A stretch of DNA of 64,000 nt from Streptomyces yatensis (lineage in GTDB: Bacteria > Actinomycetota > Actinomycetes > Streptomycetales > Streptomycetaceae): positions 2,294,001 through 2,358,000 of the forward strand of contig NZ_CP072941.1 in NCBI RefSeq assembly GCF_018069625.1. The letters run 5' to 3'. Numbering within the stretch: the stretch's first letter is position 1; every line of letters begins with the position of its first letter. Position numbers and translations under genes: made by a program. The notes beneath the pieces were generated by a model. It saw only the letters and a list, made by a program, of their open reading frames with translations, had not been told where the DNA came from and ran no database searches. Positions 1 to 64,000 of this stretch are shown in pieces.

Positions 1-63
1 AACGCGCGCGATATCCGGTGCTTCCAGCACGGGTCGCGCGGCGTCCGAGGTTCGGGCGTCCAT
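1..63 (-). CDS. pyrR: PyrR bifunctional pyrimidine regulator / uracil phosphoribosyltransferase, N-terminal 21 codons only
   Basis: Only the first 21 codons lie in the window; the gene runs off the left edge. The ATG at 63-61 is preceded by a strong AAGGAGG about ten bases upstream. The visible N-terminus ends in the motif RPVLEAPDIARV, which I recognise as the start of Streptomyces PyrR. That family senses UMP/UTP to control the pyr operon and has uracil phosphoribosyltransferase activity. Its position, divergent from bldD, agrees with the Streptomyces order. The identification rests on a short stretch and on context. Confidence 0.7.
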   Translation of the reverse strand, partial: MDARTSDAARPVLEAPDIARV

Positions 64-195
64 ACGAAACGGACCTCCTTCTCCGCCTCACGGGACGGAC
101 CTTAAAGGACGGTCGGATTTGCGCCATTCACACTAGCAGGGGTCCCGGGTGCTCCCGTCATCACCCCTGGCCGGAGCCCCTCCGCTCCGTTCGGC

Positions 196-225
196 TTGAC
201 GAATGGAAATTACGCTGCGTAACCT
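196..225 (+). promoter_or_regulatory. bldD promoter (vegetative -35/-10)
   Basis: TTGACG at 196-201 and TAACCT at 220-225, separated by 18 bases, form a good HrdB-type promoter about 60 bases upstream of the bldD start. The -10 lies inside the first BldD box, so bound BldD would block polymerase. Confidence 0.65.
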
Positions 226-238
226 CACAGTGAGTGAC
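209..238 (+). promoter_or_regulatory. Two abutting BldD boxes (autoregulation)
   Basis: Bases 209-223 match the published BldD consensus nTnACnC(A/T)GnGTnAn at every fixed position and contain the palindrome TTACGC-T-GCGTAA. Bases 224-238 match the same consensus with one mismatch (G at position 7). The two sites abut and cover the -10 and transcription start region. BldD is known to repress its own promoter, so these are its autoregulatory operators. Confidence 0.8.
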
Positions 239-285
239 CAGCCGCGCGGCACAGCCGCACGTCGATACAGCGTCCGGGGAGCTTT

Positions 286-786
286 ATGTCCAGCGAATAC
301 GCCAAACAGCTCGGGGCCAAGCTCCGCGCCATCCGCACCCAGCAGGGCCTCTCCCTCCACGGTGTCGAGGAGAAGTCCCAGGGCCGCTGGAAGGCCGTGG
401 TGGTGGGATCGTACGAGCGCGGCGACCGCGCCGTGACCGTGCAGCGTCTCGCCGAGCTGGCCGACTTCTACGGCGTCCCGGTGCAGGAGCTGCTTCCGGG
501 CACGAGCCCGGCCGGGGCCGCCGAGCCGCCGCCGAAGCTGGTACTGGACCTTGAGCGACTGGCCCATGTGCCGGTCGAGAAGGCAGGCCCGCTGCAGCGG
601 TATGCCGCGACGATCCAGAGCCAGCGTGGCGATTACAACGGCAAGGTGCTCTCGATCCGCCAGGACGACCTGCGCACCCTCGCCGTCATCTACGACCAGT
701 CGCCGTCCGTGCTGACCGAACAGCTGATCAGCTGGGGCGTGCTGGGCGCCGACGCCCGCCGCGCGGTCCAGCACGAGGACGTCTGA
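286..786 (+). CDS. bldD: BldD, c-di-GMP-responsive master repressor of development
   Basis: This 166-residue protein matches BldD in length and sequence. Residues about 1-75 form an XRE-type helix-turn-helix DNA-binding domain. After a Pro-rich linker near 77-84 comes the C-terminal domain with the c-di-GMP signature RGD-X8-RQDD, seen here as R114-G-D116 and R125-Q-D-D128. In the family, a c-di-GMP tetramer on this motif dimerises BldD so that it represses sporulation genes during vegetative growth. The ATG follows GGGGAG. Two BldD boxes in its promoter indicate autorepression. A strong hairpin ends the transcript. Confidence 0.97.
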   Translation: MSSEYAKQLGAKLRAIRTQQGLSLHGVEEKSQGRWKAVVVGSYERGDRAVTVQRLAELADFYGVPVQELLPGTSPAGAAEPPPKLVLDLERLAHVPVEKAGPLQRYAATIQSQRGDYNGKVLSIRQDDLRTLAVIYDQSPSVLTEQLISWGVLGADARRAVQHEDV

Positions 787-823
787 GTCTCCGTCCCTTT
801 TCCCTCTTCACCAGCAGAAACGT

Positions 824-873
824 GCCGCCGGGGGCGGTGGAGCCCTTCTGGGTCCTCCACCGCCCCCGGCGGC
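824..873. terminator. Bidirectional terminator between bldD and nusB
   Basis: A perfect 19-bp stem (824-842 with 855-873) and a 12-base loop, followed by a short T-run, sit between the convergent bldD and nusB genes. Confidence 0.85.
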
Positions 874-956
874 TTTGTCGTATGACGCGCCTGTGCGGCG
901 TCCGTCGTATGGCCCGGCGGCCCGGCTCGTGGTCCGGCGTGACGGCCCCGTCGCGG

Positions 957-1409
957 CTATGCCCGGTGCTCCGGGTGCTCCTGATCGCGACGCAGACTCG
1001 GCTTCAGCTCCTTGATACGGCCCAGCAGACCGTTGACAAAGGCCGGGGAGTCGTCGGTGGAGAACTCCTTGGCGAGCTGCACCGCCTCGTCGATCACCAC
1101 CGCGTCCGGGGTCTCGTCCTCCCACACCAGCTCATACGCGCCCAGCCGCAGGATGTTCCGGTCGACGACCGGCATCCGGTCCAGCGTCCAGCCGACCGCA
1201 TAGGTGGCGATCAGCTCGTCGATCCGGTCGATGTGCTGCGCATATCCCTCGACGAGCTGCATCGTGTATTCGCTGACCGGCGGCTGCCGGTCGTCGGTCC
1301 GGGCGAGCCGGATCCAGTCCGCGAGCACGATCTGCACGGTGGCGCCGCGCTGATCGGCCTCGAAAAGGATCTGAAAGGCACGCTTACGGGCCTTGTTGCG
1401 GGCAGCCAC
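957..1409 (-). CDS. nusB: Transcription antitermination factor NusB
   Basis: A 150-residue all-helical NusB-family protein with the family N-terminus ARNKARKRAFQILFEAD. NusB joins NusE (S10) and boxA RNA in rRNA antitermination complexes. A GTG start at 1409 lies two bases after the efp stop, so the two genes are co-transcribed and probably translationally coupled. The efp-nusB order is common in bacteria. The acidic C-terminus is slightly repetitive (EHPEHRA). Confidence 0.95.
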   Translation of the reverse strand: MAARNKARKRAFQILFEADQRGATVQIVLADWIRLARTDDRQPPVSEYTMQLVEGYAQHIDRIDELIATYAVGWTLDRMPVVDRNILRLGAYELVWEDETPDAVVIDEAVQLAKEFSTDDSPAFVNGLLGRIKELKPSLRRDQEHPEHRA

Positions 1410-1411
1410 GG

Positions 1412-1978
1412 TTAGTTGTTCACCCGACCGAGGTACTCGCCGGAGCGGGTGTCGACCTTGATCTTCTCACCGGTGGTGATGAACAGCGGCACGCCGATCT
1501 CGTAGCCGGTCTCCAGCTTGGCGGGCTTGGTGCCACCGGTGGAGCGGTCGCCCTGGACGCCCGGCTCGGTGTACTCGATCACGAGCTCGACGGCGGCGGG
1601 GAGCTCGACGTACAGCGGGTTGCCCTCGTACATCGCCACGACGGCCTCGAAGCCCTCCAGCAGATAGCGGGCGTTGTCGCCCACGACCTCGGGGGTGATG
1701 TAGATCTGGTCGAAAGTGTCCATGTCCATGAACACAAAGCTCTCGCCGTCCTTGTACGAGAACTGCATGCCGCGCTTGTCGACATTGGCCGTCTCGACCT
1801 TCACGCCGGCGTTGAAGGTCTTGTCGACCACCTTGCCGGACAGCACGTTCTTGAGCTTGGTGCGCACGAAGGCGGGGCCCTTGCCGGGCTTGACGTGCTG
1901 GAACTCGACGACGGACCACAGCTGGCCGCCTTCGAGCTTGAGCACCAAGCCGTTCTTGAGGTCGTTCGTGGATGCCAC
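1412..1978 (-). CDS. efp: Translation elongation factor P
   Basis: A 188-residue three-domain EF-P. The domain I loop has the motif VKPGKGPAF, with a lysine (K33) at the tip that enters the peptidyl-transferase centre. Two OB-like domains follow. EF-P relieves ribosome stalling at polyproline stretches, which is relevant to the neighbouring proline-rich ATPase. The start is GTG at 1978. It leads the efp-nusB pair and follows the M24 peptidase-like gene in the same direction with a 63-base gap. Confidence 0.97.
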
Positions 1979-2041
1979 GGTTGCGGGTTCTCCTGGACTA
2001 CAGCTGGCGGAGACCAGAAAGCCGCCGGCGCGCCCTGTTCC

Positions 2042-3166
2042 TCAGAGTGCGAGCAGCTCTTTGGTCGTGATGGTGAGTAGCTCGGGTCCGCCGTCCGCCT
2101 CGGGGCGGACGACGAGCGTGTCATCGATCCGGACACCGCCCCGTCCCGGGAGGTGGACCCCCGGCTCGACGGTGACCGGCACACAAGCGTCCAGTTTACC
2201 CATGGCGGACGGTGTGAGCCGAGGGTCCTCGTCGATTTCCAGGCCCACACCGTGTCCGGTGCACGGTTCGAGGGCGTCTCCGTAGCCCGCCGCGGTCAGC
2301 ACCTGGCGGGTCACCCGGTCCACATCGCAGTAGGCCCGGCCCGGCAACAGCGCCTCCCGCCCGGCGCGCTGGGCGGCGAAGACGGCATCGTACAACTCGA
2401 CCTGCCAGTCCGCGGGCGAGGGTCCGATGACGAAGGTACGGCCCACCTGGCAGCGGTAGCCGCGGTAGTCGGCGCCCAGGCAGATGGTGAGGAAGTCGCC
2501 CTCCTCGACCCGCCGGTCGGTGGGCAGATGGCCGGGGCGCCCCGCGTTGGGCCCCGCCGCGACGACGGTGGGGAAGGCCGGGCCGTCCGCACCGTGGTCC
2601 ACCAGCCGGCGCTCCAGCTCCAGCGCCAGATGCCGCTCGGTGCGGCCCACCAGGATCGACTCCAGCAGCTCGCCGAGCGCCTGGTCGGCCAGCTCCCCGG
2701 CGATCCGCATACAGGAGATCTCCTCGTCGTCCTTGACGAGCCGCAACTGCTCGACGGCGCGGTCCAGATCGGCCAGCCGGACCCGGGGGGCGGCGGTGCC
2801 GAGCGCCCGATGGCGGGCCACGGTCAGATCGTGCTCCTCGACGGCCAGCGAGTCGGCGCCGTCCGCCGCGGCCAGATCGGCGGCGGCCACCGCCGGATCG
2901 CCGTCCGCGCCGGGCAGGACGAGCAGCCGCGGCTCCTCCGAACGCGTCGGGCCCGAGGAGAGGTGTGGGGAGAGCGGCGGGGCGGACGGGACCTCCGCGG
3001 CCACCAGCACATCCTGGACGGGGCCGAGCAGCAGCACCGCCCCGGGCGGCACGGCGCCGCACAGGTAGCGCACATTGGCGGGCCGGGACACCAGCGCCGC
3101 CGCGCTCCCGGCCGCGGTGCACTGATCGTGCAGACGGGCACGTCGGGCCGCGTACACCTCGGACAT
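2042..3166 (-). CDS. M24-family aminopeptidase P-like protein with degenerate metal site
   Basis: This 374-residue protein has the creatinase-like N-domain (about 1-145) and the pita-bread C-domain (about 150-370) of Xaa-Pro peptidases. The ATG at 3166 begins MSEVYAARR; the reading frame stays open upstream, but that stretch lacks protein-like character. Family members bind two metals through D-D-H-E-E. Here the first Asp position is Cys229 (TICLGA), the second is Gln240 (RCQVGRTF), His305 (GHGVGLE) and Glu334 (VEPGVHL) remain, and the last Glu is Asp (RIDDTL). It may therefore be inactive or use another chemistry. It lies upstream of efp and nusB. Confidence 0.8.
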   Translation of the reverse strand: MSEVYAARRARLHDQCTAAGSAAALVSRPANVRYLCGAVPPGAVLLLGPVQDVLVAAEVPSAPPLSPHLSSGPTRSEEPRLLVLPGADGDPAVAAADLAAADGADSLAVEEHDLTVARHRALGTAAPRVRLADLDRAVEQLRLVKDDEEISCMRIAGELADQALGELLESILVGRTERHLALELERRLVDHGADGPAFPTVVAAGPNAGRPGHLPTDRRVEEGDFLTICLGADYRGYRCQVGRTFVIGPSPADWQVELYDAVFAAQRAGREALLPGRAYCDVDRVTRQVLTAAGYGDALEPCTGHGVGLEIDEDPRLTPSAMGKLDACVPVTVEPGVHLPGRGGVRIDDTLVVRPEADGGPELLTITTKELLAL

Positions 3167-3230
3167 GTCCCCGAGCGTACGCACGCTCGGGGAGGACGGC
3201 CGGTCGAACGGGTCCGGATGGGGTCCTTGC

Positions 3231-4175
3231 TCACCAGCTCGGTGGGCTCGCGATGGAGCGGGTGACGACCTCGTCGAGCATGCGGGCCGTGGTCTCCACG
3301 TCATACGTGGAGTTGTCGATGATCGGCAGGCCGGAGCCGTACCACCCGGCCATCCGGCCGTGGATCCGCGCCACCTCCTCGTCGCTGAGGCGGCGGTTGC
3401 CGGTGCGGGCCGCGTTCCGCTCCAGGACGATCTCCAGGCCCGGAAGAACCACCACCGGCAGCAGACCGGGACCGACATGGCGCTTCCAGCCGCCGAGGCC
3501 GACGACCGGGCGGTCCGGGAAGACGGCGTCGTCGAGGATGCAGGAGATCCCGTTGGCCAGGAAGTTACGGGCGGCGAAGCCGCAGGTGCGGCGGGCGAGA
3601 CGATACTGCGCCTCGGAGTTCTCGTTCCACCCCGACTGGGGGTTGGCGAAACCGGACCGGACCCACTCCCGCACATCGTCCAGGCTGATGTGCGCGGTCG
3701 GCACCCGGCGGCGGTCGGCCCAGTGGCGCGCGACCGTCGTCTTGCCCGCCCCGGCCGGTCCGATCAGCAGGACCGCCACCGCCGCCTGCGAGACATCGGC
3801 GAGCGACGGGTCGGCCGGGGGGTGCGGCAGCGGCACCGGCCCGCCGGGCGGCAGCTGGATATGGCCGGTGGTGTTCACCGTCTCCAGCGGCGCCCCGGGA
3901 TGCGCGGGCGGGGCCGGCGGAGGCGATACCGGAGGTTGGGCGGGCGGTCCGGGGTGCTGCGCGGGCGGTGCGTGGTGCCCGGGCACCGGAGGCGCGGGCG
4001 GGGCGGGGGGATTGGGGTGAGGTCCCGGGTGATGGTTCGCACTCGCGCCCTGGGCCCAGCCCGCACCCTGCGGACCGGGCACCGGCCCCGGCTGGTGGGG
4101 CGGTGGCAGCGGAGCTCCCACTGCATGCTGCATCCGGTGGCACTCCGTCTCGTACAGGCAGTTCTCATCCGACAA
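3231..4175 (-). CDS. P-loop kinase-like ATPase with a proline-rich N-terminus
   Basis: A 314-residue protein. Residues about 20-125 are low-complexity Pro/Gly/Ala/His. A P-loop domain starts near 130, with Walker A GPAGAGKT at 139-146. The pattern that follows (ISLDDVREWV, then FLANGISCILDDAVFP, then VVVLPGLEIVLERNAARTG) resembles small kinases of the polynucleotide- or adenylylsulfate-kinase type. The substrate is unknown. M15 is an alternative start. Its many prolines should make translation depend on EF-P, encoded two genes downstream in the same direction. I do not recognise a named family. Confidence 0.7.
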   Translation of the reverse strand: MSDENCLYETECHRMQHAVGAPLPPPHQPGPVPGPQGAGWAQGASANHHPGPHPNPPAPPAPPVPGHHAPPAQHPGPPAQPPVSPPPAPPAHPGAPLETVNTTGHIQLPPGGPVPLPHPPADPSLADVSQAAVAVLLIGPAGAGKTTVARHWADRRRVPTAHISLDDVREWVRSGFANPQSGWNENSEAQYRLARRTCGFAARNFLANGISCILDDAVFPDRPVVGLGGWKRHVGPGLLPVVVLPGLEIVLERNAARTGNRRLSDEEVARIHGRMAGWYGSGLPIIDNSTYDVETTARMLDEVVTRSIASPPSW

Positions 4176-4340
4176 CTGTCACGTTGATACGGCGGTGAGG
4201 CCGCTCCTACCGAACGGTACCTGCCCAGAGCGCCGCTGTGTGAACGCCCCGCAAACCCGTTGTGTGCCCGCTACCCCTTGCCAGCCAGGCAATTCGTCCG
4301 GCCAGGGCCGCAACTGCGAGGGGCTGGGGAGCCGTTCGAA

Positions 4341-4363
4341 AGCCCGCGGCGGTGCCGCGGGCT
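4341..4363 (-). terminator. Hairpin downstream of aroB
   Basis: A 9-bp perfect stem (4341-4349 with 4355-4363) lies 60 bases after the aroB stop in a 248-base intergenic stretch. Read on the minus strand it is followed by a short T-run (CTTTCG). I see no gene in the rest of that stretch. Confidence 0.6.
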
Positions 4364-4423
4364 TCGAGGGCGATGACGCAGTTGTGACGCGACGACTACA
4401 GCGGACGACGGATGCGCCCCGGG

Positions 4424-6140
<1,717 letters not shown>

Positions 6141-6144
<4 letters not shown>

Positions 6145-7325
6145 CGGATGGCCAGGTTCTCGAGGAAGCTCCGCACATTGCGCCGCGTCTCGGCGACCGA
6201 GTCGCCGCCGAACTTCTCGGCGACCGCGTCCGCCAGGACCAGCGCGACCATCGCCTCGGCGACGATCCCGGCCGCCGGGACGGCGCAGACGTCGGAGCGC
6301 TGGTGGTGGGCCTTGGTCGGCTCGCCGGTGGTCACATCGATGGTGGCCAGCGCCTTCGGCACGGTCGCGATCGGCTTCATCGCGGCCCGCACGCGCAGCG
6401 GCTCGCCGGTGGTCAGCCCGCCCTCGGTGCCGCCCGAGCGGCCCGAGGAGCGCCGGATGCCCTCGTCCGTGGAGACGATCTCGTCATGGGCCTTGGAGCC
6501 GGGCACCCGGGCGAGGTCGAAGCCGTCGCCGACCTCGACACCCTTGATGGCCTGGATGCCCATCAGCGCACCGGCCAGCCGTGCGTCGAGCCGGCGGTCC
6601 CAGTGCACATGGGAGCCGAGGCCCACCGGCACGCCGTACGCGAGCACCTCGACGACACCGCCGAGGGTGTCGCCGTCCTTGTGGGCCTGGTCGATCTCGG
6701 CCACCATCGCCTTGCTCGCGTCGGCGTCCAGGCAGCGCACCGGGTCGGCGTCCAGCTTCTCGACGTCGGAGGGCTTGGGGTAGACGCCGTACGGCGCCCG
6801 CGCGGCGGCCAGCTCCACCACGTGCGAGACGATCTCGATCCCGGCCGTCTCCTTGAGGTAGGAGCGGGCGACGGTGCCCAGGGCCACCCGGGCGGCGGTC
6901 TCGCGGGCGCTGGCGCGCTCCAGGATCGGCCGGGCCTCGTCGAACCCGTACTTCTGCATCCCGGCCAGGTCCGCGTGGCCGGGGCGGGGGCGGGTCAGCG
7001 GGGCGTTACGGGCGAGTCCCTCGAGGATCTCGGGGTCCACCGGGTCGGCGGCCATGACCTGCTCCCACTTCGGCCACTCCGTGTTGCCGACCATGATGGC
7101 GACCGGGGAGCCGAGGGTCAGTCCGTGCCGTACGCCGCCGATGAAGGTGACCTCGTCGCGCTCGAACTTCATCCGGGCACCGCGGCCATAGCCGAGCCGC
7201 CGTCGGGCCAGGGCGTCCGCCACCATGTCGGTGGTGATCGGCACCCCGGCGGGCAGCCCCTCCAGCGTCGCCACGAGTGCGGGGCCGTGCGACTCCCCCG
7301 CGGTCAGCCAGCGCAACCTGCTCAA
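6141..7325 (-). CDS. aroC: Chorismate synthase
   Basis: A 394-residue enzyme that makes chorismate from EPSP with reduced FMN. Signatures include [10 protein letters not shown] near the N-terminus, [11 protein letters not shown], and [12 protein letters not shown] chose the TTG at 7325 because the protein then begins (M)[13 protein letters not shown], as Streptomyces AroC does, and GAGGGAG precedes it at normal spacing. The frame stays open 28 codons further upstream without family similarity. It sits 204 bases after aroE and is coupled to aroK. Confidence 0.96.
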
Positions 7326-7529
7326 CGGTGCTCCCTCATGCGCGTGCCTCGACGTCTTGCGGCGCGACCCGGTCCGCGCGACTCCGGCCCGCACCTCCGA
7401 TCCTCCCACGACCCGGGAGTCTCATCGGTGCGTGGTCCATGGGGTGGACGGTCGCGGCGGGCCGGGGGCGCCCCGCGGGAACGGTCGCCGCGGGCCGGGC
7501 GGGGGCCGACGAGCGGCCCATGAGGCGGG

Positions 7530-8357
7530 TCAGCGGGCCGCCAGCGCCTCGCGCATCGCGGCCAGGGGCGCGGGGGCGCGCCCCGTCATCCGCTCGACCT
7601 GGAGCACCGCCTGGTGGACCAGGAGGTCCAGGCCGCCGACGACCGAGCCGCCGCGGGCCGCCCAGGCGGCGGCGAGCGGGGTCGGCCAGGGCTCGTAGAG
7701 GACGTCGAAGAGCGCGCCGGGGCGGTCCGGTACGGACGCGGCGAGCGCGTCGGTGGTGCCCGCGGGGGTGGTGGCGATCACCAGGGGCGCGCCGAGCGCC
7801 TCGGCCGCGTCGCCCCAGTCCGCCGTGCGCACCGCCACGCCCAGCCGCTCGCCCCACTGCCGCATCTCGGCGGCGCGGGCCTCGCTGCGGACGTACGCGG
7901 TGACCTCGCCGTCGCAGATCCGGGAGAGCGCGGCCAGCGCCGAGGAGGCCGTGGCGCCGGCGCCCAGCACGGCGGCGCGCGCCACGCGCCCGACACCGCG
8001 CTCCCGCAGCGCCGCCAGCATGCCCGGGATATCGGTGTTGTCCCCGTGCCCGCGGCCGTCGTCGGTGAAGACGACCGTGTTGACGGCCTCCACCGATGCC
8101 GCGGTCTCGGTGATCTCGTCCAGCAGCGGGATGACGGCGCGCTTGAGCGGCATGGTCAGGGACAGCCCGGCCCAGGCCGGTCCCCCGTCCTCGCCGAGGT
8201 GTTTGAAGAAGTCCGGCAACGCGGTCTCGTCCACCTCGAAGCGGTCGTACGTCCAGCCGCTCAGGCCCAGCTCCCGGTACGCCGCGCGGTGCAGCACCGG
8301 TGACAGGGAGTGGGCGATCGGCGAACCGAGCACCGCTGCCCTGCGGTTTTCCGACAT
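7530..8357 (-). CDS. aroE: Shikimate dehydrogenase
   Basis: A 275-residue NADP-dependent enzyme that reduces 3-dehydroshikimate to shikimate. The N-terminal substrate domain has GSPIAHSLSPVLHRAAY and the catalytic-lysine stretch LSLTMPLKRAV (family form NVTxPxK). The Rossmann motif GAGATASSALAAL follows near residue 140. It starts six bases after the mltG stop, so it is co-transcribed with mltG and ruvX. A 204-base GC-rich spacer separates it from aroC, so aroC may have its own signals. Confidence 0.95.
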   Translation of the reverse strand: MSENRRAAVLGSPIAHSLSPVLHRAAYRELGLSGWTYDRFEVDETALPDFFKHLGEDGGPAWAGLSLTMPLKRAVIPLLDEITETAASVEAVNTVVFTDDGRGHGDNTDIPGMLAALRERGVGRVARAAVLGAGATASSALAALSRICDGEVTAYVRSEARAAEMRQWGERLGVAVRTADWGDAAEALGAPLVIATTPAGTTDALAASVPDRPGALFDVLYEPWPTPLAAAWAARGGSVVGGLDLLVHQAVLQVERMTGRAPAPLAAMREALAAR

Positions 8358-8363
8358 CTTTCC

Positions 8364-10160
8364 TCAGCCGTTGTTCGTGCGCTGCTTATTGAACTTGTCG
8401 ACCCACTTCTGATGGTCCGCGTAGGTCTTGGAGAACTCGCTCTTGCCGCTGACCGCGACGAAGTAGTACCACCCGTCGGAGGTCGGGTTCAGCGACGCCT
8501 TCAGCGCGTCCGCACCCGGATTGCCGATCGGGCCCGGCGGGAGCCCCTTGTAGAAGTAGGTGTTGTACGGATTGTTGTATCCCTTGATCTCACTGATCGG
8601 GATATCCAGCTTGCTCTGGTTCTTGATGTAGTTGTACGTGGAGTCGAATTCCAGCTTGCCGTACGTCTCGGGATTCGCGGGCTTGAGCCGGTTGTAGACG
8701 ACCTCGGCCATCTTCCGGAAGTCGTCGTGGGTGACGCCCTCCGCCTGGACCAGGCTGGCCACGGTGATCAGCTGGAGCGGGGACTTGAGGCCCAGCTCCT
8801 TCGCCTTGCCCTCCAGATCCTGGCTGCCGTAGTTCCGGTTGGCCTCGGCGACCATCTTCCGCAGCACGTCCGCGGGTTTGGCGCCCTTGCCCACGCTGTA
8901 GCGGGACGGGTAGAGGAAGCCTTCCAGCGGATCCTTGATCTTGCTGTTGTCGTTGGCCCAGGAGGGCAGCCCGAGGCTCTTCGCCTCCTTCTTGGCGATG
9001 CCCGCGGTGGTTCCCGCCTTGACGCCGACCTTCTTGTCGATCGCCGCGTAGATCGCGGCGTCGCGCATGCCCTCGGTGACGATCAGGGCGTTGCTGCTGG
9101 TGGGGTCGAGCATCAGCTTGACCGCCGCCGCGCCGGACATCTCCTTGCGCAGGCTGTAGGTGCCCGGCTGGACGAACTTGCCGCTGTCCTCCACGGCCTC
9201 GACGAAGGCGCCGCTGCTCTTGACCACGCCCTTGTCGGCGAGGATCGAGCCGATCTCGGCATTGCCGGAGCCGGAGGGAACCTCCACCTCGATCCGCCCG
9301 GTGCCGTCGCCGGAGTAGTCGGGTGCGGGGCCGAAGCGGGTCTGCCAGAAGTCGTAGGCGTAGTAGCCGCCTCCGCCGACGGCACCCACCAGGACGACGG
9401 TGACGAAGAGGCACGCCACGCCGCTGCGTCGCTTCTTGGGCTTCTTGCCCTTGCCCTTCTTGCCGCCGCGCGCGCCGGGCTCGTCGTCGTCATCGTCGTC
9501 GTCCGCCGCGTCGTCCAGGCCCCGGCCGCCGCCGTCCGTGAAGAATGGATGGTCGTCCTCGGCGTCCGCCCGGGCGGACGGCTCCTCGGGGGACTCACGC
9601 TGGCGCGGCACCTGGTGCTCCGCGGGCACCGTGGGCATCTGCTGTGTCTGCGCGGGCACATGGGCGCCCTGGGGCCCCGAGGGGGCCTGCGGTGACTGCT
9701 GTTGTCCCTGGTAGACGTCCTGGGCCGGGTAAGACGCGCCCTGACCCCCGTAGGGATCCTGCGGGTCCATGCCCCCGTACGAGCCGTCCTGGGGCGGGTA
9801 GGGCACACCCTGGCCGGGGTACTCCTGCGGGTGCCGCTGATGCGGGTAGCCGGCGTCCTGCCCGTCCCACTGGGGCTGCTGATGCTGCTGGGGATCCTGC
9901 TGGTATCCATGCGGATACTGCTGGTGCCCGTAGGGATCCTGGGCGTACGCGTCCTGGGCGTAGGAGCCCTGAGCGTACGGATCCTGTCCGTAGGCCTCCT
10001 GCGCATAGGGGTCCTGCGCGTACGGCTCCTGAGCGTAGGGGGCCTGCGCATAGGGATCCTGACCGGCCACCGTGGGCCGGCCGCTCCACTCCCGGTCCCC
10101 GTACAGCGGATCCTCGGGATGCCACGGTTGGGAGCCGGGTCCCCGGCCGTACTCAGTCAT
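8364..10160 (-). CDS. mltG: Endolytic murein transglycosylase MltG with a long repetitive cytoplasmic N-terminus
   Basis: A 598-residue protein with three parts. Residues about 1-250 are a Gln/Tyr/Pro/Ala-rich tail carrying many QDPYAQ- and QEPYAQ-like hexapeptides. An acidic run and a Lys/Arg stretch follow, then one membrane helix (VACLFVTVVLVGAVGGGGYYAYDFW, given here only as its position near 265-290). The extracellular YceG/MltG domain contains the catalytic glutamate region VQAEGVTHDDF and NRLKP. MltG cleaves nascent glycan strands and sets their length. The ATG at 10160 follows TAGGGGATCG. The repeat tail is unusual in length. Confidence 0.92.
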   Translation of the reverse strand: MTEYGRGPGSQPWHPEDPLYGDREWSGRPTVAGQDPYAQAPYAQEPYAQDPYAQEAYGQDPYAQGSYAQDAYAQDPYGHQQYPHGYQQDPQQHQQPQWDGQDAGYPHQRHPQEYPGQGVPYPPQDGSYGGMDPQDPYGGQGASYPAQDVYQGQQQSPQAPSGPQGAHVPAQTQQMPTVPAEHQVPRQRESPEEPSARADAEDDHPFFTDGGGRGLDDAADDDDDDDEPGARGGKKGKGKKPKKRRSGVACLFVTVVLVGAVGGGGYYAYDFWQTRFGPAPDYSGDGTGRIEVEVPSGSGNAEIGSILADKGVVKSSGAFVEAVEDSGKFVQPGTYSLRKEMSGAAAVKLMLDPTSSNALIVTEGMRDAAIYAAIDKKVGVKAGTTAGIAKKEAKSLGLPSWANDNSKIKDPLEGFLYPSRYSVGKGAKPADVLRKMVAEANRNYGSQDLEGKAKELGLKSPLQLITVASLVQAEGVTHDDFRKMAEVVYNRLKPANPETYGKLEFDSTYNYIKNQSKLDIPISEIKGYNNPYNTYFYKGLPPGPIGNPGADALKASLNPTSDGWYYFVAVSGKSEFSKTYADHQKWVDKFNKQRTNNG

Positions 10161-10251
10161 CGATCCCCTAGCGACGGAGGTGGTCACCGCTCGGCGTGTT
10201 CGTGGCACGGGTGGCGGCGGCCATGTCGCGCGGAACGTTACCGTACCGCGA

Positions 10252-10716
10252 TCAGATGACCACTTCGACGGCTTCTCCGGGGGCCCTGCCCGAGACCCGC
10301 TCGGTCTCCAGCGCACTCTGCAGGATCACCACGGCGGCCGCCTGGTCAACGACCGAGCGGCCCTTCTTCGACGTCACCCCGGAGGCGCGCAGCCCCTGGG
10401 ACGCTGTGACAGTGGTCATACGCTCGTCGACGAGCCGTACCGGCACCGGGGCGACCCGGCGCGCCAACTCGCGCGCGAAGGTGCGCACTTTGGCCGCGGC
10501 CGGCCCCTCGCGCCCGCTGAGCGAGCGCGGCAGGCCGACCACCACCTCGAGTGGTTCGTACTCCTCGACGAGCGCCGCGAGCCGCTTGTGGGCGGCCGGG
10601 ACGTCGCGTCCCGGCACGGTCTCCACGGGGGTGGCGAGGATCCCGTCGGGGTCGCACGAGGCGACCCCGATCCGGGCGTCCCCGACGTCGATGGCGATCC
10701 GCCTGCCGCGTCGCAC
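10252..10716 (-). CDS. ruvX: Holliday junction resolvase-like pre-16S rRNA nuclease YqgF/RuvX
   Basis: A 154-residue RNase H-like protein. Acidic motifs are [12 protein letters not shown] at the N-terminus, LVDERMTT near 98, and the C-terminal [10 protein letters not shown]. In E. coli YqgF trims the 5' end of 16S rRNA. The GTG start at 10716 lies five bases after the alaS stop. This alaS-ruvX-mltG-aroE order is widespread in Actinobacteria and supports the call. Confidence 0.93.
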
Positions 10717-10721
10717 GGTGA

Positions 10722-13391
10722 TCAGGCCGATTCCGCGACGAGCCGCTCGACGGCCTCGATGGCCTCGCCGACGGCGTCCGGGTTCTGGCCGCCGCCCTGG
10801 GCCACGTCCGGCTTGCCGCCGCCTCCGCCGCCGAGCGTCTTGGCGGCGGTGCGGACCAGGTCACCGGCCTTCAGACCGCGCTCACGGGCGGCCTCATTGG
10901 TGGCGATCACGGTCAGCGGACGGCCGCCCGCCACGGTGAAGAGGGCGACGACGGCGGGACGGTCACCAGGGATGCGCCCGCGCACGTCCAGGACCAGCTT
11001 GCGCAGATCGTCGGCGGAGGTGCCGTCCGGCACCTTGGCGGCGACCAGGGCCGTGCCCCGGACGTCCTTGGCGCCCTGGGCGAGACCGGCGGCGGCCTGC
11101 AGCACCTTCTCGGCGCGGAACCGCTCGATCTCCTTCTCGGCATCCTTGAGCTTGCTCAGCATGCCGGAGATCTTCTCCGGGAGCTCCTCGGGGCGGCCCT
11201 TGACCAGGTCGGTGAGCTGGGAGACGACCGTGTGCTCACGGGCCAGGAAGTTGTAGGCATCCACGCCCACCAGGGCCTCGACCCGGCGCACACCGGAGCC
11301 GATGGAGGATTCGCCGAGCAGCTTCACCAGACCCAGCTGGGCGGTGTTGTGCACATGCGTGCCACCGCACAGCTCCTTGGAGAAGTCGCCGATGGTCACC
11401 ACGCGCACCCGGTCGCCGTACTTCTCGCCGAACTCGGCGATGGCGCCCTGCTTCTTGGCCTCGTCCATGCTCATCACCTCGGCGGAGACGTCGAGTTCCC
11501 GCGAGAGCACTTCGTTGATCTTCTGCTCGACGTCCATGAGGACCCCGCCGGGCACGGCGGCCGGCGAGCCGAAGTCGAAGCGGAAGCGGCCGGGCGAGTT
11601 CTCCGAACCGGCCTGGGCGGCGGTCGGGCCCAGGGCGTCGCGCAGCGCCTGGTGGGTGAGGTGGGTGGCGCTGTGGGCGCGGGCGATGGCCCGGCGGCGC
11701 GTGACGTCGATCCGGGCGTGGACACCGGCGCCGACCGTCACCTCGCCGACCTGGACGACGCCCTTGTGCACGCTGACGCCGGGCACCGGCTGCTGGACGT
11801 CCCGGACCTCCACCACGGCGCCGGTGTCCAGCTTGATCCGGCCGGTGTCGGCGAGCTGGCCGCCGCCCTCGGCGTAGAACGGGGTGCGGTCCAGGACGAC
11901 CTCGACCTCGTCGCCCTCGGTGGCGGCGGGCGAGGACACCCCGTCGACCAGCAGGCCGACGATGGTGGACTCGCCCTCGGTGTGGCTGTAGCCGGTGAAC
12001 TCGGTCAGGCCGGAACTGTCGGCCACCTCGCGGTAGGCGGACAGGTCGGCGTGGCCGGTCTTCTTGGCCTTGGCGTCGGCCTTGGCGCGCTCCCGCTGCT
12101 CCTTCATCAGCCGGCGGAAGCCCGCCTCGTCCACCGAGAGGCCCTGTTCGGCGGCCATCTCGAGGGTGAGGTCGATCGGGAAGCCCCAGGTGTCGTGGAG
12201 CAGGAACGCCTTGTCGCCGGCGAGCACGCTGCCACCGGCGGCCTTGGTGTCGGTGACGGCGGTGTCGAGGATGTTGGTGCCGGCCTTGAGCGTCTTGAGG
12301 AAGGCCGACTCCTCGGCGAGGGCGACGGTCTCGATGCGCTTGCGGTCGGTCAGCAGCTCCGGGTACTGCTGGCCCATCGTCTTGAGGACGACGTCGACCA
12401 GCTCGCCGACGACCGGCTCGGTGGCGCCGAGGAGGCGCATGTTGCGGATGGCGCGGCGCATGATGCGGCGCAGCACATAGCCGCGGCCCTCGTTGCCGGG
12501 GGTGACGCCGTCACCGATGAGCATGACGGAGGTGCGCATGTGGTCGGCGACCACGCGCAGCGCGACGTCGGTGTCATGGGCGGCGCCGTAGGCGACCCCG
12601 GTCAGCTCGGTGGCCTTGTCCATGACGACGCGCAGGGTGTCGGTCTCGTACATGTTCTGCACGCCCTGCAGGATCATCGCGAGGCGCTCGAGGCCGAGGC
12701 CGGTGTCGATGTTCTTGCTGGGCAGCTCGCCGAGGATCGGGAAGTTCTCCTTGCCCTCGCCCGGACCGCGCTCGTACTGCATGAAGACCAGGTTCCAGAT
12801 CTCCACGTAGCGCTCGTCGTTGACGGCCGGGCCGCCCTCCTCGCCGAACTCCGGACCACGGTCGTAGTTGATCTCGGAGCAGGGGCCGCAGGGGCCGGGG
12901 ACGCCCATGGACCAGTAGTTGGGGCCCATGCCCAGGCGCTGGATGCGCTCGGCGGGGACGCCGATCACCTCGCGCCAGATGCGCTCGGCCTCGTCGTCCT
13001 GCTCGTAGACGGTGATCCACAGCCGCTCGGGGTCGAGGCCGTAGCCGCCCTCCTCCTGGGAGCTGGTCAGCAGCTCCCAGGCGTACTTGATGGCGCCTTC
13101 CTTGAAGTAGTCGCCGAACGAGAAGTTCCCGCACATCTGGAAGAAGGTGCCGTGGCGGGTGGTCTTGCCGACCTCTTCGATGTCCGGGGTGCGCACGCAC
13201 TTCTGCACGCTGACGGCGCGGTCGAAGGGCGGCTTGACCTCGCCGAGGAAGTACGGCTTGAAGGGGACCATGCCCGCGGGGACCAGCAGCAGCGTCGGGT
13301 CGTCCGCGATGAGCGACGCCGACGGCACGACGGTGTGCCCGCGCTCCTCGAAGAAGCGCAGCCAGCGGCGGCGGATTTCAGCCGACTCCAT
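10722..13391 (-). CDS. alaS: Alanyl-tRNA synthetase
   Basis: An 889-residue class II synthetase with the full domain set. The N-terminal aminoacylation core begins [19 protein letters not shown]. The editing domain has HSATH near 575 and the zinc/editing motif CGGTHVHNT near 670. A C-terminal coiled coil and a DHHA1 domain (Gly-rich, [15 protein letters not shown]) finish it. It charges tRNA-Ala and hydrolyses Ser-/Gly-tRNA-Ala. Its ATG overlaps the stop of the small upstream gene by one base (TGATG). It heads the ruvX-mltG-aroE series. Confidence 0.98.
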
Positions 13392-13720
13392 CAGTGGTCC
13401 TCATTTCCGGCTTTGTGGAGCTTGTGGGGAGTGGTGTGGGTGAGCTGGGCCCGGCCCCGCTGGGCCGGGAGCTGCTTGCGGTCGTCCGGCGGTGGCGCCG
13501 AGAGCCCGAGCGCGTCCTTGAGCGCGGCCTCGCGGTCGGCCATGCCGTCCCGTACGTCGAGGGCGAAGACCTTGATCCGCCGGCCCGCCAGCACCGCGCG
13601 GTCGGCGGCCTGCGCCGCCAGACTCTCCGGGGTGAGCTGGTTGAGCTTGCGGTTGACCTTGGTGGTGGCCCACACTCCGGCGGCGACGCCGGTGGTGAAC
13701 CAGAATGTGCGGCGGAACAT
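13391..13720 (-). CDS. Small membrane-anchored protein, DUF6167-like
   Basis: A 109-residue protein with one N-terminal membrane segment ([19 protein letters not shown]) followed by a charged cytoplasmic region and a tail ending in [14 protein letters not shown]. Such a protein is conserved immediately upstream of alaS in Streptomyces; I believe it is called DUF6167. Function is unknown. Its stop overlaps the alaS start by one base and it starts eight bases after the DUF948 gene, so all three are co-translated. Confidence 0.75.
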
Positions 13721-13728
13721 CCGGTCTG

Positions 13729-14175
13729 TCAGCCCTTCGATCCACGGTTGCGACGGCCGCCCCAGCGGGCGGACGGCAGGGTCTTGCCGATGACGACGGT
13801 GCGCGCGGGCGCGGGCTCGTCCTGCGCCCGCCCCTTGCGGCCGATCGCCCGCCGGACGCCGTAGCCGAACGCGGCCACCTTGACCAGCGGACCGCCGAAG
13901 GCGGTGGAGACGGTCGAGGAGAGCGCGGAGGCGTTGGAGGTGACCTCCTGGACGTCGGAGGCGATCGAATCCACCCGGGCGAGCTGGGTGTTCGCCTCGC
14001 GCACGGTCGCGGACGCCTCGCTGAGCAGCGGAACCGCCTGGTCGGTGACCTCCGCCAGCAGCCTGGTGGCCGCCTTGAGCGTCTGGGCCAGCCTCACCAG
14101 CGCCAGCGCGAGGAAGGACACCAGGATCGCCCAGAAGACGGCCACGAGGATCCCGGCCACCTCTCCACCGGACAC
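13729..14175 (-). CDS. DUF948-like membrane protein
   Basis: A 148-residue protein with an N-terminal membrane helix (about 7-28), then a long amphipathic helical stretch rich in A, V, S and T that resembles DUF948 and chemoreceptor-like coiled coils, and a basic tail. The start is GTG at 14175. It is first in a leftward series with the DUF6167-like gene and alaS. Function is unknown. Confidence 0.75.
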   Translation of the reverse strand: MSGGEVAGILVAVFWAILVSFLALALVRLAQTLKAATRLLAEVTDQAVPLLSEASATVREANTQLARVDSIASDVQEVTSNASALSSTVSTAFGGPLVKVAAFGYGVRRAIGRKGRAQDEPAPARTVVIGKTLPSARWGGRRNRGSKG

Positions 14176-14379
14176 GTCGCACCGCTCCCTGTCGCCGCTC
14201 GTCGTCGTTGTTCGTGTTGGTCGTGCTCGTCGTGATCGCCCGTCGTTCGGGTCGTTCGTCGCCCGCCGCTCTCGGGCGGTATCCGGGCGCGGGCGGCAGG
14301 TATCGACCTTATCGCGCCACGGACGCGCACCCGAAACGGATAACGGCCGCCGGGCGCGCTTCCGGATCCGCCATCGGAC

Positions 14380-14428
14380 AAGCCCGCGGGTTCCCCGTCG
14401 ACCGTGTCGAGGGGGAACCCGCGGGCTT
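14380..14428 (-). terminator. rpsD terminator
   Basis: A perfect 17-bp stem (14380-14396 with 14412-14428) and a 15-base loop sit 27 bases past the rpsD stop, in a 279-base gap that I find otherwise empty. Confidence 0.85.
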
Positions 14429-14454
14429 GGCTGGGTACGGTCCGCTCCGCTGGA

Positions 14455-15066
14455 TCAGCGGGCGTAGTACTCGACGACGAGCTGCTCGTCGCAGATGACC
14501 GGAATCTCCTTGCGGTTGGGGTCCCGGTCGAGGCGGAAGGCGAGCGCCATCAGGTTGACCTGGAGGTAGCGCGGGGTCTCGCCGTCGGGGGCGTAACCAC
14601 CCTCGCGCGCCACCTGGAAGGGGTGCTTGTCGCGGCTGCGCTCGCGGACCATCACCACGTCGTCCGGGCGGACCCGGAAGGACGGCTTGTCGACCTTGCG
14701 GCCGTTGACCTCGATGTGGCCGTGGGTGACCATCTGGCGGGCCTGGTAGATGGTGCGGGCGATGCCCGACCGCAGCACGAGCGCGTCCAGACGGCGCTCG
14801 AGCTCGATGACCAGAGCCTCGCCCGTCTTGCCGCCGGCCTTCCGGGCGCGGTCGTAGGCACGCGCCATCTGGCGCTCGCTGATGTCGTACTGGGCGCGCA
14901 GGCGCTGCTTCTCCAGCAGCCGGACCTTGTAGTCACTGGTCTGCTTGCGGCCACGGCCGTGCTCGCCCGGCGGGTACGGGCGGGCCTCGAAGTACTTGAC
15001 GGCCTTCGGGGTCAGAGCGATGCCCAGCGCCCGCGACTTCTTGACCTTGGGACGCGACTGGTTCAC
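14455..15066 (-). CDS. rpsD: 30S ribosomal protein S4
   Basis: A 203-residue S4 with the S4 RNA-binding domain ([21 protein letters not shown] to [13 protein letters not shown]). It binds 16S rRNA early in 30S assembly. The N-terminus starts [14 protein letters not shown] and has no cysteines, so it is the zinc-free form usual in Streptomyces. The GTG start at 15066 is preceded by GGAGG ten bases upstream. It is monocistronic and divergent from the iron-box gene. The stop codon sits in the loop of a small 5-bp hairpin (14448-14462). Confidence 0.97.
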
Positions 15067-15088
15067 GGGGAACGAACCTCCATGTAAG

Positions 15089-15107
15089 TTAGGTGAGCCT
15101 TACCTTA
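15089..15107. promoter_or_regulatory. Iron box (DtxR/DmdR1-type operator)
   Basis: The 19 bases TTAGGTGAGCCTTACCTTA match the actinobacterial iron-box consensus TTAGGTTAGGCTMACCTAA at about 15 positions. The box ends 14 bases before the ATG of the DUF2470 gene, just ahead of its GAGGAG ribosome site. This placement suits repression by Fe-loaded DmdR1. It is also 23 bases upstream of the rpsD start on the other strand. Confidence 0.8.
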
Positions 15108-15121
15108 GCCGAGGAGAACGC

Positions 15122-16024
15122 ATGTTTCGACCTGGGATCCCCCTGCCCAGCACTGGTCAGAGCCCCGAGGAGGGTCAGCCGCGTCCCAAGGAAGACGCCC
15201 TGCGGCCGTCGCCGGCAGAGCGCGTACGTACTCTCGTTGAATCCAAGGCTACGGCTTCGTTGACGATTCCCGGAATCGAGGCCCTGGACGACCTGGGGGC
15301 CGACTGTCCGGCCGCCCGGACGGTCGCCCCGGACGGAGATGTGCTGCTGCTGGTCCCCAGCGGCTCCCCCGCCGCCCGGGCCGCCGCACACGCCCAGGAC
15401 GACGAGCTGACCTGCGTGATGGAGATCACCGACGTCGCTCCCGTCGCGATGCCCCAGCGGATCCGCGGCCGCGGCTGGGTGGCCGGCTGGCTCACCCTCG
15501 TCCCCTGCGGCGAGCGCACACGCGCCGCGGCGACGCTGCTGGCCGAGCGGCATCCGGTGGGCGAACTGCTCGGCCTCGACCAGGAGCCGCGGCCCCGGCG
15601 GTCCGGTGGACCGGCCGCCGGCGTGGGGCCCGCCGGGAGAGCCGCCTGGACGCTGCTGCGGCTGGAGGTCGGCGAGGCGTGCGTGGACGACCTGTGGGGC
15701 GCGGACGGCGTCGAACCGGACGACTTCACGACCGCCGACCCCGATCCGCTCGTACGGCACGAGGCCGATCTGCTCCAGCATCTGCACGCCGCCCACAGCG
15801 AGCAGGTGCGCGGGCTGTGCGCCCTGCTCGGCGACCGCTCCGACGTGGTCTGCACCCGGGGCGCGGCCACCCCGGTGGCGCTGGACCGCTTCGGCCTGCG
15901 GGTGCGCTTCACGGACGAGGCGGACCGGCCGTTCGACGCGCGCTTCGACTTCCCCGAGCCGGTGCGGAACGTGACCGAGCTGCGGTACGCGATGCACGCC
16001 CTGTTCGACGCGGCGACGAGCTGA
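15122..16024 (+). CDS. Iron-regulated DUF2470-domain protein
   Basis: A 300-residue cytoplasmic protein. The ATG at 15122 follows GAGGAG; the frame stays open upstream across the iron box but is not protein-like there. The first two thirds resemble the FMN-binding split-barrel-like half of HugZ proteins (VLLLVPSGSPAARAAAHAQDDELTCVMEITDVAP). The C-terminal part is DUF2470 (HLHAAHSEQVRGLCALLGD ... RFGLRVRF). In HugZ this domain helps bind haem. With an iron box at its start, a haem or iron utilisation role is a reasonable inference. It is convergent with rarA. Confidence 0.8.
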   Translation: MFRPGIPLPSTGQSPEEGQPRPKEDALRPSPAERVRTLVESKATASLTIPGIEALDDLGADCPAARTVAPDGDVLLLVPSGSPAARAAAHAQDDELTCVMEITDVAPVAMPQRIRGRGWVAGWLTLVPCGERTRAAATLLAERHPVGELLGLDQEPRPRRSGGPAAGVGPAGRAAWTLLRLEVGEACVDDLWGADGVEPDDFTTADPDPLVRHEADLLQHLHAAHSEQVRGLCALLGDRSDVVCTRGAATPVALDRFGLRVRFTDEADRPFDARFDFPEPVRNVTELRYAMHALFDAATS

Positions 16025-16057
16025 GCCCGCGCGTGGGGTGATCGGCGCGGGTGCGGC

Positions 16058-16152
16058 GGCCGCGGGCCGGACCGTTACGACGAGGCCGGGGGCCGGACCG
16101 TTACGACAAGGCCGCGGGCCGGGCCGTTACGACGAGGCCGGGGCCGGACCGT
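16058..16152. repeat. 26-bp tandem repeat spanning the rarA stop codon
   Basis: Three full units (16058-16083, 16084-16109, 16110-16135) and a partial fourth (16136-16152) of a 26-bp sequence containing CCGTTACGAC. Read on the minus strand each full unit carries a TAA in the rarA frame; the first one met ends rarA. Confidence 0.9.
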
Positions 16153-17545
16153 CGGCGGACGGCGGCGGGTCGCCCCGCAGCCGCGCCCGCACCCGCTCCA
16201 CCACATCCGCGTACCGCGCCTCGGCGCCGTACCGCGTGGGCTCGTAGTACCGCTTGCCGTGGATCTTGTCCGGTGCGTACTGCTGCGCCGCGATCCCGCC
16301 CGGCAGATCGTGCGGGTAGAGATAGCCCTGTGCGTGGCCGAGCTTCTTGGCGCCCTGGTAGTGGCCATCGCGCAGATGCGGCGGCACCGGCCCGGCCAGG
16401 CCCGCCCGCACATCCGCCAGCGCCGCGCCGATCGCCGTGGTCGCGGCGTTGGACTTGGGCGCGAGTGCCAGGGCGATCGTGGCGTGGCTCAGGGTGAGCG
16501 CGGCCTCCGGGAAGCCGATCAGGGCGACCGCCTGCGCCGCCGCCACGGCGGTGGGCAGGGCGGTCGGATCGGCGAGGCCGATGTCCTCGCTGGCCGAGAT
16601 CATCAGCCGGCGGGCGATGAACCGCGGGTCCTCCCCCGCCTCGATCATCCGGGCCAGATAGTGCAGCGCCGCGTCCACGTCCGAGCCGCGGATGGACTTG
16701 ATGAGGGCGCTGGCCACGTCGTAGTGCTGGTCGCCCGCGCGGTCGTACTTCACCGCGGCCCGGTCGACCGCCTCCTCCAGCGAGGTGAGGGTGACCTCGG
16801 CCTCGCCCTTGTCCAGGGCCGCCCCGGCGCCCGCCTCCAGCGCGGTGAGCGCCCGCCGGGCGTCACCGCCCGCTATGCGCAGCAGATGCGCCTCGGCGTC
16901 CTCGGGGAGGGTGACCGCTCCGCCGAGCCCGCGCTCGTCGGTGAGCGCGCGCCGCAGCAGCCCGCGCAGATCGTCGTCGGTCAGCGGCTCCAGGGTGAGC
17001 AGCAGCGAGCGGGAGAGCAGCGGGGAGATCACGGAGAAGTACGGATTCTCGGTGGTGGCCGCGATCAGCGTCACCCAGCGGTTCTCCACCGCGGGCAGCA
17101 GCGAGTCCTGCTGGGCCTTGCTGAAGCGGTGGATCTCGTCCAGGAAGAGGACGGTGTCCCGCCCGTACGCCCCGGAGGAGCGGCGCGCGCCGTCGATGAC
17201 GGCCCGGACCTCCTTGACCCCGGCGGTGATGGCCGACAGCTCGACGAAGCGCTTCTGGGTGGCCTGGCTGACCACATACGCCAGCGTCGTCTTGCCGATC
17301 CCCGGCGGGCCCCAGAGGATCACCGACGACGGCCCGGCCGGACCGCCGCCGCCCTCGCCCACGAGCCGGCGCAGCGGCGATCCGGGGCGCAGCAGATGCT
17401 GCTGGCCCACGACCTCGTCGAGGGTGCGCGGACGCATCCGCACGGCCAGCGGGCTGCTGGCCGGATCCTTCTCCTGGCGGTCCTCTGCGGCGGCGGTGAA
17501 CAGGTCTGGCTCCACGACGGGAAGCCTATGCCAATGCTCTGACAA
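16127..17545 (-). CDS. rarA: Replication-associated recombination protein A (RarA/MgsA AAA+ ATPase)
   Basis: A 472-residue AAA+ protein of the clamp-loader clade. Walker A is GPPGIGKTT near residue 80, Walker B is LFLDEIHRF near 135, and the DnaX-like lid and the C-terminal tetramerisation helices follow. RarA acts at stalled forks. The ATG at 17545 gives [16 protein letters not shown]; a GTG ten codons in is an alternative. The last codons (APASS then stop) fall inside a tandem repeat, so the C-terminus was shaped by the duplication. Confidence 0.93.
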
Positions 17546-17611
17546 CGCCGCCGGGCCGCCGCCGGGCCCGGGGTTCGGCCGCCGGGCTCAGCCGGGCTCA
17601 GCCCATGGAAA

Positions 17612-18259
17612 CTAAGCGGTCCAGAAGTCCCACCAGCGGGTCAGGATCAGCATCCCGATGGCCCCGATCCACATCACCGGGACCACCCAGTGGAACTCCA
17701 TGAGCCCGCGCCGCAACCCGTCGGGCGCGGGAAGGTATCCGTGCTTGAGGTTGTGGCCGGTGACGTAGCAGAACATCACGATGGTGGCGACCCAGGCGAG
17801 GCAGCACCACAGGCACAGCGAGCCGATCACGTACAGCGACTCGTACTGGAGCCAGGTCACGAAGCCGACGCCGAAGAGCGTGCCCGCGTTGAAGGTCAGC
17901 CAGTACCAGCGCGGGAAGCGGGCCCCGGTCAGCAGGGACATGCCCACGCAGATCACGATGCCGTAGGCGACCAGGCCGAGCATCGGGTTCGGGAAGCCGA
18001 ACGCCTGCGCCTGGTCGCTCTCCATGATGTTGCCGCAGGAGACGACGGGGTTGAGGCTGCAGCCGGGCGTGAAGACCTTACCGTCGGCCTTGTACTCGAG
18101 GATCTTGTTCTTGTCGATCGTGATGACCCAGGCGGCGAGGAGCCCCAGCGCACCGGTGATCACGAGCAGCAGGGCGAAGGCGCGGCTGCCCCCCGTCCCG
18201 GTCCGCACGCCCTCCCGCGCCTCGCCGGACTCCACGTCGTCCATCACTGTCGTCGCCAT
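17612..18259 (-). CDS. Vitamin K epoxide reductase (VKOR) family membrane protein
   Basis: A 215-residue protein with about five membrane segments. It has the VKOR cysteine set: a loop pair CSLNPVVSCG and the active-site CLWC in the fourth helix region (SLCLWCCLAW). Bacterial VKORs reoxidise DsbA-like thiol oxidases with menaquinone. A DsbA-like gene at the right edge of the window could belong to the same class of pathway, though it is 45 kb away. The ATG at 18259 is chosen; another ATG at 18310 would add 17 residues and has no better ribosome site. Confidence 0.88.
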   Translation of the reverse strand: MATTVMDDVESGEAREGVRTGTGGSRAFALLLVITGALGLLAAWVITIDKNKILEYKADGKVFTPGCSLNPVVSCGNIMESDQAQAFGFPNPMLGLVAYGIVICVGMSLLTGARFPRWYWLTFNAGTLFGVGFVTWLQYESLYVIGSLCLWCCLAWVATIVMFCYVTGHNLKHGYLPAPDGLRRGLMEFHWVVPVMWIGAIGMLILTRWWDFWTA

Positions 18260-18437
18260 ACTCGCCGTCCGTCGCTCTCCACCGTGTCCAGCCCCGTCGG
18301 GCACGGCCATTGTGCCGCACCGCCCCCGCCGTACGGCCCGCTTATCCAGGTCATGCCATGGTGCCGTGTCCCCCGTTCGGAGGACATAAGACGGGCTTCC
18401 CGGTCGTCCCCCTGTCCGGCGCGGCACCGTCACGCTC

Positions 18438-19316
18438 ATGGATATGGCAGACGAAGCGATACGGGTGCGCGGACTGCGCAAGCGCTACGGCGCGGTGACC
18501 GCGCTGGACGGCGTTGACCTGGGCATCCGGCAGGGTGAGGTGTTCGGCGTCCTGGGGCCCAACGGGGCGGGCAAGAGCACCACGGTGGAGATCCTCCAGG
18601 GCCATCGGAGCCGGGACGCGGGGGAGGTCACGGTGCTGGGCCGGGACCCCGCCTCCGGGGGACGGGAATGGCGTTCCCGGATCGGCGTCGTTTGGCAGGA
18701 TGAATCCGCCCCGGCCGAGTTGACGGTGCGGGAGACCGTGCGGCACTTCGCCCGCTACTACCCGCGCCCGCGCGACCCCGACGAGGTCATCGGCCTGGTC
18801 GGACTGGAGGCCAAGGCGGGCAGCCGGATCAAGGCGCTGTCGGGCGGCCAGCGGCGCCGGCTGGACGTGGCCCTCGGGGTGATCGGCGATCCGGAGCTGT
18901 TGCTGCTGGACGAGCCGACGACGGGCTTCGATCCGGCGGCGCGGCGGCGGTTCTGGGAGCTGATCCGGCGATTGGCGGACGAGGGCACCACGATCGTGCT
19001 CACCACGCACTATCTCGACGAGGCGGAGGCGCTGTCCGACCGGCTCGCGGTCATCGCCACGGGCAAGGTCGTCGCCGAGGGCGCACCCGCCGAGCTGCGC
19101 GAGCGGTACGGCAGCCGGGCGACGGTCCACTGGGTCGAGCCCGGCGACGGGGCGCGCCATGAGGAGACGGAGACCCCGACCCGTACCGTCGCGGAGCTGA
19201 CGCGCCGCTTCGACGGGGAGATTCCGGGGCTGCGGATCTCCCGGCCGACCCTGGAGGACGTCTATCTGCGGCTCACCGGACAACTCGACGACCAGCCCGG
19301 GGAGGGCGCGCGATGA
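18438..19316 (+). CDS. ABC transporter ATP-binding protein (drug/antibiotic exporter type)
   Basis: A 292-residue ABC ATPase with Walker A GPNGAGKST, signature LSGGQRRRLDVA, Walker B LLLLDEPTTGFD and the H-loop TTHYLDEAEAL. The C-terminal 70 residues form the DUF4162-like tail of the DrrA/CcmA class. It heads a rightward cassette with a permease, a histidine kinase and a response regulator. MADEAIRV two codons in is an alternative start. The substrate is unknown; families of this class usually export drugs, lipids or peptides. Confidence 0.93.
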   Translation: MDMADEAIRVRGLRKRYGAVTALDGVDLGIRQGEVFGVLGPNGAGKSTTVEILQGHRSRDAGEVTVLGRDPASGGREWRSRIGVVWQDESAPAELTVRETVRHFARYYPRPRDPDEVIGLVGLEAKAGSRIKALSGGQRRRLDVALGVIGDPELLLLDEPTTGFDPAARRRFWELIRRLADEGTTIVLTTHYLDEAEALSDRLAVIATGKVVAEGAPAELRERYGSRATVHWVEPGDGARHEETETPTRTVAELTRRFDGEIPGLRISRPTLEDVYLRLTGQLDDQPGEGAR

Positions 19317-20173
19317 CCACCACGAGCACCACCTCCTCCGGTGCCGGACCCGCCGCCGCGGACGCCCCCGCCCGGCTGCCCGGCGCCTGGACCCTCGGGC
19401 TGCACCGGGGCGGCCTCGAGCTCAGGCAGTTCTTCCGCCGGCGCGAACAGGTGGTCTTCACCTTCGCCTTCCCCGTCGTCTTCCTGTCCCTGTTCGCCTC
19501 GATCTTCCGCAACGATGTGCGGGGCGCGGGTGTGACCGCCTCCCAGCTGTACGCCGCGGCGATGATCGCGTCGGGGGTGATGTCGACCAGCTTCCAGTCG
19601 CTGGGCGTCTCCATCGCGCTCGAACGGGACGAGAAGGTGCTGCGGCGGCTGCGCGGTACGCCGATGCCCCCGGCCGCGTACTTCCTCGGCAAGCTGTGGC
19701 TGGTCCTGGTCTCCGGGATCGCCGAGACGGTGCTGCTGCTGGCCGTCGGCGCGGCGCTCTTCGACCTCGATCTGCCCACGGGCGCGGCCACGTGGTTCAC
19801 CTTCGGCTGGGTCTTCGCCCTCGGGCTGACCGGCTGTGCGCTGCTGGGCATCGCGATCAGCAGTGTGCCGCGCTCCGGTAGGAGCGCCACTTCGGTGGTG
19901 GTGTTGCCGTTCCTGGTGCTGCAGTTCATCTCCGGCGTCTTCATCTCGATCGACACGCTGCCCGGCTGGATGCTGAACGTGGCCGCCCTCTTCCCGCTGA
20001 AGTGGATGTGCCAGGGATTCCGCGGGGTGTTCCTGCCGGATTCGGCGGCCGTGCTGGAGCAGGCGGGCTCCTGGGAGTACGGGCGGATCGCCCTGGTGCT
20101 GGGCGCGTGGTGCGTCGGAGGATTGGTGCTGTGTCTGCTGACCTTCCGTTGGAAGAGCCACCGGGACGGCTGA
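19313..20173 (+). CDS. ABC-2 type transporter permease
   Basis: A 286-residue membrane protein with about six hydrophobic segments and the ABC-2 signature region near the C-terminus (LPFLVLQFISGVFISIDTLPG, positions about 198-218). It overlaps the ATPase gene by four bases (ATGA) and should form a 2+2 exporter with it. The N-terminal 25 residues are a Thr/Ser/Ala-rich cytoplasmic tail. The histidine kinase gene begins inside its 3' end. Confidence 0.92.
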   Translation: MTTTSTTSSGAGPAAADAPARLPGAWTLGLHRGGLELRQFFRRREQVVFTFAFPVVFLSLFASIFRNDVRGAGVTASQLYAAAMIASGVMSTSFQSLGVSIALERDEKVLRRLRGTPMPPAAYFLGKLWLVLVSGIAETVLLLAVGAALFDLDLPTGAATWFTFGWVFALGLTGCALLGIAISSVPRSGRSATSVVVLPFLVLQFISGVFISIDTLPGWMLNVAALFPLKWMCQGFRGVFLPDSAAVLEQAGSWEYGRIALVLGAWCVGGLVLCLLTFRWKSHRDG

Positions 20174-21408
20174 GCGAACCGGCCGGGCCCCGCGATCCGG
20201 ACGTGTACCACCGCACCTACCGTCGCTGGGACGTCTACTTCGCGATCGTGTTCGCGGCCACCTTCCTGTTCGTGCTGGGCGGGTCGGACCCCGGCACCGG
20301 ACCGCGCGCGGTCGCGGCGGCCTTCTTCGCCGCGACCGCGCCCTGGTACGTGCTGGTGGGCCGGCCGGTACTGCTGGCGGAAGGCGAGGATCAGCCCCGC
20401 GCGCTGGTCTATCTGGTGGGGCTGTTCCTGCTGTTCGTGGTGCCCTCGGCGCTGGTCGGGGAGACCCGGATCGCCATCTTCGCGCTGACGCCCCAGTGCT
20501 TCATGCTGCTGCGGATGCGCGGGGCGCTGATCGCCGTCACCGTGATCAACGTGGTCCCGGTGGTGGTCTGGGCGCTCGTGGAGCGGCCGGATTCCGGGGA
20601 TCTGTTCTTCAACTCCCTCTTCGCGGCCGTCTCCTGGGCCTTCTCGCTGATCATCGGCAGCTGGATCATCATGGTGCTCCAGCAGAGCGCCGAGCGCGCC
20701 CGGCTGATCGCCGAGCTGGACGCCAGCCGCGAGGAGGTGGCCCGGTTGTCGGCCGCGCACGGCGCCCTCGCGGAGCGGGAGCGGCTGACCCGGGAGATCC
20801 ACGACACCCTCGCCCAGGGCTTCACCAGCCTGCTGATGCTCGTTCAGGCCGTGGAGTCGGAGCTGGACCACGACATGCCGCTGGCCCGCCGGCACTTGGG
20901 CCTCATGGCCGCTACGGCCCGGGAGAACCTCGCGGAGGCCCGCGCCCTGGTCGCCGGCGCCGGCCCGGCCGACCTGGACGGCAGTTCGCTCCCCGACGCG
21001 CTGCGGCGGCTGGCCGCGCGGCACGGGGAGCGGACCGGCACTCCCGCCCGTGTCGAGGTCTCGGGGGCGGTCCGGCCGCTGCCCGCCGCCGTGGAGGTGG
21101 TGGCGCTGCGCGGCTGCCAGGAGGCGCTGTCCAACGCCCGCCGGCACGCGGGGCCGGGCGCCGCCGTCACCATCGCGCTCGGCTACGGCGAGGACGCGCT
21201 GCGGCTGCGGGTCCGGGACTCCGGCCGTGGCTTCGACCCGCGCGCCCCGCGCGAGGGCTACGGCCTGGCCGGGCTGCGCGCACGGGCGGGCGAGGTGGGC
21301 GGCACGGCGGAGGTGGCCGCCGCCCCGGGCGAGGGCACGACGGTCGCGCTCGAACTGCCCGTCCAGCCGACCGCCCCGTCCCCCCATCCAGCCCGGCCGA
21401 CGCAATGA
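20131..21408 (+). CDS. NarL-class sensor histidine kinase with integral membrane sensor
   Basis: A 425-residue kinase. I chose the GTG at 20131 because GGAGGA sits eight bases upstream; this overlaps the permease by 43 bases. A GTG at 20203 is the fallback. Residues about 27-165 hold five to six membrane helices. The HisKA_3 box with the phospho-acceptor is LTREIHDTLAQGF. The ATPase domain has EALSNARRHAGPGA and DSGRGFDPR...GYGLAGLRARAG. It likely phosphorylates the adjacent regulator and senses membrane or cell-wall perturbation, as intramembrane kinases beside ABC-2 exporters often do (inference). Confidence 0.9.
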   Translation: MSADLPLEEPPGRLSEPAGPRDPDVYHRTYRRWDVYFAIVFAATFLFVLGGSDPGTGPRAVAAAFFAATAPWYVLVGRPVLLAEGEDQPRALVYLVGLFLLFVVPSALVGETRIAIFALTPQCFMLLRMRGALIAVTVINVVPVVVWALVERPDSGDLFFNSLFAAVSWAFSLIIGSWIIMVLQQSAERARLIAELDASREEVARLSAAHGALAERERLTREIHDTLAQGFTSLLMLVQAVESELDHDMPLARRHLGLMAATARENLAEARALVAGAGPADLDGSSLPDALRRLAARHGERTGTPARVEVSGAVRPLPAAVEVVALRGCQEALSNARRHAGPGAAVTIALGYGEDALRLRVRDSGRGFDPRAPREGYGLAGLRARAGEVGGTAEVAAAPGEGTTVALELPVQPTAPSPHPARPTQ

Positions 21409-21451
21409 ACTCCGCCACATGAACGCCGAGGGTATGAACGAGGAGCGCACG

Positions 21452-22072
21452 GTGATCCGGATTCTGATCGCGGACGACCACCCGGTGGTGCGGGAGGGGC
21501 TGCGCGGCATGCTCGGCGCCGAACCCGATCTGACGGTCGTCGGCGAGGCGGACAGCGGGCCGCGGGCGGAGGCGCTGTGCGCCTCGCTGCGGCCCGACGT
21601 GGTGCTGATGGACCTGCGGATGCCGGGCGGTGGCGGGGTGGAGTCGATCGCCCGGATGACCGCCGCCGGGCTGCCGTCCCGCGTGATCGTGCTGACCACG
21701 TACGAGACGGACGGGGACATCCTGCGCGCGGTGGAGGCGGGCGCGGCGGGCTATCTGCTCAAGGACATGGCCCGCGCCGAGCTGGCCGAGGCCGTACGCT
21801 CCGCCGCTCGCGGCGAGACGGTCCTGGCCCCGTCCGTCGCCGCCCGGCTCATGGACCAGCTGCGCGACCGGCCCGAGCGCCCCCGCCTCTCCGAGCGGGA
21901 GACGGCCGTGCTGCGGCTGGTCGCGCAGGGGTGCACCAACGCGGAGATCGGACGACGTCTGTTCATCGGCGAATCGACGGTGAAGACCCATCTGCTGCGG
22001 GCCTTCGGCAAGTTGGGCGTGGACGACCGCACCGCGGCGGTCACCAGCGCGATGCGGCTGGGCCTGCTGTAG
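21452..22072 (+). CDS. NarL/FixJ-family response regulator
   Basis: A 206-residue regulator. The receiver domain (about 1-118) has the acidic pair in ADDHPVV, the phospho-acceptor Asp in LMDLRMPGG, and the conserved Lys in LLKDMARAE. A LuxR-type helix-turn-helix follows (LSERETAVLRLVAQGCTNAEIG, positions about 140-161). The GTG at 21452 has GAGGAG six bases upstream; ATGs at 21419 and 21434 are possible earlier starts. It probably controls the upstream ABC exporter. Confidence 0.93.
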   Translation: MIRILIADDHPVVREGLRGMLGAEPDLTVVGEADSGPRAEALCASLRPDVVLMDLRMPGGGGVESIARMTAAGLPSRVIVLTTYETDGDILRAVEAGAAGYLLKDMARAELAEAVRSAARGETVLAPSVAARLMDQLRDRPERPRLSERETAVLRLVAQGCTNAEIGRRLFIGESTVKTHLLRAFGKLGVDDRTAAVTSAMRLGLL

Positions 22073-22085
22073 GGGCAGCGCAAGC

Positions 22086-22118
22086 GAAGGGGGCCCGGGG
22101 AATCCCCGGGCCCCCTTC
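22086..22118. terminator. Bidirectional terminator, response regulator / hisS
   Basis: A perfect 15-bp GC-rich stem (22086-22100 with 22104-22118) closes a 3-base loop between two convergent genes, 13 bases after one stop and 10 before the other. Confidence 0.85.
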
Positions 22119-22127
22119 GATTCCCGC

Positions 22128-23390
22128 TCAGGCGAGGCGCGAGCGGATTGCCTCGACCACCTCGGCCAGGGGCACCGGCGCCTGTTCGCCGGACTCCATG
22201 TCCTTCAGCTGGACGACGTCCTCCGCGAGGTCGCGCTCGCCCGCCACGATCGCGTAGCGCGCGCCGCTGCGGTTGGCCGCCTTCATCGCGGCCTTGAGGC
22301 CCTTGCCGCCGTAGGCGAAGTCCGTGGCGACTCCCGCCGTGCGGAGCTCGCCGACCACGCCGAAGAGGACCTTCCTGGCCTCCTCCCCCAGCGGCACCGC
22401 GAAGACGCTGACGGCGTCGGGCAGGTCCAGCTCGATGCCCTCGGCCTCCAGTGCCAGCACCGTACGGTCCACGCCGAGCGCCCAGCCCACCGAGGGCAGC
22501 GCCGGGCCGCCGATCATCTCGGACAGCCCGTCGTAGCGGCCGCCGCCGCCGACCGCGGACTGCGAGCCCAGCCCGTCGTGGACGAACTCGAAGGTGGTCC
22601 GGGTGTAGTAGTCCAGGCCGCGCACCAGCTTCGCGTCGTCCTCGAAGGTCACGCCCCGCGCGGTGATCAGCTCACGGACCTCCGCGTGGTACGCCTTGCA
22701 CTCCTCGCACAGGTAGTCGCGCAGCAGCGGGGCGCCGGTCAGCTGCTCGCGTACCGCCTCGCGCTTGTCGTCCAGCACCCGCAGCGGGTTGATCTCGACG
22801 CGTGCCCGGGTGTCCTCGTCCAGGTCGAGGCCGCGCAGGAAGTCCTGGAGGGCGGCCCGGTAGACGGGGCGGCAGGTGGCGTCGCCCAGCGAGTTCAGCA
22901 GGATGCGGAAGTTCCGCAGCCCCAGCGAGCGGTACGCGTCGTGGGCCAGGATGATCAGCTCGGCGTCCAGGGCCGGGTCCTCGGCGCCGATCGCCTCCGC
23001 CCCGACCTGCGAGAAGTGGCGGTAGCGGCCCTTCTGCGGCCGCTCGTAGCGGTAGTACGAGCCCGAGTACCAGAGCTTGACCGGCAGGGATCCGGCCTTG
23101 TGCAGATTGGCCTCCAGGGCGGCGCGCAGCACCGAGGCGGTGCCCTCGGGGCGCAGCGCGAGCTCGTCGCCGCCCTTGGTGGTGAGGGTGTACATCTCCT
23201 TGGTCACGATGTCGGTGGACTCGCCGACGCCGCGCGCGAAGAGCTCCACGTTCTCGAAACCGGGGGTCTCGACATAGCCGTAGCCGGAGCGCTTGAGCGG
23301 TGCGGCGATCGCCTCGCGCACCGCCAGGTACGCCGCGGAGGCCGGCGGGATCAGGTCATACGTGCCCCGGGGGGCTTTGAAGGTGCTCAA
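22128..23390 (-). CDS. hisS: Histidyl-tRNA synthetase
   Basis: A 420-residue class IIa synthetase. Motif 2 is [11 protein letters not shown], the His-specific [13 protein letters not shown] stretch follows, and motif 3 is [25 protein letters not shown] (positions about 280-305). A C-terminal anticodon-binding domain ends it. The TTG at 23390 gives (M)[15 protein letters not shown], the usual beginning; the open frame upstream is not conserved-looking. It lies 13 bases downstream of the metallo-hydrolase gene, so they are co-transcribed. Confidence 0.96.
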
Positions 23391-23403
23391 CGGAAGTCTC
23401 TCG

Positions 23404-24120
23404 TCACATTCCTCGTCGCGGAGCCGGGCGCTGCGCGCCGTCTCCCAGGCCGGCGGCCACCTCGCGCAGATACGGGTTGGTGGCGCGCTCACGGCCGATG
23501 CTGGTCTGGGGGCCATGGCCGGACAGCACCACGGTCGAGTCGTCGAGCGGCAGGCACACACGGGCCAGCGATTCGAGTATCTCGGCGTGATCGCCGCCGG
23601 GCAGATCGGTGCGTCCGATGGAGCCGGCGAAGAGCAGATCGCCCGCGAAGAAGACGGACGGGACGTCCGCCTGCTCGGGCATCTGGAAGGTCACCGACCC
23701 CTTGGTATGGCCCGGGGCGTGCGCGACGGTGAGGTCGAGACCGGCCAGCTTCAGCTCGGCGCCGTCGGCCAGCTCCTTGACGTCGTCCGGCTCGCCCACG
23801 GTGAGCTCGCCCATCAGCGGCATGCCGATGGAGCGTCCGAGGGCCTTCTCGGGGTCGCTCATCATGTAGCGGTCGGACGGGTGGATCCAGGCCGGTACGT
23901 CATGCGCGCCGCAGACCGGGACGACCGAGGCGACATGGTCGATATGGCCGTGGGTGAGGACGACGGCGACGGGCTTGAGCCGGTGCTTGGCGACCGCCTC
24001 CGCGACGCCTTGGGCCGCCTGATGGCCCGGGTCGATGATCACGCACTCCTCACCGGCGGCGGGGGCGACCAGATAGCAATTGGTCCCCCAGGCCCCGGCA
24101 GGGAACCCGGCAATGAGCAC
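23404..24120 (-). CDS. MBL-fold metallo-hydrolase (glyoxalase II-like)
   Basis: A 238-residue metallo-beta-lactamase-fold protein. The zinc motif is [10 protein letters not shown] near residue 56, with further ligands in [18 protein letters not shown] and SGHGPQT. This ligand pattern fits the glyoxalase II / hydroxyacylglutathione-hydrolase branch. In Actinobacteria the true substrate may be a mycothiol thioester; that is inference. It sits upstream of hisS in the same direction, an arrangement I recall as common in Streptomyces. Confidence 0.9.
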
Positions 24121-24272
24121 GATCGTCCTTAGAAGTCGTCCGGTGGAAGATTGTCGGCGGCTTCAGAGCCTACCGGCGGCGCCCCCACCACAGCGAACCC
24201 GTATACGGTACGGCCGAGCCCTCACGCACAACAGCAGGACACTGACGGCACACGCCTTGAGGAGACGACCCG

Positions 24273-25139
24273 GTGGTCAGTAACGAGCAGCGGCGGCGGC
24301 AACTCGCCCGGGAGAAGTACCTTCGCCAGCAGCAGCGGCGCGAATCCGCCCGGCACAAGACGCGCCAGCGCAATGTCGTGATCGCCGCCGTGCTGGCCGT
24401 GGTCCTGGCCGGTGGCGGTGCCATCGCGGCCACGGGCGCGCTGTCCGGGAGCGACAAGGACAAGACGAAGGACGACGCCGCCGCGTCCGGCACCCCCTCG
24501 GCCGCCCCCACCAGCAAGGCGCCGGACCCCTGTGCCAAGGAGGCGAAGGCGGTCGCGGACAAGAAGCCGAAGAAGCTGTCGTGGAAGAAGGAGCCTGCGC
24601 TCACGGTCGACGAGTCGGCCTCCTACACGATGAAGCTGGAGACGACCTGCGGGGACATCTCCGTGGCCATGGACGCCGGCAAGGCGCCGCACACGGTCAA
24701 CTCCTTCGGCTTCCTGGCGGGCAAGGGCTACTTCGACCACACCAAGTGCCACCGGCTGGTGAACTCGGGGATCTTCGTGCTGCAGTGCGGTGACCCGCAG
24801 GGCACCGGCGCGGGCGGCCCCGGCTACACCCTGCCGGACGAGAACCTGAAGGACCCCTCGATCAAGGGCGGAAAGTACCCGGCCGGGACCGTCGCCATGG
24901 CCAACCAGTACAACCCGCAGACCAAGCAGGGCAAGAACACCGGCGGCAGCCAGTTCTTCCTGGTCTACAAGGAGAGCGAGCTCCCGCCGTACTACACGCC
25001 CTTCGGCACCGTGGACAAGGCGGGGATGAAGGTCCTGAAGAAGATCGCCGACGCCGGTGCGGGAGCCCCGGACCAGACGATGAACACCGCCCCCAACGCC
25101 AGCGTCGTGATCAACAAGGCGACGGTCGGCAAGTCCTGA
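24273..25139 (+). CDS. Membrane-anchored cyclophilin-type peptidyl-prolyl isomerase
   Basis: A 288-residue protein. A basic cytoplasmic start with QQQRRESARHK is followed by one membrane segment (VVIAAVLAVVLAGGGAIAA), so the domain is extracytoplasmic. A Lys/Asp/Ala-rich linker leads to a cyclophilin domain from about residue 115, with NSFGFLAGKGYFD, CHRLVNSG and GSQFFLVYK. It should catalyse proline isomerisation in secreted proteins. The GTG at 24273 follows GAGGAG. It lies divergent from the metallo-hydrolase gene. Confidence 0.92.
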   Translation: MVSNEQRRRQLAREKYLRQQQRRESARHKTRQRNVVIAAVLAVVLAGGGAIAATGALSGSDKDKTKDDAAASGTPSAAPTSKAPDPCAKEAKAVADKKPKKLSWKKEPALTVDESASYTMKLETTCGDISVAMDAGKAPHTVNSFGFLAGKGYFDHTKCHRLVNSGIFVLQCGDPQGTGAGGPGYTLPDENLKDPSIKGGKYPAGTVAMANQYNPQTKQGKNTGGSQFFLVYKESELPPYYTPFGTVDKAGMKVLKKIADAGAGAPDQTMNTAPNASVVINKATVGKS

Positions 25140-25222
25140 GGTCGCCGACGTGCGTACTGCGAAATTTCGGTCGCGCAGGATACGGACAGCCGGGGCACCG
25201 GTCGCCTATGTTGGCGTTGTGT

Positions 25223-25331
25223 AGGGTGCCTGCCCCGGAGGCCGCCACCCTGCCGTGAGACCGGCCAGGGCGCATCCCGGCCGGAAGAAACTGTGGACGA
25301 TGCCGGCGGGCCGCGCGCCCGCCCCGGCATC
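25223..25331 (+). ncRNA. Candidate structured 5' leader with three consecutive stems
   Basis: Three stems lie between a TATGTT -10-like hexamer (25207-25212) and the ribosome site of the DUF349 gene. Stem 1: AGGGTG 25223-25228 with CACCCT 25246-25251, plus an inner CCT/AGG. Stem 2: 25261-25270 with 25276-25284, 9 bp with one bulged A. Stem 3: 25299-25331, a long GC-rich hairpin that ends four bases before GGAGGAGG. I do not recognise it as a known riboswitch class. Confidence 0.45.
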
Positions 25332-25347
25332 ATGTGGAGGAGGCGCT

Positions 25348-26577
25348 GTGAGCAGCGAGCCTTGGGGCCGCGTCGACGAGGCGGGGACCGTATACGTGCG
25401 GACGGCCGACGGTGAGCAGGTCGTCGGATCGTGGCAGGCGGGATCGCCGGAAGAGGCCCTCGCCTACTTCGAGCGCAAGTACGACGGTCTGGTCGTCGAG
25501 ATCGGTCTCCTCGAGCGCCGGGTCAAGACCACCGATCTGTCGGCCAAGGACGCGACGGCGGCCATCGACCACATCCGGCACCAGGTCGACGAGCACCACG
25601 TGGTCGGCGATCTGGACGCGCTGAGGAAGCGGCTCGACAAGCTCGCCGGGGACGTCGAGGCCCGCCGCGAGCAGCGCAAGGCGGCCAAGGCGGTCCAGGC
25701 CGACGAGGCCCGCAGGGCCAAGGAGGACCTGGTCGCCGAGGCCGAGCAGCTGGCGGCCAGCGAGCAGTGGCGGGCGGCCGGGGAGCGGCTGCGCGCCCTG
25801 GTGGACACCTGGAAGGGCCTGCCGCGCCTGGACCGCAAGACGGACGACGAGCTGTGGCACCGCTTCTCGCACGCCCGCTCGGCGTTCTCCAAGCGCCGCA
25901 AGGCCCATTTCGCGGCCCTGGACGCACAGCGCGAGGAGGCCCGGCAGACCAAGGAGAAGCTGGTCGCCGAGGCCGAGGCGCTCTCCGGCTCCACCGACTG
26001 GGGTCCGACCGCGGCCCGGTACCGGGAGCTGATGGCGGACTGGAAGGCCGCGGGCCGTGCGCAGCGGGAGGCCGAGGAGGACCTGTGGAACCGCTTCCGC
26101 GGTGCGCAGGACATCTTCTTCCAGGGGCGCAGCGAGGTCTTCGCGGAGCGCGACGCCGAGCAGCGGGAGAATCTCACCCGTAAGGAGGAGCTCGTCGTCG
26201 AGGCCGAGAAGCTGCTGCCGATCTCGGACCTGAAGGCGGCCCGCGCGGCCTTCCGCTCGGTCAACGAGCGGTGGGAGGCCATCGGCCATGTGCCGAGGGA
26301 CGCCCGGGCCCGGATCGAGGGCCGGATCCACGCGGTGGAGCGCGCCATCCAGGAGGCCGAGGAGGCGGAGTGGCGGCGGACCAACCCCGAGGCGCGGGCA
26401 CGCGCCCAGGGGCTCACCGGCCAGCTGCAGGACGCCGTCGACAAGCTGCGTACCCAGATCGACGCGGCCCGCGCGGCGGGGAACAACGCGAAGGCCGACA
26501 AGCTCTCCAGGGAGCTGGAGGGCCGGCAGGCGCTGCTGGACCAGGCGCTGAAGGGTCTGCAGGAGTTCGGCGGCTGA
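25348..26577 (+). CDS. DUF349 coiled-coil protein
   Basis: A 409-residue, highly charged, mostly helical protein. After an N-terminal beta-rich stretch (SSEPWGRVDEAGTVYVRTADG), it carries three to four DUF349 repeats of about 75 residues, each with a W at a fixed place (SEQWRAAGERLRALVDTWKG; DWGPTAARYRELMADWKAAG; and RAAFRSVNERWEAIGHVPRD). DUF349 proteins are of unclear function and look like nucleic-acid or scaffold-binding helices. The GTG at 25348 has GGAGGAGG in front. A structured leader precedes it. Confidence 0.9.
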   Translation: MSSEPWGRVDEAGTVYVRTADGEQVVGSWQAGSPEEALAYFERKYDGLVVEIGLLERRVKTTDLSAKDATAAIDHIRHQVDEHHVVGDLDALRKRLDKLAGDVEARREQRKAAKAVQADEARRAKEDLVAEAEQLAASEQWRAAGERLRALVDTWKGLPRLDRKTDDELWHRFSHARSAFSKRRKAHFAALDAQREEARQTKEKLVAEAEALSGSTDWGPTAARYRELMADWKAAGRAQREAEEDLWNRFRGAQDIFFQGRSEVFAERDAEQRENLTRKEELVVEAEKLLPISDLKAARAAFRSVNERWEAIGHVPRDARARIEGRIHAVERAIQEAEEAEWRRTNPEARARAQGLTGQLQDAVDKLRTQIDAARAAGNNAKADKLSRELEGRQALLDQALKGLQEFGG

Positions 26578-26604
26578 TGTCGTTCCGCTGATCCGGCCGA
26601 TACG

Positions 26605-26649
26605 ACGGCGGCGGCCCCCGGTGCCTCGAGCACCGGGGGCCGCCGCCGT
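26605..26649. terminator. Bidirectional terminator, DUF349 gene / relA
   Basis: A perfect 20-bp stem (26605-26624 with 26630-26649) and a 5-base loop between the convergent DUF349 and relA genes. Confidence 0.9.
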
Positions 26650-26679
26650 GTGGTGAGCTGTTTCAGCGGGTGCGGGTCC

Positions 26680-29211
<2,532 letters not shown>

Positions 29212-29381
29212 GAGCACTCCTCAAGCGGTCCGGACCTCGAAAGGTCAGGCTGCCATGGTATCGATCCCGCCACTCCGCTTGCCTGCCGACCGCCAAGCCG
29301 GGCATGACGGAGGCATGTGGCGGCATGACGGAGGGCGGGGACCGGCGGTGCGCGGTCCCCGCCCTCCGGCGGTTCTCTCGG

Positions 29382-29472
29382 CCCGGTGCGCGGGCCTCGA
29401 CCCGGTGTGCGGGCCTCGACCCGGTGTGCGGGCCTCGACCCGGTGTGCGGGCCTCGACCCGGTGTGCGGGCC
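29382..29472. repeat. 19-bp tandem array just downstream of apt
   Basis: Four full 19-bp units starting at 29382, 29401, 29420 and 29439 and a partial fifth from 29458, with the sequence CCCGGTGTGCGGGCCTCGA; the first unit has one substitution. The array ends 11 bases beyond the apt stop and fills much of the gap between apt and the relA start. Confidence 0.95.
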
Positions 29473-29483
29473 CGTGATCCGGC

Positions 29484-30080
29484 TCAGACCGTGATCAGGG
29501 CCTCCAGCGGGGCGCTGTCGAGCGCGGCCAGCAGCCGGCCGCGGCCGTCGAGGAAGCCGAGCTCCAGCAGCACGGCGACCCCGGCGATCTGGGCGCCGGC
29601 CCGCCGGATGAGCCGCAGGGACGCCTCGGCGGTGCCGCCGGTGGCCAGGACGTCGTCGATCACCAGGACCCGGTCGCCGGGCTCCAGCGCGTCGGCGTGT
29701 ATCTCGATCTCGGCGGTGCCGTACTCCAGCTCGTACGCCTGACCGAGCGTCGCCCCCGGGAGCTTGCCGGCCTTGCGGACCGGTACGAAGCCGATTCCGG
29801 CGCGGACGGCGGCCGGGGCGGCGAGGATGAAGCCGCGGGCCTCCAGGCCCACCACCTTGTCCGCCCGGTACCGGACGCACAGCTCGGCGAGCGCCTCGGT
29901 GAGCGCGCCGAAGGCGGCGGCGTCGGCGAGCAGCGGGGTGATGTCCTTGAACATCACGCCCGGCTTGGGGTAGTCCGGCACGTCCTGGATCCGGCTGAGG
30001 AGCAGCGTGCGCAGCTCCTCGGCGGCGGCCGCGCCGGATCCGTCGGGACTGTCCGCCGTGGTCTTCGTCGTCTCGGTCAT
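29484..30080 (-). CDS. apt: Adenine phosphoribosyltransferase
   Basis: A 198-residue purine-salvage enzyme that joins adenine and PRPP to make AMP. The PRPP-binding motif VLVIDDVLATGGTA is near residue 128 and PDYPKPGVMFKDITPLL near the start. An N-terminal Thr/Ala-rich extension of about 20 residues is longer than usual. It stands between secF upstream and relA downstream, an order long known in Streptomyces and consistent with control of adenylate pools beside ppGpp metabolism. Confidence 0.96.
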   Translation of the reverse strand: MTETTKTTADSPDGSGAAAAEELRTLLLSRIQDVPDYPKPGVMFKDITPLLADAAAFGALTEALAELCVRYRADKVVGLEARGFILAAPAAVRAGIGFVPVRKAGKLPGATLGQAYELEYGTAEIEIHADALEPGDRVLVIDDVLATGGTAEASLRLIRRAGAQIAGVAVLLELGFLDGRGRLLAALDSAPLEALITV

Positions 30081-30096
30081 CGTCGGACGCCCCCGC

Positions 30097-31218
30097 TCAT
30101 CGCCGCTTGCCGGACGGCCGGCCGCGCCCCCGGTTACGGGAGGCGGGCTGGCGGCGCTGGCCGACGACCCCGGCGGGGGCCGCGGCGGCGTCCTCCAGGT
30201 CGGGGGCTTCCTCCTCGTCGGACGCCGATCCGGCCGCCTCGGCCTTGGCGGTCGCGGCGCGCTTGGCCTTGACCCGCTTGGCCAGCGCCTTCATCTTCGG
30301 GTCGCGCTCCTTCAGATCGGCGACCAGCGGGGTCGCGATGAAGATCGAGGAGTACGCACCGGCGGCGAGGCCGACGAAGAGCGCCAGGGAGATGTCGTTG
30401 AGCATGCCGGCGCCGAGCAGACCGCCACCGATGAACAGCAGCGCGCCGACCGGCAGCAGCGCCACGATCGTGGTGTTGATGGACCGCACCAGGGTCGAGT
30501 TGAGGCTGCGGTTGGCGATTTCGCTGTAGGTGAAGCGGGTCTGCTTGGTGAGGTCCTTCGACGCTTCCTTGAGACCGTCGAAGACCACGACGGTGTCGTA
30601 GAGCGAATAACCGAGGATCGTCAGCAGACCGATCACGGTGCCCGGAGTGACCTCGAAGCCGACCAGTGCGTAGACACCGACGGTGATGGTGAGGTCGTGG
30701 ATCAGGGCGATCAGGGCGGCCAGCGCCATCCGCCATTCGAAGGCGATGGCGAGATAGATCACCACCAGCACCATGAAGATCGCCAGGCCCTGCCATGCCT
30801 TGCTGGCGATCTGCTCGCCCCAGCTCGGGCCGACCAGCTGAGTGTCGATCTTGCTGGTCTTGACGCCCAGCTCCTTGGCGAGGTTCTCCTGGACCGGCAG
30901 CGCTTCCTTGGTGCCCAGCTCGCTGATCTGGATCCGCAGGCCGCCCCGGCCGAGCTCCTGGACCACGACGGTGTGGCCGCCGGACGCGTCCTCCGCCGTC
31001 TGGCGCAGGTCGGAGGCCGAGACCTTGGTGCTCGGGGTGGTGAAGACCGCGCCGCCGGAGAACTCGATGCCCATGTTGAGGCCGCGCACCGCCAGGCCCA
31101 CGATGGCCGTGATGGTGATCAGTATCGAGATGCCGTACCAGATCTTCCGCTTGCCGACGAAGTCGTAGCCGACCTCGCCTCGGTAGAGCCTGGCGCCGAG
31201 AGTGCCGAGTCGCGACAT
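30097..31218 (-). CDS. secF: Protein translocase subunit SecF
   Basis: A 373-residue RND-type membrane protein with six membrane segments and a periplasmic-type domain between the first two. Family signatures include GLNMGIEFSGGAVF, SYSLYDTVVVFDGLKE-like (YSLYDTVVVFDGLKEAS) and TTIVALLPVGALLFIGG. With SecD it uses the proton gradient to help protein export. It starts one base after the secD stop. The Arg/Gly-rich tail (NRGRGRPSGKRR) is cytoplasmic. Confidence 0.97.
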   Translation of the reverse strand: MSRLGTLGARLYRGEVGYDFVGKRKIWYGISILITITAIVGLAVRGLNMGIEFSGGAVFTTPSTKVSASDLRQTAEDASGGHTVVVQELGRGGLRIQISELGTKEALPVQENLAKELGVKTSKIDTQLVGPSWGEQIASKAWQGLAIFMVLVVIYLAIAFEWRMALAALIALIHDLTITVGVYALVGFEVTPGTVIGLLTILGYSLYDTVVVFDGLKEASKDLTKQTRFTYSEIANRSLNSTLVRSINTTIVALLPVGALLFIGGGLLGAGMLNDISLALFVGLAAGAYSSIFIATPLVADLKERDPKMKALAKRVKAKRAATAKAEAAGSASDEEEAPDLEDAAAAPAGVVGQRRQPASRNRGRGRPSGKRR

Positions 31219-31219
31219 C

Positions 31220-33004
31220 TCACGCCTCCTTCGTGTCGGCGGGGCCGGGGGCGGCGGGACGACGACGGCGCAGCGGCGGCGTGACCCCGAGGCGCTTGGG
31301 GTCGAGTCCGGACCACGAATGGCCGTTCCCGAAGAACGGGCGGCGGGCGAGGATCGTCATCAGCGGCTTGGTGAAGAGGAACACCACGGCGACGTCGAGC
31401 AGCGTGGTGAGGCCCAGGGTGAAGGCGAAGCCCTGCACCTTGCCGACGGTGACGATGTAGAGCACCGCGGCGGCCAGGAACGACACGAAGTCCGACACCA
31501 GGATGGTGCGCCGGGCCCGCGGCCAGCCGCGCTCGACGGCGGGGCGCAGCGAGCGGCCCTCCCGGATCTCGTCGCGGATCCGTTCGAAGTAGACGATGAA
31601 CGAGTCGGCGGTGATACCGATGGCCACGATCGCACCGCAGACCGCCGGCAGGTTCAGCGCGAAGCCGATGCCCGGACCGAGCAGCACCATGATCGTGTAC
31701 GTCAGGATCGCGGAGACGCCGAGGCTGGCCATGGCCACGAGGGCGAGACCGCGGTAGTAGACGACCAGGTAGATCACGACGAGCGCGAGGCCGATGGCAC
31801 CGGCGATCAGACCGGCGTCCAGCTGCTCACCGCCGAGCGCGGCGGAGACGGTGGTCTCGTCCGCGATGTCGAAGGACAGCGGGAGGGCACCGTAGGACAG
31901 CACGTTGGCCAGGTCCTCGGAGCTCTGCTGGGTGAAGCCGCCGGAGATGGTGGCCCGGCCGCCGGTGATGGCGCCCTGGGTGACCTCGGGGTCGGAGACG
32001 ACCTCGCCGTCCAGGACGATCGCGAAGCGGTTCTGCGGGGACTGCTTGGTGGTGAGCTCGCCGGTGGTCTTGGCGAACTTCTTGGAGCCCTTGCCGTTGA
32101 AGTCGAGCTGGACGATCCAGCCCGCTCCGTTCTGGCTCTCGAAGACCGCGGAGGCGTCGTCCACGTCGGTGCCCTCGACCTCGGAGGGGCCGAGCACAAA
32201 CTTGGCGTCGCCCTTCTCGCTGCAGGCCAGCACGGGGTCGCTCGGCTTGGCGTTGGCCGCCTTGTCGGCGGCCGCGGCGCGGGCGGCCGGCTTGGTGCAG
32301 TCCAGGGCCGCGAACTGCTTGGCCAGCTTCTGCTGGTCGGCGGAGCCGGGCGGGGTCTTGGACGGGTCGGGCTTCGAGGTGTCCGACGGCGAGGGGGTCT
32401 CGCTGGGCTTCTTGTCGGCCTTCAGCCCCTCGGAGAGGGCCCGCCCCTGGGTGCTGGGGCTGGCCGAGGAGGACGAGGAAGCCGACGAGGAGGCCGAGGG
32501 GGTGCCGGACGGCTTGCCGCCCTTGTCATTGCCCTTGCCGCTGGCGGTGCCGGACGGGCTGGGGGTGGAGCTGGGCTGCTCGGGGGTCTTCTGGCCGCTG
32601 GTGGTCGTGGTCACCGGCCGGAAGTAGAGCTGGGCGGTGGTGCCGACCTGCTGCCGGGCCTGCTTCGCGTTCGTCCCCTTGGGGATGTTCACGATGATGT
32701 GCTTCTCGCCCTGCGTCTGGACCTCGGCCTCGGACACACCCAGACCGTTGACCCGCCGCTCGATGATGCTCACGGCGGTGTTCATGTTGTCCGTGTTGAT
32801 CGCGTTGGGCTTGCCCGGTTGGTTCTTGGCCTCCAGCGTGAAGCTGGTGCCGCCCGCGAGATCGATACCCAGTCGCGGCGTGGTGTGACCGGAGACGAAC
32901 ATGCCTCCGGTCAGCGCCACGATGGCGATCAGGATGACGGCCAAGGCGCGCCCGGGCCTGCCCTGTGACCCGGAGGACCTGCGGCCCTTCTTCGGTGCTG
33001 CCAC
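31220..33004 (-). CDS. secD: Protein translocase subunit SecD
   Basis: A 594-residue partner of SecF. After the first membrane helix (LAVILIAIVALTGGMFVSG) the motif RLGIDLAGGTSFTL appears. The extracytoplasmic region is interrupted near residues 145-235 by a Ser/Pro/Thr/Lys-rich insert (SSTPSPSGTASGKG-like), then five more helices follow with ITADSFIVYFERIRDE. The GTG at 33004 gives (M)AAPKKGRR; an ATG at 33037 would add 11 residues. A hairpin separates it from yajC. Confidence 0.96.
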   Translation of the reverse strand: MAAPKKGRRSSGSQGRPGRALAVILIAIVALTGGMFVSGHTTPRLGIDLAGGTSFTLEAKNQPGKPNAINTDNMNTAVSIIERRVNGLGVSEAEVQTQGEKHIIVNIPKGTNAKQARQQVGTTAQLYFRPVTTTTSGQKTPEQPSSTPSPSGTASGKGNDKGGKPSGTPSASSSASSSSSASPSTQGRALSEGLKADKKPSETPSPSDTSKPDPSKTPPGSADQQKLAKQFAALDCTKPAARAAAADKAANAKPSDPVLACSEKGDAKFVLGPSEVEGTDVDDASAVFESQNGAGWIVQLDFNGKGSKKFAKTTGELTTKQSPQNRFAIVLDGEVVSDPEVTQGAITGGRATISGGFTQQSSEDLANVLSYGALPLSFDIADETTVSAALGGEQLDAGLIAGAIGLALVVIYLVVYYRGLALVAMASLGVSAILTYTIMVLLGPGIGFALNLPAVCGAIVAIGITADSFIVYFERIRDEIREGRSLRPAVERGWPRARRTILVSDFVSFLAAAVLYIVTVGKVQGFAFTLGLTTLLDVAVVFLFTKPLMTILARRPFFGNGHSWSGLDPKRLGVTPPLRRRRPAAPGPADTKEA

Positions 33005-33103
33005 CTTCTCGTATCTCCCTGTCCAACCGCCCCGCATGGGGTGTGCGCGGAGCGGCCACGAAGTCTTGTGGGGACGAGCCCCCGCCGGAGCCTAGACCGT
33101 TCA

Positions 33104-33145
33104 GGGAACCGCGGCGCACCAAGCGGGGGCGCGCCGCGGTTTCCC
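33104..33145 (-). terminator. Hairpin between yajC and secD
   Basis: GGGAACCGCGGCGC at 33104-33117 pairs with 33131-33145 with one bulged base. It lies 12 bases after the yajC stop and may attenuate read-through into secD. Confidence 0.6.
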
Positions 33146-33156
33146 GGATGTCGGAC

Positions 33157-33684
33157 TTACTTCGCGTCGGTGCCGCCGTCCCGCTTCTCGTCCTCGGAGG
33201 TGCTCGCCGCGGCGGCGTCGTCCTTGCCGAGGTCGATCTTCTTGACGTCCGTCTTCCCGGCCTTCTCGTCAGCCTCTTCTTCGGCCGCGTCGGCCTTGTC
33301 GGCGGAGGAGTCGCCGTCACCGGCGTCGGCGGCCTCGGTCAGCGAGGAGGCGTCGTCGGGAACGACAGGGGTGTCGGCGGCGTCGACGTCCTCGTCGGGG
33401 TCGATGCCGTGCACGATGCGGTTGTACTCGGCGTCGTCCAGGACGGCTCCCACCGCGTTCTTCGCGTAGAACGCGTGCACGCCGGGGGCCACCTCGAGGA
33501 GGACCGTCTCGTCGTGTACCTCCTTGACCGTCGCGTACATGCCGCCAATGGTCCGCACGCCGGTGCCCGGGTGCATGTCATTGCGCATCTGCTGGGCCTG
33601 GCGCTGCTTGTTCTTGGCCGATCGCGTCATCAGGAACATGGCCCCGATAAGCACGATGAACGGCAGGAGAGTCACGATATTCAC
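33157..33684 (-). CDS. yajC: Preprotein translocase subunit YajC
   Basis: A 175-residue protein with one N-terminal membrane segment (IVTLLPFIVLIGAMFLMT), the YajC core (GTGVRTIGGMYATVKEV, VLLEVAPGVHAFYAKNAV), and a long acidic Ala/Asp/Glu-rich cytoplasmic tail of about 80 residues, longer than in E. coli. YajC binds SecDF. GTG at 33684 is the start. It is first in the yajC-secD-secF-apt order. The 223-base gap to ruvB holds only a small 11-bp tandem duplication (33756-33777). Confidence 0.94.
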   Translation of the reverse strand: MNIVTLLPFIVLIGAMFLMTRSAKNKQRQAQQMRNDMHPGTGVRTIGGMYATVKEVHDETVLLEVAPGVHAFYAKNAVGAVLDDAEYNRIVHGIDPDEDVDAADTPVVPDDASSLTEAADAGDGDSSADKADAAEEEADEKAGKTDVKKIDLGKDDAAAASTSEDEKRDGGTDAK

Positions 33685-33907
33685 GGGACGGAAATTCCTT
33701 CACACGACCGCGGGGAGCGGCCTGGTCTACGGGGGTGGGTATACCGCACGGTGAGCGGACGGCATACGGACGGCATCGGCGGAGTCTAAGCGAGCCCACG
33801 CCAATGGAACAACGCCCGGCGCGGTACCGGGGTTCCTGACCCCGCCATTATTGGTCCTCTACGCCATGATGCCGGGTAAGCGCGCGCTTATGCCTCGGGA
33901 TGGCCCG

Positions 33908-34996
33908 TCATGCGTCGAAGAGCCCCGCCTGGCCGCCGCCGGCGGTCTGCGGCGGCGGGGTCAGCCCCAGATGGGCCCAGGCCGCGGGGGTGCCGATGCG
34001 CCCCCGGGGCGTACGGGCCAGCAGCCCCTCCCGGACCAGGAAGGGCTCGGCGACCTCCTCGACCGTCTCGCGCTCCTCCCCCACGGCGACCGCCAGGGTC
34101 GACAGGCCCACCGGGCCGCCGCCGAACAGCTTGAGCAGGGCGCTGAGCACCGCCCGGTCCAGCCGGTCCAGGCCGCGCTCGTCCACGTCGTACACGGCGA
34201 GGGCGCTGGCGGCGATCTCGCGCGTGATCACGCCGTCGGCCTTGACCTGGGCGTAGTCCCGCACCCGGCGCAGCAGACGGTTGGCGATCCGGGGGGTGCC
34301 GCGGGAGCGGCCCGCGATCTCGGAGGCGCCCTCGGCCTCGATGGTCACATCGAGCAGCCCGGCGGAGCGGTGGATGACCCGCTCCAGCTCACCCGGGGCG
34401 TAGAACTCCATATGGCCGGTGAAGCCGAAGCGGTCGCGCAGCGGGGGCGGCAGCAGCCCGGCCCGGGTGGTGGCGCCGACCAGCGTGAACGGCGGCAGCT
34501 CCAGCGGGATGGCGGTGGCCCCGGGCCCCTTGCCGACGATGACGTCGACGCGGAAGTCCTCCATCGCCATGTACAGCATCTCCTCGGCGGGCCGGGACAT
34601 CCGGTGGATCTCGTCCAGGAAGAGCACCTCGCCCTCGGCGAGGGAGGAGAGGATCGCGGCCAGATCGCCGGCGTGCTGGATGGCGGGGCCGGAGGTGATC
34701 CGGATCGGGGCGGCCATCTCCGCGGCGATGATCATGGAGAGGGTGGTCTTGCCCAGTCCGGGCGCACCGGAGAGCAGCACATGGTCGGCGGTGCCGCCGC
34801 GCTGCCGGGCCGCCTTGAGCACCAGGTCCAGTTGCTCGCGCACCCGCTCCTGTCCGACGAACTCGCCGAGGTCCTTCGGGCGGAGCGCGGCCTCCACCGC
34901 CTGGTCGTCACCGTCGGCGTCGGCGCCCACCAGCCTGCCGCCCGGGCCGGGCGGGGCGTCGTCGGCGGTGGCCGATGGGGTCTCGTCCCAGTTCAC
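33908..34996 (-). CDS. ruvB: Holliday junction branch-migration helicase RuvB
   Basis: A 362-residue AAA+ motor. Walker A is GAPGLGKTT near residue 73, Walker B is LFLDEIHRM, sensor 1 and the arginine finger region ([14 protein letters not shown]) follow, and a winged-helix domain binds DNA. It pumps DNA through RuvA-bound junctions. It follows ruvA after 67 bases and ruvC, completing the ruvCAB order. The first 30 residues are a Pro/Gly-rich extension. Confidence 0.98.
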
Positions 34997-35063
34997 TGCG
35001 TTTCGCCTCGCGATGTCGTCTGGAGTGGTGCCGCCGGTCGCGGCCTGCCGCGGCCGCGGTGGC

Positions 35064-35684
35064 TCACCGTGTGCGGTTCAGGGTCTGCAGGGCGGCCCGC
35101 AGCAGCTGAGCCACCTGGGGCTTGCCGCCCGCGGCCACCGCCTCCTCGGCCTGCGGGGTGACCGCGGCCACCGCCTCGTCGGCCTCCCGGGTGGCGTAGC
35201 CGAGGCCGACCAGCGCGGTGTGCAGCTGGTCGCTCCAGCCGGGGGCGGCCGCGGAGCGGGCGCCGGGCACGGCGGAGCCGAGCGGCTCGCCGAGCCGGTC
35301 CTTGAGCTCCAGCAGCAGCCGCTGCGCCCCCTTCTTGCCGATGCCGGGAACGGCGGTGAGCGCCTTCTCGTCCCCGGTGGACACCGCGAGCCGCAGTGCG
35401 TCCGGGGAGTGCACCGCCAGCATGGCCTGGGCCAGCCGGGGGCCGACCCCACTGGCGGTCTGGAGCAGCTCGAAGACCTGGCGCTCGTCGTCGTCGGCGA
35501 AGCCGTAGAGGGTCAGCGAGTCCTCACGGACGACGAGGGAGGTGGCCAGCCGGGCCTGCTGGCCGACGCGCAGCCCGGCCAGGGTGGCGGGGGCGCACTG
35601 GAGCGCCATCCCGATCCCGCCGACCTCGATCACGGCGGTGTCCGGGGCGACGGCCGCCACCGGACCGGAGACGAACGCGATCAT
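35064..35684 (-). CDS. ruvA: Holliday junction-binding protein RuvA
   Basis: A 206-residue protein. An N-terminal OB fold ([25 protein letters not shown], about 1-25) is followed by two helix-hairpin-helix motifs ([15 protein letters not shown] and [22 protein letters not shown], about 72-130) and the RuvB-contacting C-terminal domain ([18 protein letters not shown]). It overlaps ruvC by four bases (ATGA), so the two are coupled. Confidence 0.98.
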
Positions 35685-36277
35685 GAGATACGGCCTTTCG
35701 TGGTGCGCGCGGCGCCGGTGTTGTTCTTGGTGCGGGCACTGTTCGTGGTGCGGGCACTGTTCGTGCCGCGGTGGGCGGCGACGGCCTGCTGGAGGCGGTT
35801 GGTCGCGGGGGCCCGCCAGATATGGCAGATGGCGAGCGCCAGGGCGTCCGCCGCGTCGGCCGGTTTGGGCGGTGCGTCCAGCCGCAGCAGCCGGGTCACC
35901 ATCGAGCCGACCTGCGCCTTGTCAGCCCGCCCGGATCCGGTCACGGCCGCCTTCACCTCGCTGGGGGTGTGCAGCGCGACCGGGAGCCCGCGGCGGGCCG
36001 CGCACAGCATCGCGACGGCGCTGGCCTGGGCGGTGCCCATGACGGTGCGCACATTGTGCTGGCTGAACACCCGCTCCACGGCGACGAATTCGGGCCGGTG
36101 GGCGTCCAGCCACTCCTCTATGCCGCGCTCGACGATGACGAGCCGGTCGCCGATCGCGAGGTCCGCCCCGGTCCGGATGACGCCGACGCCGAGCATCCGC
36201 AACGGCCGGCCCGCGACCCCCTCGACCACGCCGACGCCGCACCGGGTCAGCCCCGGGTCCACGCCCAGCACGCGCAC
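35681..36277 (-). CDS. ruvC: Holliday junction resolvase RuvC
   Basis: A 198-residue RNase H-fold endonuclease. Acidic residues are in [14 protein letters not shown] at the start, VAVERVF in the middle, and [12 protein letters not shown] near 145. The core ends near residue 165; the last 33 residues (with [13 protein letters not shown]) are an extra tail encoded by an 18-bp tandem repeat. It is first in ruvC-ruvA-ruvB and overlaps ruvA by four bases. Confidence 0.97.
35723..35767 (-). repeat. 18-bp in-frame tandem repeat in the 3' end of ruvC
   Basis: Units 35723-35740 and 35741-35758 differ at one base and a partial copy follows to about 35767. They encode the repeated hexapeptide NSART(T/K) in the extra C-terminal tail. 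Confidence 0.85.
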
Positions 36278-36356
36278 CGCGCCCCTCCCCTCACCGCTGC
36301 TTCGGTCACCTGTTCCTGCAGGCTAGCGGCTGCCGCCGACAACACCGGCGCGGACA

Positions 36357-36401
36357 ACGCCGACGGGCCGGTGGGGTGATGCCCCGCCGGCCCGTCGGCG
36401 T
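36357..36401 (-). terminator. Terminator downstream of yebC
   Basis: A long stem (36357-36376 with 36382-36401) with one mismatch and a 5-base loop sits 36 bases past the yebC stop. Confidence 0.8.
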
Positions 36402-36436
36402 TCGCCGAAGGCGCTGACCGCCGTGCCGATCCGCCG

Positions 36437-37189
36437 TCAGGCGTCCACCTTGGCCATGACCTCGTCGGAGACGTCGAAGTTGGCGAAGACGTTCTGCACG
36501 TCGTCGCTGTCCTCCAGAGCGTCGATCAGCTTGAAGATCTTGCGCGCGGCGTCCTCTTCGAGCTCGACCTGCATCGTGGGCACGAAGTTGGCCTCGGCCG
36601 AGTCGTAGTCGATCTCCGCCTCCTGGAGGGCGGTACGGACCGCGACCAAGTCGGTGGCCTCGCTGATCACCTCGAAGGACTCACCGAGGTCGTTGACCTC
36701 CTCGGCGCCCGCGTCCAGGACCGCGCCCAGCACGTCGTCCTCGCCGAGCTCGCCCTTGGGGACGATGACGACGCCCTTACGGTTGAACAGGTAGGACACG
36801 GAGCCCGGGTCGGCCATCGAACCACCGTTGCGCGTCATCGCGACGCGGACGTCGGAGGCCGCGCGGTTGCGGTTGTCCGTAAGACACTCGATGAGCACGG
36901 CCACGCCGTTGGGGCCGTAGCCCTCGTACATGATCGTCTCGTACTCGGCGCCACCGGCCTCGAGACCGGCACCACGCTTGACCGCGCTGTCGATGTTCTT
37001 GTTCGGAACCGACTGCTTCTTCGCCTTCTGGATGGCGTCGAAGAGCGTCGGGTTGCCCTCCACGTCGGAGCCGCCCATGCGGGCCGCGACCTCGATGTTC
37101 TTGATCAGCTTCGCGAAGAGCTTGCCGCGCTTGGCATCGATCACGGCCTTCTTGTGCTTCGTCGTAGCCCATTTAGAGTGGCCGGACAT
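36437..37189 (-). CDS. YebC/PmpR-family transcription or translation regulator
   Basis: A 250-residue protein with the family start [22 protein letters not shown] (first 22 residues) and the three-domain layout of YebC. Family members have been described as DNA-binding regulators and, more recently, as ribosome-associated factors that ease polyproline stalling. It precedes ruvCAB, an order common across bacteria. A terminator follows, so it is probably its own unit. Confidence 0.94.
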
Positions 37190-37276
37190 CCGCCTGTCTC
37201 CTTCGCGTTACCCAATGCTGTACCAACGCCTGAGATCCTACCGGGATCGGCTCAGCCCGCGGCGCGGACCAGCCCT

Positions 37277-37432
37277 CCCGTCTCCCGCCACCACCCTCAA
37301 CCGAGCGCTACGCGCGCCCCACCATCCCCCCGTCTCCCGCCACCACCCTCAACCGAGCGCTACGCGCGCCCCACCATCCCCCCGTCTCCCGCCACCACCC
37401 TCAACCGAGCGCTACGCGCGCCCCACCATTTC
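37277..37432 (-). repeat. 52-bp tandem triplication covering the pdxT 3' end
   Basis: Three near-identical 52-bp units start at 37277, 37329 and 37381. The unit at 37381-37432 contains the last codons and TAG stop of pdxT (37412-37414); the two others carry copies of that gene end, stop included, downstream of the gene. Identity between units is almost complete, so the expansion is recent. Confidence 0.97.
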
Positions 37433-38032
37433 CACGAACAGCTTGTGCACCCGGTGGTCACCCGTCAGCTCGGGGTGGAACGAGGTCGCCAGGACCTTGC
37501 CCTGCCGGACGGCGACGGTGTGCCCGTCGAACGTCGCGAGCACCTCGGCACCGCCACCCACGGACTCGACCCACGGCGCGCGGATGAAGACCCCCTCGAC
37601 CGGGCCGCCGTCGATGCCCTCGATGTCGACCCGGGCCTCGAAGGACTCGTTCTGACGGCCGAAGGCGTTACGGCGCACGATCATGTCGATGCCGCCGATG
37701 GTCTCCTGGTCGTCCCGGCCGTCGAGGATCTTGTCCGCGAGCATGATCATGCCCGCGCACGTACCGTACACCGGCATTCCGGCCCGGACCCGCTCGCGCA
37801 GCGGCTCCAGCAGCCCGAAGATGACCGCCAGCTTGGACATGGTGGTCGACTCTCCCCCCGGGATCACCAGGGCGTCGACCTCGGCGAGTTCCTCGGGACG
37901 GCGGACCTGCCGGGGCGTGGCCCCGGCCGCGGTGAGCGCGGCGAAGTGCTCGCGGACATCGCCCTGGAGGGCGAGCACACCGATCACGGGCGCGTCGGGG
38001 GCGGATGCGGACGAAGTGGACGACGTAGTCAC
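37412..38032 (-). CDS. pdxT: Pyridoxal 5'-phosphate synthase glutaminase subunit PdxT
   Basis: A 206-residue class I glutamine amidotransferase that supplies ammonia to PdxS. The oxyanion stretch [10 protein letters not shown], the nucleophile in GTCAGMIML and the catalytic SFHPELTGD are present. The GTG at 38032 gives (M)[27 protein letters not shown] N-terminus, about 15 residues before the core; the frame stays open further upstream. It follows pdxS by 90 bases. The C-terminal MVGRA and stop lie in a 52-bp repeat unit. Confidence 0.96.
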
Positions 38033-38122
38033 GGAAGCGAAGACCTCTCGAACGTCAGGAGCACCACGCGCCGGGCCGGGACGCCGGGCGCGTGGTGCCA
38101 TGTGGTGCCGTGCGGGCGCCGG

Positions 38123-39043
38123 TTACCAGCCGCGGCTGGCGTAGCGCTCGGACTCGGGGAGGGTGTCGCAGTTGATGCCGACCATGGCCTCGCCGAGGTC
38201 CCGGGACGCGTCCGCGATGACCTTGGGGTCGTCGTAGAAGGTGGTGGCCTTCACGATCGCGGCGGCGCGCTTGGCCGGGTCGCCCGACTTGAAGATGCCG
38301 GAGCCCACGAAGACGCCCTCGGCGCCCAGCTGGCGCATCAGCGCGGCGTCGGCCGGGGTGGCGACACCGCCGGCGGAGAACAGCACCACCGGCAGCTTGC
38401 CGGTCTGCGCGATCTCGGCGACCAGCTCGTACGGGGCGCGGATCTCCTTGGCGGCCGCGTAGAGCTCGTGGTTGTCCAGGCCGCGCAGGCGGGCGATCTC
38501 GCCCTTGATCTGACGCAGGTGGCGGACCGCCTCGACGACGTTGCCGGTGCCGGCCTCGCCCTTGGAACGGATCATGGCCGCACCCTCGGCGATCCGGCGC
38601 AGCGCCTCGCCCAGGTTGGTGGCGCCGCAGACGAACGGGGTGGTGAAGGACCACTTGTCGCTGTGGTTGACCTCGTCGGCCGGGGTCAGGACCTCGGACT
38701 CGTCGATGTAGTCGACGCCGAGGGACTGCAGCACCTGCGCCTCGACGAAGTGGCCGATCCGCGACTTGGCCATGACCGGGATGGAGACGGCGCCGATGAT
38801 GCCCTCGATCATGTCCGGGTCGGACATCCGGGCCACGCCGCCGTCCTTACGGATGTCGGCCGGCACCCGCTCGAGTGCCATGACCGCGACGGCACCGGCG
38901 TCCTCGGCGATCTTGGCCTGCTCGGGGGTGACGACGTCCATGATCACGCCACCCTTGAGCTGCTCGGCCATACCGCGCTTGACGCGGGCGGTGCCGGTCG
39001 CGGGGGCGTCGGAGTTGGGCGTGCTGGCGGGCGTGATGGACAC
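38123..39043 (-). CDS. pdxS: Pyridoxal 5'-phosphate synthase lyase subunit PdxS
   Basis: A 306-residue (beta/alpha)8 enzyme that builds PLP from ribose 5-phosphate, glyceraldehyde 3-phosphate and ammonia. [27 protein letters not shown], and [20 protein letters not shown] (about 222-241) are family signatures. The start is GTG at 39043 with GAGGT upstream. It leads pdxS-pdxT, which gives de novo vitamin B6 synthesis. In the 247-base upstream gap I see only the promoter-bearing region. Confidence 0.98.
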
Positions 39044-39290
39044 GGTTTGACCTCACTCGATAATGAAAAGTGCGATGAGCCCATCGTAGGGCCGTTCGAT
39101 ACCGGAACATGACCCGGCCATCTGGTCCAGGTCACGAGCGTGTGTGCTACACGAATGACAAAACCGGCTCGGGGCGGGGCACGGCAAGGGCCAATCGAAG
39201 GCCGGTGGCTCGAAACAGCCGGTGAATCCTCAGTGCACGGAAGGCGTCAGGGCGCGGGCTCTTCCCCCGGGGCGCACCCCACGGCTTCCG

Positions 39291-39848
39291 TCAGCGCTCG
39301 GCCTCCTCGGCGCCCGGCACCCGCCCGAGCGCCGCCGGGGGCTCGTCGTCCATCTCGAAGGCGAGCGGAAACGGGGCGTGACCCGCCAGCCGGAACCAGC
39401 GCACCGTGCGATGGCGGCGCAGCGCCCGTGCCGCGCGCACCGCGTCGTTGTGGAACCGCCGGGCCATCGGCACCCGCCGTACCGCCTCCGTGAGCTCCCC
39501 CAGCGCGTCCTCGCCACCCGGCGCCTCCCGTACCGCCTCGGCCTGGGCGCCATCCTGGAAGACGGCCCGCAGCGCCTGGCTCAGCTCGCTCTCGGCGACC
39601 TCGCGGTGCTCCTCCTCGGACTGCCGGGCGGCGTGCGCGGCCTGGTACAGCACGATCGACGCGGCGGGGTCGAGCACTCCGGCGGTGGCCAGCTCCTGCG
39701 CGATGGAGGCACGCCGCAGCAGCTGCGCGTCGAGTGCGGCCCGCGCCGCGTCCAGCCGGCTGTGCAGCCGGTCGAGGCGTCCGGCGGTCCAGCTCAGGTA
39801 GACGGCGATGACGACCAGCGCGACCGCGATCCAGATCAAGGTGCTCAC
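39291..39848 (-). CDS. LemA-like small membrane-anchored protein
   Basis: A 185-residue protein with one N-terminal membrane segment (TLIWIAVALVVIAVYLSW) and a long helical domain. The pattern RLDRLHSRLDAARAALDAQL and the late RRFHNDAVRAARALRRHRTVRWFRLAG resembles LemA, where R(Y/F)xNDxVxxYN precedes a FP motif. The acidic tail is short. The gene lies downstream of the PIM operon in the same direction. Function is unknown; the LemA relation is by eye only. Confidence 0.6.
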   Translation of the reverse strand: MSTLIWIAVALVVIAVYLSWTAGRLDRLHSRLDAARAALDAQLLRRASIAQELATAGVLDPAASIVLYQAAHAARQSEEEHREVAESELSQALRAVFQDGAQAEAVREAPGGEDALGELTEAVRRVPMARRFHNDAVRAARALRRHRTVRWFRLAGHAPFPLAFEMDDEPPAALGRVPGAEEAER

Positions 39849-39893
39849 GGCCCGCCACGCTACCGCCTGCCGCCCCGCGAGTCCGGGGTCGCG

Positions 39894-39929
39894 CCCTCAG
39901 AGCCCTCAGCACCCTCAGGGCCCTCAACG
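39894..39929. repeat. 9-bp tandem repeat (CCCTCAGNN) x4
   Basis: Four 9-bp units (39894, 39903, 39912, 39921), each beginning CCCTCA, in the 144-base gap between the LemA-like gene start and the GT4 stop. Confidence 0.8.
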
Positions 39930-39992
39930 CCGGAGTCGCCCGCAGCGGCCGTGTACGGCGCCGTACGCCCCTCCCGGGCGGGCCCCGGCCCG

Positions 39993-41153
39993 CTAGGGCC
40001 GGGCGAGCCCCAGGCGCGCCCACAGCCGCGTACGGTCGTCCGCCGCCACGGACGCCGCGCCGTCCGTCACCGTCTCGTAGACCGCGAGGATGTCCGCGCC
40101 CACCGTCGACCAGTCGAAGCGCCGTACGTGCCGGCTGCCGCGCTCCCGCAGCTCGGCCAGCCGCTTGTCGTCGCCCAGCAGCCGCACCGCGGCCGCCGCC
40201 AGGGCGTCGGCGTCCTCGTTGGCGAACAGCTCACCCGCCGCTCCCCCGTCCAGCACCTGGGCGAACGCGTCCAGATCGCTGGCGAGGACCGCGGCCCCCG
40301 CCGACATGGCCTCGACGAGGATGATGCCGAAGCTCTCGCCGCCCGTATTGGGCGCGACATAGACATCGACGCTGCGCAGCAGCCGCGCCTTGTCCTCGTC
40401 GCTGACCATCCCCAGGAACTCGACGCGCTCCCGCAGCGGCGCCGGCAGGGCGGCCACGGCCTCCTTCTCGTCGCCGCGCCCGGCGATCAGCAGCCGCGCC
40501 CCCGGCCGGGCCTCGAAGATCTTCGGCAGGGCGCGCATCAGCACCGGCAGCCCCTTACGGGGCTCGTCGATCCGGCCCATGAAGCCGATCGTCTCCCCCT
40601 GCCACTCCTCCTTGGGCCCGGCGTCGGCGAAGAAGTCCACGTCGACCCCGTTGGGGATGACGACCGCGTCGCCCCCGAGGTGCTCCACCAGCGTCCGGCG
40701 CGCGTACTCGCTCACCGCGATCCGCGCGCTGATCTTCTCCAGCGCCGGCTGCAGGATCGGATACGCCGCGATCATGGCCCGGGAGCGGGGATTGGAGGTG
40801 TGGAACGTCGCGACGATCGGCCCCTGGGCCGCCCAGCAGGCCAGCAGCCCCAGCGAGGGCGAGGTGGGCTCGTGGATGTGGATGACGTCGAAGCCGCCGT
40901 CGTGCAGCCAGCGGCGCACCCGCGCGGCCGACAGGAAGCCGAAGTTCAGCCGGGCCACCGAGCCGTTGTACGGCACCGGCACGGCACGCCCGGCGGAGAC
41001 CACGTACGGCGGCAGCGGCGTCTCGTCGTCCGCCGGGGCCAGCACGGAGACCTGGTGGCCGCGCCGGATCAGATGGTCGGCCAGATCGCGGATGTGGAAC
41101 TGGACGCCGCCTGGGACATCCCAGGAGTACGGGCAGACGATCCCGATCCTCAA
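39993..41153 (-). CDS. pimA: GT4 mannosyltransferase, PimA-like (phosphatidylinositol mannoside synthesis)
   Basis: A 386-residue GT-B glycosyltransferase. The N-terminus RIGIVCPYSWDVPGGVQFHI has the acceptor-side GGVQ loop; the donor site shows GRIDEPRKGL, and ESFGIILVEAMSAGA carries the GT4 EX7E motif. In Mycobacterium PimA adds the first mannose from GDP-mannose to phosphatidylinositol. The TTG at 41153 overlaps the acyltransferase stop (TTGA). The stop codon sits in the 4-base loop of an 8-bp hairpin (39984-40003). Confidence 0.9.
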   Translation of the reverse strand: MRIGIVCPYSWDVPGGVQFHIRDLADHLIRRGHQVSVLAPADDETPLPPYVVSAGRAVPVPYNGSVARLNFGFLSAARVRRWLHDGGFDVIHIHEPTSPSLGLLACWAAQGPIVATFHTSNPRSRAMIAAYPILQPALEKISARIAVSEYARRTLVEHLGGDAVVIPNGVDVDFFADAGPKEEWQGETIGFMGRIDEPRKGLPVLMRALPKIFEARPGARLLIAGRGDEKEAVAALPAPLRERVEFLGMVSDEDKARLLRSVDVYVAPNTGGESFGIILVEAMSAGAAVLASDLDAFAQVLDGGAAGELFANEDADALAAAAVRLLGDDKRLAELRERGSRHVRRFDWSTVGADILAVYETVTDGAASVAADDRTRLWARLGLARP

Positions 41154-42067
41154 GGCTTCTCCATTCCAGGACTTCCGGGACCGCGATCCAGATCCGCGAG
41201 CCACAGGCGCTGCAGCATGTGCCAGTCCTCCGGGTGCTCGGCGATCCCCGAGGCGAAGGCGTCGGCCATCTCCTGGGTCATGACGGCGGTCCGCTCCGCG
41301 CGGTTCCCGTCCGCGGGCACCTCGACCGGCGGATGCACCCGCCCGCGCATCACCGGCGACTCGTCGTACCAGAGGGTCACCGGCAGCAGCAGGGCACCGG
41401 TCTGCAGGGCGAGCGCGGCGGGCCCGGCCGGCATCTTCGCCCGCTCGCCGAAGAACGACACCTCCACGCCCGAGGCCGACAGATCGCGGTCGGCGACCAG
41501 GCACACCAGACCGCCCGAGCGCAGCCGCCGCGACAGCGTCCCGAAGGCGCTCCCGCCCTGGTGCGGCAGCACCTCCATGCCCAGCCCCTCGCGGTAGGCC
41601 ACGAACCGGTCGTACAGCGACTCCGGCTTCAGCCGCTCCGCGACCGTGGTGAAGGGCACCCCCAGATGTGTCGTCACCCAGGCCCCGGCGAGGTCGTAGT
41701 TGCCCATATGGGGCAGCGCCAGGACCACGCCCCGGCCCTCGGCGAGACCGTCCACCAGATGGTGCAGGTCCTTGACGTCGAAGCCGCTCCGTATGCGCTC
41801 GGGACTCCAGGCCGGAAGCCGGAAGGACTCCATCCAGTAGCGCAGATACGAGCGCATGCCCGTCCGCGACAGCTCGGCCAGCCGCCGCGGCGAGGCGTCC
41901 GGGACCACCCGCGCCAGATTGGCCTCCAGCCGCAGCACGCCCTTGCCGCGCCGCTTCCACGTCTGATCGGCGATGCGCTGCCCGAGGCGCACGGCGACCG
42001 GCTCCGGGAGCTTCTTCACCGCGCTCCAGCCGAGTCCGTACAGCGCGTCGGTCAGCCTGTCCTTCAC
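41150..42067 (-). CDS. Phosphatidylinositol mannoside acyltransferase (PatA-like, LpxL/HtrB family)
   Basis: A 305-residue membrane-associated acyltransferase of the LpxL/HtrB superfamily. The catalytic HX4D is in ALPHMGNYDLAG near residue 125. In mycobacteria the homologue PatA acylates the mannose of PIM1. The GTG at 42067 overlaps the upstream stop by four bases (GTGA), and its own stop overlaps the GT4 start, so the three genes are translationally coupled. Earlier frame-open sequence is not conserved-looking. Confidence 0.9.
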   Translation of the reverse strand: MKDRLTDALYGLGWSAVKKLPEPVAVRLGQRIADQTWKRRGKGVLRLEANLARVVPDASPRRLAELSRTGMRSYLRYWMESFRLPAWSPERIRSGFDVKDLHHLVDGLAEGRGVVLALPHMGNYDLAGAWVTTHLGVPFTTVAERLKPESLYDRFVAYREGLGMEVLPHQGGSAFGTLSRRLRSGGLVCLVADRDLSASGVEVSFFGERAKMPAGPAALALQTGALLLPVTLWYDESPVMRGRVHPPVEVPADGNRAERTAVMTQEMADAFASGIAEHPEDWHMLQRLWLADLDRGPGSPGMEKP

Positions 42068-42732
42068 CGCGTCTCGCCCCCCTGGGGGACCGCCCGCTCC
42101 TCGGCGTCCGCCTCGGCGGCCTCCCGGCGCACGGTCACCACCCGCTGGACGAGGGTCACCGCACTGCCGACGGCCACGATCCACAGCGCGATCGGGAGCA
42201 GGATGTCGATATGCGGCACGCCGAACTTGTGCAGACCCGAGAAGCCGCAGGCCACCAGGGAGATCACCAGTCGCTCGGCGCGCTCCACCAGCCCGTTGAC
42301 GTTCACCGGCAGTCCGATGCTCTCGCCGCGCGCCTTGGTGTACGAGACCACCTGGCCGCTGGCGAGGCAGAAGATCGTCACCGCACACAGCACATTGTCG
42401 TTCCCGCTGCCCGCGTACCACAACGCCAGGCCACCGAAGATCGCGCCGTCGGCCACCCGGTCCAGCGTGGAGTCGAGGAACGCGCCCCAGCGGCTGGAGC
42501 GCCCCAGCTGCCGCGCCATATTGCCGTCGACCAGGTCGGAGAAGACGAACAGCGTGATGACGACCGTTCCCCAGAAGAACTCCCCCTGGGGGTAGAAGAC
42601 CAGTGCGCCCGCGCACACGCCGGCGGTGCCGGTGAGGGTCACCGCGTCGGGGCTGATCCCGAGACGGATGAGCAGGGCGGCGAACGGTGTGAGAACACGC
42701 GTGAAGAATGCACGCGCGTACTTGTTCAGCAT
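42064..42732 (-). CDS. Phosphatidylinositol phosphate synthase (CDP-alcohol phosphotransferase)
   Basis: A 222-residue membrane enzyme with the CDP-alcohol signature DGX2ARX8GX3DX3D, seen as DGNMARQLGRSSRWGAFLDSTLD (positions about 68-90), and six membrane helices. The actinobacterial enzyme joins CDP-diacylglycerol and inositol 1-phosphate. It heads the operon with the PatA-like and PimA-like genes, so the three supply PI and its mannosides. The C-terminal tail is acidic and cytoplasmic. Confidence 0.93.
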   Translation of the reverse strand: MLNKYARAFFTRVLTPFAALLIRLGISPDAVTLTGTAGVCAGALVFYPQGEFFWGTVVITLFVFSDLVDGNMARQLGRSSRWGAFLDSTLDRVADGAIFGGLALWYAGSGNDNVLCAVTIFCLASGQVVSYTKARGESIGLPVNVNGLVERAERLVISLVACGFSGLHKFGVPHIDILLPIALWIVAVGSAVTLVQRVVTVRREAAEADAEERAVPQGGETR

Positions 42733-42938
42733 GGCCTTCCCGGGGGGTCGATACGGGCCGGGTGGTCAAGAGGCCACCGGCGCGCCCATCGTAGCCACGC
42801 CCCGGAGGGGCGCCGTGCACCTGTCGGACAGCTCCGTGACCTCACGCGCGGTACGGCCGCATGTGTGACGTATGGACGCACCGTTACAGCGGTGGAAAGC
42901 TCGAAGTATCGCAAGGTGTCGACCGGGAGGCGAGACAC

Positions 42939-45146
42939 ATGGGCGACAAGACGAGTACGCACCCAGGGGCCGCCGGAAGGGCAGCGGCGGCCGACCGGCC
43001 CAGCTCCCTGCGGAATGTGGTTCTGGTCGGCCACAGTGGGACGGGAAAGACGACGCTGGTGGAGGCTCTGGCACTGGCGACGGGCGCGGTCAACCGGGCG
43101 GGCAGAGTCGAGAACGGAGGCTGCCTCTCCGACTACGACGAAATCGAGCACCGGCAACAACGTTCGATTCAGCTGTCCCTGGTCCCCGTCGAATGGGGCG
43201 GGATGAAGATCAATCTCCTGGACACCCCCGGCTACGCCGATTTCGTCGGGGAGCTCAGGGCCGGTCTGCGAGCCGCGGACGCGGCCCTTTTCGTTGTCTC
43301 GGCCGCCCAGGACGCCCTGGGCATCACCGGGGCCACCCGCATGATCTGGGACGAGTGCGCCGCGGTCGGAATGCCCCGCGCCCTCGTGATCACCCACCTG
43401 GAAGCGGCCCGCGCCAGCTTCGAGGAGATGACCGAGCTGTGCCGGGACAGCTTCGGCGGCGACGACCCCGACGCCGTCCTGCCGCTCTACCTGCCGCTGC
43501 GCGGCGAGCCGGGGCCCGACGGGCACGCGCCCGTGACCGGGCTCATCGGGCTGCTCACCCAGCGGGTCTTCGACTACTCCTCGGGGGTGCGCACCGAATC
43601 GCCGCCCCGGGAGGACCAGCTCCCGCTGGTCGAGGAGGCCCGCGGCCGGCTCATCGAGGGGATCATCGCCGAGAGCGAGGACGAGACCCTCATGGACCGC
43701 TATCTCGGCGGTGAGGAGATCGACGTCAAGACGCTGATCGAGGACCTGGAGAAGGCCGTCGCGCGCGGCAGCTTCCACCCCGTGCTGGCGGCGGCGCCCG
43801 CCGCCGAGGGCTCCAAGCAGGGCCTGGGCACCGTCGAACTGCTGGACCTGGTGACCGGCGGCTTCCCCTCCCCGCTGGAGCGCGAGACGCCCGCCGTCAC
43901 CACCCCCCAGGGGGCCGCACGCCCGCCGCTGAGCTGCGATCCGGAGGGTCCGCTGGCCGCCGAGGTGGTCAAGACCTCCTCCGATCCGTATGTCGGCCGG
44001 ATCTCCCTGGTGCGGGTCTTCTCCGGCACGCTCCGCCCCGACGAGACCGTCCATGTCTCCGGCCACGGTATGGAGGACCGCGGCCATGAGGACCACGACG
44101 TGGACGAGCGGGTCGGCGCCCTGTCCGCGCCCTTCGGAAAGCAGCAGCGCACCCTCGCCCAGGCCATCGCGGGCGATCTGGCCTGCGTGGCCAAGCTGAC
44201 CCGCGCCGAGACCGGCGACACGCTCTCGGCCAAGGACGAGCCGCTCCTCATGGAGCCCTGGCAGATGCCCGATCCGCTGCTGCCCGTGGCCATCCGCGCG
44301 CACAGCAAACCGGACGAGGACAAGCTGTCGCTGGGCCTGTCCCGGCTGGTCGCCGAGGACCCGACGATGCGCCTGGAGCAGAATCCGGACACCCACCAGG
44401 TGGTGCTGTGGTGCCTGGGCGAGGCGCATATGGACGTCGCGCTGGAACGGCTGCGCAGCCGCTACGGGGTCCAGGTGGACGCGGTGCCCTACAAGGTCTC
44501 GCTGCGCGAGACCTTCGCGGGGAAGTCGGCCGGGCGCGGCCGCCATGTCAAACAGTCCGGAGGGCACGGGCAGTACGCGATCTGCGAGATCGAGGTGGAG
44601 CCGCTGCCGGAGGGCTCGGGCATCGAGTTCGTGGACAAGGTCGTCGGCGGCGCGGTGCCCCGGCAGTTCATCCCGTCCGTCGAGAAGGGCGTACGCGGCC
44701 AGGCGGCACGCGGCGTCGCGGCCGGCTACCCCCTGGTCGACGTGCGGGTCACGCTGCTGGACGGCAAGGCGCACTCGGTGGACTCCTCCGACGCCGCCTT
44801 CCAGACGGCGGGCGCGCTCGCACTGCGCGAGGCGGCCGCCGACGCCCGGATCGACCTGCTGGAACCGGTGGTCGAGCTGGGCGTACTGGTCTCGGACGAC
44901 TATGTCGGCGCCGTCATGAGCGATCTGTCCGGCCGGCGCGGCCGGGTCGTCGGCACCGAACAGTCGGGCGGCGGACAGACCCTGATCAAGGCGGATGTGC
45001 CGGAGATCGAGATCGGCCGGTACGCGGTCGATCTGCGATCGCTGTCACACGGCACGGGACGGTTCAGCCGCTGCTACGCCCGGCATGAGGCGATGCCCCA
45101 TCAGCTGGCCGAGCGGATGCGCGAACAGGTGACCGCCGAGGCGTAG
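42939..45146 (+). CDS. EF-G paralogue (EF-G2/FusA2-like) with altered GTPase motifs
   Basis: A 735-residue protein with the five-domain EF-G layout. G1 is GHSGTGKTTL. G3 is DTPGYADF, where translating EF-G has DTPGHVDF, so the catalytic His is Tyr. The G4 position reads VITHLEAA where NKxD is expected. The insert region and domains III-V continue normally (VKQSGGHGQYAICEIEVEPL, about 550-569). The ATG at 42939 follows GGGAGG. It is divergent from the PI operon. Mycobacterial FusA2 lacks translocation activity; this may be similar. Confidence 0.92.
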   Translation: MGDKTSTHPGAAGRAAAADRPSSLRNVVLVGHSGTGKTTLVEALALATGAVNRAGRVENGGCLSDYDEIEHRQQRSIQLSLVPVEWGGMKINLLDTPGYADFVGELRAGLRAADAALFVVSAAQDALGITGATRMIWDECAAVGMPRALVITHLEAARASFEEMTELCRDSFGGDDPDAVLPLYLPLRGEPGPDGHAPVTGLIGLLTQRVFDYSSGVRTESPPREDQLPLVEEARGRLIEGIIAESEDETLMDRYLGGEEIDVKTLIEDLEKAVARGSFHPVLAAAPAAEGSKQGLGTVELLDLVTGGFPSPLERETPAVTTPQGAARPPLSCDPEGPLAAEVVKTSSDPYVGRISLVRVFSGTLRPDETVHVSGHGMEDRGHEDHDVDERVGALSAPFGKQQRTLAQAIAGDLACVAKLTRAETGDTLSAKDEPLLMEPWQMPDPLLPVAIRAHSKPDEDKLSLGLSRLVAEDPTMRLEQNPDTHQVVLWCLGEAHMDVALERLRSRYGVQVDAVPYKVSLRETFAGKSAGRGRHVKQSGGHGQYAICEIEVEPLPEGSGIEFVDKVVGGAVPRQFIPSVEKGVRGQAARGVAAGYPLVDVRVTLLDGKAHSVDSSDAAFQTAGALALREAAADARIDLLEPVVELGVLVSDDYVGAVMSDLSGRRGRVVGTEQSGGGQTLIKADVPEIEIGRYAVDLRSLSHGTGRFSRCYARHEAMPHQLAERMREQVTAEA

Positions 45147-45209
45147 TTCACGGCCCGCCCGTGGCGTATCTCACGGTCGGTCCGGGGCGTATTTCACGGC
45201 CCGCCCGCC
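45141..45209 (+). repeat. 23-bp tandem repeat (x3) beginning at the EF-G paralogue stop
   Basis: Units 45141-45163, 45164-45186 and 45187-45209 begin GCGTAG, GCGTAT and GCGTAT. The first contains the TAG stop (45144-45146); in the others the G has become T. Similarity is 75-90 percent by eye, so this array is older than that of pdxT. Confidence 0.85.
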
Positions 45210-45380
45210 CCCACCGCGCCGGGGCGGGCGGGCCTTCACCGTCCGCCGTCCAGCGGCCGTTCCGCGGGCGGCCCGCACCACCAGGGTTTTCCACAGGGCG
45301 CACACGCACTGGCGACAGGCGGTGCACACCCCGGATACGCTGAGGTCGCAGCGCAAGAGCGTGCCGTATTGGGGGCGTTG

Positions 45381-47033
45381 GTGACGGACGGATTCGACTT
45401 CAGTCCCGGGGCGCAGGTTCCCCTCTCGGGAGCGGCGGGACAGACGGCGGCGACCCAGGCACTCGCCTCGGCCGCCTACCGCGACGACCCCGTGGCAAAG
45501 TTGCTCGACGCCAACTCGGAGTGGACCGTCTCCGAGGTCAAGGCGCCGAGAATGTCGCTCTTCGAGCCGAATCTGGGCGAGGCGTTCGCGCGCGCCGTCC
45601 AGATGAGAATGCTCGGCGGCGGCCGGGGCCAGGTGATCCAGTCCTTCGGCATAGAGCCGCAGACGGTCGTCGAGCACTGTCTGGCCGCCAACCGCATCCG
45701 CAAGAACCGCGACGCCCGGCTCACCGCCGTCATGGTGATCTTCGGGCTGCTGTTCCTGCCCGGGACGCTGCTCTGGCTCGGCGTCTTCCAGCTGCGCCGC
45801 TCGGTCGCCGGGGCGCAGGACAAGCGGATGGGGGCACTCGGCACGGCGCTGCTGCTGGCGCTCGGCGTGATGGTCGTCATCTTCCTGGTCAAGCTGCCCT
45901 TCGGCGGCTTCTGGGGGATATATCTGCGCGGCGTCGTGGTCGCCCCCGTGATCGGCTGGTACATCGCCAAGCAGATCTGCGAGCGCACCGCCAAGGAGCT
46001 CCGGGACTCCTGGGGCGGGCTGGTCGCGGGCGGCGGCGTCGGCGCCAAGGTGCCCGAGACGGTGCCCAACCACCCGGGCCAGACCGCCGCCGAGGAGCTG
46101 CGCAAGGCGCTCCACAAGCTCACCGCCGAGCAGCACAGCAATGTGGTCTTCTACGCCGGCCCCAAGGGCATATTGGGCATGGGCACCCGCTGGGGCAGCT
46201 GGCAGCTGGCCGAGGACCTGGTCTCGGCCGACCCCGACAAGGAGATCGACCCCTTCCGCAGCTGGGACGTCATACGGGCGATCCATGACCAGCTGCGCAT
46301 GCTGGAGCGCACCCCGCTGCACACCGGCGGCTTCCCCAAGCCCTCCGTGCGCCACTGGGTGGTCTCACCGATCGGCGAGGGAGCCAAGTCGGTCGAGCGC
46401 GGCGGCACCTCCGAGGAGGAGGGCTTCCAGATAAAGGGCGTCGAGCTGCAGCGGATCTGCGACAAGCAGCAGTTCGGCTCCGGAGACCGGCACTACCTGG
46501 GTGTGCAGTTCGTGCTCTGGGACGGCCAGTTGGTGATCACCCTGATGATCACGGTGACCCTGCTGCACAAGACGCTGCGGATCGAGGTCACCGGGCATGC
46601 GCTGGGGCCGATCCATCCGCTGTTCCACAACAAGCCGTCGGCGCCCAGCAAGACGGTCGCCAAGACCTTCCGGTTCTGGGAGACCAAGTCCGTCCCGCTG
46701 CCGCTGGTGAACGCCAAGGAGGTCGTGCGGCTGACCGCGCGCGCCCCCTTCACCTGGTATCCGCCGATACTGGACCACCTCGGGGGCAAGCTGGTCCTGC
46801 CCGAGCCGTTCGGTCTGCGGCACGCCTGGGCGGACAAGCCCTGGCGGCACCGCTTCATGGCGGACGACGCGCTGCGCACCGCCACCCCGGTGCTGCGGGT
46901 GGTCCATGAGGCGGCCCTCGGAGTGCTCAAGCACCACGGCGTGGACACCGAGCGCTTCGGCAACCGCTCGCTGGCGCTCAGCGGCCAGATCCAGGAGGCG
47001 GCCCCGAAGAAGGCCGACCTGTACGACGCGTAA
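45381..47033 (+). CDS. Membrane protein of unknown function
   Basis: A 550-residue protein. GTG at 45381 gives (M)TDGFDFSPGAQ; a TTG four codons earlier is possible. Three membrane helices occur near residues 115-140, 150-172 and 178-198, with long soluble parts on both sides. The C-terminal 350 residues hold repeated aromatic/basic stretches (HWVVSPIGEGAK, FWETKSVPLPLVNAKEV). I recognise no domain. The gene lies in a conserved place between the EF-G paralogue and the HIT gene and ends at a strong shared terminator. Confidence 0.75.
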   Translation: MTDGFDFSPGAQVPLSGAAGQTAATQALASAAYRDDPVAKLLDANSEWTVSEVKAPRMSLFEPNLGEAFARAVQMRMLGGGRGQVIQSFGIEPQTVVEHCLAANRIRKNRDARLTAVMVIFGLLFLPGTLLWLGVFQLRRSVAGAQDKRMGALGTALLLALGVMVVIFLVKLPFGGFWGIYLRGVVVAPVIGWYIAKQICERTAKELRDSWGGLVAGGGVGAKVPETVPNHPGQTAAEELRKALHKLTAEQHSNVVFYAGPKGILGMGTRWGSWQLAEDLVSADPDKEIDPFRSWDVIRAIHDQLRMLERTPLHTGGFPKPSVRHWVVSPIGEGAKSVERGGTSEEEGFQIKGVELQRICDKQQFGSGDRHYLGVQFVLWDGQLVITLMITVTLLHKTLRIEVTGHALGPIHPLFHNKPSAPSKTVAKTFRFWETKSVPLPLVNAKEVVRLTARAPFTWYPPILDHLGGKLVLPEPFGLRHAWADKPWRHRFMADDALRTATPVLRVVHEAALGVLKHHGVDTERFGNRSLALSGQIQEAAPKKADLYDA

Positions 47034-47045
47034 TCCGCCGTACGC

Positions 47046-47095
47046 ACCGTATGGGGAGGGCCCCGGCCGTGCGGCCGGGGCCCTCCCCATACGGT
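47046..47095. terminator. Bidirectional terminator between the unknown membrane gene and the HIT gene
   Basis: A perfect 23-bp stem (47046-47068 with 47073-47095) closes a GTGC loop between convergent genes. Confidence 0.95.
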
Positions 47096-47113
47096 ATGCG
47101 GCATGCGGCGTGG

Positions 47114-47668
47114 CTATGCCTGGGCCTTCGGCCAGGCGTCGGCCAGCAACTGACGGGTGTCGGCGAGAAGTTGCGGCAGCACCTTGGTGTTGCCGATGAC
47201 CGGCATGAAGTTGGTGTCCCCGCCCCAGCGCGGCACCACATGCTGATGCAGATGCGCCGCGATCCCGGCTCCGGCGACGGTGCCCTGGTTCATGCCGATA
47301 TTGAAACCGTGCGCACCCGAGGCGGTACGGAGCGCGGTCATGGCGGCCTTGGTGTATTCCGCCAGCTCGATGGTCTCCTCGGCGGTGAGCTCGGTGTAGT
47401 CGGCGATGTGCCGGAACGGGACGACCATGAGATGGCCGCCGGTGTACGGGTACAAATTGAGCACCGCGTACACAGAGGCGCCTCGAGCGATGATCAAGCC
47501 ATCCTCGTCCGACTTCTCCGGAATGGAGCAGAACGGACAGCCATCGCCCGCGCCCGGGCCGGTCGGCTTGTTCTCCCCCTGGATGTAGGCCATCCGATGG
47601 GGCGTCCACAGGCGCTGGAACGCGTCAGGCGTCCCCACTCCGATCTGCTGTTCCGGCTCACTCGTCAT
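47114..47668 (-). CDS. HIT-family nucleotide hydrolase/phosphorylase
   Basis: A 184-residue histidine-triad protein. The zinc-type CPFCSIPEK pair and the catalytic HLHQHVVPRW are visible. Its length and CPFC motif fit the AP4A phosphorylase-like branch (related to mycobacterial Rv2613c). The ATG at 47668 gives MTSEPEQQIGVGTPD. It lies downstream of thrS in the same direction but behind a strong terminator hairpin. Confidence 0.92.
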   Translation of the reverse strand: MTSEPEQQIGVGTPDAFQRLWTPHRMAYIQGENKPTGPGAGDGCPFCSIPEKSDEDGLIIARGASVYAVLNLYPYTGGHLMVVPFRHIADYTELTAEETIELAEYTKAAMTALRTASGAHGFNIGMNQGTVAGAGIAAHLHQHVVPRWGGDTNFMPVIGNTKVLPQLLADTRQLLADAWPKAQA

Positions 47669-47706
47669 GCGGGCCAGCATATTCGCCCGGCCGCGGTGAG
47701 GAAGAG

Positions 47707-47740
47707 CCGAGGGGCGGCCCTGGTCAGGGCCGCCCCTCGG
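47707..47740 (-). terminator. thrS terminator
   Basis: A 16-bp stem with a 2-base loop (47707-47740) sits about 30 bases after the thrS stop. Confidence 0.85.
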
Positions 47741-47771
47741 AATCCCGGCCTCCGTGGGAGACCGCGGTGGA

Positions 47772-49751
47772 TCAGACCTGGATCCGGCGCTCCACGGCGT
47801 CGGCGATCTCGGCCAGCGCCTCGTCGACCGGGATGCCGTTCTTCTGCGAGCCGTCGCGGTAGCGGAAGCTCACCGCGTTGTTGGCCACGTCCTCGTCACC
47901 GACGATCACCATGAACGGGATCTTGGACTTCTGGGAGTTCCTGATCTTCTTCTGCATCCGGTCCGAGGACGAGTCGACCTCCATCCGCAGGCCCTTCGCC
48001 TTGGCCTGCGCGGCGAACTCCTCCAGGTACGGGACATGGGTGTCGCCGATCGGGATGCCGACCGCCTGGACCGGGGCGAGCCACACCGGGAAGGCGCCCG
48101 CGTAGTGCTCCAGCAGGACCGCGAAGAAGCGCTCGATCGAGCCGAAGAGCGCCCGGTGGATCATGACGGGCTGCTGACGCGAGCCATCGGCCGCGGTGTA
48201 CTCCAGCTCGAACCGCTCCGGTTGGTTGAAGTCGACCTGGATGGTCGACATCTGCCAGGTACGGCCGATCGCGTCCCGGGCCTGGACCGAGATCTTGGGG
48301 CCGTAGAAGGCCGCGCCGCCCGGGTCCATGACCAGCTCCAGGCCCTGCTTCTCGGCCGCCTTGCGCAGCTCCTCGGTGGCCTCCTCCCACTGCTCCGGCC
48401 CACCGATGAACTTGTCGGAGTCGTCCCGGGTGGACAGCTCCAGATAGAAGTCGCTCAGACCGTAGTCGCGCAGCAGATTCAGCACGAAGGTGAGCAGATT
48501 GTCCAGCTCATCGGCCATCTGCTCCTTGGTGCAGTAGATGTGCGAGTCGTCCTGGGTGAAGCCCCGGGCCCGGGTCAGGCCGTGGACGACGCCGGACTTC
48601 TCGTACCGGTAGACCGTGCCGAACTCGAACAACCGCAGCGGCAACTCGCGATACGACCGCCCGCGCGCCCTGAAGATCAGGTTGTGCATCGGGCAGTTCA
48701 TGGCCTTGAGGTAGTAGTCCTGGCCCTCGAACTCCATGGGCGGGAACATGCCGTCCATGTAGTGCGGCAGGTGGCCCGAGGTCTCGAAAAGGCGCGCCTT
48801 GGTGATGTGCGGGGTGTTGACGAACTCGTACCCCGACTCCTCGTGCCGCTTGCGCGAGTACTCCTCCATCTCCTTGCGGATCACCCCGCCCTTGGGGTGG
48901 AACACCGCGAGGCCCGAGCCCAGCTCGTCGGGGAAGGAGAACAGGTCCAGCTCGGCGCCCAGCTTGCGGTGGTCGCGCTTCTCGGCCTCGGCGAGGAAGT
49001 CCAGGTACGCCTTCAGCTCGTCCTTGGTCGGCCAGGCGGTGCCGTAGATCCGCTGGAGCTGGGGGTTCTTCTCACTGCCCCGCCAGTACGCGGCGGCGCT
49101 GCGCATCAGCTTGAAGGCCGGGATGTTCCGCGTGGTCGGCAGGTGCGGACCGCGGCACAGGTCCTTCCAGCACAGCTCGCCGGACTTGGCGTCGAGGTTG
49201 TCGTAGATGGTCAGCTCGCCCGCGCCGACCTCGGCCGACGCGCCCTCGGCGGCGTCCGCGGCCGATCCCTTGAGCCCGATCAGCTCCAGCTTGTACGGCT
49301 CGGCGGACAGCTCCTCGCGCGCCTCGTCGTCGGTGACCACGCGGCGGGAGAACCGCTGCCCCCTCTTCTGGATCTCCTGCATCTTCTTCTCGATGCGCTT
49401 GAGATCGTCCGGGTGGAACGGGGTCTCGACGTCGAAGTCGTAGTAGAAGCCGTCCTTGATCGGCGGGCCGATGCCCAGCTTGGCCTCGGGGAACAGCTCC
49501 TGCACCGCCTGGGCCATGACATGCGCGGTGGAGTGGCGCAGGATGTCCAGGCCGTCCTTGCTGGTGATCTCCACGGGCTCGATCTCGTCGCCCTCGGCCG
49601 GCTGGTACGCCAGGTCCTTGAGCTGTCCGGCCACGCGCACGGCGACGATCGAGCGGTCGCCGGAGAAGAGGTCCGCCGTCGTAGTGCCCGTGGCCACCAC
49701 GCGTTCTTCCCGCTCGGAATCGCGTTGGATGATCACACGGACGTCTGACAC
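47772..49751 (-). CDS. thrS: Threonyl-tRNA synthetase
   Basis: A 659-residue class IIa synthetase. The N-terminal TGS domain is followed by an editing domain with [10 protein letters not shown] and CRGPHLPTT, the catalytic core, and the anticodon-binding domain. The GTG at 49751 gives (M)[12 protein letters not shown] with AGGAGAG upstream; the open frame further upstream is not conserved-looking. I see no T-box leader in the 130 bases before it. Confidence 0.97.
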
Positions 49752-49883
49752 CGGTCTCTCCTGACTGATGGATGGCTCACCGCGGCTCATGCGGCGCAGC
49801 GTGAATCGTACCGAGCCGACGGGCGGGACCGCGAAACGGTTGTGCCCGCCGTCGCCGGGCGCCGTCACGGGCGGGGGCGGCGG

Positions 49884-51086
49884 TCAGGGACCGCCGCCGC
49901 ATGCCTCCTCGAAGAAGTCCAGGTTCTCCTGGAGCGATTTGACCAGCCGGTCCCGCTCGGCCTCGTCCACCTGGACCGGGGTGACGCCGGTGGCCCCGCT
50001 GAGCCGCCGGAAGCCGCCGCGGCTCTCCAGCCGCCCCCGCACCCGGATCGGCAGTCCCACCAGATGGGCGTGGCCGGCGATCCGGTAGTCCTCCTCGTCC
50101 AGGGTGATCCGCACCTGTGAGACCTCCGCCCCGGAGAGCACCCGCAGCCGCACCGTGCCGGGACCGCCGGGGCCGGTACGGCGCAGCCGCACCACCGCAC
50201 CGGTGAGGCATACGGGCACCGACGGCTCGTCCCGGACATAGCGGGCGCCCGCCTCCCGCAGCCCCGGCAGATCGCCGGGCGAGAATTCCACCGGATCGGG
50301 CCGGGCCGCGAACCCCGGCGGCGGACCGGCGGCCGGTGACCACTCCAGTGCCACCCGCGCCCCCTCCGTGCCCTGGACCAGCGCGACCACCGCCTCGGTC
50401 AGCTCCCGGCTGGCCCCCGCCGCGACCGCCGCGTCGTACACCTCCATGCCGCCGGTCGTCCGGTGGTAGTCGGCGGCGTCACGCAGGGCGTACAGGGCGC
50501 GCAGCAGGGTGACGGCGGTGGCGCGGCCGTCCTCCTCGACGGGCACGAAGACGGTCAGCTCACGGCCGCCGGAATCCGCTCCCGGGGGCCCGGTCAGCAC
50601 CCGCTCCAGGGACGCCTCGGCGGCGCGGCGGTGCCGGGCGCCGTAGTAGCCCGCCCGGCCGCGGGCGGCGAGCGCCGCGGCCAGCAGGGTGTCGCGGGCG
50701 GCGGCGCGCAGCCGCTCCTGCGCGGTCCAGGCGGAGGTGCCGCCGGGCGATTCGGGCACCTCGCGCCGCCAGCGGATCTCATCGCTGGGCACGGCGAGGC
50801 CGGTGAGCACCTCGCGGGCGGAGGGGGCGGCGCTGCGGCTGAGCGCCATCAACGCCTCGGCGAGCAGATCGCCGCTGTCGGGGAAGTCCCGGCTCTCGGG
50901 CACCAGCAGGCTGGTGGCGCCCGCGGTCCGGCCCGGCGGCGTCCAGCGGGCGTAGCGCCCCGGGGTGCCGCCGCGGCGGCGCCAGCCGTGCCGGGCGAGC
51001 AGGGCGCCGAGGACGGCCGGATCGGTCTCGTCGGGGTGCGGGACCGACGGGGGTGCCGGGTCGTCCTGGGGCCACGGTCGGTCCAT
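49884..51086 (-). CDS. Unknown protein coupled to a DUF4365 gene
   Basis: A 400-residue protein that I do not recognise. Residues about 1-125 are an Arg/Pro-rich helical region. The last 110 residues (from VPVCLTGAVVRLRRTG through VGLPIRVRGRLESRGGFRRL) look like alternating beta strands of a small OB-like barrel (impression only). The ATG at 51086 overlaps the stop of the DUF4365 gene by one base (TGATG); a GTG one codon earlier overlaps it by four. The stop codon lies in the stem of a 9-bp hairpin (49877-49897). Confidence 0.7.
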   Translation of the reverse strand: MDRPWPQDDPAPPSVPHPDETDPAVLGALLARHGWRRRGGTPGRYARWTPPGRTAGATSLLVPESRDFPDSGDLLAEALMALSRSAAPSAREVLTGLAVPSDEIRWRREVPESPGGTSAWTAQERLRAAARDTLLAAALAARGRAGYYGARHRRAAEASLERVLTGPPGADSGGRELTVFVPVEEDGRATAVTLLRALYALRDAADYHRTTGGMEVYDAAVAAGASRELTEAVVALVQGTEGARVALEWSPAAGPPPGFAARPDPVEFSPGDLPGLREAGARYVRDEPSVPVCLTGAVVRLRRTGPGGPGTVRLRVLSGAEVSQVRITLDEEDYRIAGHAHLVGLPIRVRGRLESRGGFRRLSGATGVTPVQVDEAERDRLVKSLQENLDFFEEACGGGP

Positions 51087-51664
51087 CACGGTCTCCCTCC
51101 CGCCCCGACCCGGGTCATGATCTCGCAGAGCGCGCGGTCGTCGAAGACCCGCGAGGTCGGGATCCGCACGGTGGTCCGGCGACGGCCCGTGATCGGGTGG
51201 CCGGCCAGATTGATCCAGTAGCAGCAGTGGCGCAGGGACAGTCGGTCATGTCCGGCGCGCAGCCAGTCCTCCTGGCTGCGCGGCACGATCATCACCACGA
51301 GGATCTTGTGCACGGAGACCGGGCTGCGGGCCAGCTTGATCAGGTGGTCGTTGTCGAGGGTGAAGGCGAAGGTCGGGCCCGGAGGGTCCGGTGCGATCTG
51401 GTACGTGGCCTTGAGCTGCACCTTGATGGTGACCTCGTCGTCCACGGCGTGGCCGGGCGCGCTGTGGCTGACATGCCAGTCGATGCCGTGGTCGGGAAAG
51501 GGCTGGGCCAGTGAGCAGCCCGCGGCGGCGGCGACCGCGTGCAGATACCCCACTTGCAGGGTCTCCATGCAGGCGGTGGTCGCGATCTGGCCACGCACGG
51601 GGGGTGTTCCGCTCAGGGCAAGGCCGCTCACCGTCGGGGCCGGGTCGGGTTTTGCGAGCGTCAT
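51086..51664 (-). CDS. DUF4365-domain protein, possible PD-(D/E)XK nuclease fold
   Basis: A 192-residue protein beginning MTLAKPDPAP. The DUF4365 pattern is visible: an early helix with ACMETLQVGYLHAVAAAAGC, then GIDWHV, then IKVQLKATYQ. The spacing of E, D and QxK resembles the PD-(D/E)XK nuclease core, which supports but does not prove nuclease activity. Its stop overlaps the start of the unknown gene, so the two are translated together. A DEDDh exonuclease is divergent, with a 162-base shared promoter region. Confidence 0.75.
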   Translation of the reverse strand: MTLAKPDPAPTVSGLALSGTPPVRGQIATTACMETLQVGYLHAVAAAAGCSLAQPFPDHGIDWHVSHSAPGHAVDDEVTIKVQLKATYQIAPDPPGPTFAFTLDNDHLIKLARSPVSVHKILVVMIVPRSQEDWLRAGHDRLSLRHCCYWINLAGHPITGRRRTTVRIPTSRVFDDRALCEIMTRVGAGGRP

Positions 51665-51826
51665 GTCCGTGACGCCTTCCGGTCGTCGCCGGCATACGTA
51701 CACCTGTGTTGTCTCCGCGTCAGGACCTCGGCAAACAGCGGCGGTTCGAGGTGCTCGCTCCGGGTATCACCTGGTCGGGGCGGGATGCAGGAGTCATCGA
51801 CGGGAAAAGCACGAGGAGTTGGGGCC

Positions 51827-52552
51827 ATGCCGTCCTGGTTCGAGGGGCCGCTTGCCGCCTTTGACACGGAGACCACGGGTGTCGATGTCGAGCATGACCG
51901 GATCGTGTCGGCGGCGCTGGTGGTGCAGCGCGGGACCGGAAGTCTGCCGGAGATCCGGCGTTGGCTGGTGAGTCCGGGGGTGCCGGTGCCGCCGGCCGCC
52001 ACCGAGATACACGGCCTGACCGATGCCCATCTGCAGCGTCACGGCAGATGGCCGGCGCCGGTGATGGACGAGATGGCGCGGGCGATAGCCGAGCAGACCG
52101 CGCGGGGCACCCCGCTGGTGGTGATGAACGCGCCGTTCGATCTGACCCTGCTGGACCGGGAGTTGAAGCGGCATCGCAACTCCAGCCTGGCGGGCTATCT
52201 TTCACTGCGCTCGATGAGCGTGCTGGATCCACGCGTGCTGGACAAGCATCTGGACCGCTATCGCAAGGGCCGCCGCACCCTGCTCGATCTGTGCGCGCAC
52301 TACGGAGTGGAGCTGACCGGCGCGCATGACGCGGCGGCGGACGCGGCGGCCTCCCTGCAGGTGGTGCGGGCGGTGGGCCGCCGGTTCGCCTCGCGGCTGG
52401 AGACGCTCACACCCGCCGAGTTGCACGCCCGCCAGACGATCTGGTACGCGGCGCAGGCCCGGGGGCTGCAGGCGTGGTTCGCGCTCAACGGCTCGGACGA
52501 GGTCTGCGATCCGGCCTGGCCGCTGCGTCCCGACCTCGCGGCCGCGGCCTGA
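51827..52552 (+). CDS. DnaQ-like DEDDh 3'-5' exonuclease
   Basis: A 241-residue exonuclease of the DNA polymerase III epsilon family. Motif I is AAFDTETTGVD, motif II NAPFDLTLL, and motif III GAHDAAADAAAS with the His-x4-Asp of the DEDDh class. The ATG at 51827 has GAGGAG upstream; the frame is open before it. About 60 residues beyond the nuclease core (HARQTIWYAAQARGLQAWF) complete it. The gene's end is duplicated in a 40-bp tandem repeat. Confidence 0.93.
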   Translation: MPSWFEGPLAAFDTETTGVDVEHDRIVSAALVVQRGTGSLPEIRRWLVSPGVPVPPAATEIHGLTDAHLQRHGRWPAPVMDEMARAIAEQTARGTPLVVMNAPFDLTLLDRELKRHRNSSLAGYLSLRSMSVLDPRVLDKHLDRYRKGRRTLLDLCAHYGVELTGAHDAAADAAASLQVVRAVGRRFASRLETLTPAELHARQTIWYAAQARGLQAWFALNGSDEVCDPAWPLRPDLAAAA

Positions 52553-52618
52553 CGCTCGCCGGCTGCGTCCCGACCTCGCGGCCGCGGCCTGACGCTCGTG
52601 GCCGCGGCCTGCCACTCG
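52522..52618 (+). repeat. 40-bp tandem repeat spanning the exonuclease stop
   Basis: Units 52522-52561 and 52562-52601 are almost identical; a partial third copy of about 17 bases follows. Each full unit carries CGGCCTGACGCTCG, so the TGA stop (52550-52552) and about nine preceding codons are copied downstream. Confidence 0.95.
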
Positions 52619-52620
52619 GG

Positions 52621-52663
52621 GCGGCGGAGCGAGAGGGGGCTCAGGTGCGGCGGAGCGAGAAGG
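52621..52663 (-). repeat. 26-bp-period duplication spanning the VOC gene stop
   Basis: GCGGCGGAGCGAGA(G/A)GG occurs at 52621-52636 and 52647-52663, 26 bases apart, on either side of the VOC stop (52641-52643). On the minus strand the last codons (FSLRR) are repeated after the stop. Confidence 0.75.
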
Positions 52664-53012
52664 GATGGCCCGCCGGGTCGGAGTAGACCCGGGTGTCGCG
52701 CAGGCCACCGTTGTTCTTGGTGTCCAGCGGGCGGGCGCCCAGGTCGATGACCTGGCGCTCCGCGGCGTCGATGTCCTCCACCAGCAGGTCCAGATGGGCC
52801 TGCTGGGAGTCGTCCGGCCGCGGCCAGCTCGGCGGGGCGAAGCCGTGGTCCCGCAGGAACGCCATCCGCGACCCGCCGGGTGCGACGATCTCGAGCCGGT
52901 CGGGGGTGGTCATCGGCTGGATCTCGGCGCCGAGCACCCGGGCGTAGAAGTCGGCGAGTTCTTCGGGTTCGGCACAGTCCAGGGTCAGGACGGCTGCGCT
53001 GGCTACGGCCAT
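52641..53012 (-). CDS. VOC-superfamily (glyoxalase-like) protein
   Basis: A 123-residue single-module glyoxalase/bleomycin-resistance-like protein with two beta-alpha-beta-beta-beta halves (LTLDCAEPEELADFYARVLGAE near the start, SDPAGHPFSLRR at the end). Small VOC proteins are diverse; substrate unknown. The ATG at 53012 is suitable. It is convergent with the exonuclease gene, and both stops lie in separate tandem duplications. Confidence 0.85.
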   Translation of the reverse strand: MAVASAAVLTLDCAEPEELADFYARVLGAEIQPMTTPDRLEIVAPGGSRMAFLRDHGFAPPSWPRPDDSQQAHLDLLVEDIDAAERQVIDLGARPLDTKNNGGLRDTRVYSDPAGHPFSLRRT

Positions 53013-53110
53013 GAGTTCCCCTCCACATCGTCACCCACGGAAGTTTTATCCGGATACCCAGCTCTTGGCCGGACAAGCACACGGACCGGCGTTACCAGCG
53101 CACAGACATG

Positions 53111-53140
53111 AGGCCGGGCCGCCTGCTGGCGGCCCGGCCT
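53111..53140 (-). terminator. tRNA-Val terminator (left copy)
   Basis: A perfect 13-bp stem and 4-base loop starting eight bases after the encoded CCA of the left tRNA-Val. Confidence 0.85.
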
Positions 53141-53150
53141 CATGGGGTGG

Positions 53151-53222
53151 TGGGCGATACTGGGTTCGAACCAGTGACCTCTTCGGTGTGAACGAAGCGC
53201 TCTCCCACTGAGCTAATCGCCC
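53151..53222 (-). tRNA. tRNA-Val(CAC), left copy
   Basis: The 72-base gene folds as a complete cloverleaf. The acceptor stem pairs GGGCGAT with ATCGCCC, the D arm has AGCTCAGTGGGAGAGC, the anticodon stem CTTCG/CGAAG encloses TTCACAC with anticodon CAC, and the T arm is CTGGTTCGAACCCAG. CCA follows in the genome (53148-53150). An identical tRNA body is at 60709. Confidence 0.97.
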
Positions 53223-53289
53223 GGGTTGTCCTCATCGGGGTCTCCCCCGGCGGAACGACCTGAACAATACAGGTCGCGGCGGGTTTGGT

Positions 53290-53778
53290 TCAAACCGAAT
53301 GTCCGCCGGAGGGCGGCGAGGCCGGACCGGTGGGCCGCGCCGCCAGATGCGCCCGCAGCCCCCGCCGTCCGGAGCGCATCATCAGGGCGTGATTGGCCCG
53401 GAAGACGGGACGGCCGGGGAGCGCGAGGCGGCGCAGCAGCGGCTTGCGGGCCACCACCTCCTGTTCGAAGAGGGCGCGGGTGCCGGTCCCCTGGGGCAGC
53501 ACCGTCCAGCGCGCCCAGCCCTCCAGATCGCCCGAGAAGCCGATCTCCAGCACGCCGTCCGCCGGGTCCTGGCGTGCCTCGCTGACGATCACCCGCAGGT
53601 CGTACGGGATCAGGGAGCGGAAGCGGGCGGCGCCGCTGCGCTCGTCGATCCGCCGGACCTCACGGACCTGGGGCCACCACCGCGGATAGTCGTCGCCGTC
53701 CGCCAGCGCCGCGAAGACGGCGGCGGGTGCGGCGTCGAGGTCCCATCGGCTGTGGAAGCGGTAATGGCACCAGTCCAT
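53290..53778 (-). CDS. SRPBCC-family (START/polyketide-cyclase-like) protein
   Basis: A 162-residue helix-grip-fold protein with RFHSRWDLDAAPAAVFAALAD, WWPQVREVRRID, and a long C-terminal helix (FRANHALMMRSGRRGLRAHLA). Such domains bind hydrophobic ligands; the ligand is unknown. It starts 32 bases after the lyase gene in the same direction, so it may be read from the pectin operon, but nothing in its sequence ties it to pectin use. Confidence 0.85.
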   Translation of the reverse strand: MDWCHYRFHSRWDLDAAPAAVFAALADGDDYPRWWPQVREVRRIDERSGAARFRSLIPYDLRVIVSEARQDPADGVLEIGFSGDLEGWARWTVLPQGTGTRALFEQEVVARKPLLRRLALPGRPVFRANHALMMRSGRRGLRAHLAARPTGPASPPSGGHSV

Positions 53779-53810
53779 GCCCTCAGTGTGGTCCGGCCGT
53801 CACCGCGTGG

Positions 53811-56558
53811 CTAGCCCGGCAGCTTGTCGCCGACGAGCGCGAGGTTCTGGATCGCGGCGAGGCCGTACTGGGCGGTGGCGTTGGTGCTCACCCAGGCCGC
53901 CTCCACGCCGGGCTCCAGCACCCGCGGGCCCTCCAGCTCGACCGTCCGCCAGCTGGTGGTGGCGTCGGGGTAGCCGTCGCCCTCGTGGTACTCGGCGAAC
54001 TTCTGCCAGGCGCGGGCGGCCAGCTTGTCGTCCTTCAGCTGGACGGCGGCGTAGGCGTCGAGCCGTGAGTGGCCCTGGACCAGGATCAGGGAGCCGAAGT
54101 CGGTGCCGTAGCGGGCCTTCTGCTCGGCCTTGGTGGCGTTGAAGTAGCGGCAGTAGTCCAGCCACGCCTCCTTGAACTTCGGCATGTCGATGAGGTCGAT
54201 CACCTCGGCGCAGACCTCGACCAGGCCGAAGACCGCGGACAGATGGGAGACGCTGACCTTGGGCTCGTCCTCGATGGCGTACTTACCGGTGTCGAGGTCG
54301 TACAGCCCGCTGCCCTGGACGAAGCCGTTGGGCTGAGCGGCGATGGTCTCCATGGTGGAGCGCAGCCGCGCCTCCGCCTTCTTAGCCTTGGGGCCGCGCC
54401 GCTCCCATTCGGTGAGCCAGGCGCCGGCGAGGCCGCTCCAGTCGGTGCCGAAGCCGATGGACAGGGCGTGCGGATCGGGCTCGTAGTCGGGGTCCTCGCG
54501 GACCTTGCGCAGGGGGTCGAGGACGAGGAACGTCTCGTCGGAGTCGACGAGGGCGTGCATGATGTCGCCGGTCCGCTCGTCCGCGGTGAGAAAGTAGTAG
54601 TAGCGGCGGTACAGGGCGGTGGAGATGCGCTGCTGTTTGGCGCTGTCGGCGAAGTGCTGGACGCCGTGCCGGGTGCCGAGCCCGGCCCATTCGCCGAGGT
54701 GGTAGGCGTCGACCTCGCCGGTGTGCCGGGTCATGGATTCGGCGAAGCGGAAGATGTCGGAGCGGCCGGAGCGCAGATACGCCAGCCATAGCCACAGGTC
54801 GGGCGAGAGCTCGGAGTTGTCCCAGGCGTAGCCTCCGACGTCGTACCGCCACTGGTGGCGGTCCCCGTCGTAGGTGTGCATGATGTCGCCGAAGTCCCAG
54901 AAGCCGTACCAACGGCGCTGGTCGACCTGGCCCTTGTGGTAGTCGAAGAGGAAGTCCAGCCGGTCCTCGATCTTCGCCTTGGCGGCGGTGGAGCGGTCGA
55001 CAGGGGCGAAGAGGCCGCCGAAGACCTTGGCGCGGGCGATGTCGGCGGGGCCCGCGGCCAGTTGGGGCGGGGTGCGTACGGCGGCCGCCTGCCGGACGAG
55101 GGTGTCGGCGTCGGGGGTGGCCGCGTTGGCCCAGAAGGTGAGTTCGCTGGTGCGGGCGATGCCGTACGGGGTGCCGAAGTCCGGCTCGTAGTCCTCGTAG
55201 GTGATCTCCAGGCCCTCGAGCTGTTCGGGGAAGGTGTCCTGGCCCATGCCGTCGTGGTAGAAGCGCAGGTCCATGGGCTGGGCCTCGGGCGACCAGAGCC
55301 ACAGGGTGACCTCGGCCGCGTCCCCGGCGGCGCCGCGGATGTCGAGCTGGGCGGGGAACTTCTCCCAGAAGTCGCGCAGTCCGAAGGAGAGTCCGCCGCT
55401 GACGCCGCCCACATAGCCGAAGCCGCTCGCGCGGCCGCCGCCGCCCGCCGCGATCCAGCCGTGGCCGGGCTTGGTGCGCTTGCGCAGGGTGAAGCCGTCG
55501 GCGGAGAGCTGGGAGAGGGTGTAGTCGCCCCAGGTGGGGACGAGGTGGAGCCGGGAGGTGACGCGCTGGTCCCAAGTGGCCGGGTCGGGCAGCTTCTCGC
55601 CCCTGACCTGGGCGGTGCGGATCTTCGCGCCGGGGTCGCGGCGCAGCCCGGTGATGCCCTTGACGGCCTCGGTGAGGAATCCCTTGCCCTCGCCCGCGAT
55701 GCGGATGTGGCGGTCGTACGCCTGGTCGCGCATCGGTACGGAGAAGCGGACGCCGAGGCCGCGGATGAAGTCTCTGTTCTGGTCGCCGTCGTAGGTGATG
55801 GTGTGCACCATGCGGAACGAGTCGGCGCCCGCGTAGAAGTAGAGCCGGACGCTGAAGGGGAGCCAGGCCCGGCGGCCCCTGCGGTGCTTGCCGTCGATGC
55901 GGACGACGGCGCGTACGGGGCCCCGCTGCTCGACCTTCGCGCCGCTGATCTCGCCGTCGAACCGCTCCCACGCGGCACTGCCGTGGTCGCCGTCGTCGAG
56001 GTCGCCCTGGCGGAGCAGGACCAGCCGGCCGTCGCGGGCGATCTCGGTGGAGCCGCGGGTCACGGAGCGTACGAGCCGCTCGCCGTCCTTGCCGATCACG
56101 GCCCGTATCACCCCGGTGTCGACGGTGATCCTGCCGCCGCTCTCGGCGACGGTGACCTTCTTGGCCGGTGCGGCGGGTGTGCCGGTGGTGAGCTTGTGGG
56201 CGCTGCCGGTGAGCCCCTCCCCCGCCGCGTGCGCGGTCCACTTGAGCGAGCCGTCGGGCCAGTGGGCGGTGGCCCAGGTCTGCAGGGGCACCTCCTTGCC
56301 GTCGGCGGTGGTCAGCGCGAAGGTCCGGTCGCCGGGGTGGGCGCCCTTGGGCCAGGGGACGCCGAAGGTGGAGCCCGCGGCCGCGCCGAGGCCACCGTCC
56401 TCCAGCCAGGTGATGTCCACGGGCTCGTCGGCGGACTTCGCGGCGGGGCTGTCGGCGGCGGCCTGCGGGGCGTTCTCGGCGAGCAGCCAGGAGAACGGTA
56501 TGGCGGCGCCGGTGACGGCTGCGGCCTTGAGGAGGTTGCGTCGGGCGATCGGGGGCAT
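53811..56558 (-). CDS. Tat-secreted exo-rhamnogalacturonan lyase family protein (YetA/PL26-like)
   Basis: A 915-residue secreted protein. The start MPPIARRNLLKAAAVTGAA has a twin-arginine signal (RRNLLK), so it is exported folded. The bulk resembles the YetA/PL26 family, whose fungal member is an exo-acting rhamnogalacturonan lyase: beta-rich N-terminal half (WAGGTF-type GVPWPKGAHPGDRTF), then a helical (alpha/alpha) toroid (YYYFLTADERTGDIMHALVDSD region, about 690-715). It should release unsaturated sugars from pectin hairy regions. It lies last in a sugar-ABC operon. Confidence 0.85.
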   Translation of the reverse strand: MPPIARRNLLKAAAVTGAAIPFSWLLAENAPQAAADSPAAKSADEPVDITWLEDGGLGAAAGSTFGVPWPKGAHPGDRTFALTTADGKEVPLQTWATAHWPDGSLKWTAHAAGEGLTGSAHKLTTGTPAAPAKKVTVAESGGRITVDTGVIRAVIGKDGERLVRSVTRGSTEIARDGRLVLLRQGDLDDGDHGSAAWERFDGEISGAKVEQRGPVRAVVRIDGKHRRGRRAWLPFSVRLYFYAGADSFRMVHTITYDGDQNRDFIRGLGVRFSVPMRDQAYDRHIRIAGEGKGFLTEAVKGITGLRRDPGAKIRTAQVRGEKLPDPATWDQRVTSRLHLVPTWGDYTLSQLSADGFTLRKRTKPGHGWIAAGGGGRASGFGYVGGVSGGLSFGLRDFWEKFPAQLDIRGAAGDAAEVTLWLWSPEAQPMDLRFYHDGMGQDTFPEQLEGLEITYEDYEPDFGTPYGIARTSELTFWANAATPDADTLVRQAAAVRTPPQLAAGPADIARAKVFGGLFAPVDRSTAAKAKIEDRLDFLFDYHKGQVDQRRWYGFWDFGDIMHTYDGDRHQWRYDVGGYAWDNSELSPDLWLWLAYLRSGRSDIFRFAESMTRHTGEVDAYHLGEWAGLGTRHGVQHFADSAKQQRISTALYRRYYYFLTADERTGDIMHALVDSDETFLVLDPLRKVREDPDYEPDPHALSIGFGTDWSGLAGAWLTEWERRGPKAKKAEARLRSTMETIAAQPNGFVQGSGLYDLDTGKYAIEDEPKVSVSHLSAVFGLVEVCAEVIDLIDMPKFKEAWLDYCRYFNATKAEQKARYGTDFGSLILVQGHSRLDAYAAVQLKDDKLAARAWQKFAEYHEGDGYPDATTSWRTVELEGPRVLEPGVEAAWVSTNATAQYGLAAIQNLALVGDKLPG

Positions 56559-56658
56559 GTCGGCTTCACCTTTCGTACGGGGCAGGTGCATGACATGAGT
56601 GGCAGCGCCAGCGCCGGGGGCGGGTGGCGCTGAGGGCGGGTGGCAGGCGGCGTCCGGG

Positions 56659-57270
56659 TCAGACGCCGGCGCGGCGTTCCACGGCGACCGCACAGCCCGC
56701 GAGGGCGCCCGCCGCCGGGGCGATCAGCGGCAGCAGCTGCCAGGCGGCGACGGCGAGCACCGCGAGCCCGCCGATGAGCAGCAGCGATCCACCGGGGTCG
56801 GCGGCCAGGCCCTGGCGTGAGGCGGTACGGGCGGCGGCCCACCATGCGGTGCCGGGCCGCCGTACGGTCGCCGTCCGCAGCCCGAGGACGAGCACCGCGA
56901 GCAGACCGGCCACGCTGACGGCGATCAGCGCGGGCCCGCCGGGCAGGGTTCCGGTCCGGGCCACCCGCAGATCGAAGGCGAGCAGCGCGAGCGCCGCCCA
57001 CCACAGCAGGGAGAACCGCCAGCCGCTGCGGGTGGCCTCCCGCAGCCCGGTCAGGAAGTCCCGCCAGGTGGACCGCTCACCGTCCAGATGGCGGCGAAGG
57101 TGCGTACAGCCGGCGGCGAAGGCGGGCAGCAGGGTGATCACCGGGAAGGCGGCGAGCACCATCCAGACGCCGGTCAGCAGGCATTCGGCGAACAGCGCGA
57201 AGCGCGGTGTGCCGCGGGCGGGCCGCCGCGCGGTGCGTCGTACGGCGGCTTGGTCCCTAGCGCTTCCCAT
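56659..57270 (-). CDS. DUF624/YesL-like membrane protein
   Basis: A 203-residue protein with about five membrane helices. The first two frame the DUF624 motif region (CLLTGVWMVLAAFPVITLLPA then AGCTHLRRHLDGE). In Bacillus, yesL sits in the rhamnogalacturonan operon beside its ABC transporter, which matches this position between the permeases and the lyase gene. Its role is unknown. It begins seven bases after the permease stop. Confidence 0.8.
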   Translation of the reverse strand: MGSARDQAAVRRTARRPARGTPRFALFAECLLTGVWMVLAAFPVITLLPAFAAGCTHLRRHLDGERSTWRDFLTGLREATRSGWRFSLLWWAALALLAFDLRVARTGTLPGGPALIAVSVAGLLAVLVLGLRTATVRRPGTAWWAAARTASRQGLAADPGGSLLLIGGLAVLAVAAWQLLPLIAPAAGALAGCAVAVERRAGV

Positions 57271-57277
57271 GGCCGCC

Positions 57278-58129
57278 TCAGCCCTTCAGCCCGGAGGTGG
57301 CCGCGCCCTCGACCAGATGGCGCTGGAAGGCCAGGAAGAACAGCAGCACCGGCAGCAGGGCGACGAGCGACATGGCGACCATGCCTCCGTAGTCGGCGAC
57401 GGAGTCCTGGTCGATGAAGAGCTTCAGGCCCAGCGAGACCGTGTACTTGTCCGGTTCGTTGAGGTAGAGCAGGGGCCCGATGAAGTCGTTCCAGGACCAG
57501 ATGAAGGTGAAGATCGCGCTGGTGATCAGGGCCGGGCGGCACAGCGGCAGCACGATGTTCCAGTAGATGCGCGGATGGCCACAGCCGTCCAGCCGGGCCG
57601 CCTCGTCCAGTTCCCGGGGCAGACCGCGCATGAACTGCACCATCAGGAAGACGAAGAAGGCGTCCGCCGCCAGGTATTTGCCGAGCAGCAGCGGCACATA
57701 CGTGTTGATCAGGTCCAGCTTCTGGAACAGGATGTACTGCGGAATGATCAGCACCTGGAACGGCAGCAGCAGGGTGGAGATCATGAGCGTGAAGAGCGCG
57801 TCGCGCCCCGCGAAGCGGATCCTGGCGAAGGCATAGGCCGCCAGTGAGCAGGAGAACAGCACGCCGATCACCGAACCGCCCGCCAGCAGCAGCGAGTTGG
57901 TGAAGAAGGTCGAGATCGGAACGTCCGCGATGCCGTCGCTGAGCCGTCGGTAGTTGTCGGTGATCGGATCGGTGGGCAACAGTTGGAGGCTGCCGATGAT
58001 CTGGTCACCGGGCTTGAACGAGCCGCCGATCACCCACACCACGGGGTAGAGGATCACCGCCAGCACGGCGAGCGCCCCGACATGCCAGATCACGGAGCGC
58101 GCCCCGCGCTGCCCCACAGAAGCACTCAC
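57278..58129 (-). CDS. Carbohydrate ABC transporter permease (MalG-type)
   Basis: A 283-residue inner-membrane subunit with six helices and the EAA loop (ELDEAARLDGCGHPRIYWNIVLPLCRP, about 185-211). It resembles YesQ/LplC permeases for pectin- or alginate-derived oligosaccharides. The GTG at 58129 overlaps the first permease gene by four bases (GTGA). No ATPase subunit is encoded nearby; in Streptomyces the shared ATPase MsiK usually serves such transporters. Confidence 0.92.
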   Translation of the reverse strand: MSASVGQRGARSVIWHVGALAVLAVILYPVVWVIGGSFKPGDQIIGSLQLLPTDPITDNYRRLSDGIADVPISTFFTNSLLLAGGSVIGVLFSCSLAAYAFARIRFAGRDALFTLMISTLLLPFQVLIIPQYILFQKLDLINTYVPLLLGKYLAADAFFVFLMVQFMRGLPRELDEAARLDGCGHPRIYWNIVLPLCRPALITSAIFTFIWSWNDFIGPLLYLNEPDKYTVSLGLKLFIDQDSVADYGGMVAMSLVALLPVLLFFLAFQRHLVEGAATSGLKG

Positions 58130-59127
58130 CGGGCATCCTCCTCGTAGTGCACCCAGCCGCGCTGGGTCTTGAACAGCACCGCGGTCACCAGGCCGATGCC
58201 GAGCATCAGCATCCAGGCCATCGCGGCGGCGTACCCCATGCGCAGATTGCGGAAGCCCTGCTCGTAGAGGTACCAGCCGTAGACCAGCAGGGAGTCGCCC
58301 GGTCCGCCGGTGTTGGTGCCCGAGCCCGCGATCACCACCGCCGAGGTGAAGACCTGGAACGAGTGGATGAGTTCCAGCAGGAGGTTGAAGAAGAGCACCG
58401 GGGAGATCATCGGCAGGGTGATGGACCGGAACCGCCGCCAGCGGCCGGCGCCGTCCATCTCGGCGGCCTCGTACAGTTCGCCCGGCACCTGCTTCAGCCC
58501 GGCCAGAAAGATCACCATCGGGGCGCCGAACTGCCAGACGGTCAGGGTGATGAGGGTGGGCAGCGCCCAGTCCGGGTCGCCGATCCAGCCGCCGACGTCC
58601 CAGCCGAACAGACTCATCGACTTGTCGACGACCGCGTCGTCGTTGAAGATCGCCCGCCAGACGATGCCGACGCTCACGCTGGCGCCGATGAGCGAGGGGG
58701 CATAGAACGCCGAGCGGTAGAAGCCCTGGCCCTTACGGGGCTTGACCAGCAGCAGCGCCACGGCGAGCGCCGCGGCCAGCTTCAGCGGGGTGCCGATCAG
58801 TACGTACTTCAGCGTCACCTGGACCGAGGTCCACCAGCGGTCGTCCTGGAAGAGGTCCTGGAAGTTCTTGAACCCGATCCACCGTGGCGAGTCGAAGAGG
58901 TTGTAGTCGGTGAATGCCAGATAGAGCGAGACGAGCATCGGGCCGAGGGTGAGCAGCAGGATCCCGATGCACCAGGGCGTCAGGAAGAGATAGCCCGCGA
59001 GGTTCTCCCGGCGGCCCTGGCGCCGCCCCGCCGCGGGGGCGGGGCGGGTGCCGGGGGCGGCCGTGGCCCGGGACTTCCCGGTGGGGGGCCGCGTTCCGTG
59101 CGTCGCACGCGTCGTGGTCGGTGTCAC
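58126..59127 (-). CDS. Carbohydrate ABC transporter permease (MalF-type)
   Basis: A 333-residue permease with an Arg/Thr-rich cytoplasmic N-terminus of about 45 residues, six helices, and the EAA loop (ELYEAAEMDGAGRWRRFRSITLPMI, about 218-242). The GTG at 59127 follows GAGGAG; an earlier GTG at 59142 overlaps that site. It starts 11 bases after the binding-protein stop and overlaps the second permease by four bases. It should form the channel with its neighbour. Confidence 0.92.
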   Translation of the reverse strand: MTPTTTRATHGTRPPTGKSRATAAPGTRPAPAAGRRQGRRENLAGYLFLTPWCIGILLLTLGPMLVSLYLAFTDYNLFDSPRWIGFKNFQDLFQDDRWWTSVQVTLKYVLIGTPLKLAAALAVALLLVKPRKGQGFYRSAFYAPSLIGASVSVGIVWRAIFNDDAVVDKSMSLFGWDVGGWIGDPDWALPTLITLTVWQFGAPMVIFLAGLKQVPGELYEAAEMDGAGRWRRFRSITLPMISPVLFFNLLLELIHSFQVFTSAVVIAGSGTNTGGPGDSLLVYGWYLYEQGFRNLRMGYAAAMAWMLMLGIGLVTAVLFKTQRGWVHYEEDAR

Positions 59128-59138
59128 GGAAGCTCTCC

Positions 59139-60419
59139 TCACGAGCCGAGCGCGGAGTCGGCCTCGTTGAAGAACTGGTCGACGGCCTTGCCCATCGAGG
59201 TCTGTCCCAGCGCGACCTGGGTGTAGATCCTCAGGAAGGCGGCCTCGGCGACATCGGCGCCGGCCGGATGCGGGGTGATCGGCTCCAGCTGGGCGCTCAC
59301 GCTCTTCTCATACGCGGCGATCTTGGCGTCGACGCCCTGCGGCTCATAGGCGTCGTACTGGGAGGTGGTGGCCGGGATGCCGCGGTTGTAGCCCATGACC
59401 TTGCCCACCTCGGGGTCATGGGTCATGAAGTCGATGAACTGGGCGACTTCCTTGGGGTGCTGGGTGCGGGCGGAGCCGCTGAGCATCAGCGAGGAGAGGT
59501 ACTGGCCGGTCCGCTTGCCGTCGGTGGTCGGGATGGGCCCGAGGTCGAGGCTGGTCTTGGTCTCGGCGGCGAAGCGGACCAGGAAGTTGTCCCAGGTGAA
59601 CTCGGAGGCCGACAGATCGGCGCTGATCGACGCCTTCGGCTTGGCCTGCTCGGACTTCTTGCCCGGCACCAGCTCGTCGGCCTTGGCGTGCTGCTGCCAC
59701 CGGCCCCACCACTTCGTGAGGTCGTCCTCGGTGAAGCCGAGCTTGCCGTCCTTGGTGAAGAACGCCTTGCCGTTCTGCCGCAGATACAGGTCGTAGAGGT
59801 ACATCACATTGGCGTTGTCGCTGGCGCCGTAGAGCGTGTCGTCGCTCTTGCGCACCTTCTCGGCGGCCGCGAAGAAGTCGTCCCAGGTCCATCCGGCCTC
59901 GACGGTCACTCCGGCTTTCCGATACGCGTCCGGGTTGTAGAAGAGGGCGAAGGTATTGGCGCCGACCGGCACTCCCAGGAGCTTGCCGTCGATATCCCCG
60001 GCCTTCTCCAGCCCGTCACGAAAACCCTTCAGGCTGAGATTTCCGGCCTTGGCCTGGCCATTCAGATCCAGCAGAAGGTTCTTGTCGCCGTATTTGCGCA
60101 GGAAGGCGTAGGAGTTCTGGAAGACGTCCGGGGCGTTTCCGCCCGCGGCCTGGGTGTTGAACTTGCTCCAGAAGTCGGTGTATTCCGAGAAGTCCGTCTT
60201 GACCTTGATGTTCGGATGTTCCTTCTCGAACATTTCGACCGTCTTCTGGATCAGCTCGGCACGGTCCTTGGCCCCCCACCACGAGTAGCGGATGGTCACC
60301 TTGCCGTCCCCCGAGCCACTCCCCCCGCCGCAGCCGGTGGCCAGCAGCCCCAGTGCGGCCAGCGCGGCCGCGGCCGCGCGGACCCCTCTCGCCCTCGTCG
60401 TCCCTCGCCGAGCACCCAT
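59139..60419 (-). CDS. Sugar ABC transporter substrate-binding lipoprotein
   Basis: A 426-residue family-1 binding protein. The signal peptide ends in the lipobox LLATGC near residue 30, so it is lipid-anchored outside the membrane. The mature start VTIRYSWWGAKDRAE is typical of oligosaccharide binders. It is the first gene of the operon and should capture rhamnogalacturonan fragments made by the lyase (inference from context). The ATG at 60419 follows GGGGAGGGG. LacI-type operators lie directly upstream. Confidence 0.93.
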   Translation of the reverse strand: MGARRGTTRARGVRAAAAALAALGLLATGCGGGSGSGDGKVTIRYSWWGAKDRAELIQKTVEMFEKEHPNIKVKTDFSEYTDFWSKFNTQAAGGNAPDVFQNSYAFLRKYGDKNLLLDLNGQAKAGNLSLKGFRDGLEKAGDIDGKLLGVPVGANTFALFYNPDAYRKAGVTVEAGWTWDDFFAAAEKVRKSDDTLYGASDNANVMYLYDLYLRQNGKAFFTKDGKLGFTEDDLTKWWGRWQQHAKADELVPGKKSEQAKPKASISADLSASEFTWDNFLVRFAAETKTSLDLGPIPTTDGKRTGQYLSSLMLSGSARTQHPKEVAQFIDFMTHDPEVGKVMGYNRGIPATTSQYDAYEPQGVDAKIAAYEKSVSAQLEPITPHPAGADVAEAAFLRIYTQVALGQTSMGKAVDQFFNEADSALGS

Positions 60420-60465
60420 GACACGCCCCTCCCCGGGCAGGCCGTCCGACCGCCCTTGGTGGTTG

Positions 60466-60489
60466 AAACGTTTTAGGCAAGCGCTTGCC
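60466..60489 (-). promoter_or_regulatory. LacI-type operator pair over the pectin-operon promoter
   Basis: A perfect 14-bp palindrome GGCAAGCGCTTGCC (60476-60489) lies beside AAACGTTT (60466-60473). On the minus strand the 14-mer falls between a TTGTCC-like -35 and a TAAAAC -10, about 50 bases before the binding-protein start. The central CG of each palindrome is the mark of LacI/GalR-family sites. Confidence 0.75.
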
Positions 60490-60553
60490 GGGACAAGTTA
60501 AGGACCAGCGAGGCGTACGTCAACGATTCGGGCAGGATCGATCAGGATTGAGG

Positions 60554-60565
60554 CGAAGCGCTTCG
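60554..60565. promoter_or_regulatory. Second LacI-type operator (CGAAGCGCTTCG)
   Basis: A 12-bp perfect palindrome shares the AAGCGCTT core with the promoter-proximal operator, 77 bases away centre to centre. The same repressor could bind both and loop the DNA. Confidence 0.6.
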
Positions 60566-60664
60566 ACAACCCGCCGGAGACGACACCGACGGCCTCCCGT
60601 CACCGGGCACCTTCGGACAGCCCCACCGGACAGCTTTCGGACAGCTTCGGACATGCGCGAACGC

Positions 60665-60700
60665 CGAGGGCCCGGACGGCAGATGCCGTCCGGGCCCTCG
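60665..60700 (-). terminator. tRNA-Val terminator (right copy)
   Basis: A perfect 16-bp stem with an AGAT loop just downstream of the right tRNA-Val. Its sequence differs from the left terminator, so each tRNA is an independent unit. The other bases from 60420 to here hold only the operators. Confidence 0.85.
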
Positions 60701-60708
60701 ATCCAGGG

Positions 60709-60780
60709 TGGGCGATACTGGGTTCGAACCAGTGACCTCTTCGGTGTGAACGAAGCGCTCTCCCACTGAGCTAATCGCCC
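60709..60780 (-). tRNA. tRNA-Val(CAC), right copy
   Basis: The 72 bases are identical to the tRNA body at 53151-53222, with anticodon CAC. The bases after the discriminator read CCC, so CCA is not encoded here and must be added by the nucleotidyltransferase. Confidence 0.97.
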
Positions 60781-60846
60781 TGGCGCACGGCCAACATTAG
60801 CGCATGCCGGACCGTGCTCATGACCAGTCCTACGACCCCGGACCGG

Positions 60847-61302
60847 TCACTGCTCGATCTTCCACGGCATCACGATGCCGAACTTCCACACGTAGACGGT
60901 CACCGCCGCGGCGCAGATCACCACCGCGATCGTGGTCAGTATGAGATTGCGCCGGCGCACCCTCGGATCCAGGGCGCGGTGCGCCGCCTCGGTGACCTTG
61001 CGCTTGGTCCAGGCCAGCACCAGCTGGGCCCAGACGAACTCGGTCGCCCAGATCGCCATTCCGGCGAAGATCACCAGCCACCCCGGACCGGGCAGGGGCA
61101 GCAGGATGATGCCCAGGCCCACGACCCCGAGGCCGACGATGAAGACGCCGACCTGCCAGCTCAGGTGGAGCGGGCGCGACCGCTTGATGAACTGCGGCGC
61201 CCGGGAACCCCATACCGGCTCCCGCTTCGGCGCATCGCCCCCCGTCGCGGCCTGGGGCGCCGTTTCGGCAGCCCCCCGCCGCCCGTCACTCTCCGCATTC
61301 AT
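60847..61302 (-). CDS. TIGR02611-like PGPGW transmembrane protein
   Basis: A 151-residue membrane protein. A polar N-terminus of about 45 residues is followed by helices carrying LPLPGPGWLVIFAGMAIWATEF (about 77-98), the hallmark PGPGW motif, and a final helix before WKIEQ. Function is unknown. The ATG at 61302 has AGGTAGG upstream. It is divergent from ssgB and this adjacency is conserved in Streptomyces as I recall it. Confidence 0.88.
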   Translation of the reverse strand: MNAESDGRRGAAETAPQAATGGDAPKREPVWGSRAPQFIKRSRPLHLSWQVGVFIVGLGVVGLGIILLPLPGPGWLVIFAGMAIWATEFVWAQLVLAWTKRKVTEAAHRALDPRVRRRNLILTTIAVVICAAAVTVYVWKFGIVMPWKIEQ

Positions 61303-61407
61303 GTGACCCAACCTACCTGATCATTTGAAGTCACCGGAACGGCGGTAGCACCCATGTCGGAGCTGGGCCGCAAGAGCTACCGGAAGCGCCGCAAAACGGT
61401 CAGAGGG

Positions 61408-61431
61408 GTTTACAACGGCACCGTAGGTGGC
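61408..61431 (+). promoter_or_regulatory. Possible SigH-type promoter of ssgB
   Basis: GTTT (61408-61411) and GGTGGC (61426-61431), 14 bases apart, resemble the stress sigma-factor pattern GTTT-N14-GGGTA. S. coelicolor ssgB has been reported as SigH-dependent. The match is partial. Confidence 0.4.
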
Positions 61432-61492
61432 ATGTCGATTTCGCCGACGTGCGAATCCCCGAGCGCACACTGAGCGAAAGGCCCTGGCGCTT

Positions 61493-61906
61493 ATGAACAC
61501 CACGGTCAGCTGCGAGCTGCACCTGCGCCTCGTTGTGTCGAGCGAATCCTCACTGCCTGTACCCGCGGGCCTGCGGTATGACACGGCCGACCCTTACGCC
61601 GTGCACGCCACCTTCCACACCGGAGCCGAAGAGACGGTCGAATGGGTGTTTGCCCGCGATCTTCTCGCCGAGGGCCTGCACCGGCCCACCGGCACCGGCG
61701 ACGTCCGTGTGTGGCCGTCCCGCAGCCACGGCCAGGGAGTCGTCTGCATCGCCCTGAGCTCCCCGGAGGGGGAGGCACTGCTCGAAGCCCCGGCGCGGGC
61801 CCTGGAGTCGTTCCTGAAGCGAACCGACGCCGCGGTGCCACCCGGTACCGAACACCGCCATTTCGACCTCGACACAGAGCTCTCCCACATCCTGGCGGAG
61901 AGCTGA
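61493..61906 (+). CDS. ssgB: SsgB, sporulation-specific cell-division activator
   Basis: A 137-residue SALP protein that I recognise as SsgB by its near-invariant sequence (MNTTVSCELHLRLVV start, YDTADPYAVHATFHTG, and WVFARDLLAEGLHRPTG). In aerial hyphae SsgB, placed by SsgA, recruits FtsZ to mark sporulation septa, so loss gives a white non-sporulating phenotype in the family. The ATG at 61493 has AAAGG upstream. An imperfect 18-bp duplication (GAGAGCTGAG twice) covers its stop. Confidence 0.97.
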   Translation: MNTTVSCELHLRLVVSSESSLPVPAGLRYDTADPYAVHATFHTGAEETVEWVFARDLLAEGLHRPTGTGDVRVWPSRSHGQGVVCIALSSPEGEALLEAPARALESFLKRTDAAVPPGTEHRHFDLDTELSHILAES

Positions 61907-62079
61907 GACCCGGCGAGAGCTGAGCGCTCGGCCGTCCGACTCGGGGAGACGGCGCAAGCCTGGGCGCGATCTGCACGACATGCGCAACCTTTCAGTACCG
62001 ACCATCCCGACCACGGCAACCCGACAACGGCAGAGGCAGGCGACGGTGCCGTCGCCGCGGCACCCCCCCGCGGCGGCGG

Positions 62080-62205
62080 CACCGTCGCGTATCGGCGCAG
62101 CACCGTCGCGTATCGGCGCTGCCCCGTCGCGTGTCGGCGCTGCCCCGTCGCGTGTCCGCCCGGGGCTGTCGCGTGTCCGCCCGGGGCCGTCCGGTGACCG
62201 CCCGG
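62080..62205. repeat. 21-bp tandem array (x6) in the 377-base ssgB-CGNR gap
   Basis: Six units begin at 62080, 62101, 62122, 62143, 62164 and 62185, grading from CACCGTCGCGTATCGGCGCAG to diverged copies. The period is a multiple of three, so both strands stay open, but neither has a ribosome site or plausible protein. The rest of the gap (61907-62283) has only the AGGGAG ribosome site of the next gene. Confidence 0.9.
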
Positions 62206-62283
62206 CGCCCGGCAGGGCTAGAGTCGGGCAGATCGAGGGCAGCCCAGGGGCAGCCGCCGACCCAGCCGGCCAGGGAGCCAATC

Positions 62284-62853
62284 GTGCTGATCAACCACGA
62301 CACCCGGTGCGCGCTCGACGCGGTCGTCGATCTGGTGAACACCGCGCCCGAGGGTGCGGACCAGGATGACCTCGCCGATGTCGCCGCCCTGCGCCGGTTC
62401 GTCGAGCGCAATGACATCAGCGACATCGGCACGCTCGGGGAGCGCGACCTCATCGCCGTCCGGGCCGTACGGGACCGGTTCGCCGAGGTCTTCTCGGCGG
62501 CCGGGAACGAGGCCGCCACCCGCCGCTCCGCCGAGCTGCTCAACGCGATGATCGCCGCGGCCGGCACCACGCCCCGGCTCACCGACCACGACGGCTTCGA
62601 CTGGCATGTGCACTACTTCGCACCCGGGGCCTCGCTGGCCGACCACCTCGCCGCCGACTGCGGCATGGCGCTGGCGTTCCTCGTGGTGGCGGGCGAGCGG
62701 GAGCGGCTGCGCCGCTGTGAGGCCCCGGACTGCCGCCACGCCTTCGTGGACCTGTCCCGCAACCGCTCCCGGCGCTACTGCGACAGCCGCACCTGCGGCA
62801 ACCGGCTGCACGTGGCCGCGTACCGGGCCCGGCGCCGAGAGGCCGCGAGCTGA
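62284..62853 (+). CDS. ABATE/CGNR zinc-finger putative regulator
   Basis: A 189-residue protein. The N-terminal two thirds match the ABATE (putative stress-induced regulator) layout; the C-terminal CGNR zinc finger shows CEAPDCRHAFVDLSRNRSRR (about 150-169) and then YCDSRTCGNRLHVAAYR, with the four cysteines and the CGNR tetrad. Such proteins are predicted DNA-binding regulators in Actinobacteria. The GTG at 62284 follows AGGGAG. Confidence 0.93.
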   Translation: MLINHDTRCALDAVVDLVNTAPEGADQDDLADVAALRRFVERNDISDIGTLGERDLIAVRAVRDRFAEVFSAAGNEAATRRSAELLNAMIAAAGTTPRLTDHDGFDWHVHYFAPGASLADHLAADCGMALAFLVVAGERERLRRCEAPDCRHAFVDLSRNRSRRYCDSRTCGNRLHVAAYRARRREAAS

Positions 62854-62909
62854 CCGCCCGCGCCCGGCGGCCGGCGGCCGGGCGGAGAGGGAACGGGCGG
62901 GGCGCCGCC

Positions 62910-63083
62910 TCACCACCGGTGGAGGTCGTGAACGGCGGTCACGAAGAGCAGGGTGCCGATGAACGCCAGGAACAGCATCAGCGGCGGCTGCGAGAGGGCG
63001 AAGAGACAGCCACGGGTCTCGTCGCTCGGCGGAACAGGGGGTCTTTCGATGGGGGATTGCTCCCCGGGCGGTGATTGCAACAT
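62910..63083 (-). CDS. Small single-pass membrane protein (57 aa), hypothetical
   Basis: An ATG at 63083 opens 57 codons ending in TGA at 62912-62910. The product has a Pro/Ser/Glu-rich start (MLQSPPGEQSPIERPP), one membrane segment (LMLFLAFIGTLLFVTAV) and a short basic end (HDLHRW). Third-position GC is high, as in real genes here. The ribosome site is weak. It lies convergent with the CGNR gene and downstream of the next membrane-protein gene. Function is unknown. Confidence 0.6.
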   Translation of the reverse strand: MLQSPPGEQSPIERPPVPPSDETRGCLFALSQPPLMLFLAFIGTLLFVTAVHDLHRW

Positions 63084-63151
63084 CTCGCGGAGATCATGAC
63101 CCAGCCCTCACCCCGCCTGCGACCGGTGATCGTTTTTTGATCGGTCGCTTG

Positions 63152-63610
63152 TCAGATCCCGTGCTTTTTGAGTATGGCCTCGATGTCGGAGAAGTCATCT
63201 GTGCCAGAGCTCGTTCCGCCCTTGGCCTTCGGCCGCTCCGCGGCCTTCGCCCCGGCGGCTCCCCGGCCGGACCCCAGCGCGGGCTCCGAGGCCCCCGCGG
63301 ACACCCCGGCCCTTCCGGCCGCGGCCGCCGCCCTGCGCTCCTTACGGGTGCCGCCGGAGCGGCGCTCCACCGCCCGGCTGATCATGAACAGCAGCCAGGA
63401 GAGGCCGAGCACGCCGAAGCCCAGCCAGACGGTCGGCTTGAAGACCAGGTCGGCCACCCAGTCCAGGACGCCGGTCATCGCCAGGCCCAGCGGGACCAGG
63501 GCGTAGGCGGCGATCCGGGTCGCGGCCAGGAACCGCTTGCGGTAGGCGGTCACCCCGGCGATGCCCAGACCGGCCGCGGACAGCGCGGCACAGATGGTGT
63601 CGGTCAGCAT
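63152..63610 (-). CDS. Small membrane protein with a conserved C-terminal acidic/basic motif
   Basis: A 152-residue protein with three membrane segments in the first 75 residues (TDTICAALSAAGLGIAGV, IAAYALVPLGLAMTGVLDWV, WLGFGVLGLSWLLFMIS), an Arg/Ala/Gly-rich cytoplasmic stretch, and the end TDDFSDIEAILKKHGI, which looks like a short interaction helix. ATG at 63610 follows GGGAGGAACG. Function unknown. Confidence 0.8.
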   Translation of the reverse strand: MLTDTICAALSAAGLGIAGVTAYRKRFLAATRIAAYALVPLGLAMTGVLDWVADLVFKPTVWLGFGVLGLSWLLFMISRAVERRSGGTRKERRAAAAAGRAGVSAGASEPALGSGRGAAGAKAAERPKAKGGTSSGTDDFSDIEAILKKHGI

Positions 63611-63742
63611 CGTTCCTCCCGCGACTGGCGTTCCGGTATGTCCATCGTGCACCCCGTAAGGCGGCCGGGGCCATGGCCCCGGCCCGGGATCAGGGACATC
63701 TCCGGGTACGGAGCGGGGACCAGGGACTGGAAGACTGGTCCC

Positions 63743-64000
63743 ATGAGCCACACCGACCCCTCCCCTCGTCCCGTGCTCGACGTCTGGTGCGAGCTGCAGT
63801 GCCCGGACTGCCGTACCGCCCTGGGCGATCTGCGCGCGCTGCGCGAGCGCTTCCAGGACGCCCTGGACATCCGGCTGCGCCACTTCCCGCTGGAGCGCCA
63901 CCGGCACGCCCACGCGGCGGCCCAGGCGGCCGAGGAGGCCATCGCGCAGGGGCGCGGCTGGCCGTATGTCGAGGCCGTCCTGGAGCGCACCGAGGAGCTC
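63743..64000 (+). CDS. DsbA-like thioredoxin-fold protein (cut by the window end)
   Basis: The first 86 codons are present and the frame is open at the right edge. DVWCELQCPDCRTALGDL near residue 13 gives a CPDC active-site pair, and FPLERHRHAHAAAQAAEEA follows as in the DsbA helical insert. No signal peptide is seen, so it is probably cytoplasmic, as in FrnE-like or 2-hydroxychromene isomerase-like proteins. Starts at ATG 63743. Confidence 0.8.
   Translation, partial: MSHTDPSPRPVLDVWCELQCPDCRTALGDLRALRERFQDALDIRLRHFPLERHRHAHAAAQAAEEAIAQGRGWPYVEAVLERTEEL

Follow-up and report, generated by a model that had tools for sequence, protein, structure and literature searches.

Tandem arrays across stop codons and a dispersed hairpin element in Streptomyces yatensis

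Our data suggest that the tandem repeats at gene ends of Streptomyces yatensis probably have a two-part explanation: at most gene ends they are tolerated minisatellites, and the array at the end of pdxT is an amplified dispersed element. Neutral tolerance is enough to account for the arrays that straddle stop codons, and a function as spare stops is unnecessary. A sequence-only reading of a 64-kb stretch of the chromosome (the window) had noted the repeats at the stops of unrelated genes and had ascribed them to a process acting at gene ends and not to a spreading element.

Arrays at gene ends in the window

The arrays over the stops of rarA, pdxT, an EF-G2 paralogue and a DEDDh exonuclease were found again as strong TRF arrays overlapping called stops, and the arrays beyond apt and inside ruvC lie where they had been described. 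The gene calls were made in this analysis and are not curated annotation. The features are listed below.

16058..16152, minus strand: array of 26-bp units across the rarA stop (16127-16129), 3.7 copies; TRF score 162, gene call, NCBIfam AAA/RarA-type matches
26663..26693, minus strand: weak two-copy 17-bp repeat at the relA stop (26680-26682); self-match score 11, RelA domains
29377..29472, minus strand: 19-bp array, 5.1 copies, directly beyond the apt stop; TRF score 178, phosphoribosyltransferase domain
35722..35771, minus strand: 18-bp array within the 3' part of ruvC; TRF scores 81 and 66, RuvC domain
37268..37429, minus strand: array at the end of pdxT with 3.1 copies of 52 bp, its unit belonging to the dispersed hairpin/G-rich family; TRF score 308, dispersed matches
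37271-37323, 37329-37374 and 37381-37428, minus strand: profile matches in the pdxT array; element profile search
37412..37414, minus strand: pdxT stop codon TAG, situated within the loop of the element's hairpin
45136..45207, plus strand: array of 23-bp units across the EF-G2-like stop (45144-45146), 3.1 copies; TRF score 95, NF009377 EF-G2
52522..52598, plus strand: array of 40-bp units across the DEDDh exonuclease stop (52550-52552), 1.9 identical copies; TRF score 154, NF005927
52621..52664, minus strand: imperfect two-copy 26-bp repeat at the VOC/glyoxalase-like stop (52641-52643); self-match score 15, PF18029

The repeats at relA and at the VOC gene are present but weak: against a self-match background with a 95% level of 10 and a 99% level of 15.8, the VOC repeat falls between the two levels and the relA repeat scarcely exceeds the lower one. 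A weak repeat reported at ssgB was not located. The ruvC array lies in coding sequence and its period is divisible by three. With coding arrays included, the window holds 11 arrays with a score of at least 60 and a period of at least 15, compared to an average of 0.25, and never more than 2, when it is shuffled 20 times by a first-order Markov model (9 compared to 0 at a score of at least 80), and such an excess of head-to-tail copies over chance is what characterizes minisatellites (VNTRs). No similarity was found when the 11 arrays were compared mutually and with 282 noncoding arrays sampled from the chromosome, and Rfam at gathering scores returned two tRNAs and nothing else in the window. 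The claim that the units share no sequence is thus upheld among the window arrays but not for the genome, where the pdxT unit has dispersed copies, and because of these copies the exclusion of a spreading element was wrong for pdxT.

Placement of arrays relative to stops and starts

Array placement was analysed over 2.0 Mb of this chromosome, where 462 arrays were found. Stop codons are overlapped by 68 of them, compared to 29.7±5.2 under uniform chance, and start codons by 11, compared to 30.3±4.7. Arrays centred in coding sequence have a period divisible by three in 170 of 183 cases, and the density per noncoding kb is 1.34 in convergent, 0.95 in tandem and 0.49 in divergent gaps. Most arrays would be ordinary minisatellites arising from tandem duplication or slippage, which survive where they are harmless, directly 3' of genes and across stops, and those at starts, in promoters and at out-of-frame coding positions would be removed. 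The stop codon falls in the first copy in 60 of 63 straddling arrays, and these are presumably tolerated because the first copy leaves the gene end unaltered; their periods show no frame preference (remainders 0, 1 and 2 after division by three occur 23, 18 and 22 times). How the arrays are distributed, the position of the stop in their first copy, the frame neutrality and the rarity of arrays at the orthologous ends of window genes are observations, from which we infer slippage as the mutation and selection as the filter.

The excess at stops fades near gene ends. If harmless placements are spread over all intergenic space, 67 stop overlaps are found where 37.2 are expected (1.8-fold, P 6e-7), so that stops are indeed hit more often than intergenic space alone predicts. 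However, among the 103 arrays with periods of 15-80 that lie within 40 bp of stops, 53 straddle the stop and 49.4 would do so by chance (P 0.27), as is the case for minisatellites positioned by tolerance alone. The explanation by neutral slippage with the first stop kept intact, which had also been put forward from the sequence, fits these numbers as well as the position of the stop and the lack of frame bias.

It could be argued that gene ends are mutational hotspots, where termination, polymerase collision or transcript-end damage yields tandem duplications. The 1.8-fold excess and the highest array density in convergent gaps would agree with this, as would a residual excess of 1.3-1.7-fold in the gaps between tandem genes: at a score of at least 60 we found 26 straddling arrays compared to 20.2 expected within 40 bp of the stop (P 0.06) and to 17.1 within 100 bp (P 0.01), and at a score of at least 80 there were 20 compared to 14.5 (P 0.04) and 12.0 (P 0.007), respectively. 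However, collision should peak at convergent stops, and precisely there the excess is missing (27 of 56 arrays within 40 bp straddle the stop, compared to 30.1 expected, and to 29.8 when the null is widened to 100 bp). The excess is also small in other species, with 19 compared to 13.1 in 80 relA loci at a score of at least 60 (P 0.05), 10 compared to 8.9 at a score of at least 80, and 2 compared to 1.4 in genome G007. A hotspot is therefore unlikely, and the arrays can be explained without any process that acts at gene ends, although the residual in tandem gaps makes a modest gene-end bias possible. Slippage driven by hairpins, which was considered as a general cause and rejected, is less probable still. 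A subset of arrays does carry GNA-loop hairpins (23 of 282 noncoding arrays, compared to 4 in the shuffled-unit control), and 25 of the 282, spread over 15 of the 100 stretches sampled, form a second similarity group in the genome, besides that of pdxT, at E<=1e-8 where shuffles give 2-4; but neither the stop-overlapping units (median z -0.06 against shuffles, n=63) nor the other noncoding arrays (z-scores near zero, n=197) show an overall folding excess.

The same lack of folding speaks against selection of the arrays, be it as reserve stops or as RNA signals at 3' ends. It is true that TGA occurs in many units and stops consequently recur in later copies, but multiples of three are not favoured among the periods, and the orthologues of the window genes rarely have an array overlapping the stop: 2/84 for relA, 3/60 for rarA, 1/5 for DEDDh, 0/80 for apt, 0/72 for pdxT, 0/65 for ruvC and 0/6 for EF-G. 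The apt orthologue of S. milbemycinicus likewise has no array among those listed. Such a function, which had been suggested as well, is very unlikely. Even more improbable is an assembly artefact: the assembly of tandem repeats is error-prone, but the copies diverge in four of the five gene-end arrays of the window (pdxT, apt, rarA and EF-G2, with matches of 77-98%; DEDDh 100%), coding arrays keep the frame, and 35 of 80 independent relA loci have noncoding arrays too. We thus retain the tolerated minisatellites as the account of most gene ends.

The S. yatensis genome is array-rich, and loss of the mismatch-repair protein NucS was rejected as the source of this density, as a NucS match was found in 37 of 37 genomes searched, S. 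yatensis included. The idea that all arrays derive from one sequence family was rejected too: the first clustering at E<=1e-3 joined 63 arrays (64 on recount) and is mostly due to low complexity, because shuffled controls cluster 36-50.

The dispersed element at pdxT

The pdxT array is the largest, and its 52-bp unit is a member of a dispersed family with further copies in the S. yatensis genome, and the array would be a tandem amplification of this element. About 48-54 bp long, the element combines a short hairpin, in many cases closed by a GNA loop, with a conserved G-rich core after it, GGGTGGTGGYGGGNGACGGG, whose pattern GGG-TGGTGGY-GGG-NGAC-GGG-N-GGG fits the four G-runs of a predicted quadruplex. 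The choice of the aligned copies by their likeness to the pdxT unit biases the alignment towards a conserved core. The GNA hairpin was found in 17 of 32 copies, 7-10 nt ahead of the core (0.36 in shuffles), and no terminal inverted repeat was evident by eye in the alignment. A model of the element (R1), for which 13 of 61 Streptomyces genomes supplied copies, matches 56 of the 61 at E<=0.01, or 43 of 48 without the supplying genomes, and only 3 of the 72 genera in a sample of the class. S. yatensis has 14 matches, tandem copies counted, and another genome has up to 35; tandem copies recur in several genomes.

Core matches inside called genes number 16 of 39, or 16 of 33 distinct places, one genic call (L263) being doubtful because the equivalent place in L275 was called intergenic. 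Copies lie in frame within ValS, NuoM, homoserine dehydrogenase and others, those in coding sequence on the same strand use a single reading phase (10 of 10), and copies fall on the stop codon at pdxT and at moaE. Across the valS stretch 34 of 36 relatives match, and every one of them is 54 bp shorter than S. yatensis. In nuoM, 20 relatives of the same genus match across, 19 of them along the whole stretch and 1 along part of it, and their sequence is 48 bp shorter than that of S. yatensis; in more distant relatives the length differs by 48-66 bp.

As the core is G-rich and the genome has 71% GC, the dispersed copies might be taken for unrelated low-complexity matches. This is highly improbable in view of E-values that reach 5.8e-14 within single genomes, the hairpin close ahead of the core in 17 of 32 copies, the single reading phase, the added length in valS and nuoM and the few genera matched. 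The profile also found nothing at E<0.01 when run on the 2.0 Mb sampled from this genome; the same result weighs against the element too, as about 3 matches are expected there from 14 in 10.36 Mb.

The dispersal, the length difference to relatives in two genes and the recurrent tandem copies were directly observed; that the element moves as a unit and brought the stop codons at some gene ends is our interpretation of them. It could well be, and we lean towards this view, that an undescribed mobile family of about 50 bp, with a variable GNA-loop hairpin and an almost invariant G-quadruplex-like core, spreads in Streptomyces and a small number of further actinomycete genera, enters core enzymes in frame as a linker of the SVEGGGGRR(A/E)GG type, donates stops (pdxT, moaE), amplifies in tandem where this is harmless and seeds part of the gene-end arrays. 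Searches of the open-access literature for the element or for stop-straddling Streptomyces arrays, judged mostly by title, gave no recognised description, and a search by the core letters returned only papers unrelated by title. A Y1 transposase (PF01797) shows no overall link to the element but may still be its driver: it occurs in 15 of 61 genomes, and its count does not follow the copy number of the element (Spearman 0.11, P 0.40), yet among the 10 genomes that have at least 10 copies it is present in 6, compared to 9 of the 51 others.

Likeness to known systems and meaning

The MIRU of mycobacteria are tandem repeats of about 50 bp that overlap gene ends, and by this general description the pdxT array resembles them. 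The G-quadruplex-forming heptamer repeats of Xanthomonas and Nostoc are tandem, often lie 0-50 bp from stop codons, in some cases overlapping them, and are few between divergent genes (PMC4692102). The S. yatensis arrays share with them the G-rich repeats near or over stops and the scarcity in divergent gaps. However, those repeats are heptamers of a single sequence, whereas the arrays described here mostly have private units of at least 15 bp and the element is a hairpin of some 50 bp with a G-rich core. The palindromic elements of Rickettsia, small repeats of about 150 bp, sit in frame inside unrelated metabolic genes (PMC10969869). Our element is similar in its in-frame insertion into protein-coding genes, as the genic core matches and the 54- and 48-bp differences indicate, but it is only 48-54 bp long and partly palindromic, with a hairpin at one end only, it also makes tandem arrays and its hosts are actinomycetes. 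REP/REPIN elements are short dispersed hairpin repeats with Y1 (RAYT) transposases (PMC2817692, PMC3116915). The element is likewise short, dispersed and hairpin-bearing; in contrast to the mainly extragenic REP, about half of its distinct places are genic, and four genomes with many copies (G003 with 20, G008 with 16, G036 with 15 and G082 with 10) have no Y1 match.

With these findings, repeats that straddle stops in a GC-rich bacterium can be explained quantitatively by neutral processes, and such repeats consequently need not count as signals. The element that enters core genes in frame is a natural experiment on the tolerance of proteins to 16-18 extra residues, and also on how a 50-bp sequence spreads.

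Tandem arrays at gene ends in the window and beyond

The main arrays that the sequence-only reading had described at the ends of unrelated genes are present in the Tandem Repeats Finder listing of the window, where 11 arrays score at least 60, against a mean of 0.25 over 20 shuffles. Strong arrays overlap the called stop at rarA, pdxT, EF-G2 and the DEDDh exonuclease (four arrays), the apt array lies directly beyond the stop and the ruvC array within coding sequence. The relA and VOC repeats are present yet weak, and the repeat claimed at ssgB was not found in the window. A 42/21-bp array is also listed at 62077-62211, beyond the range covered by that reading. Two tRNA-Val (CAC) genes of equal Rfam score (53148-53222 and 60707-60780) are separated by 7.5 kb.

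The Streptomyces yatensis assembly is a single 10.36-Mb contig (window: G000:C1:2294001-2358000). We sampled 100 evenly spaced 20-kb stretches of it (2.0 Mb, window excluded) and called 1540 genes with a custom-written caller trained on the open frames of this genome itself. Among 462 arrays with a period of at least 15 and a score of at least 60, 68 overlap a stop codon where uniform placement would give 29.7±5.2, and starts are overlapped by 11 where it would give 30.3±4.7. Of 183 arrays with their centre in coding sequence, 170 have periods that are multiples of three. Noncoding array density is highest in convergent gaps (1.34 per kb), intermediate in tandem gaps (0.95) and lowest in divergent ones (0.49). 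Therefore, the pattern noticed in the window is genome-wide. The excess at stops is absent among the 73 arrays scoring at least 150 (10 versus 12.1 expected). Per 1000 eligible stops and 10 bp, the array rate is about 22 from -20 to +9, mostly 8-16 further 3' up to +100 and lower thereafter; near starts it is about 2.

Placement of arrays relative to the stop codon

A duplication starting in the gene and ending past the stop keeps the protein unchanged, so the null has to include stop-spanning units. When harmless placement is allowed in every convergent and tandem gap, 37.2 arrays are expected to straddle the stop and 67 do. Distal intergenic DNA, however, contains promoters and unknown features, and we therefore narrowed the null to 40 or 100 bp beside stops, without the 60 bp preceding the next start (periods 15-80). 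Under this restricted null the stop is straddled by 53 of 103 arrays within 40 bp (49.4 expected, P 0.27) and by 53 of 135 within 100 bp (44.8 expected, P 0.08). Convergent stops show no straddling excess (27/56 versus 30.1 within 40 bp; 27/72 versus 29.8 within 100 bp). Tandem gaps retain some excess, since 26 of 47 arrays straddle within 40 bp (20.2 expected, P 0.06) and 26 of 63 within 100 bp (17.1 expected, P 0.01), with similar results at a score of at least 80. In 80 relA loci from other species, 19 arrays straddle versus 13.1 expected. The whole 3' zone is permissive to arrays and the stop codon itself need not be special. We judge the cause to be ordinary, gene ends tolerating minisatellites, although tandem gaps retain a small residue that this does not explain.

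The frame was analysed in 63 straddling arrays with a period of at most 60. In 60 of them the array extends no further than roughly one unit into the coding sequence, which puts the stop in the first copy. Modulo three, the periods leave remainders of 0, 1 and 2 in 23, 18 and 22 arrays, the stops are TGA (46), TAG (15) and TAA (2), and array units fold no better than shuffled units.

Stop-overlapping arrays are rare at orthologue ends: relA 2/84, apt 0/80, pdxT 0/72, ruvC 0/65, rarA 3/60, EF-G 0/6 and DEDDh 1/5; the search of relatives gave no VOC orthologue. The top match among the 80 RelA loci kept, from which records very close to S. yatensis are possibly absent, is Streptomyces milbemycinicus (96%), whose locus has no array at the apt or pdxT end. 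The S. yatensis sample (loci L037-L136) holds 282 noncoding arrays in 351.8 kb (0.80 per kb), about five times the density in the comparison loci (L155-L174) of one genome, G007 (11 in 70.6 kb), and six syntenic relatives (6 in 32.8 kb). The S. milbemycinicus piece is array-rich also (3 in 1.6 kb), and array richness may thus be a lineage trait. One or more noncoding arrays occur in 35 of 80 relA loci, and NucS is present in the array-rich S. yatensis. Long arrays whose units are mini-hairpins, for example GGGGCGGAGCCCC and GGGGCGAAGCCCC, form a family (L074:8018-8950, L053:11813-12213, L108:9876-10586 and others) that makes up 25 of the 282 noncoding arrays, in 15 stretches, when clustered at E<=1e-8.

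A dispersed element at pdxT

The notion that no spreading element was involved fails for pdxT, whose 52-bp unit is a dispersed element matching five further S. yatensis places and many across the genus. In 32 aligned copies the core GGGTGGTGGYGGGNGACGGG is near-invariant and the upstream hairpin variable; a GNA-loop hairpin (stem of at least 4) lies 7-10 nt 5' of the core in 17 of the 32 (0.36 in shuffles), in ten distinct sequences. With a sequence-only model of the element, 56 of 61 Streptomyces genomes have one or more matches at E<=0.01 (14 matches in S. yatensis, 35 in G022), as do 43 of 48 once the 13 genomes from which model copies came are set aside; the element profile has no match of E<0.01 across the 2.0 Mb sampled from S. 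yatensis. A class survey of 118 genomes, run with strict filters, gave matches at E<=0.001 in 12 genomes from 3 of 72 genera; one 4.8-Mb genome has 34 matches, many in tandem at a spacing of 48-61 bp. Outside the strict survey, BLAST with the valS copy also matches, at the site where the element lies, some genomes from a second family within the order, and the taxonomic range is thus a minimum. Tandem runs of three to four copies occur in G144, a 4.8-Mb genome of another family:

C8:190225-190426, element run
C7:178384-178543, element run
C5:344751-344920, element run
C2:246603-246754, element run

Element copies at gene ends and inside genes

The element adjoins pdxT in four different Streptomyces, at differing positions and orientations:

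window 37268-37429, S. yatensis, hairpin TAG is the pdxT stop codon
L216:1814-1918, S. pacificus, stop TGA immediately 5' of the core, second core 47 bp further
L177:1965-1996, SAJ15, weaker copy 3' of pdxT
L188:1523-1573, S. roseoverticillatus, copy between pdxS and pdxT

The 80 relA loci contain two element matches of E<0.01, and both adjoin pdxT, a hint of either an insertion hotspot or old inheritance. The hairpin TAG is also the stop at the moaE end in four genomes (S. yatensis, G003, G009 and G022; MoaE domain checked at L005 alone).

Host proteins include ValS, NuoM, mycothiol synthase, homoserine dehydrogenase, a LuxR-type regulator, glucosylglycerate hydrolase, MqnC, a ZIP transporter and a CbiX protein. 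Across the 661-bp valS stretch of S. yatensis 34 of 36 relatives match, all 54 bp (18 codons) shorter, and gaps against the sequence of the best solved ValS structure (1gax) fall in the same region. At nuoM 19 same-genus relatives match the whole stretch at 613 bp, 48 bp shorter than S. yatensis, as is a twentieth with a partial match; in more distant genomes the difference is 48-66 bp. Of 39 core matches in element loci, which enter one extragenic place twice (L281 duplicates L262), 16 lie inside called genes. Ten run in the direction of the gene and share a single phase, giving an SVEGGGGRR-type peptide; they represent at most nine events since L260 and L270 are apparently one inherited insertion. 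The other six run antisense to the gene and fall into two phases. The intragenic call at L263 is doubtful because a like place in L275 was called intergenic.

Membership is established in none of the Rickettsia palindromic element, REP and MITE families. Over 61 genomes the number of Y1 (PF01797-type, RAYT) transposases shows no correlation with element copy number (Spearman 0.11, P 0.40); however, one is encoded in 6 of the 10 genomes that have 10 or more copies versus 9 of 51 others, so a link may exist. The pdxT element acts like an in-frame selfish repeat.
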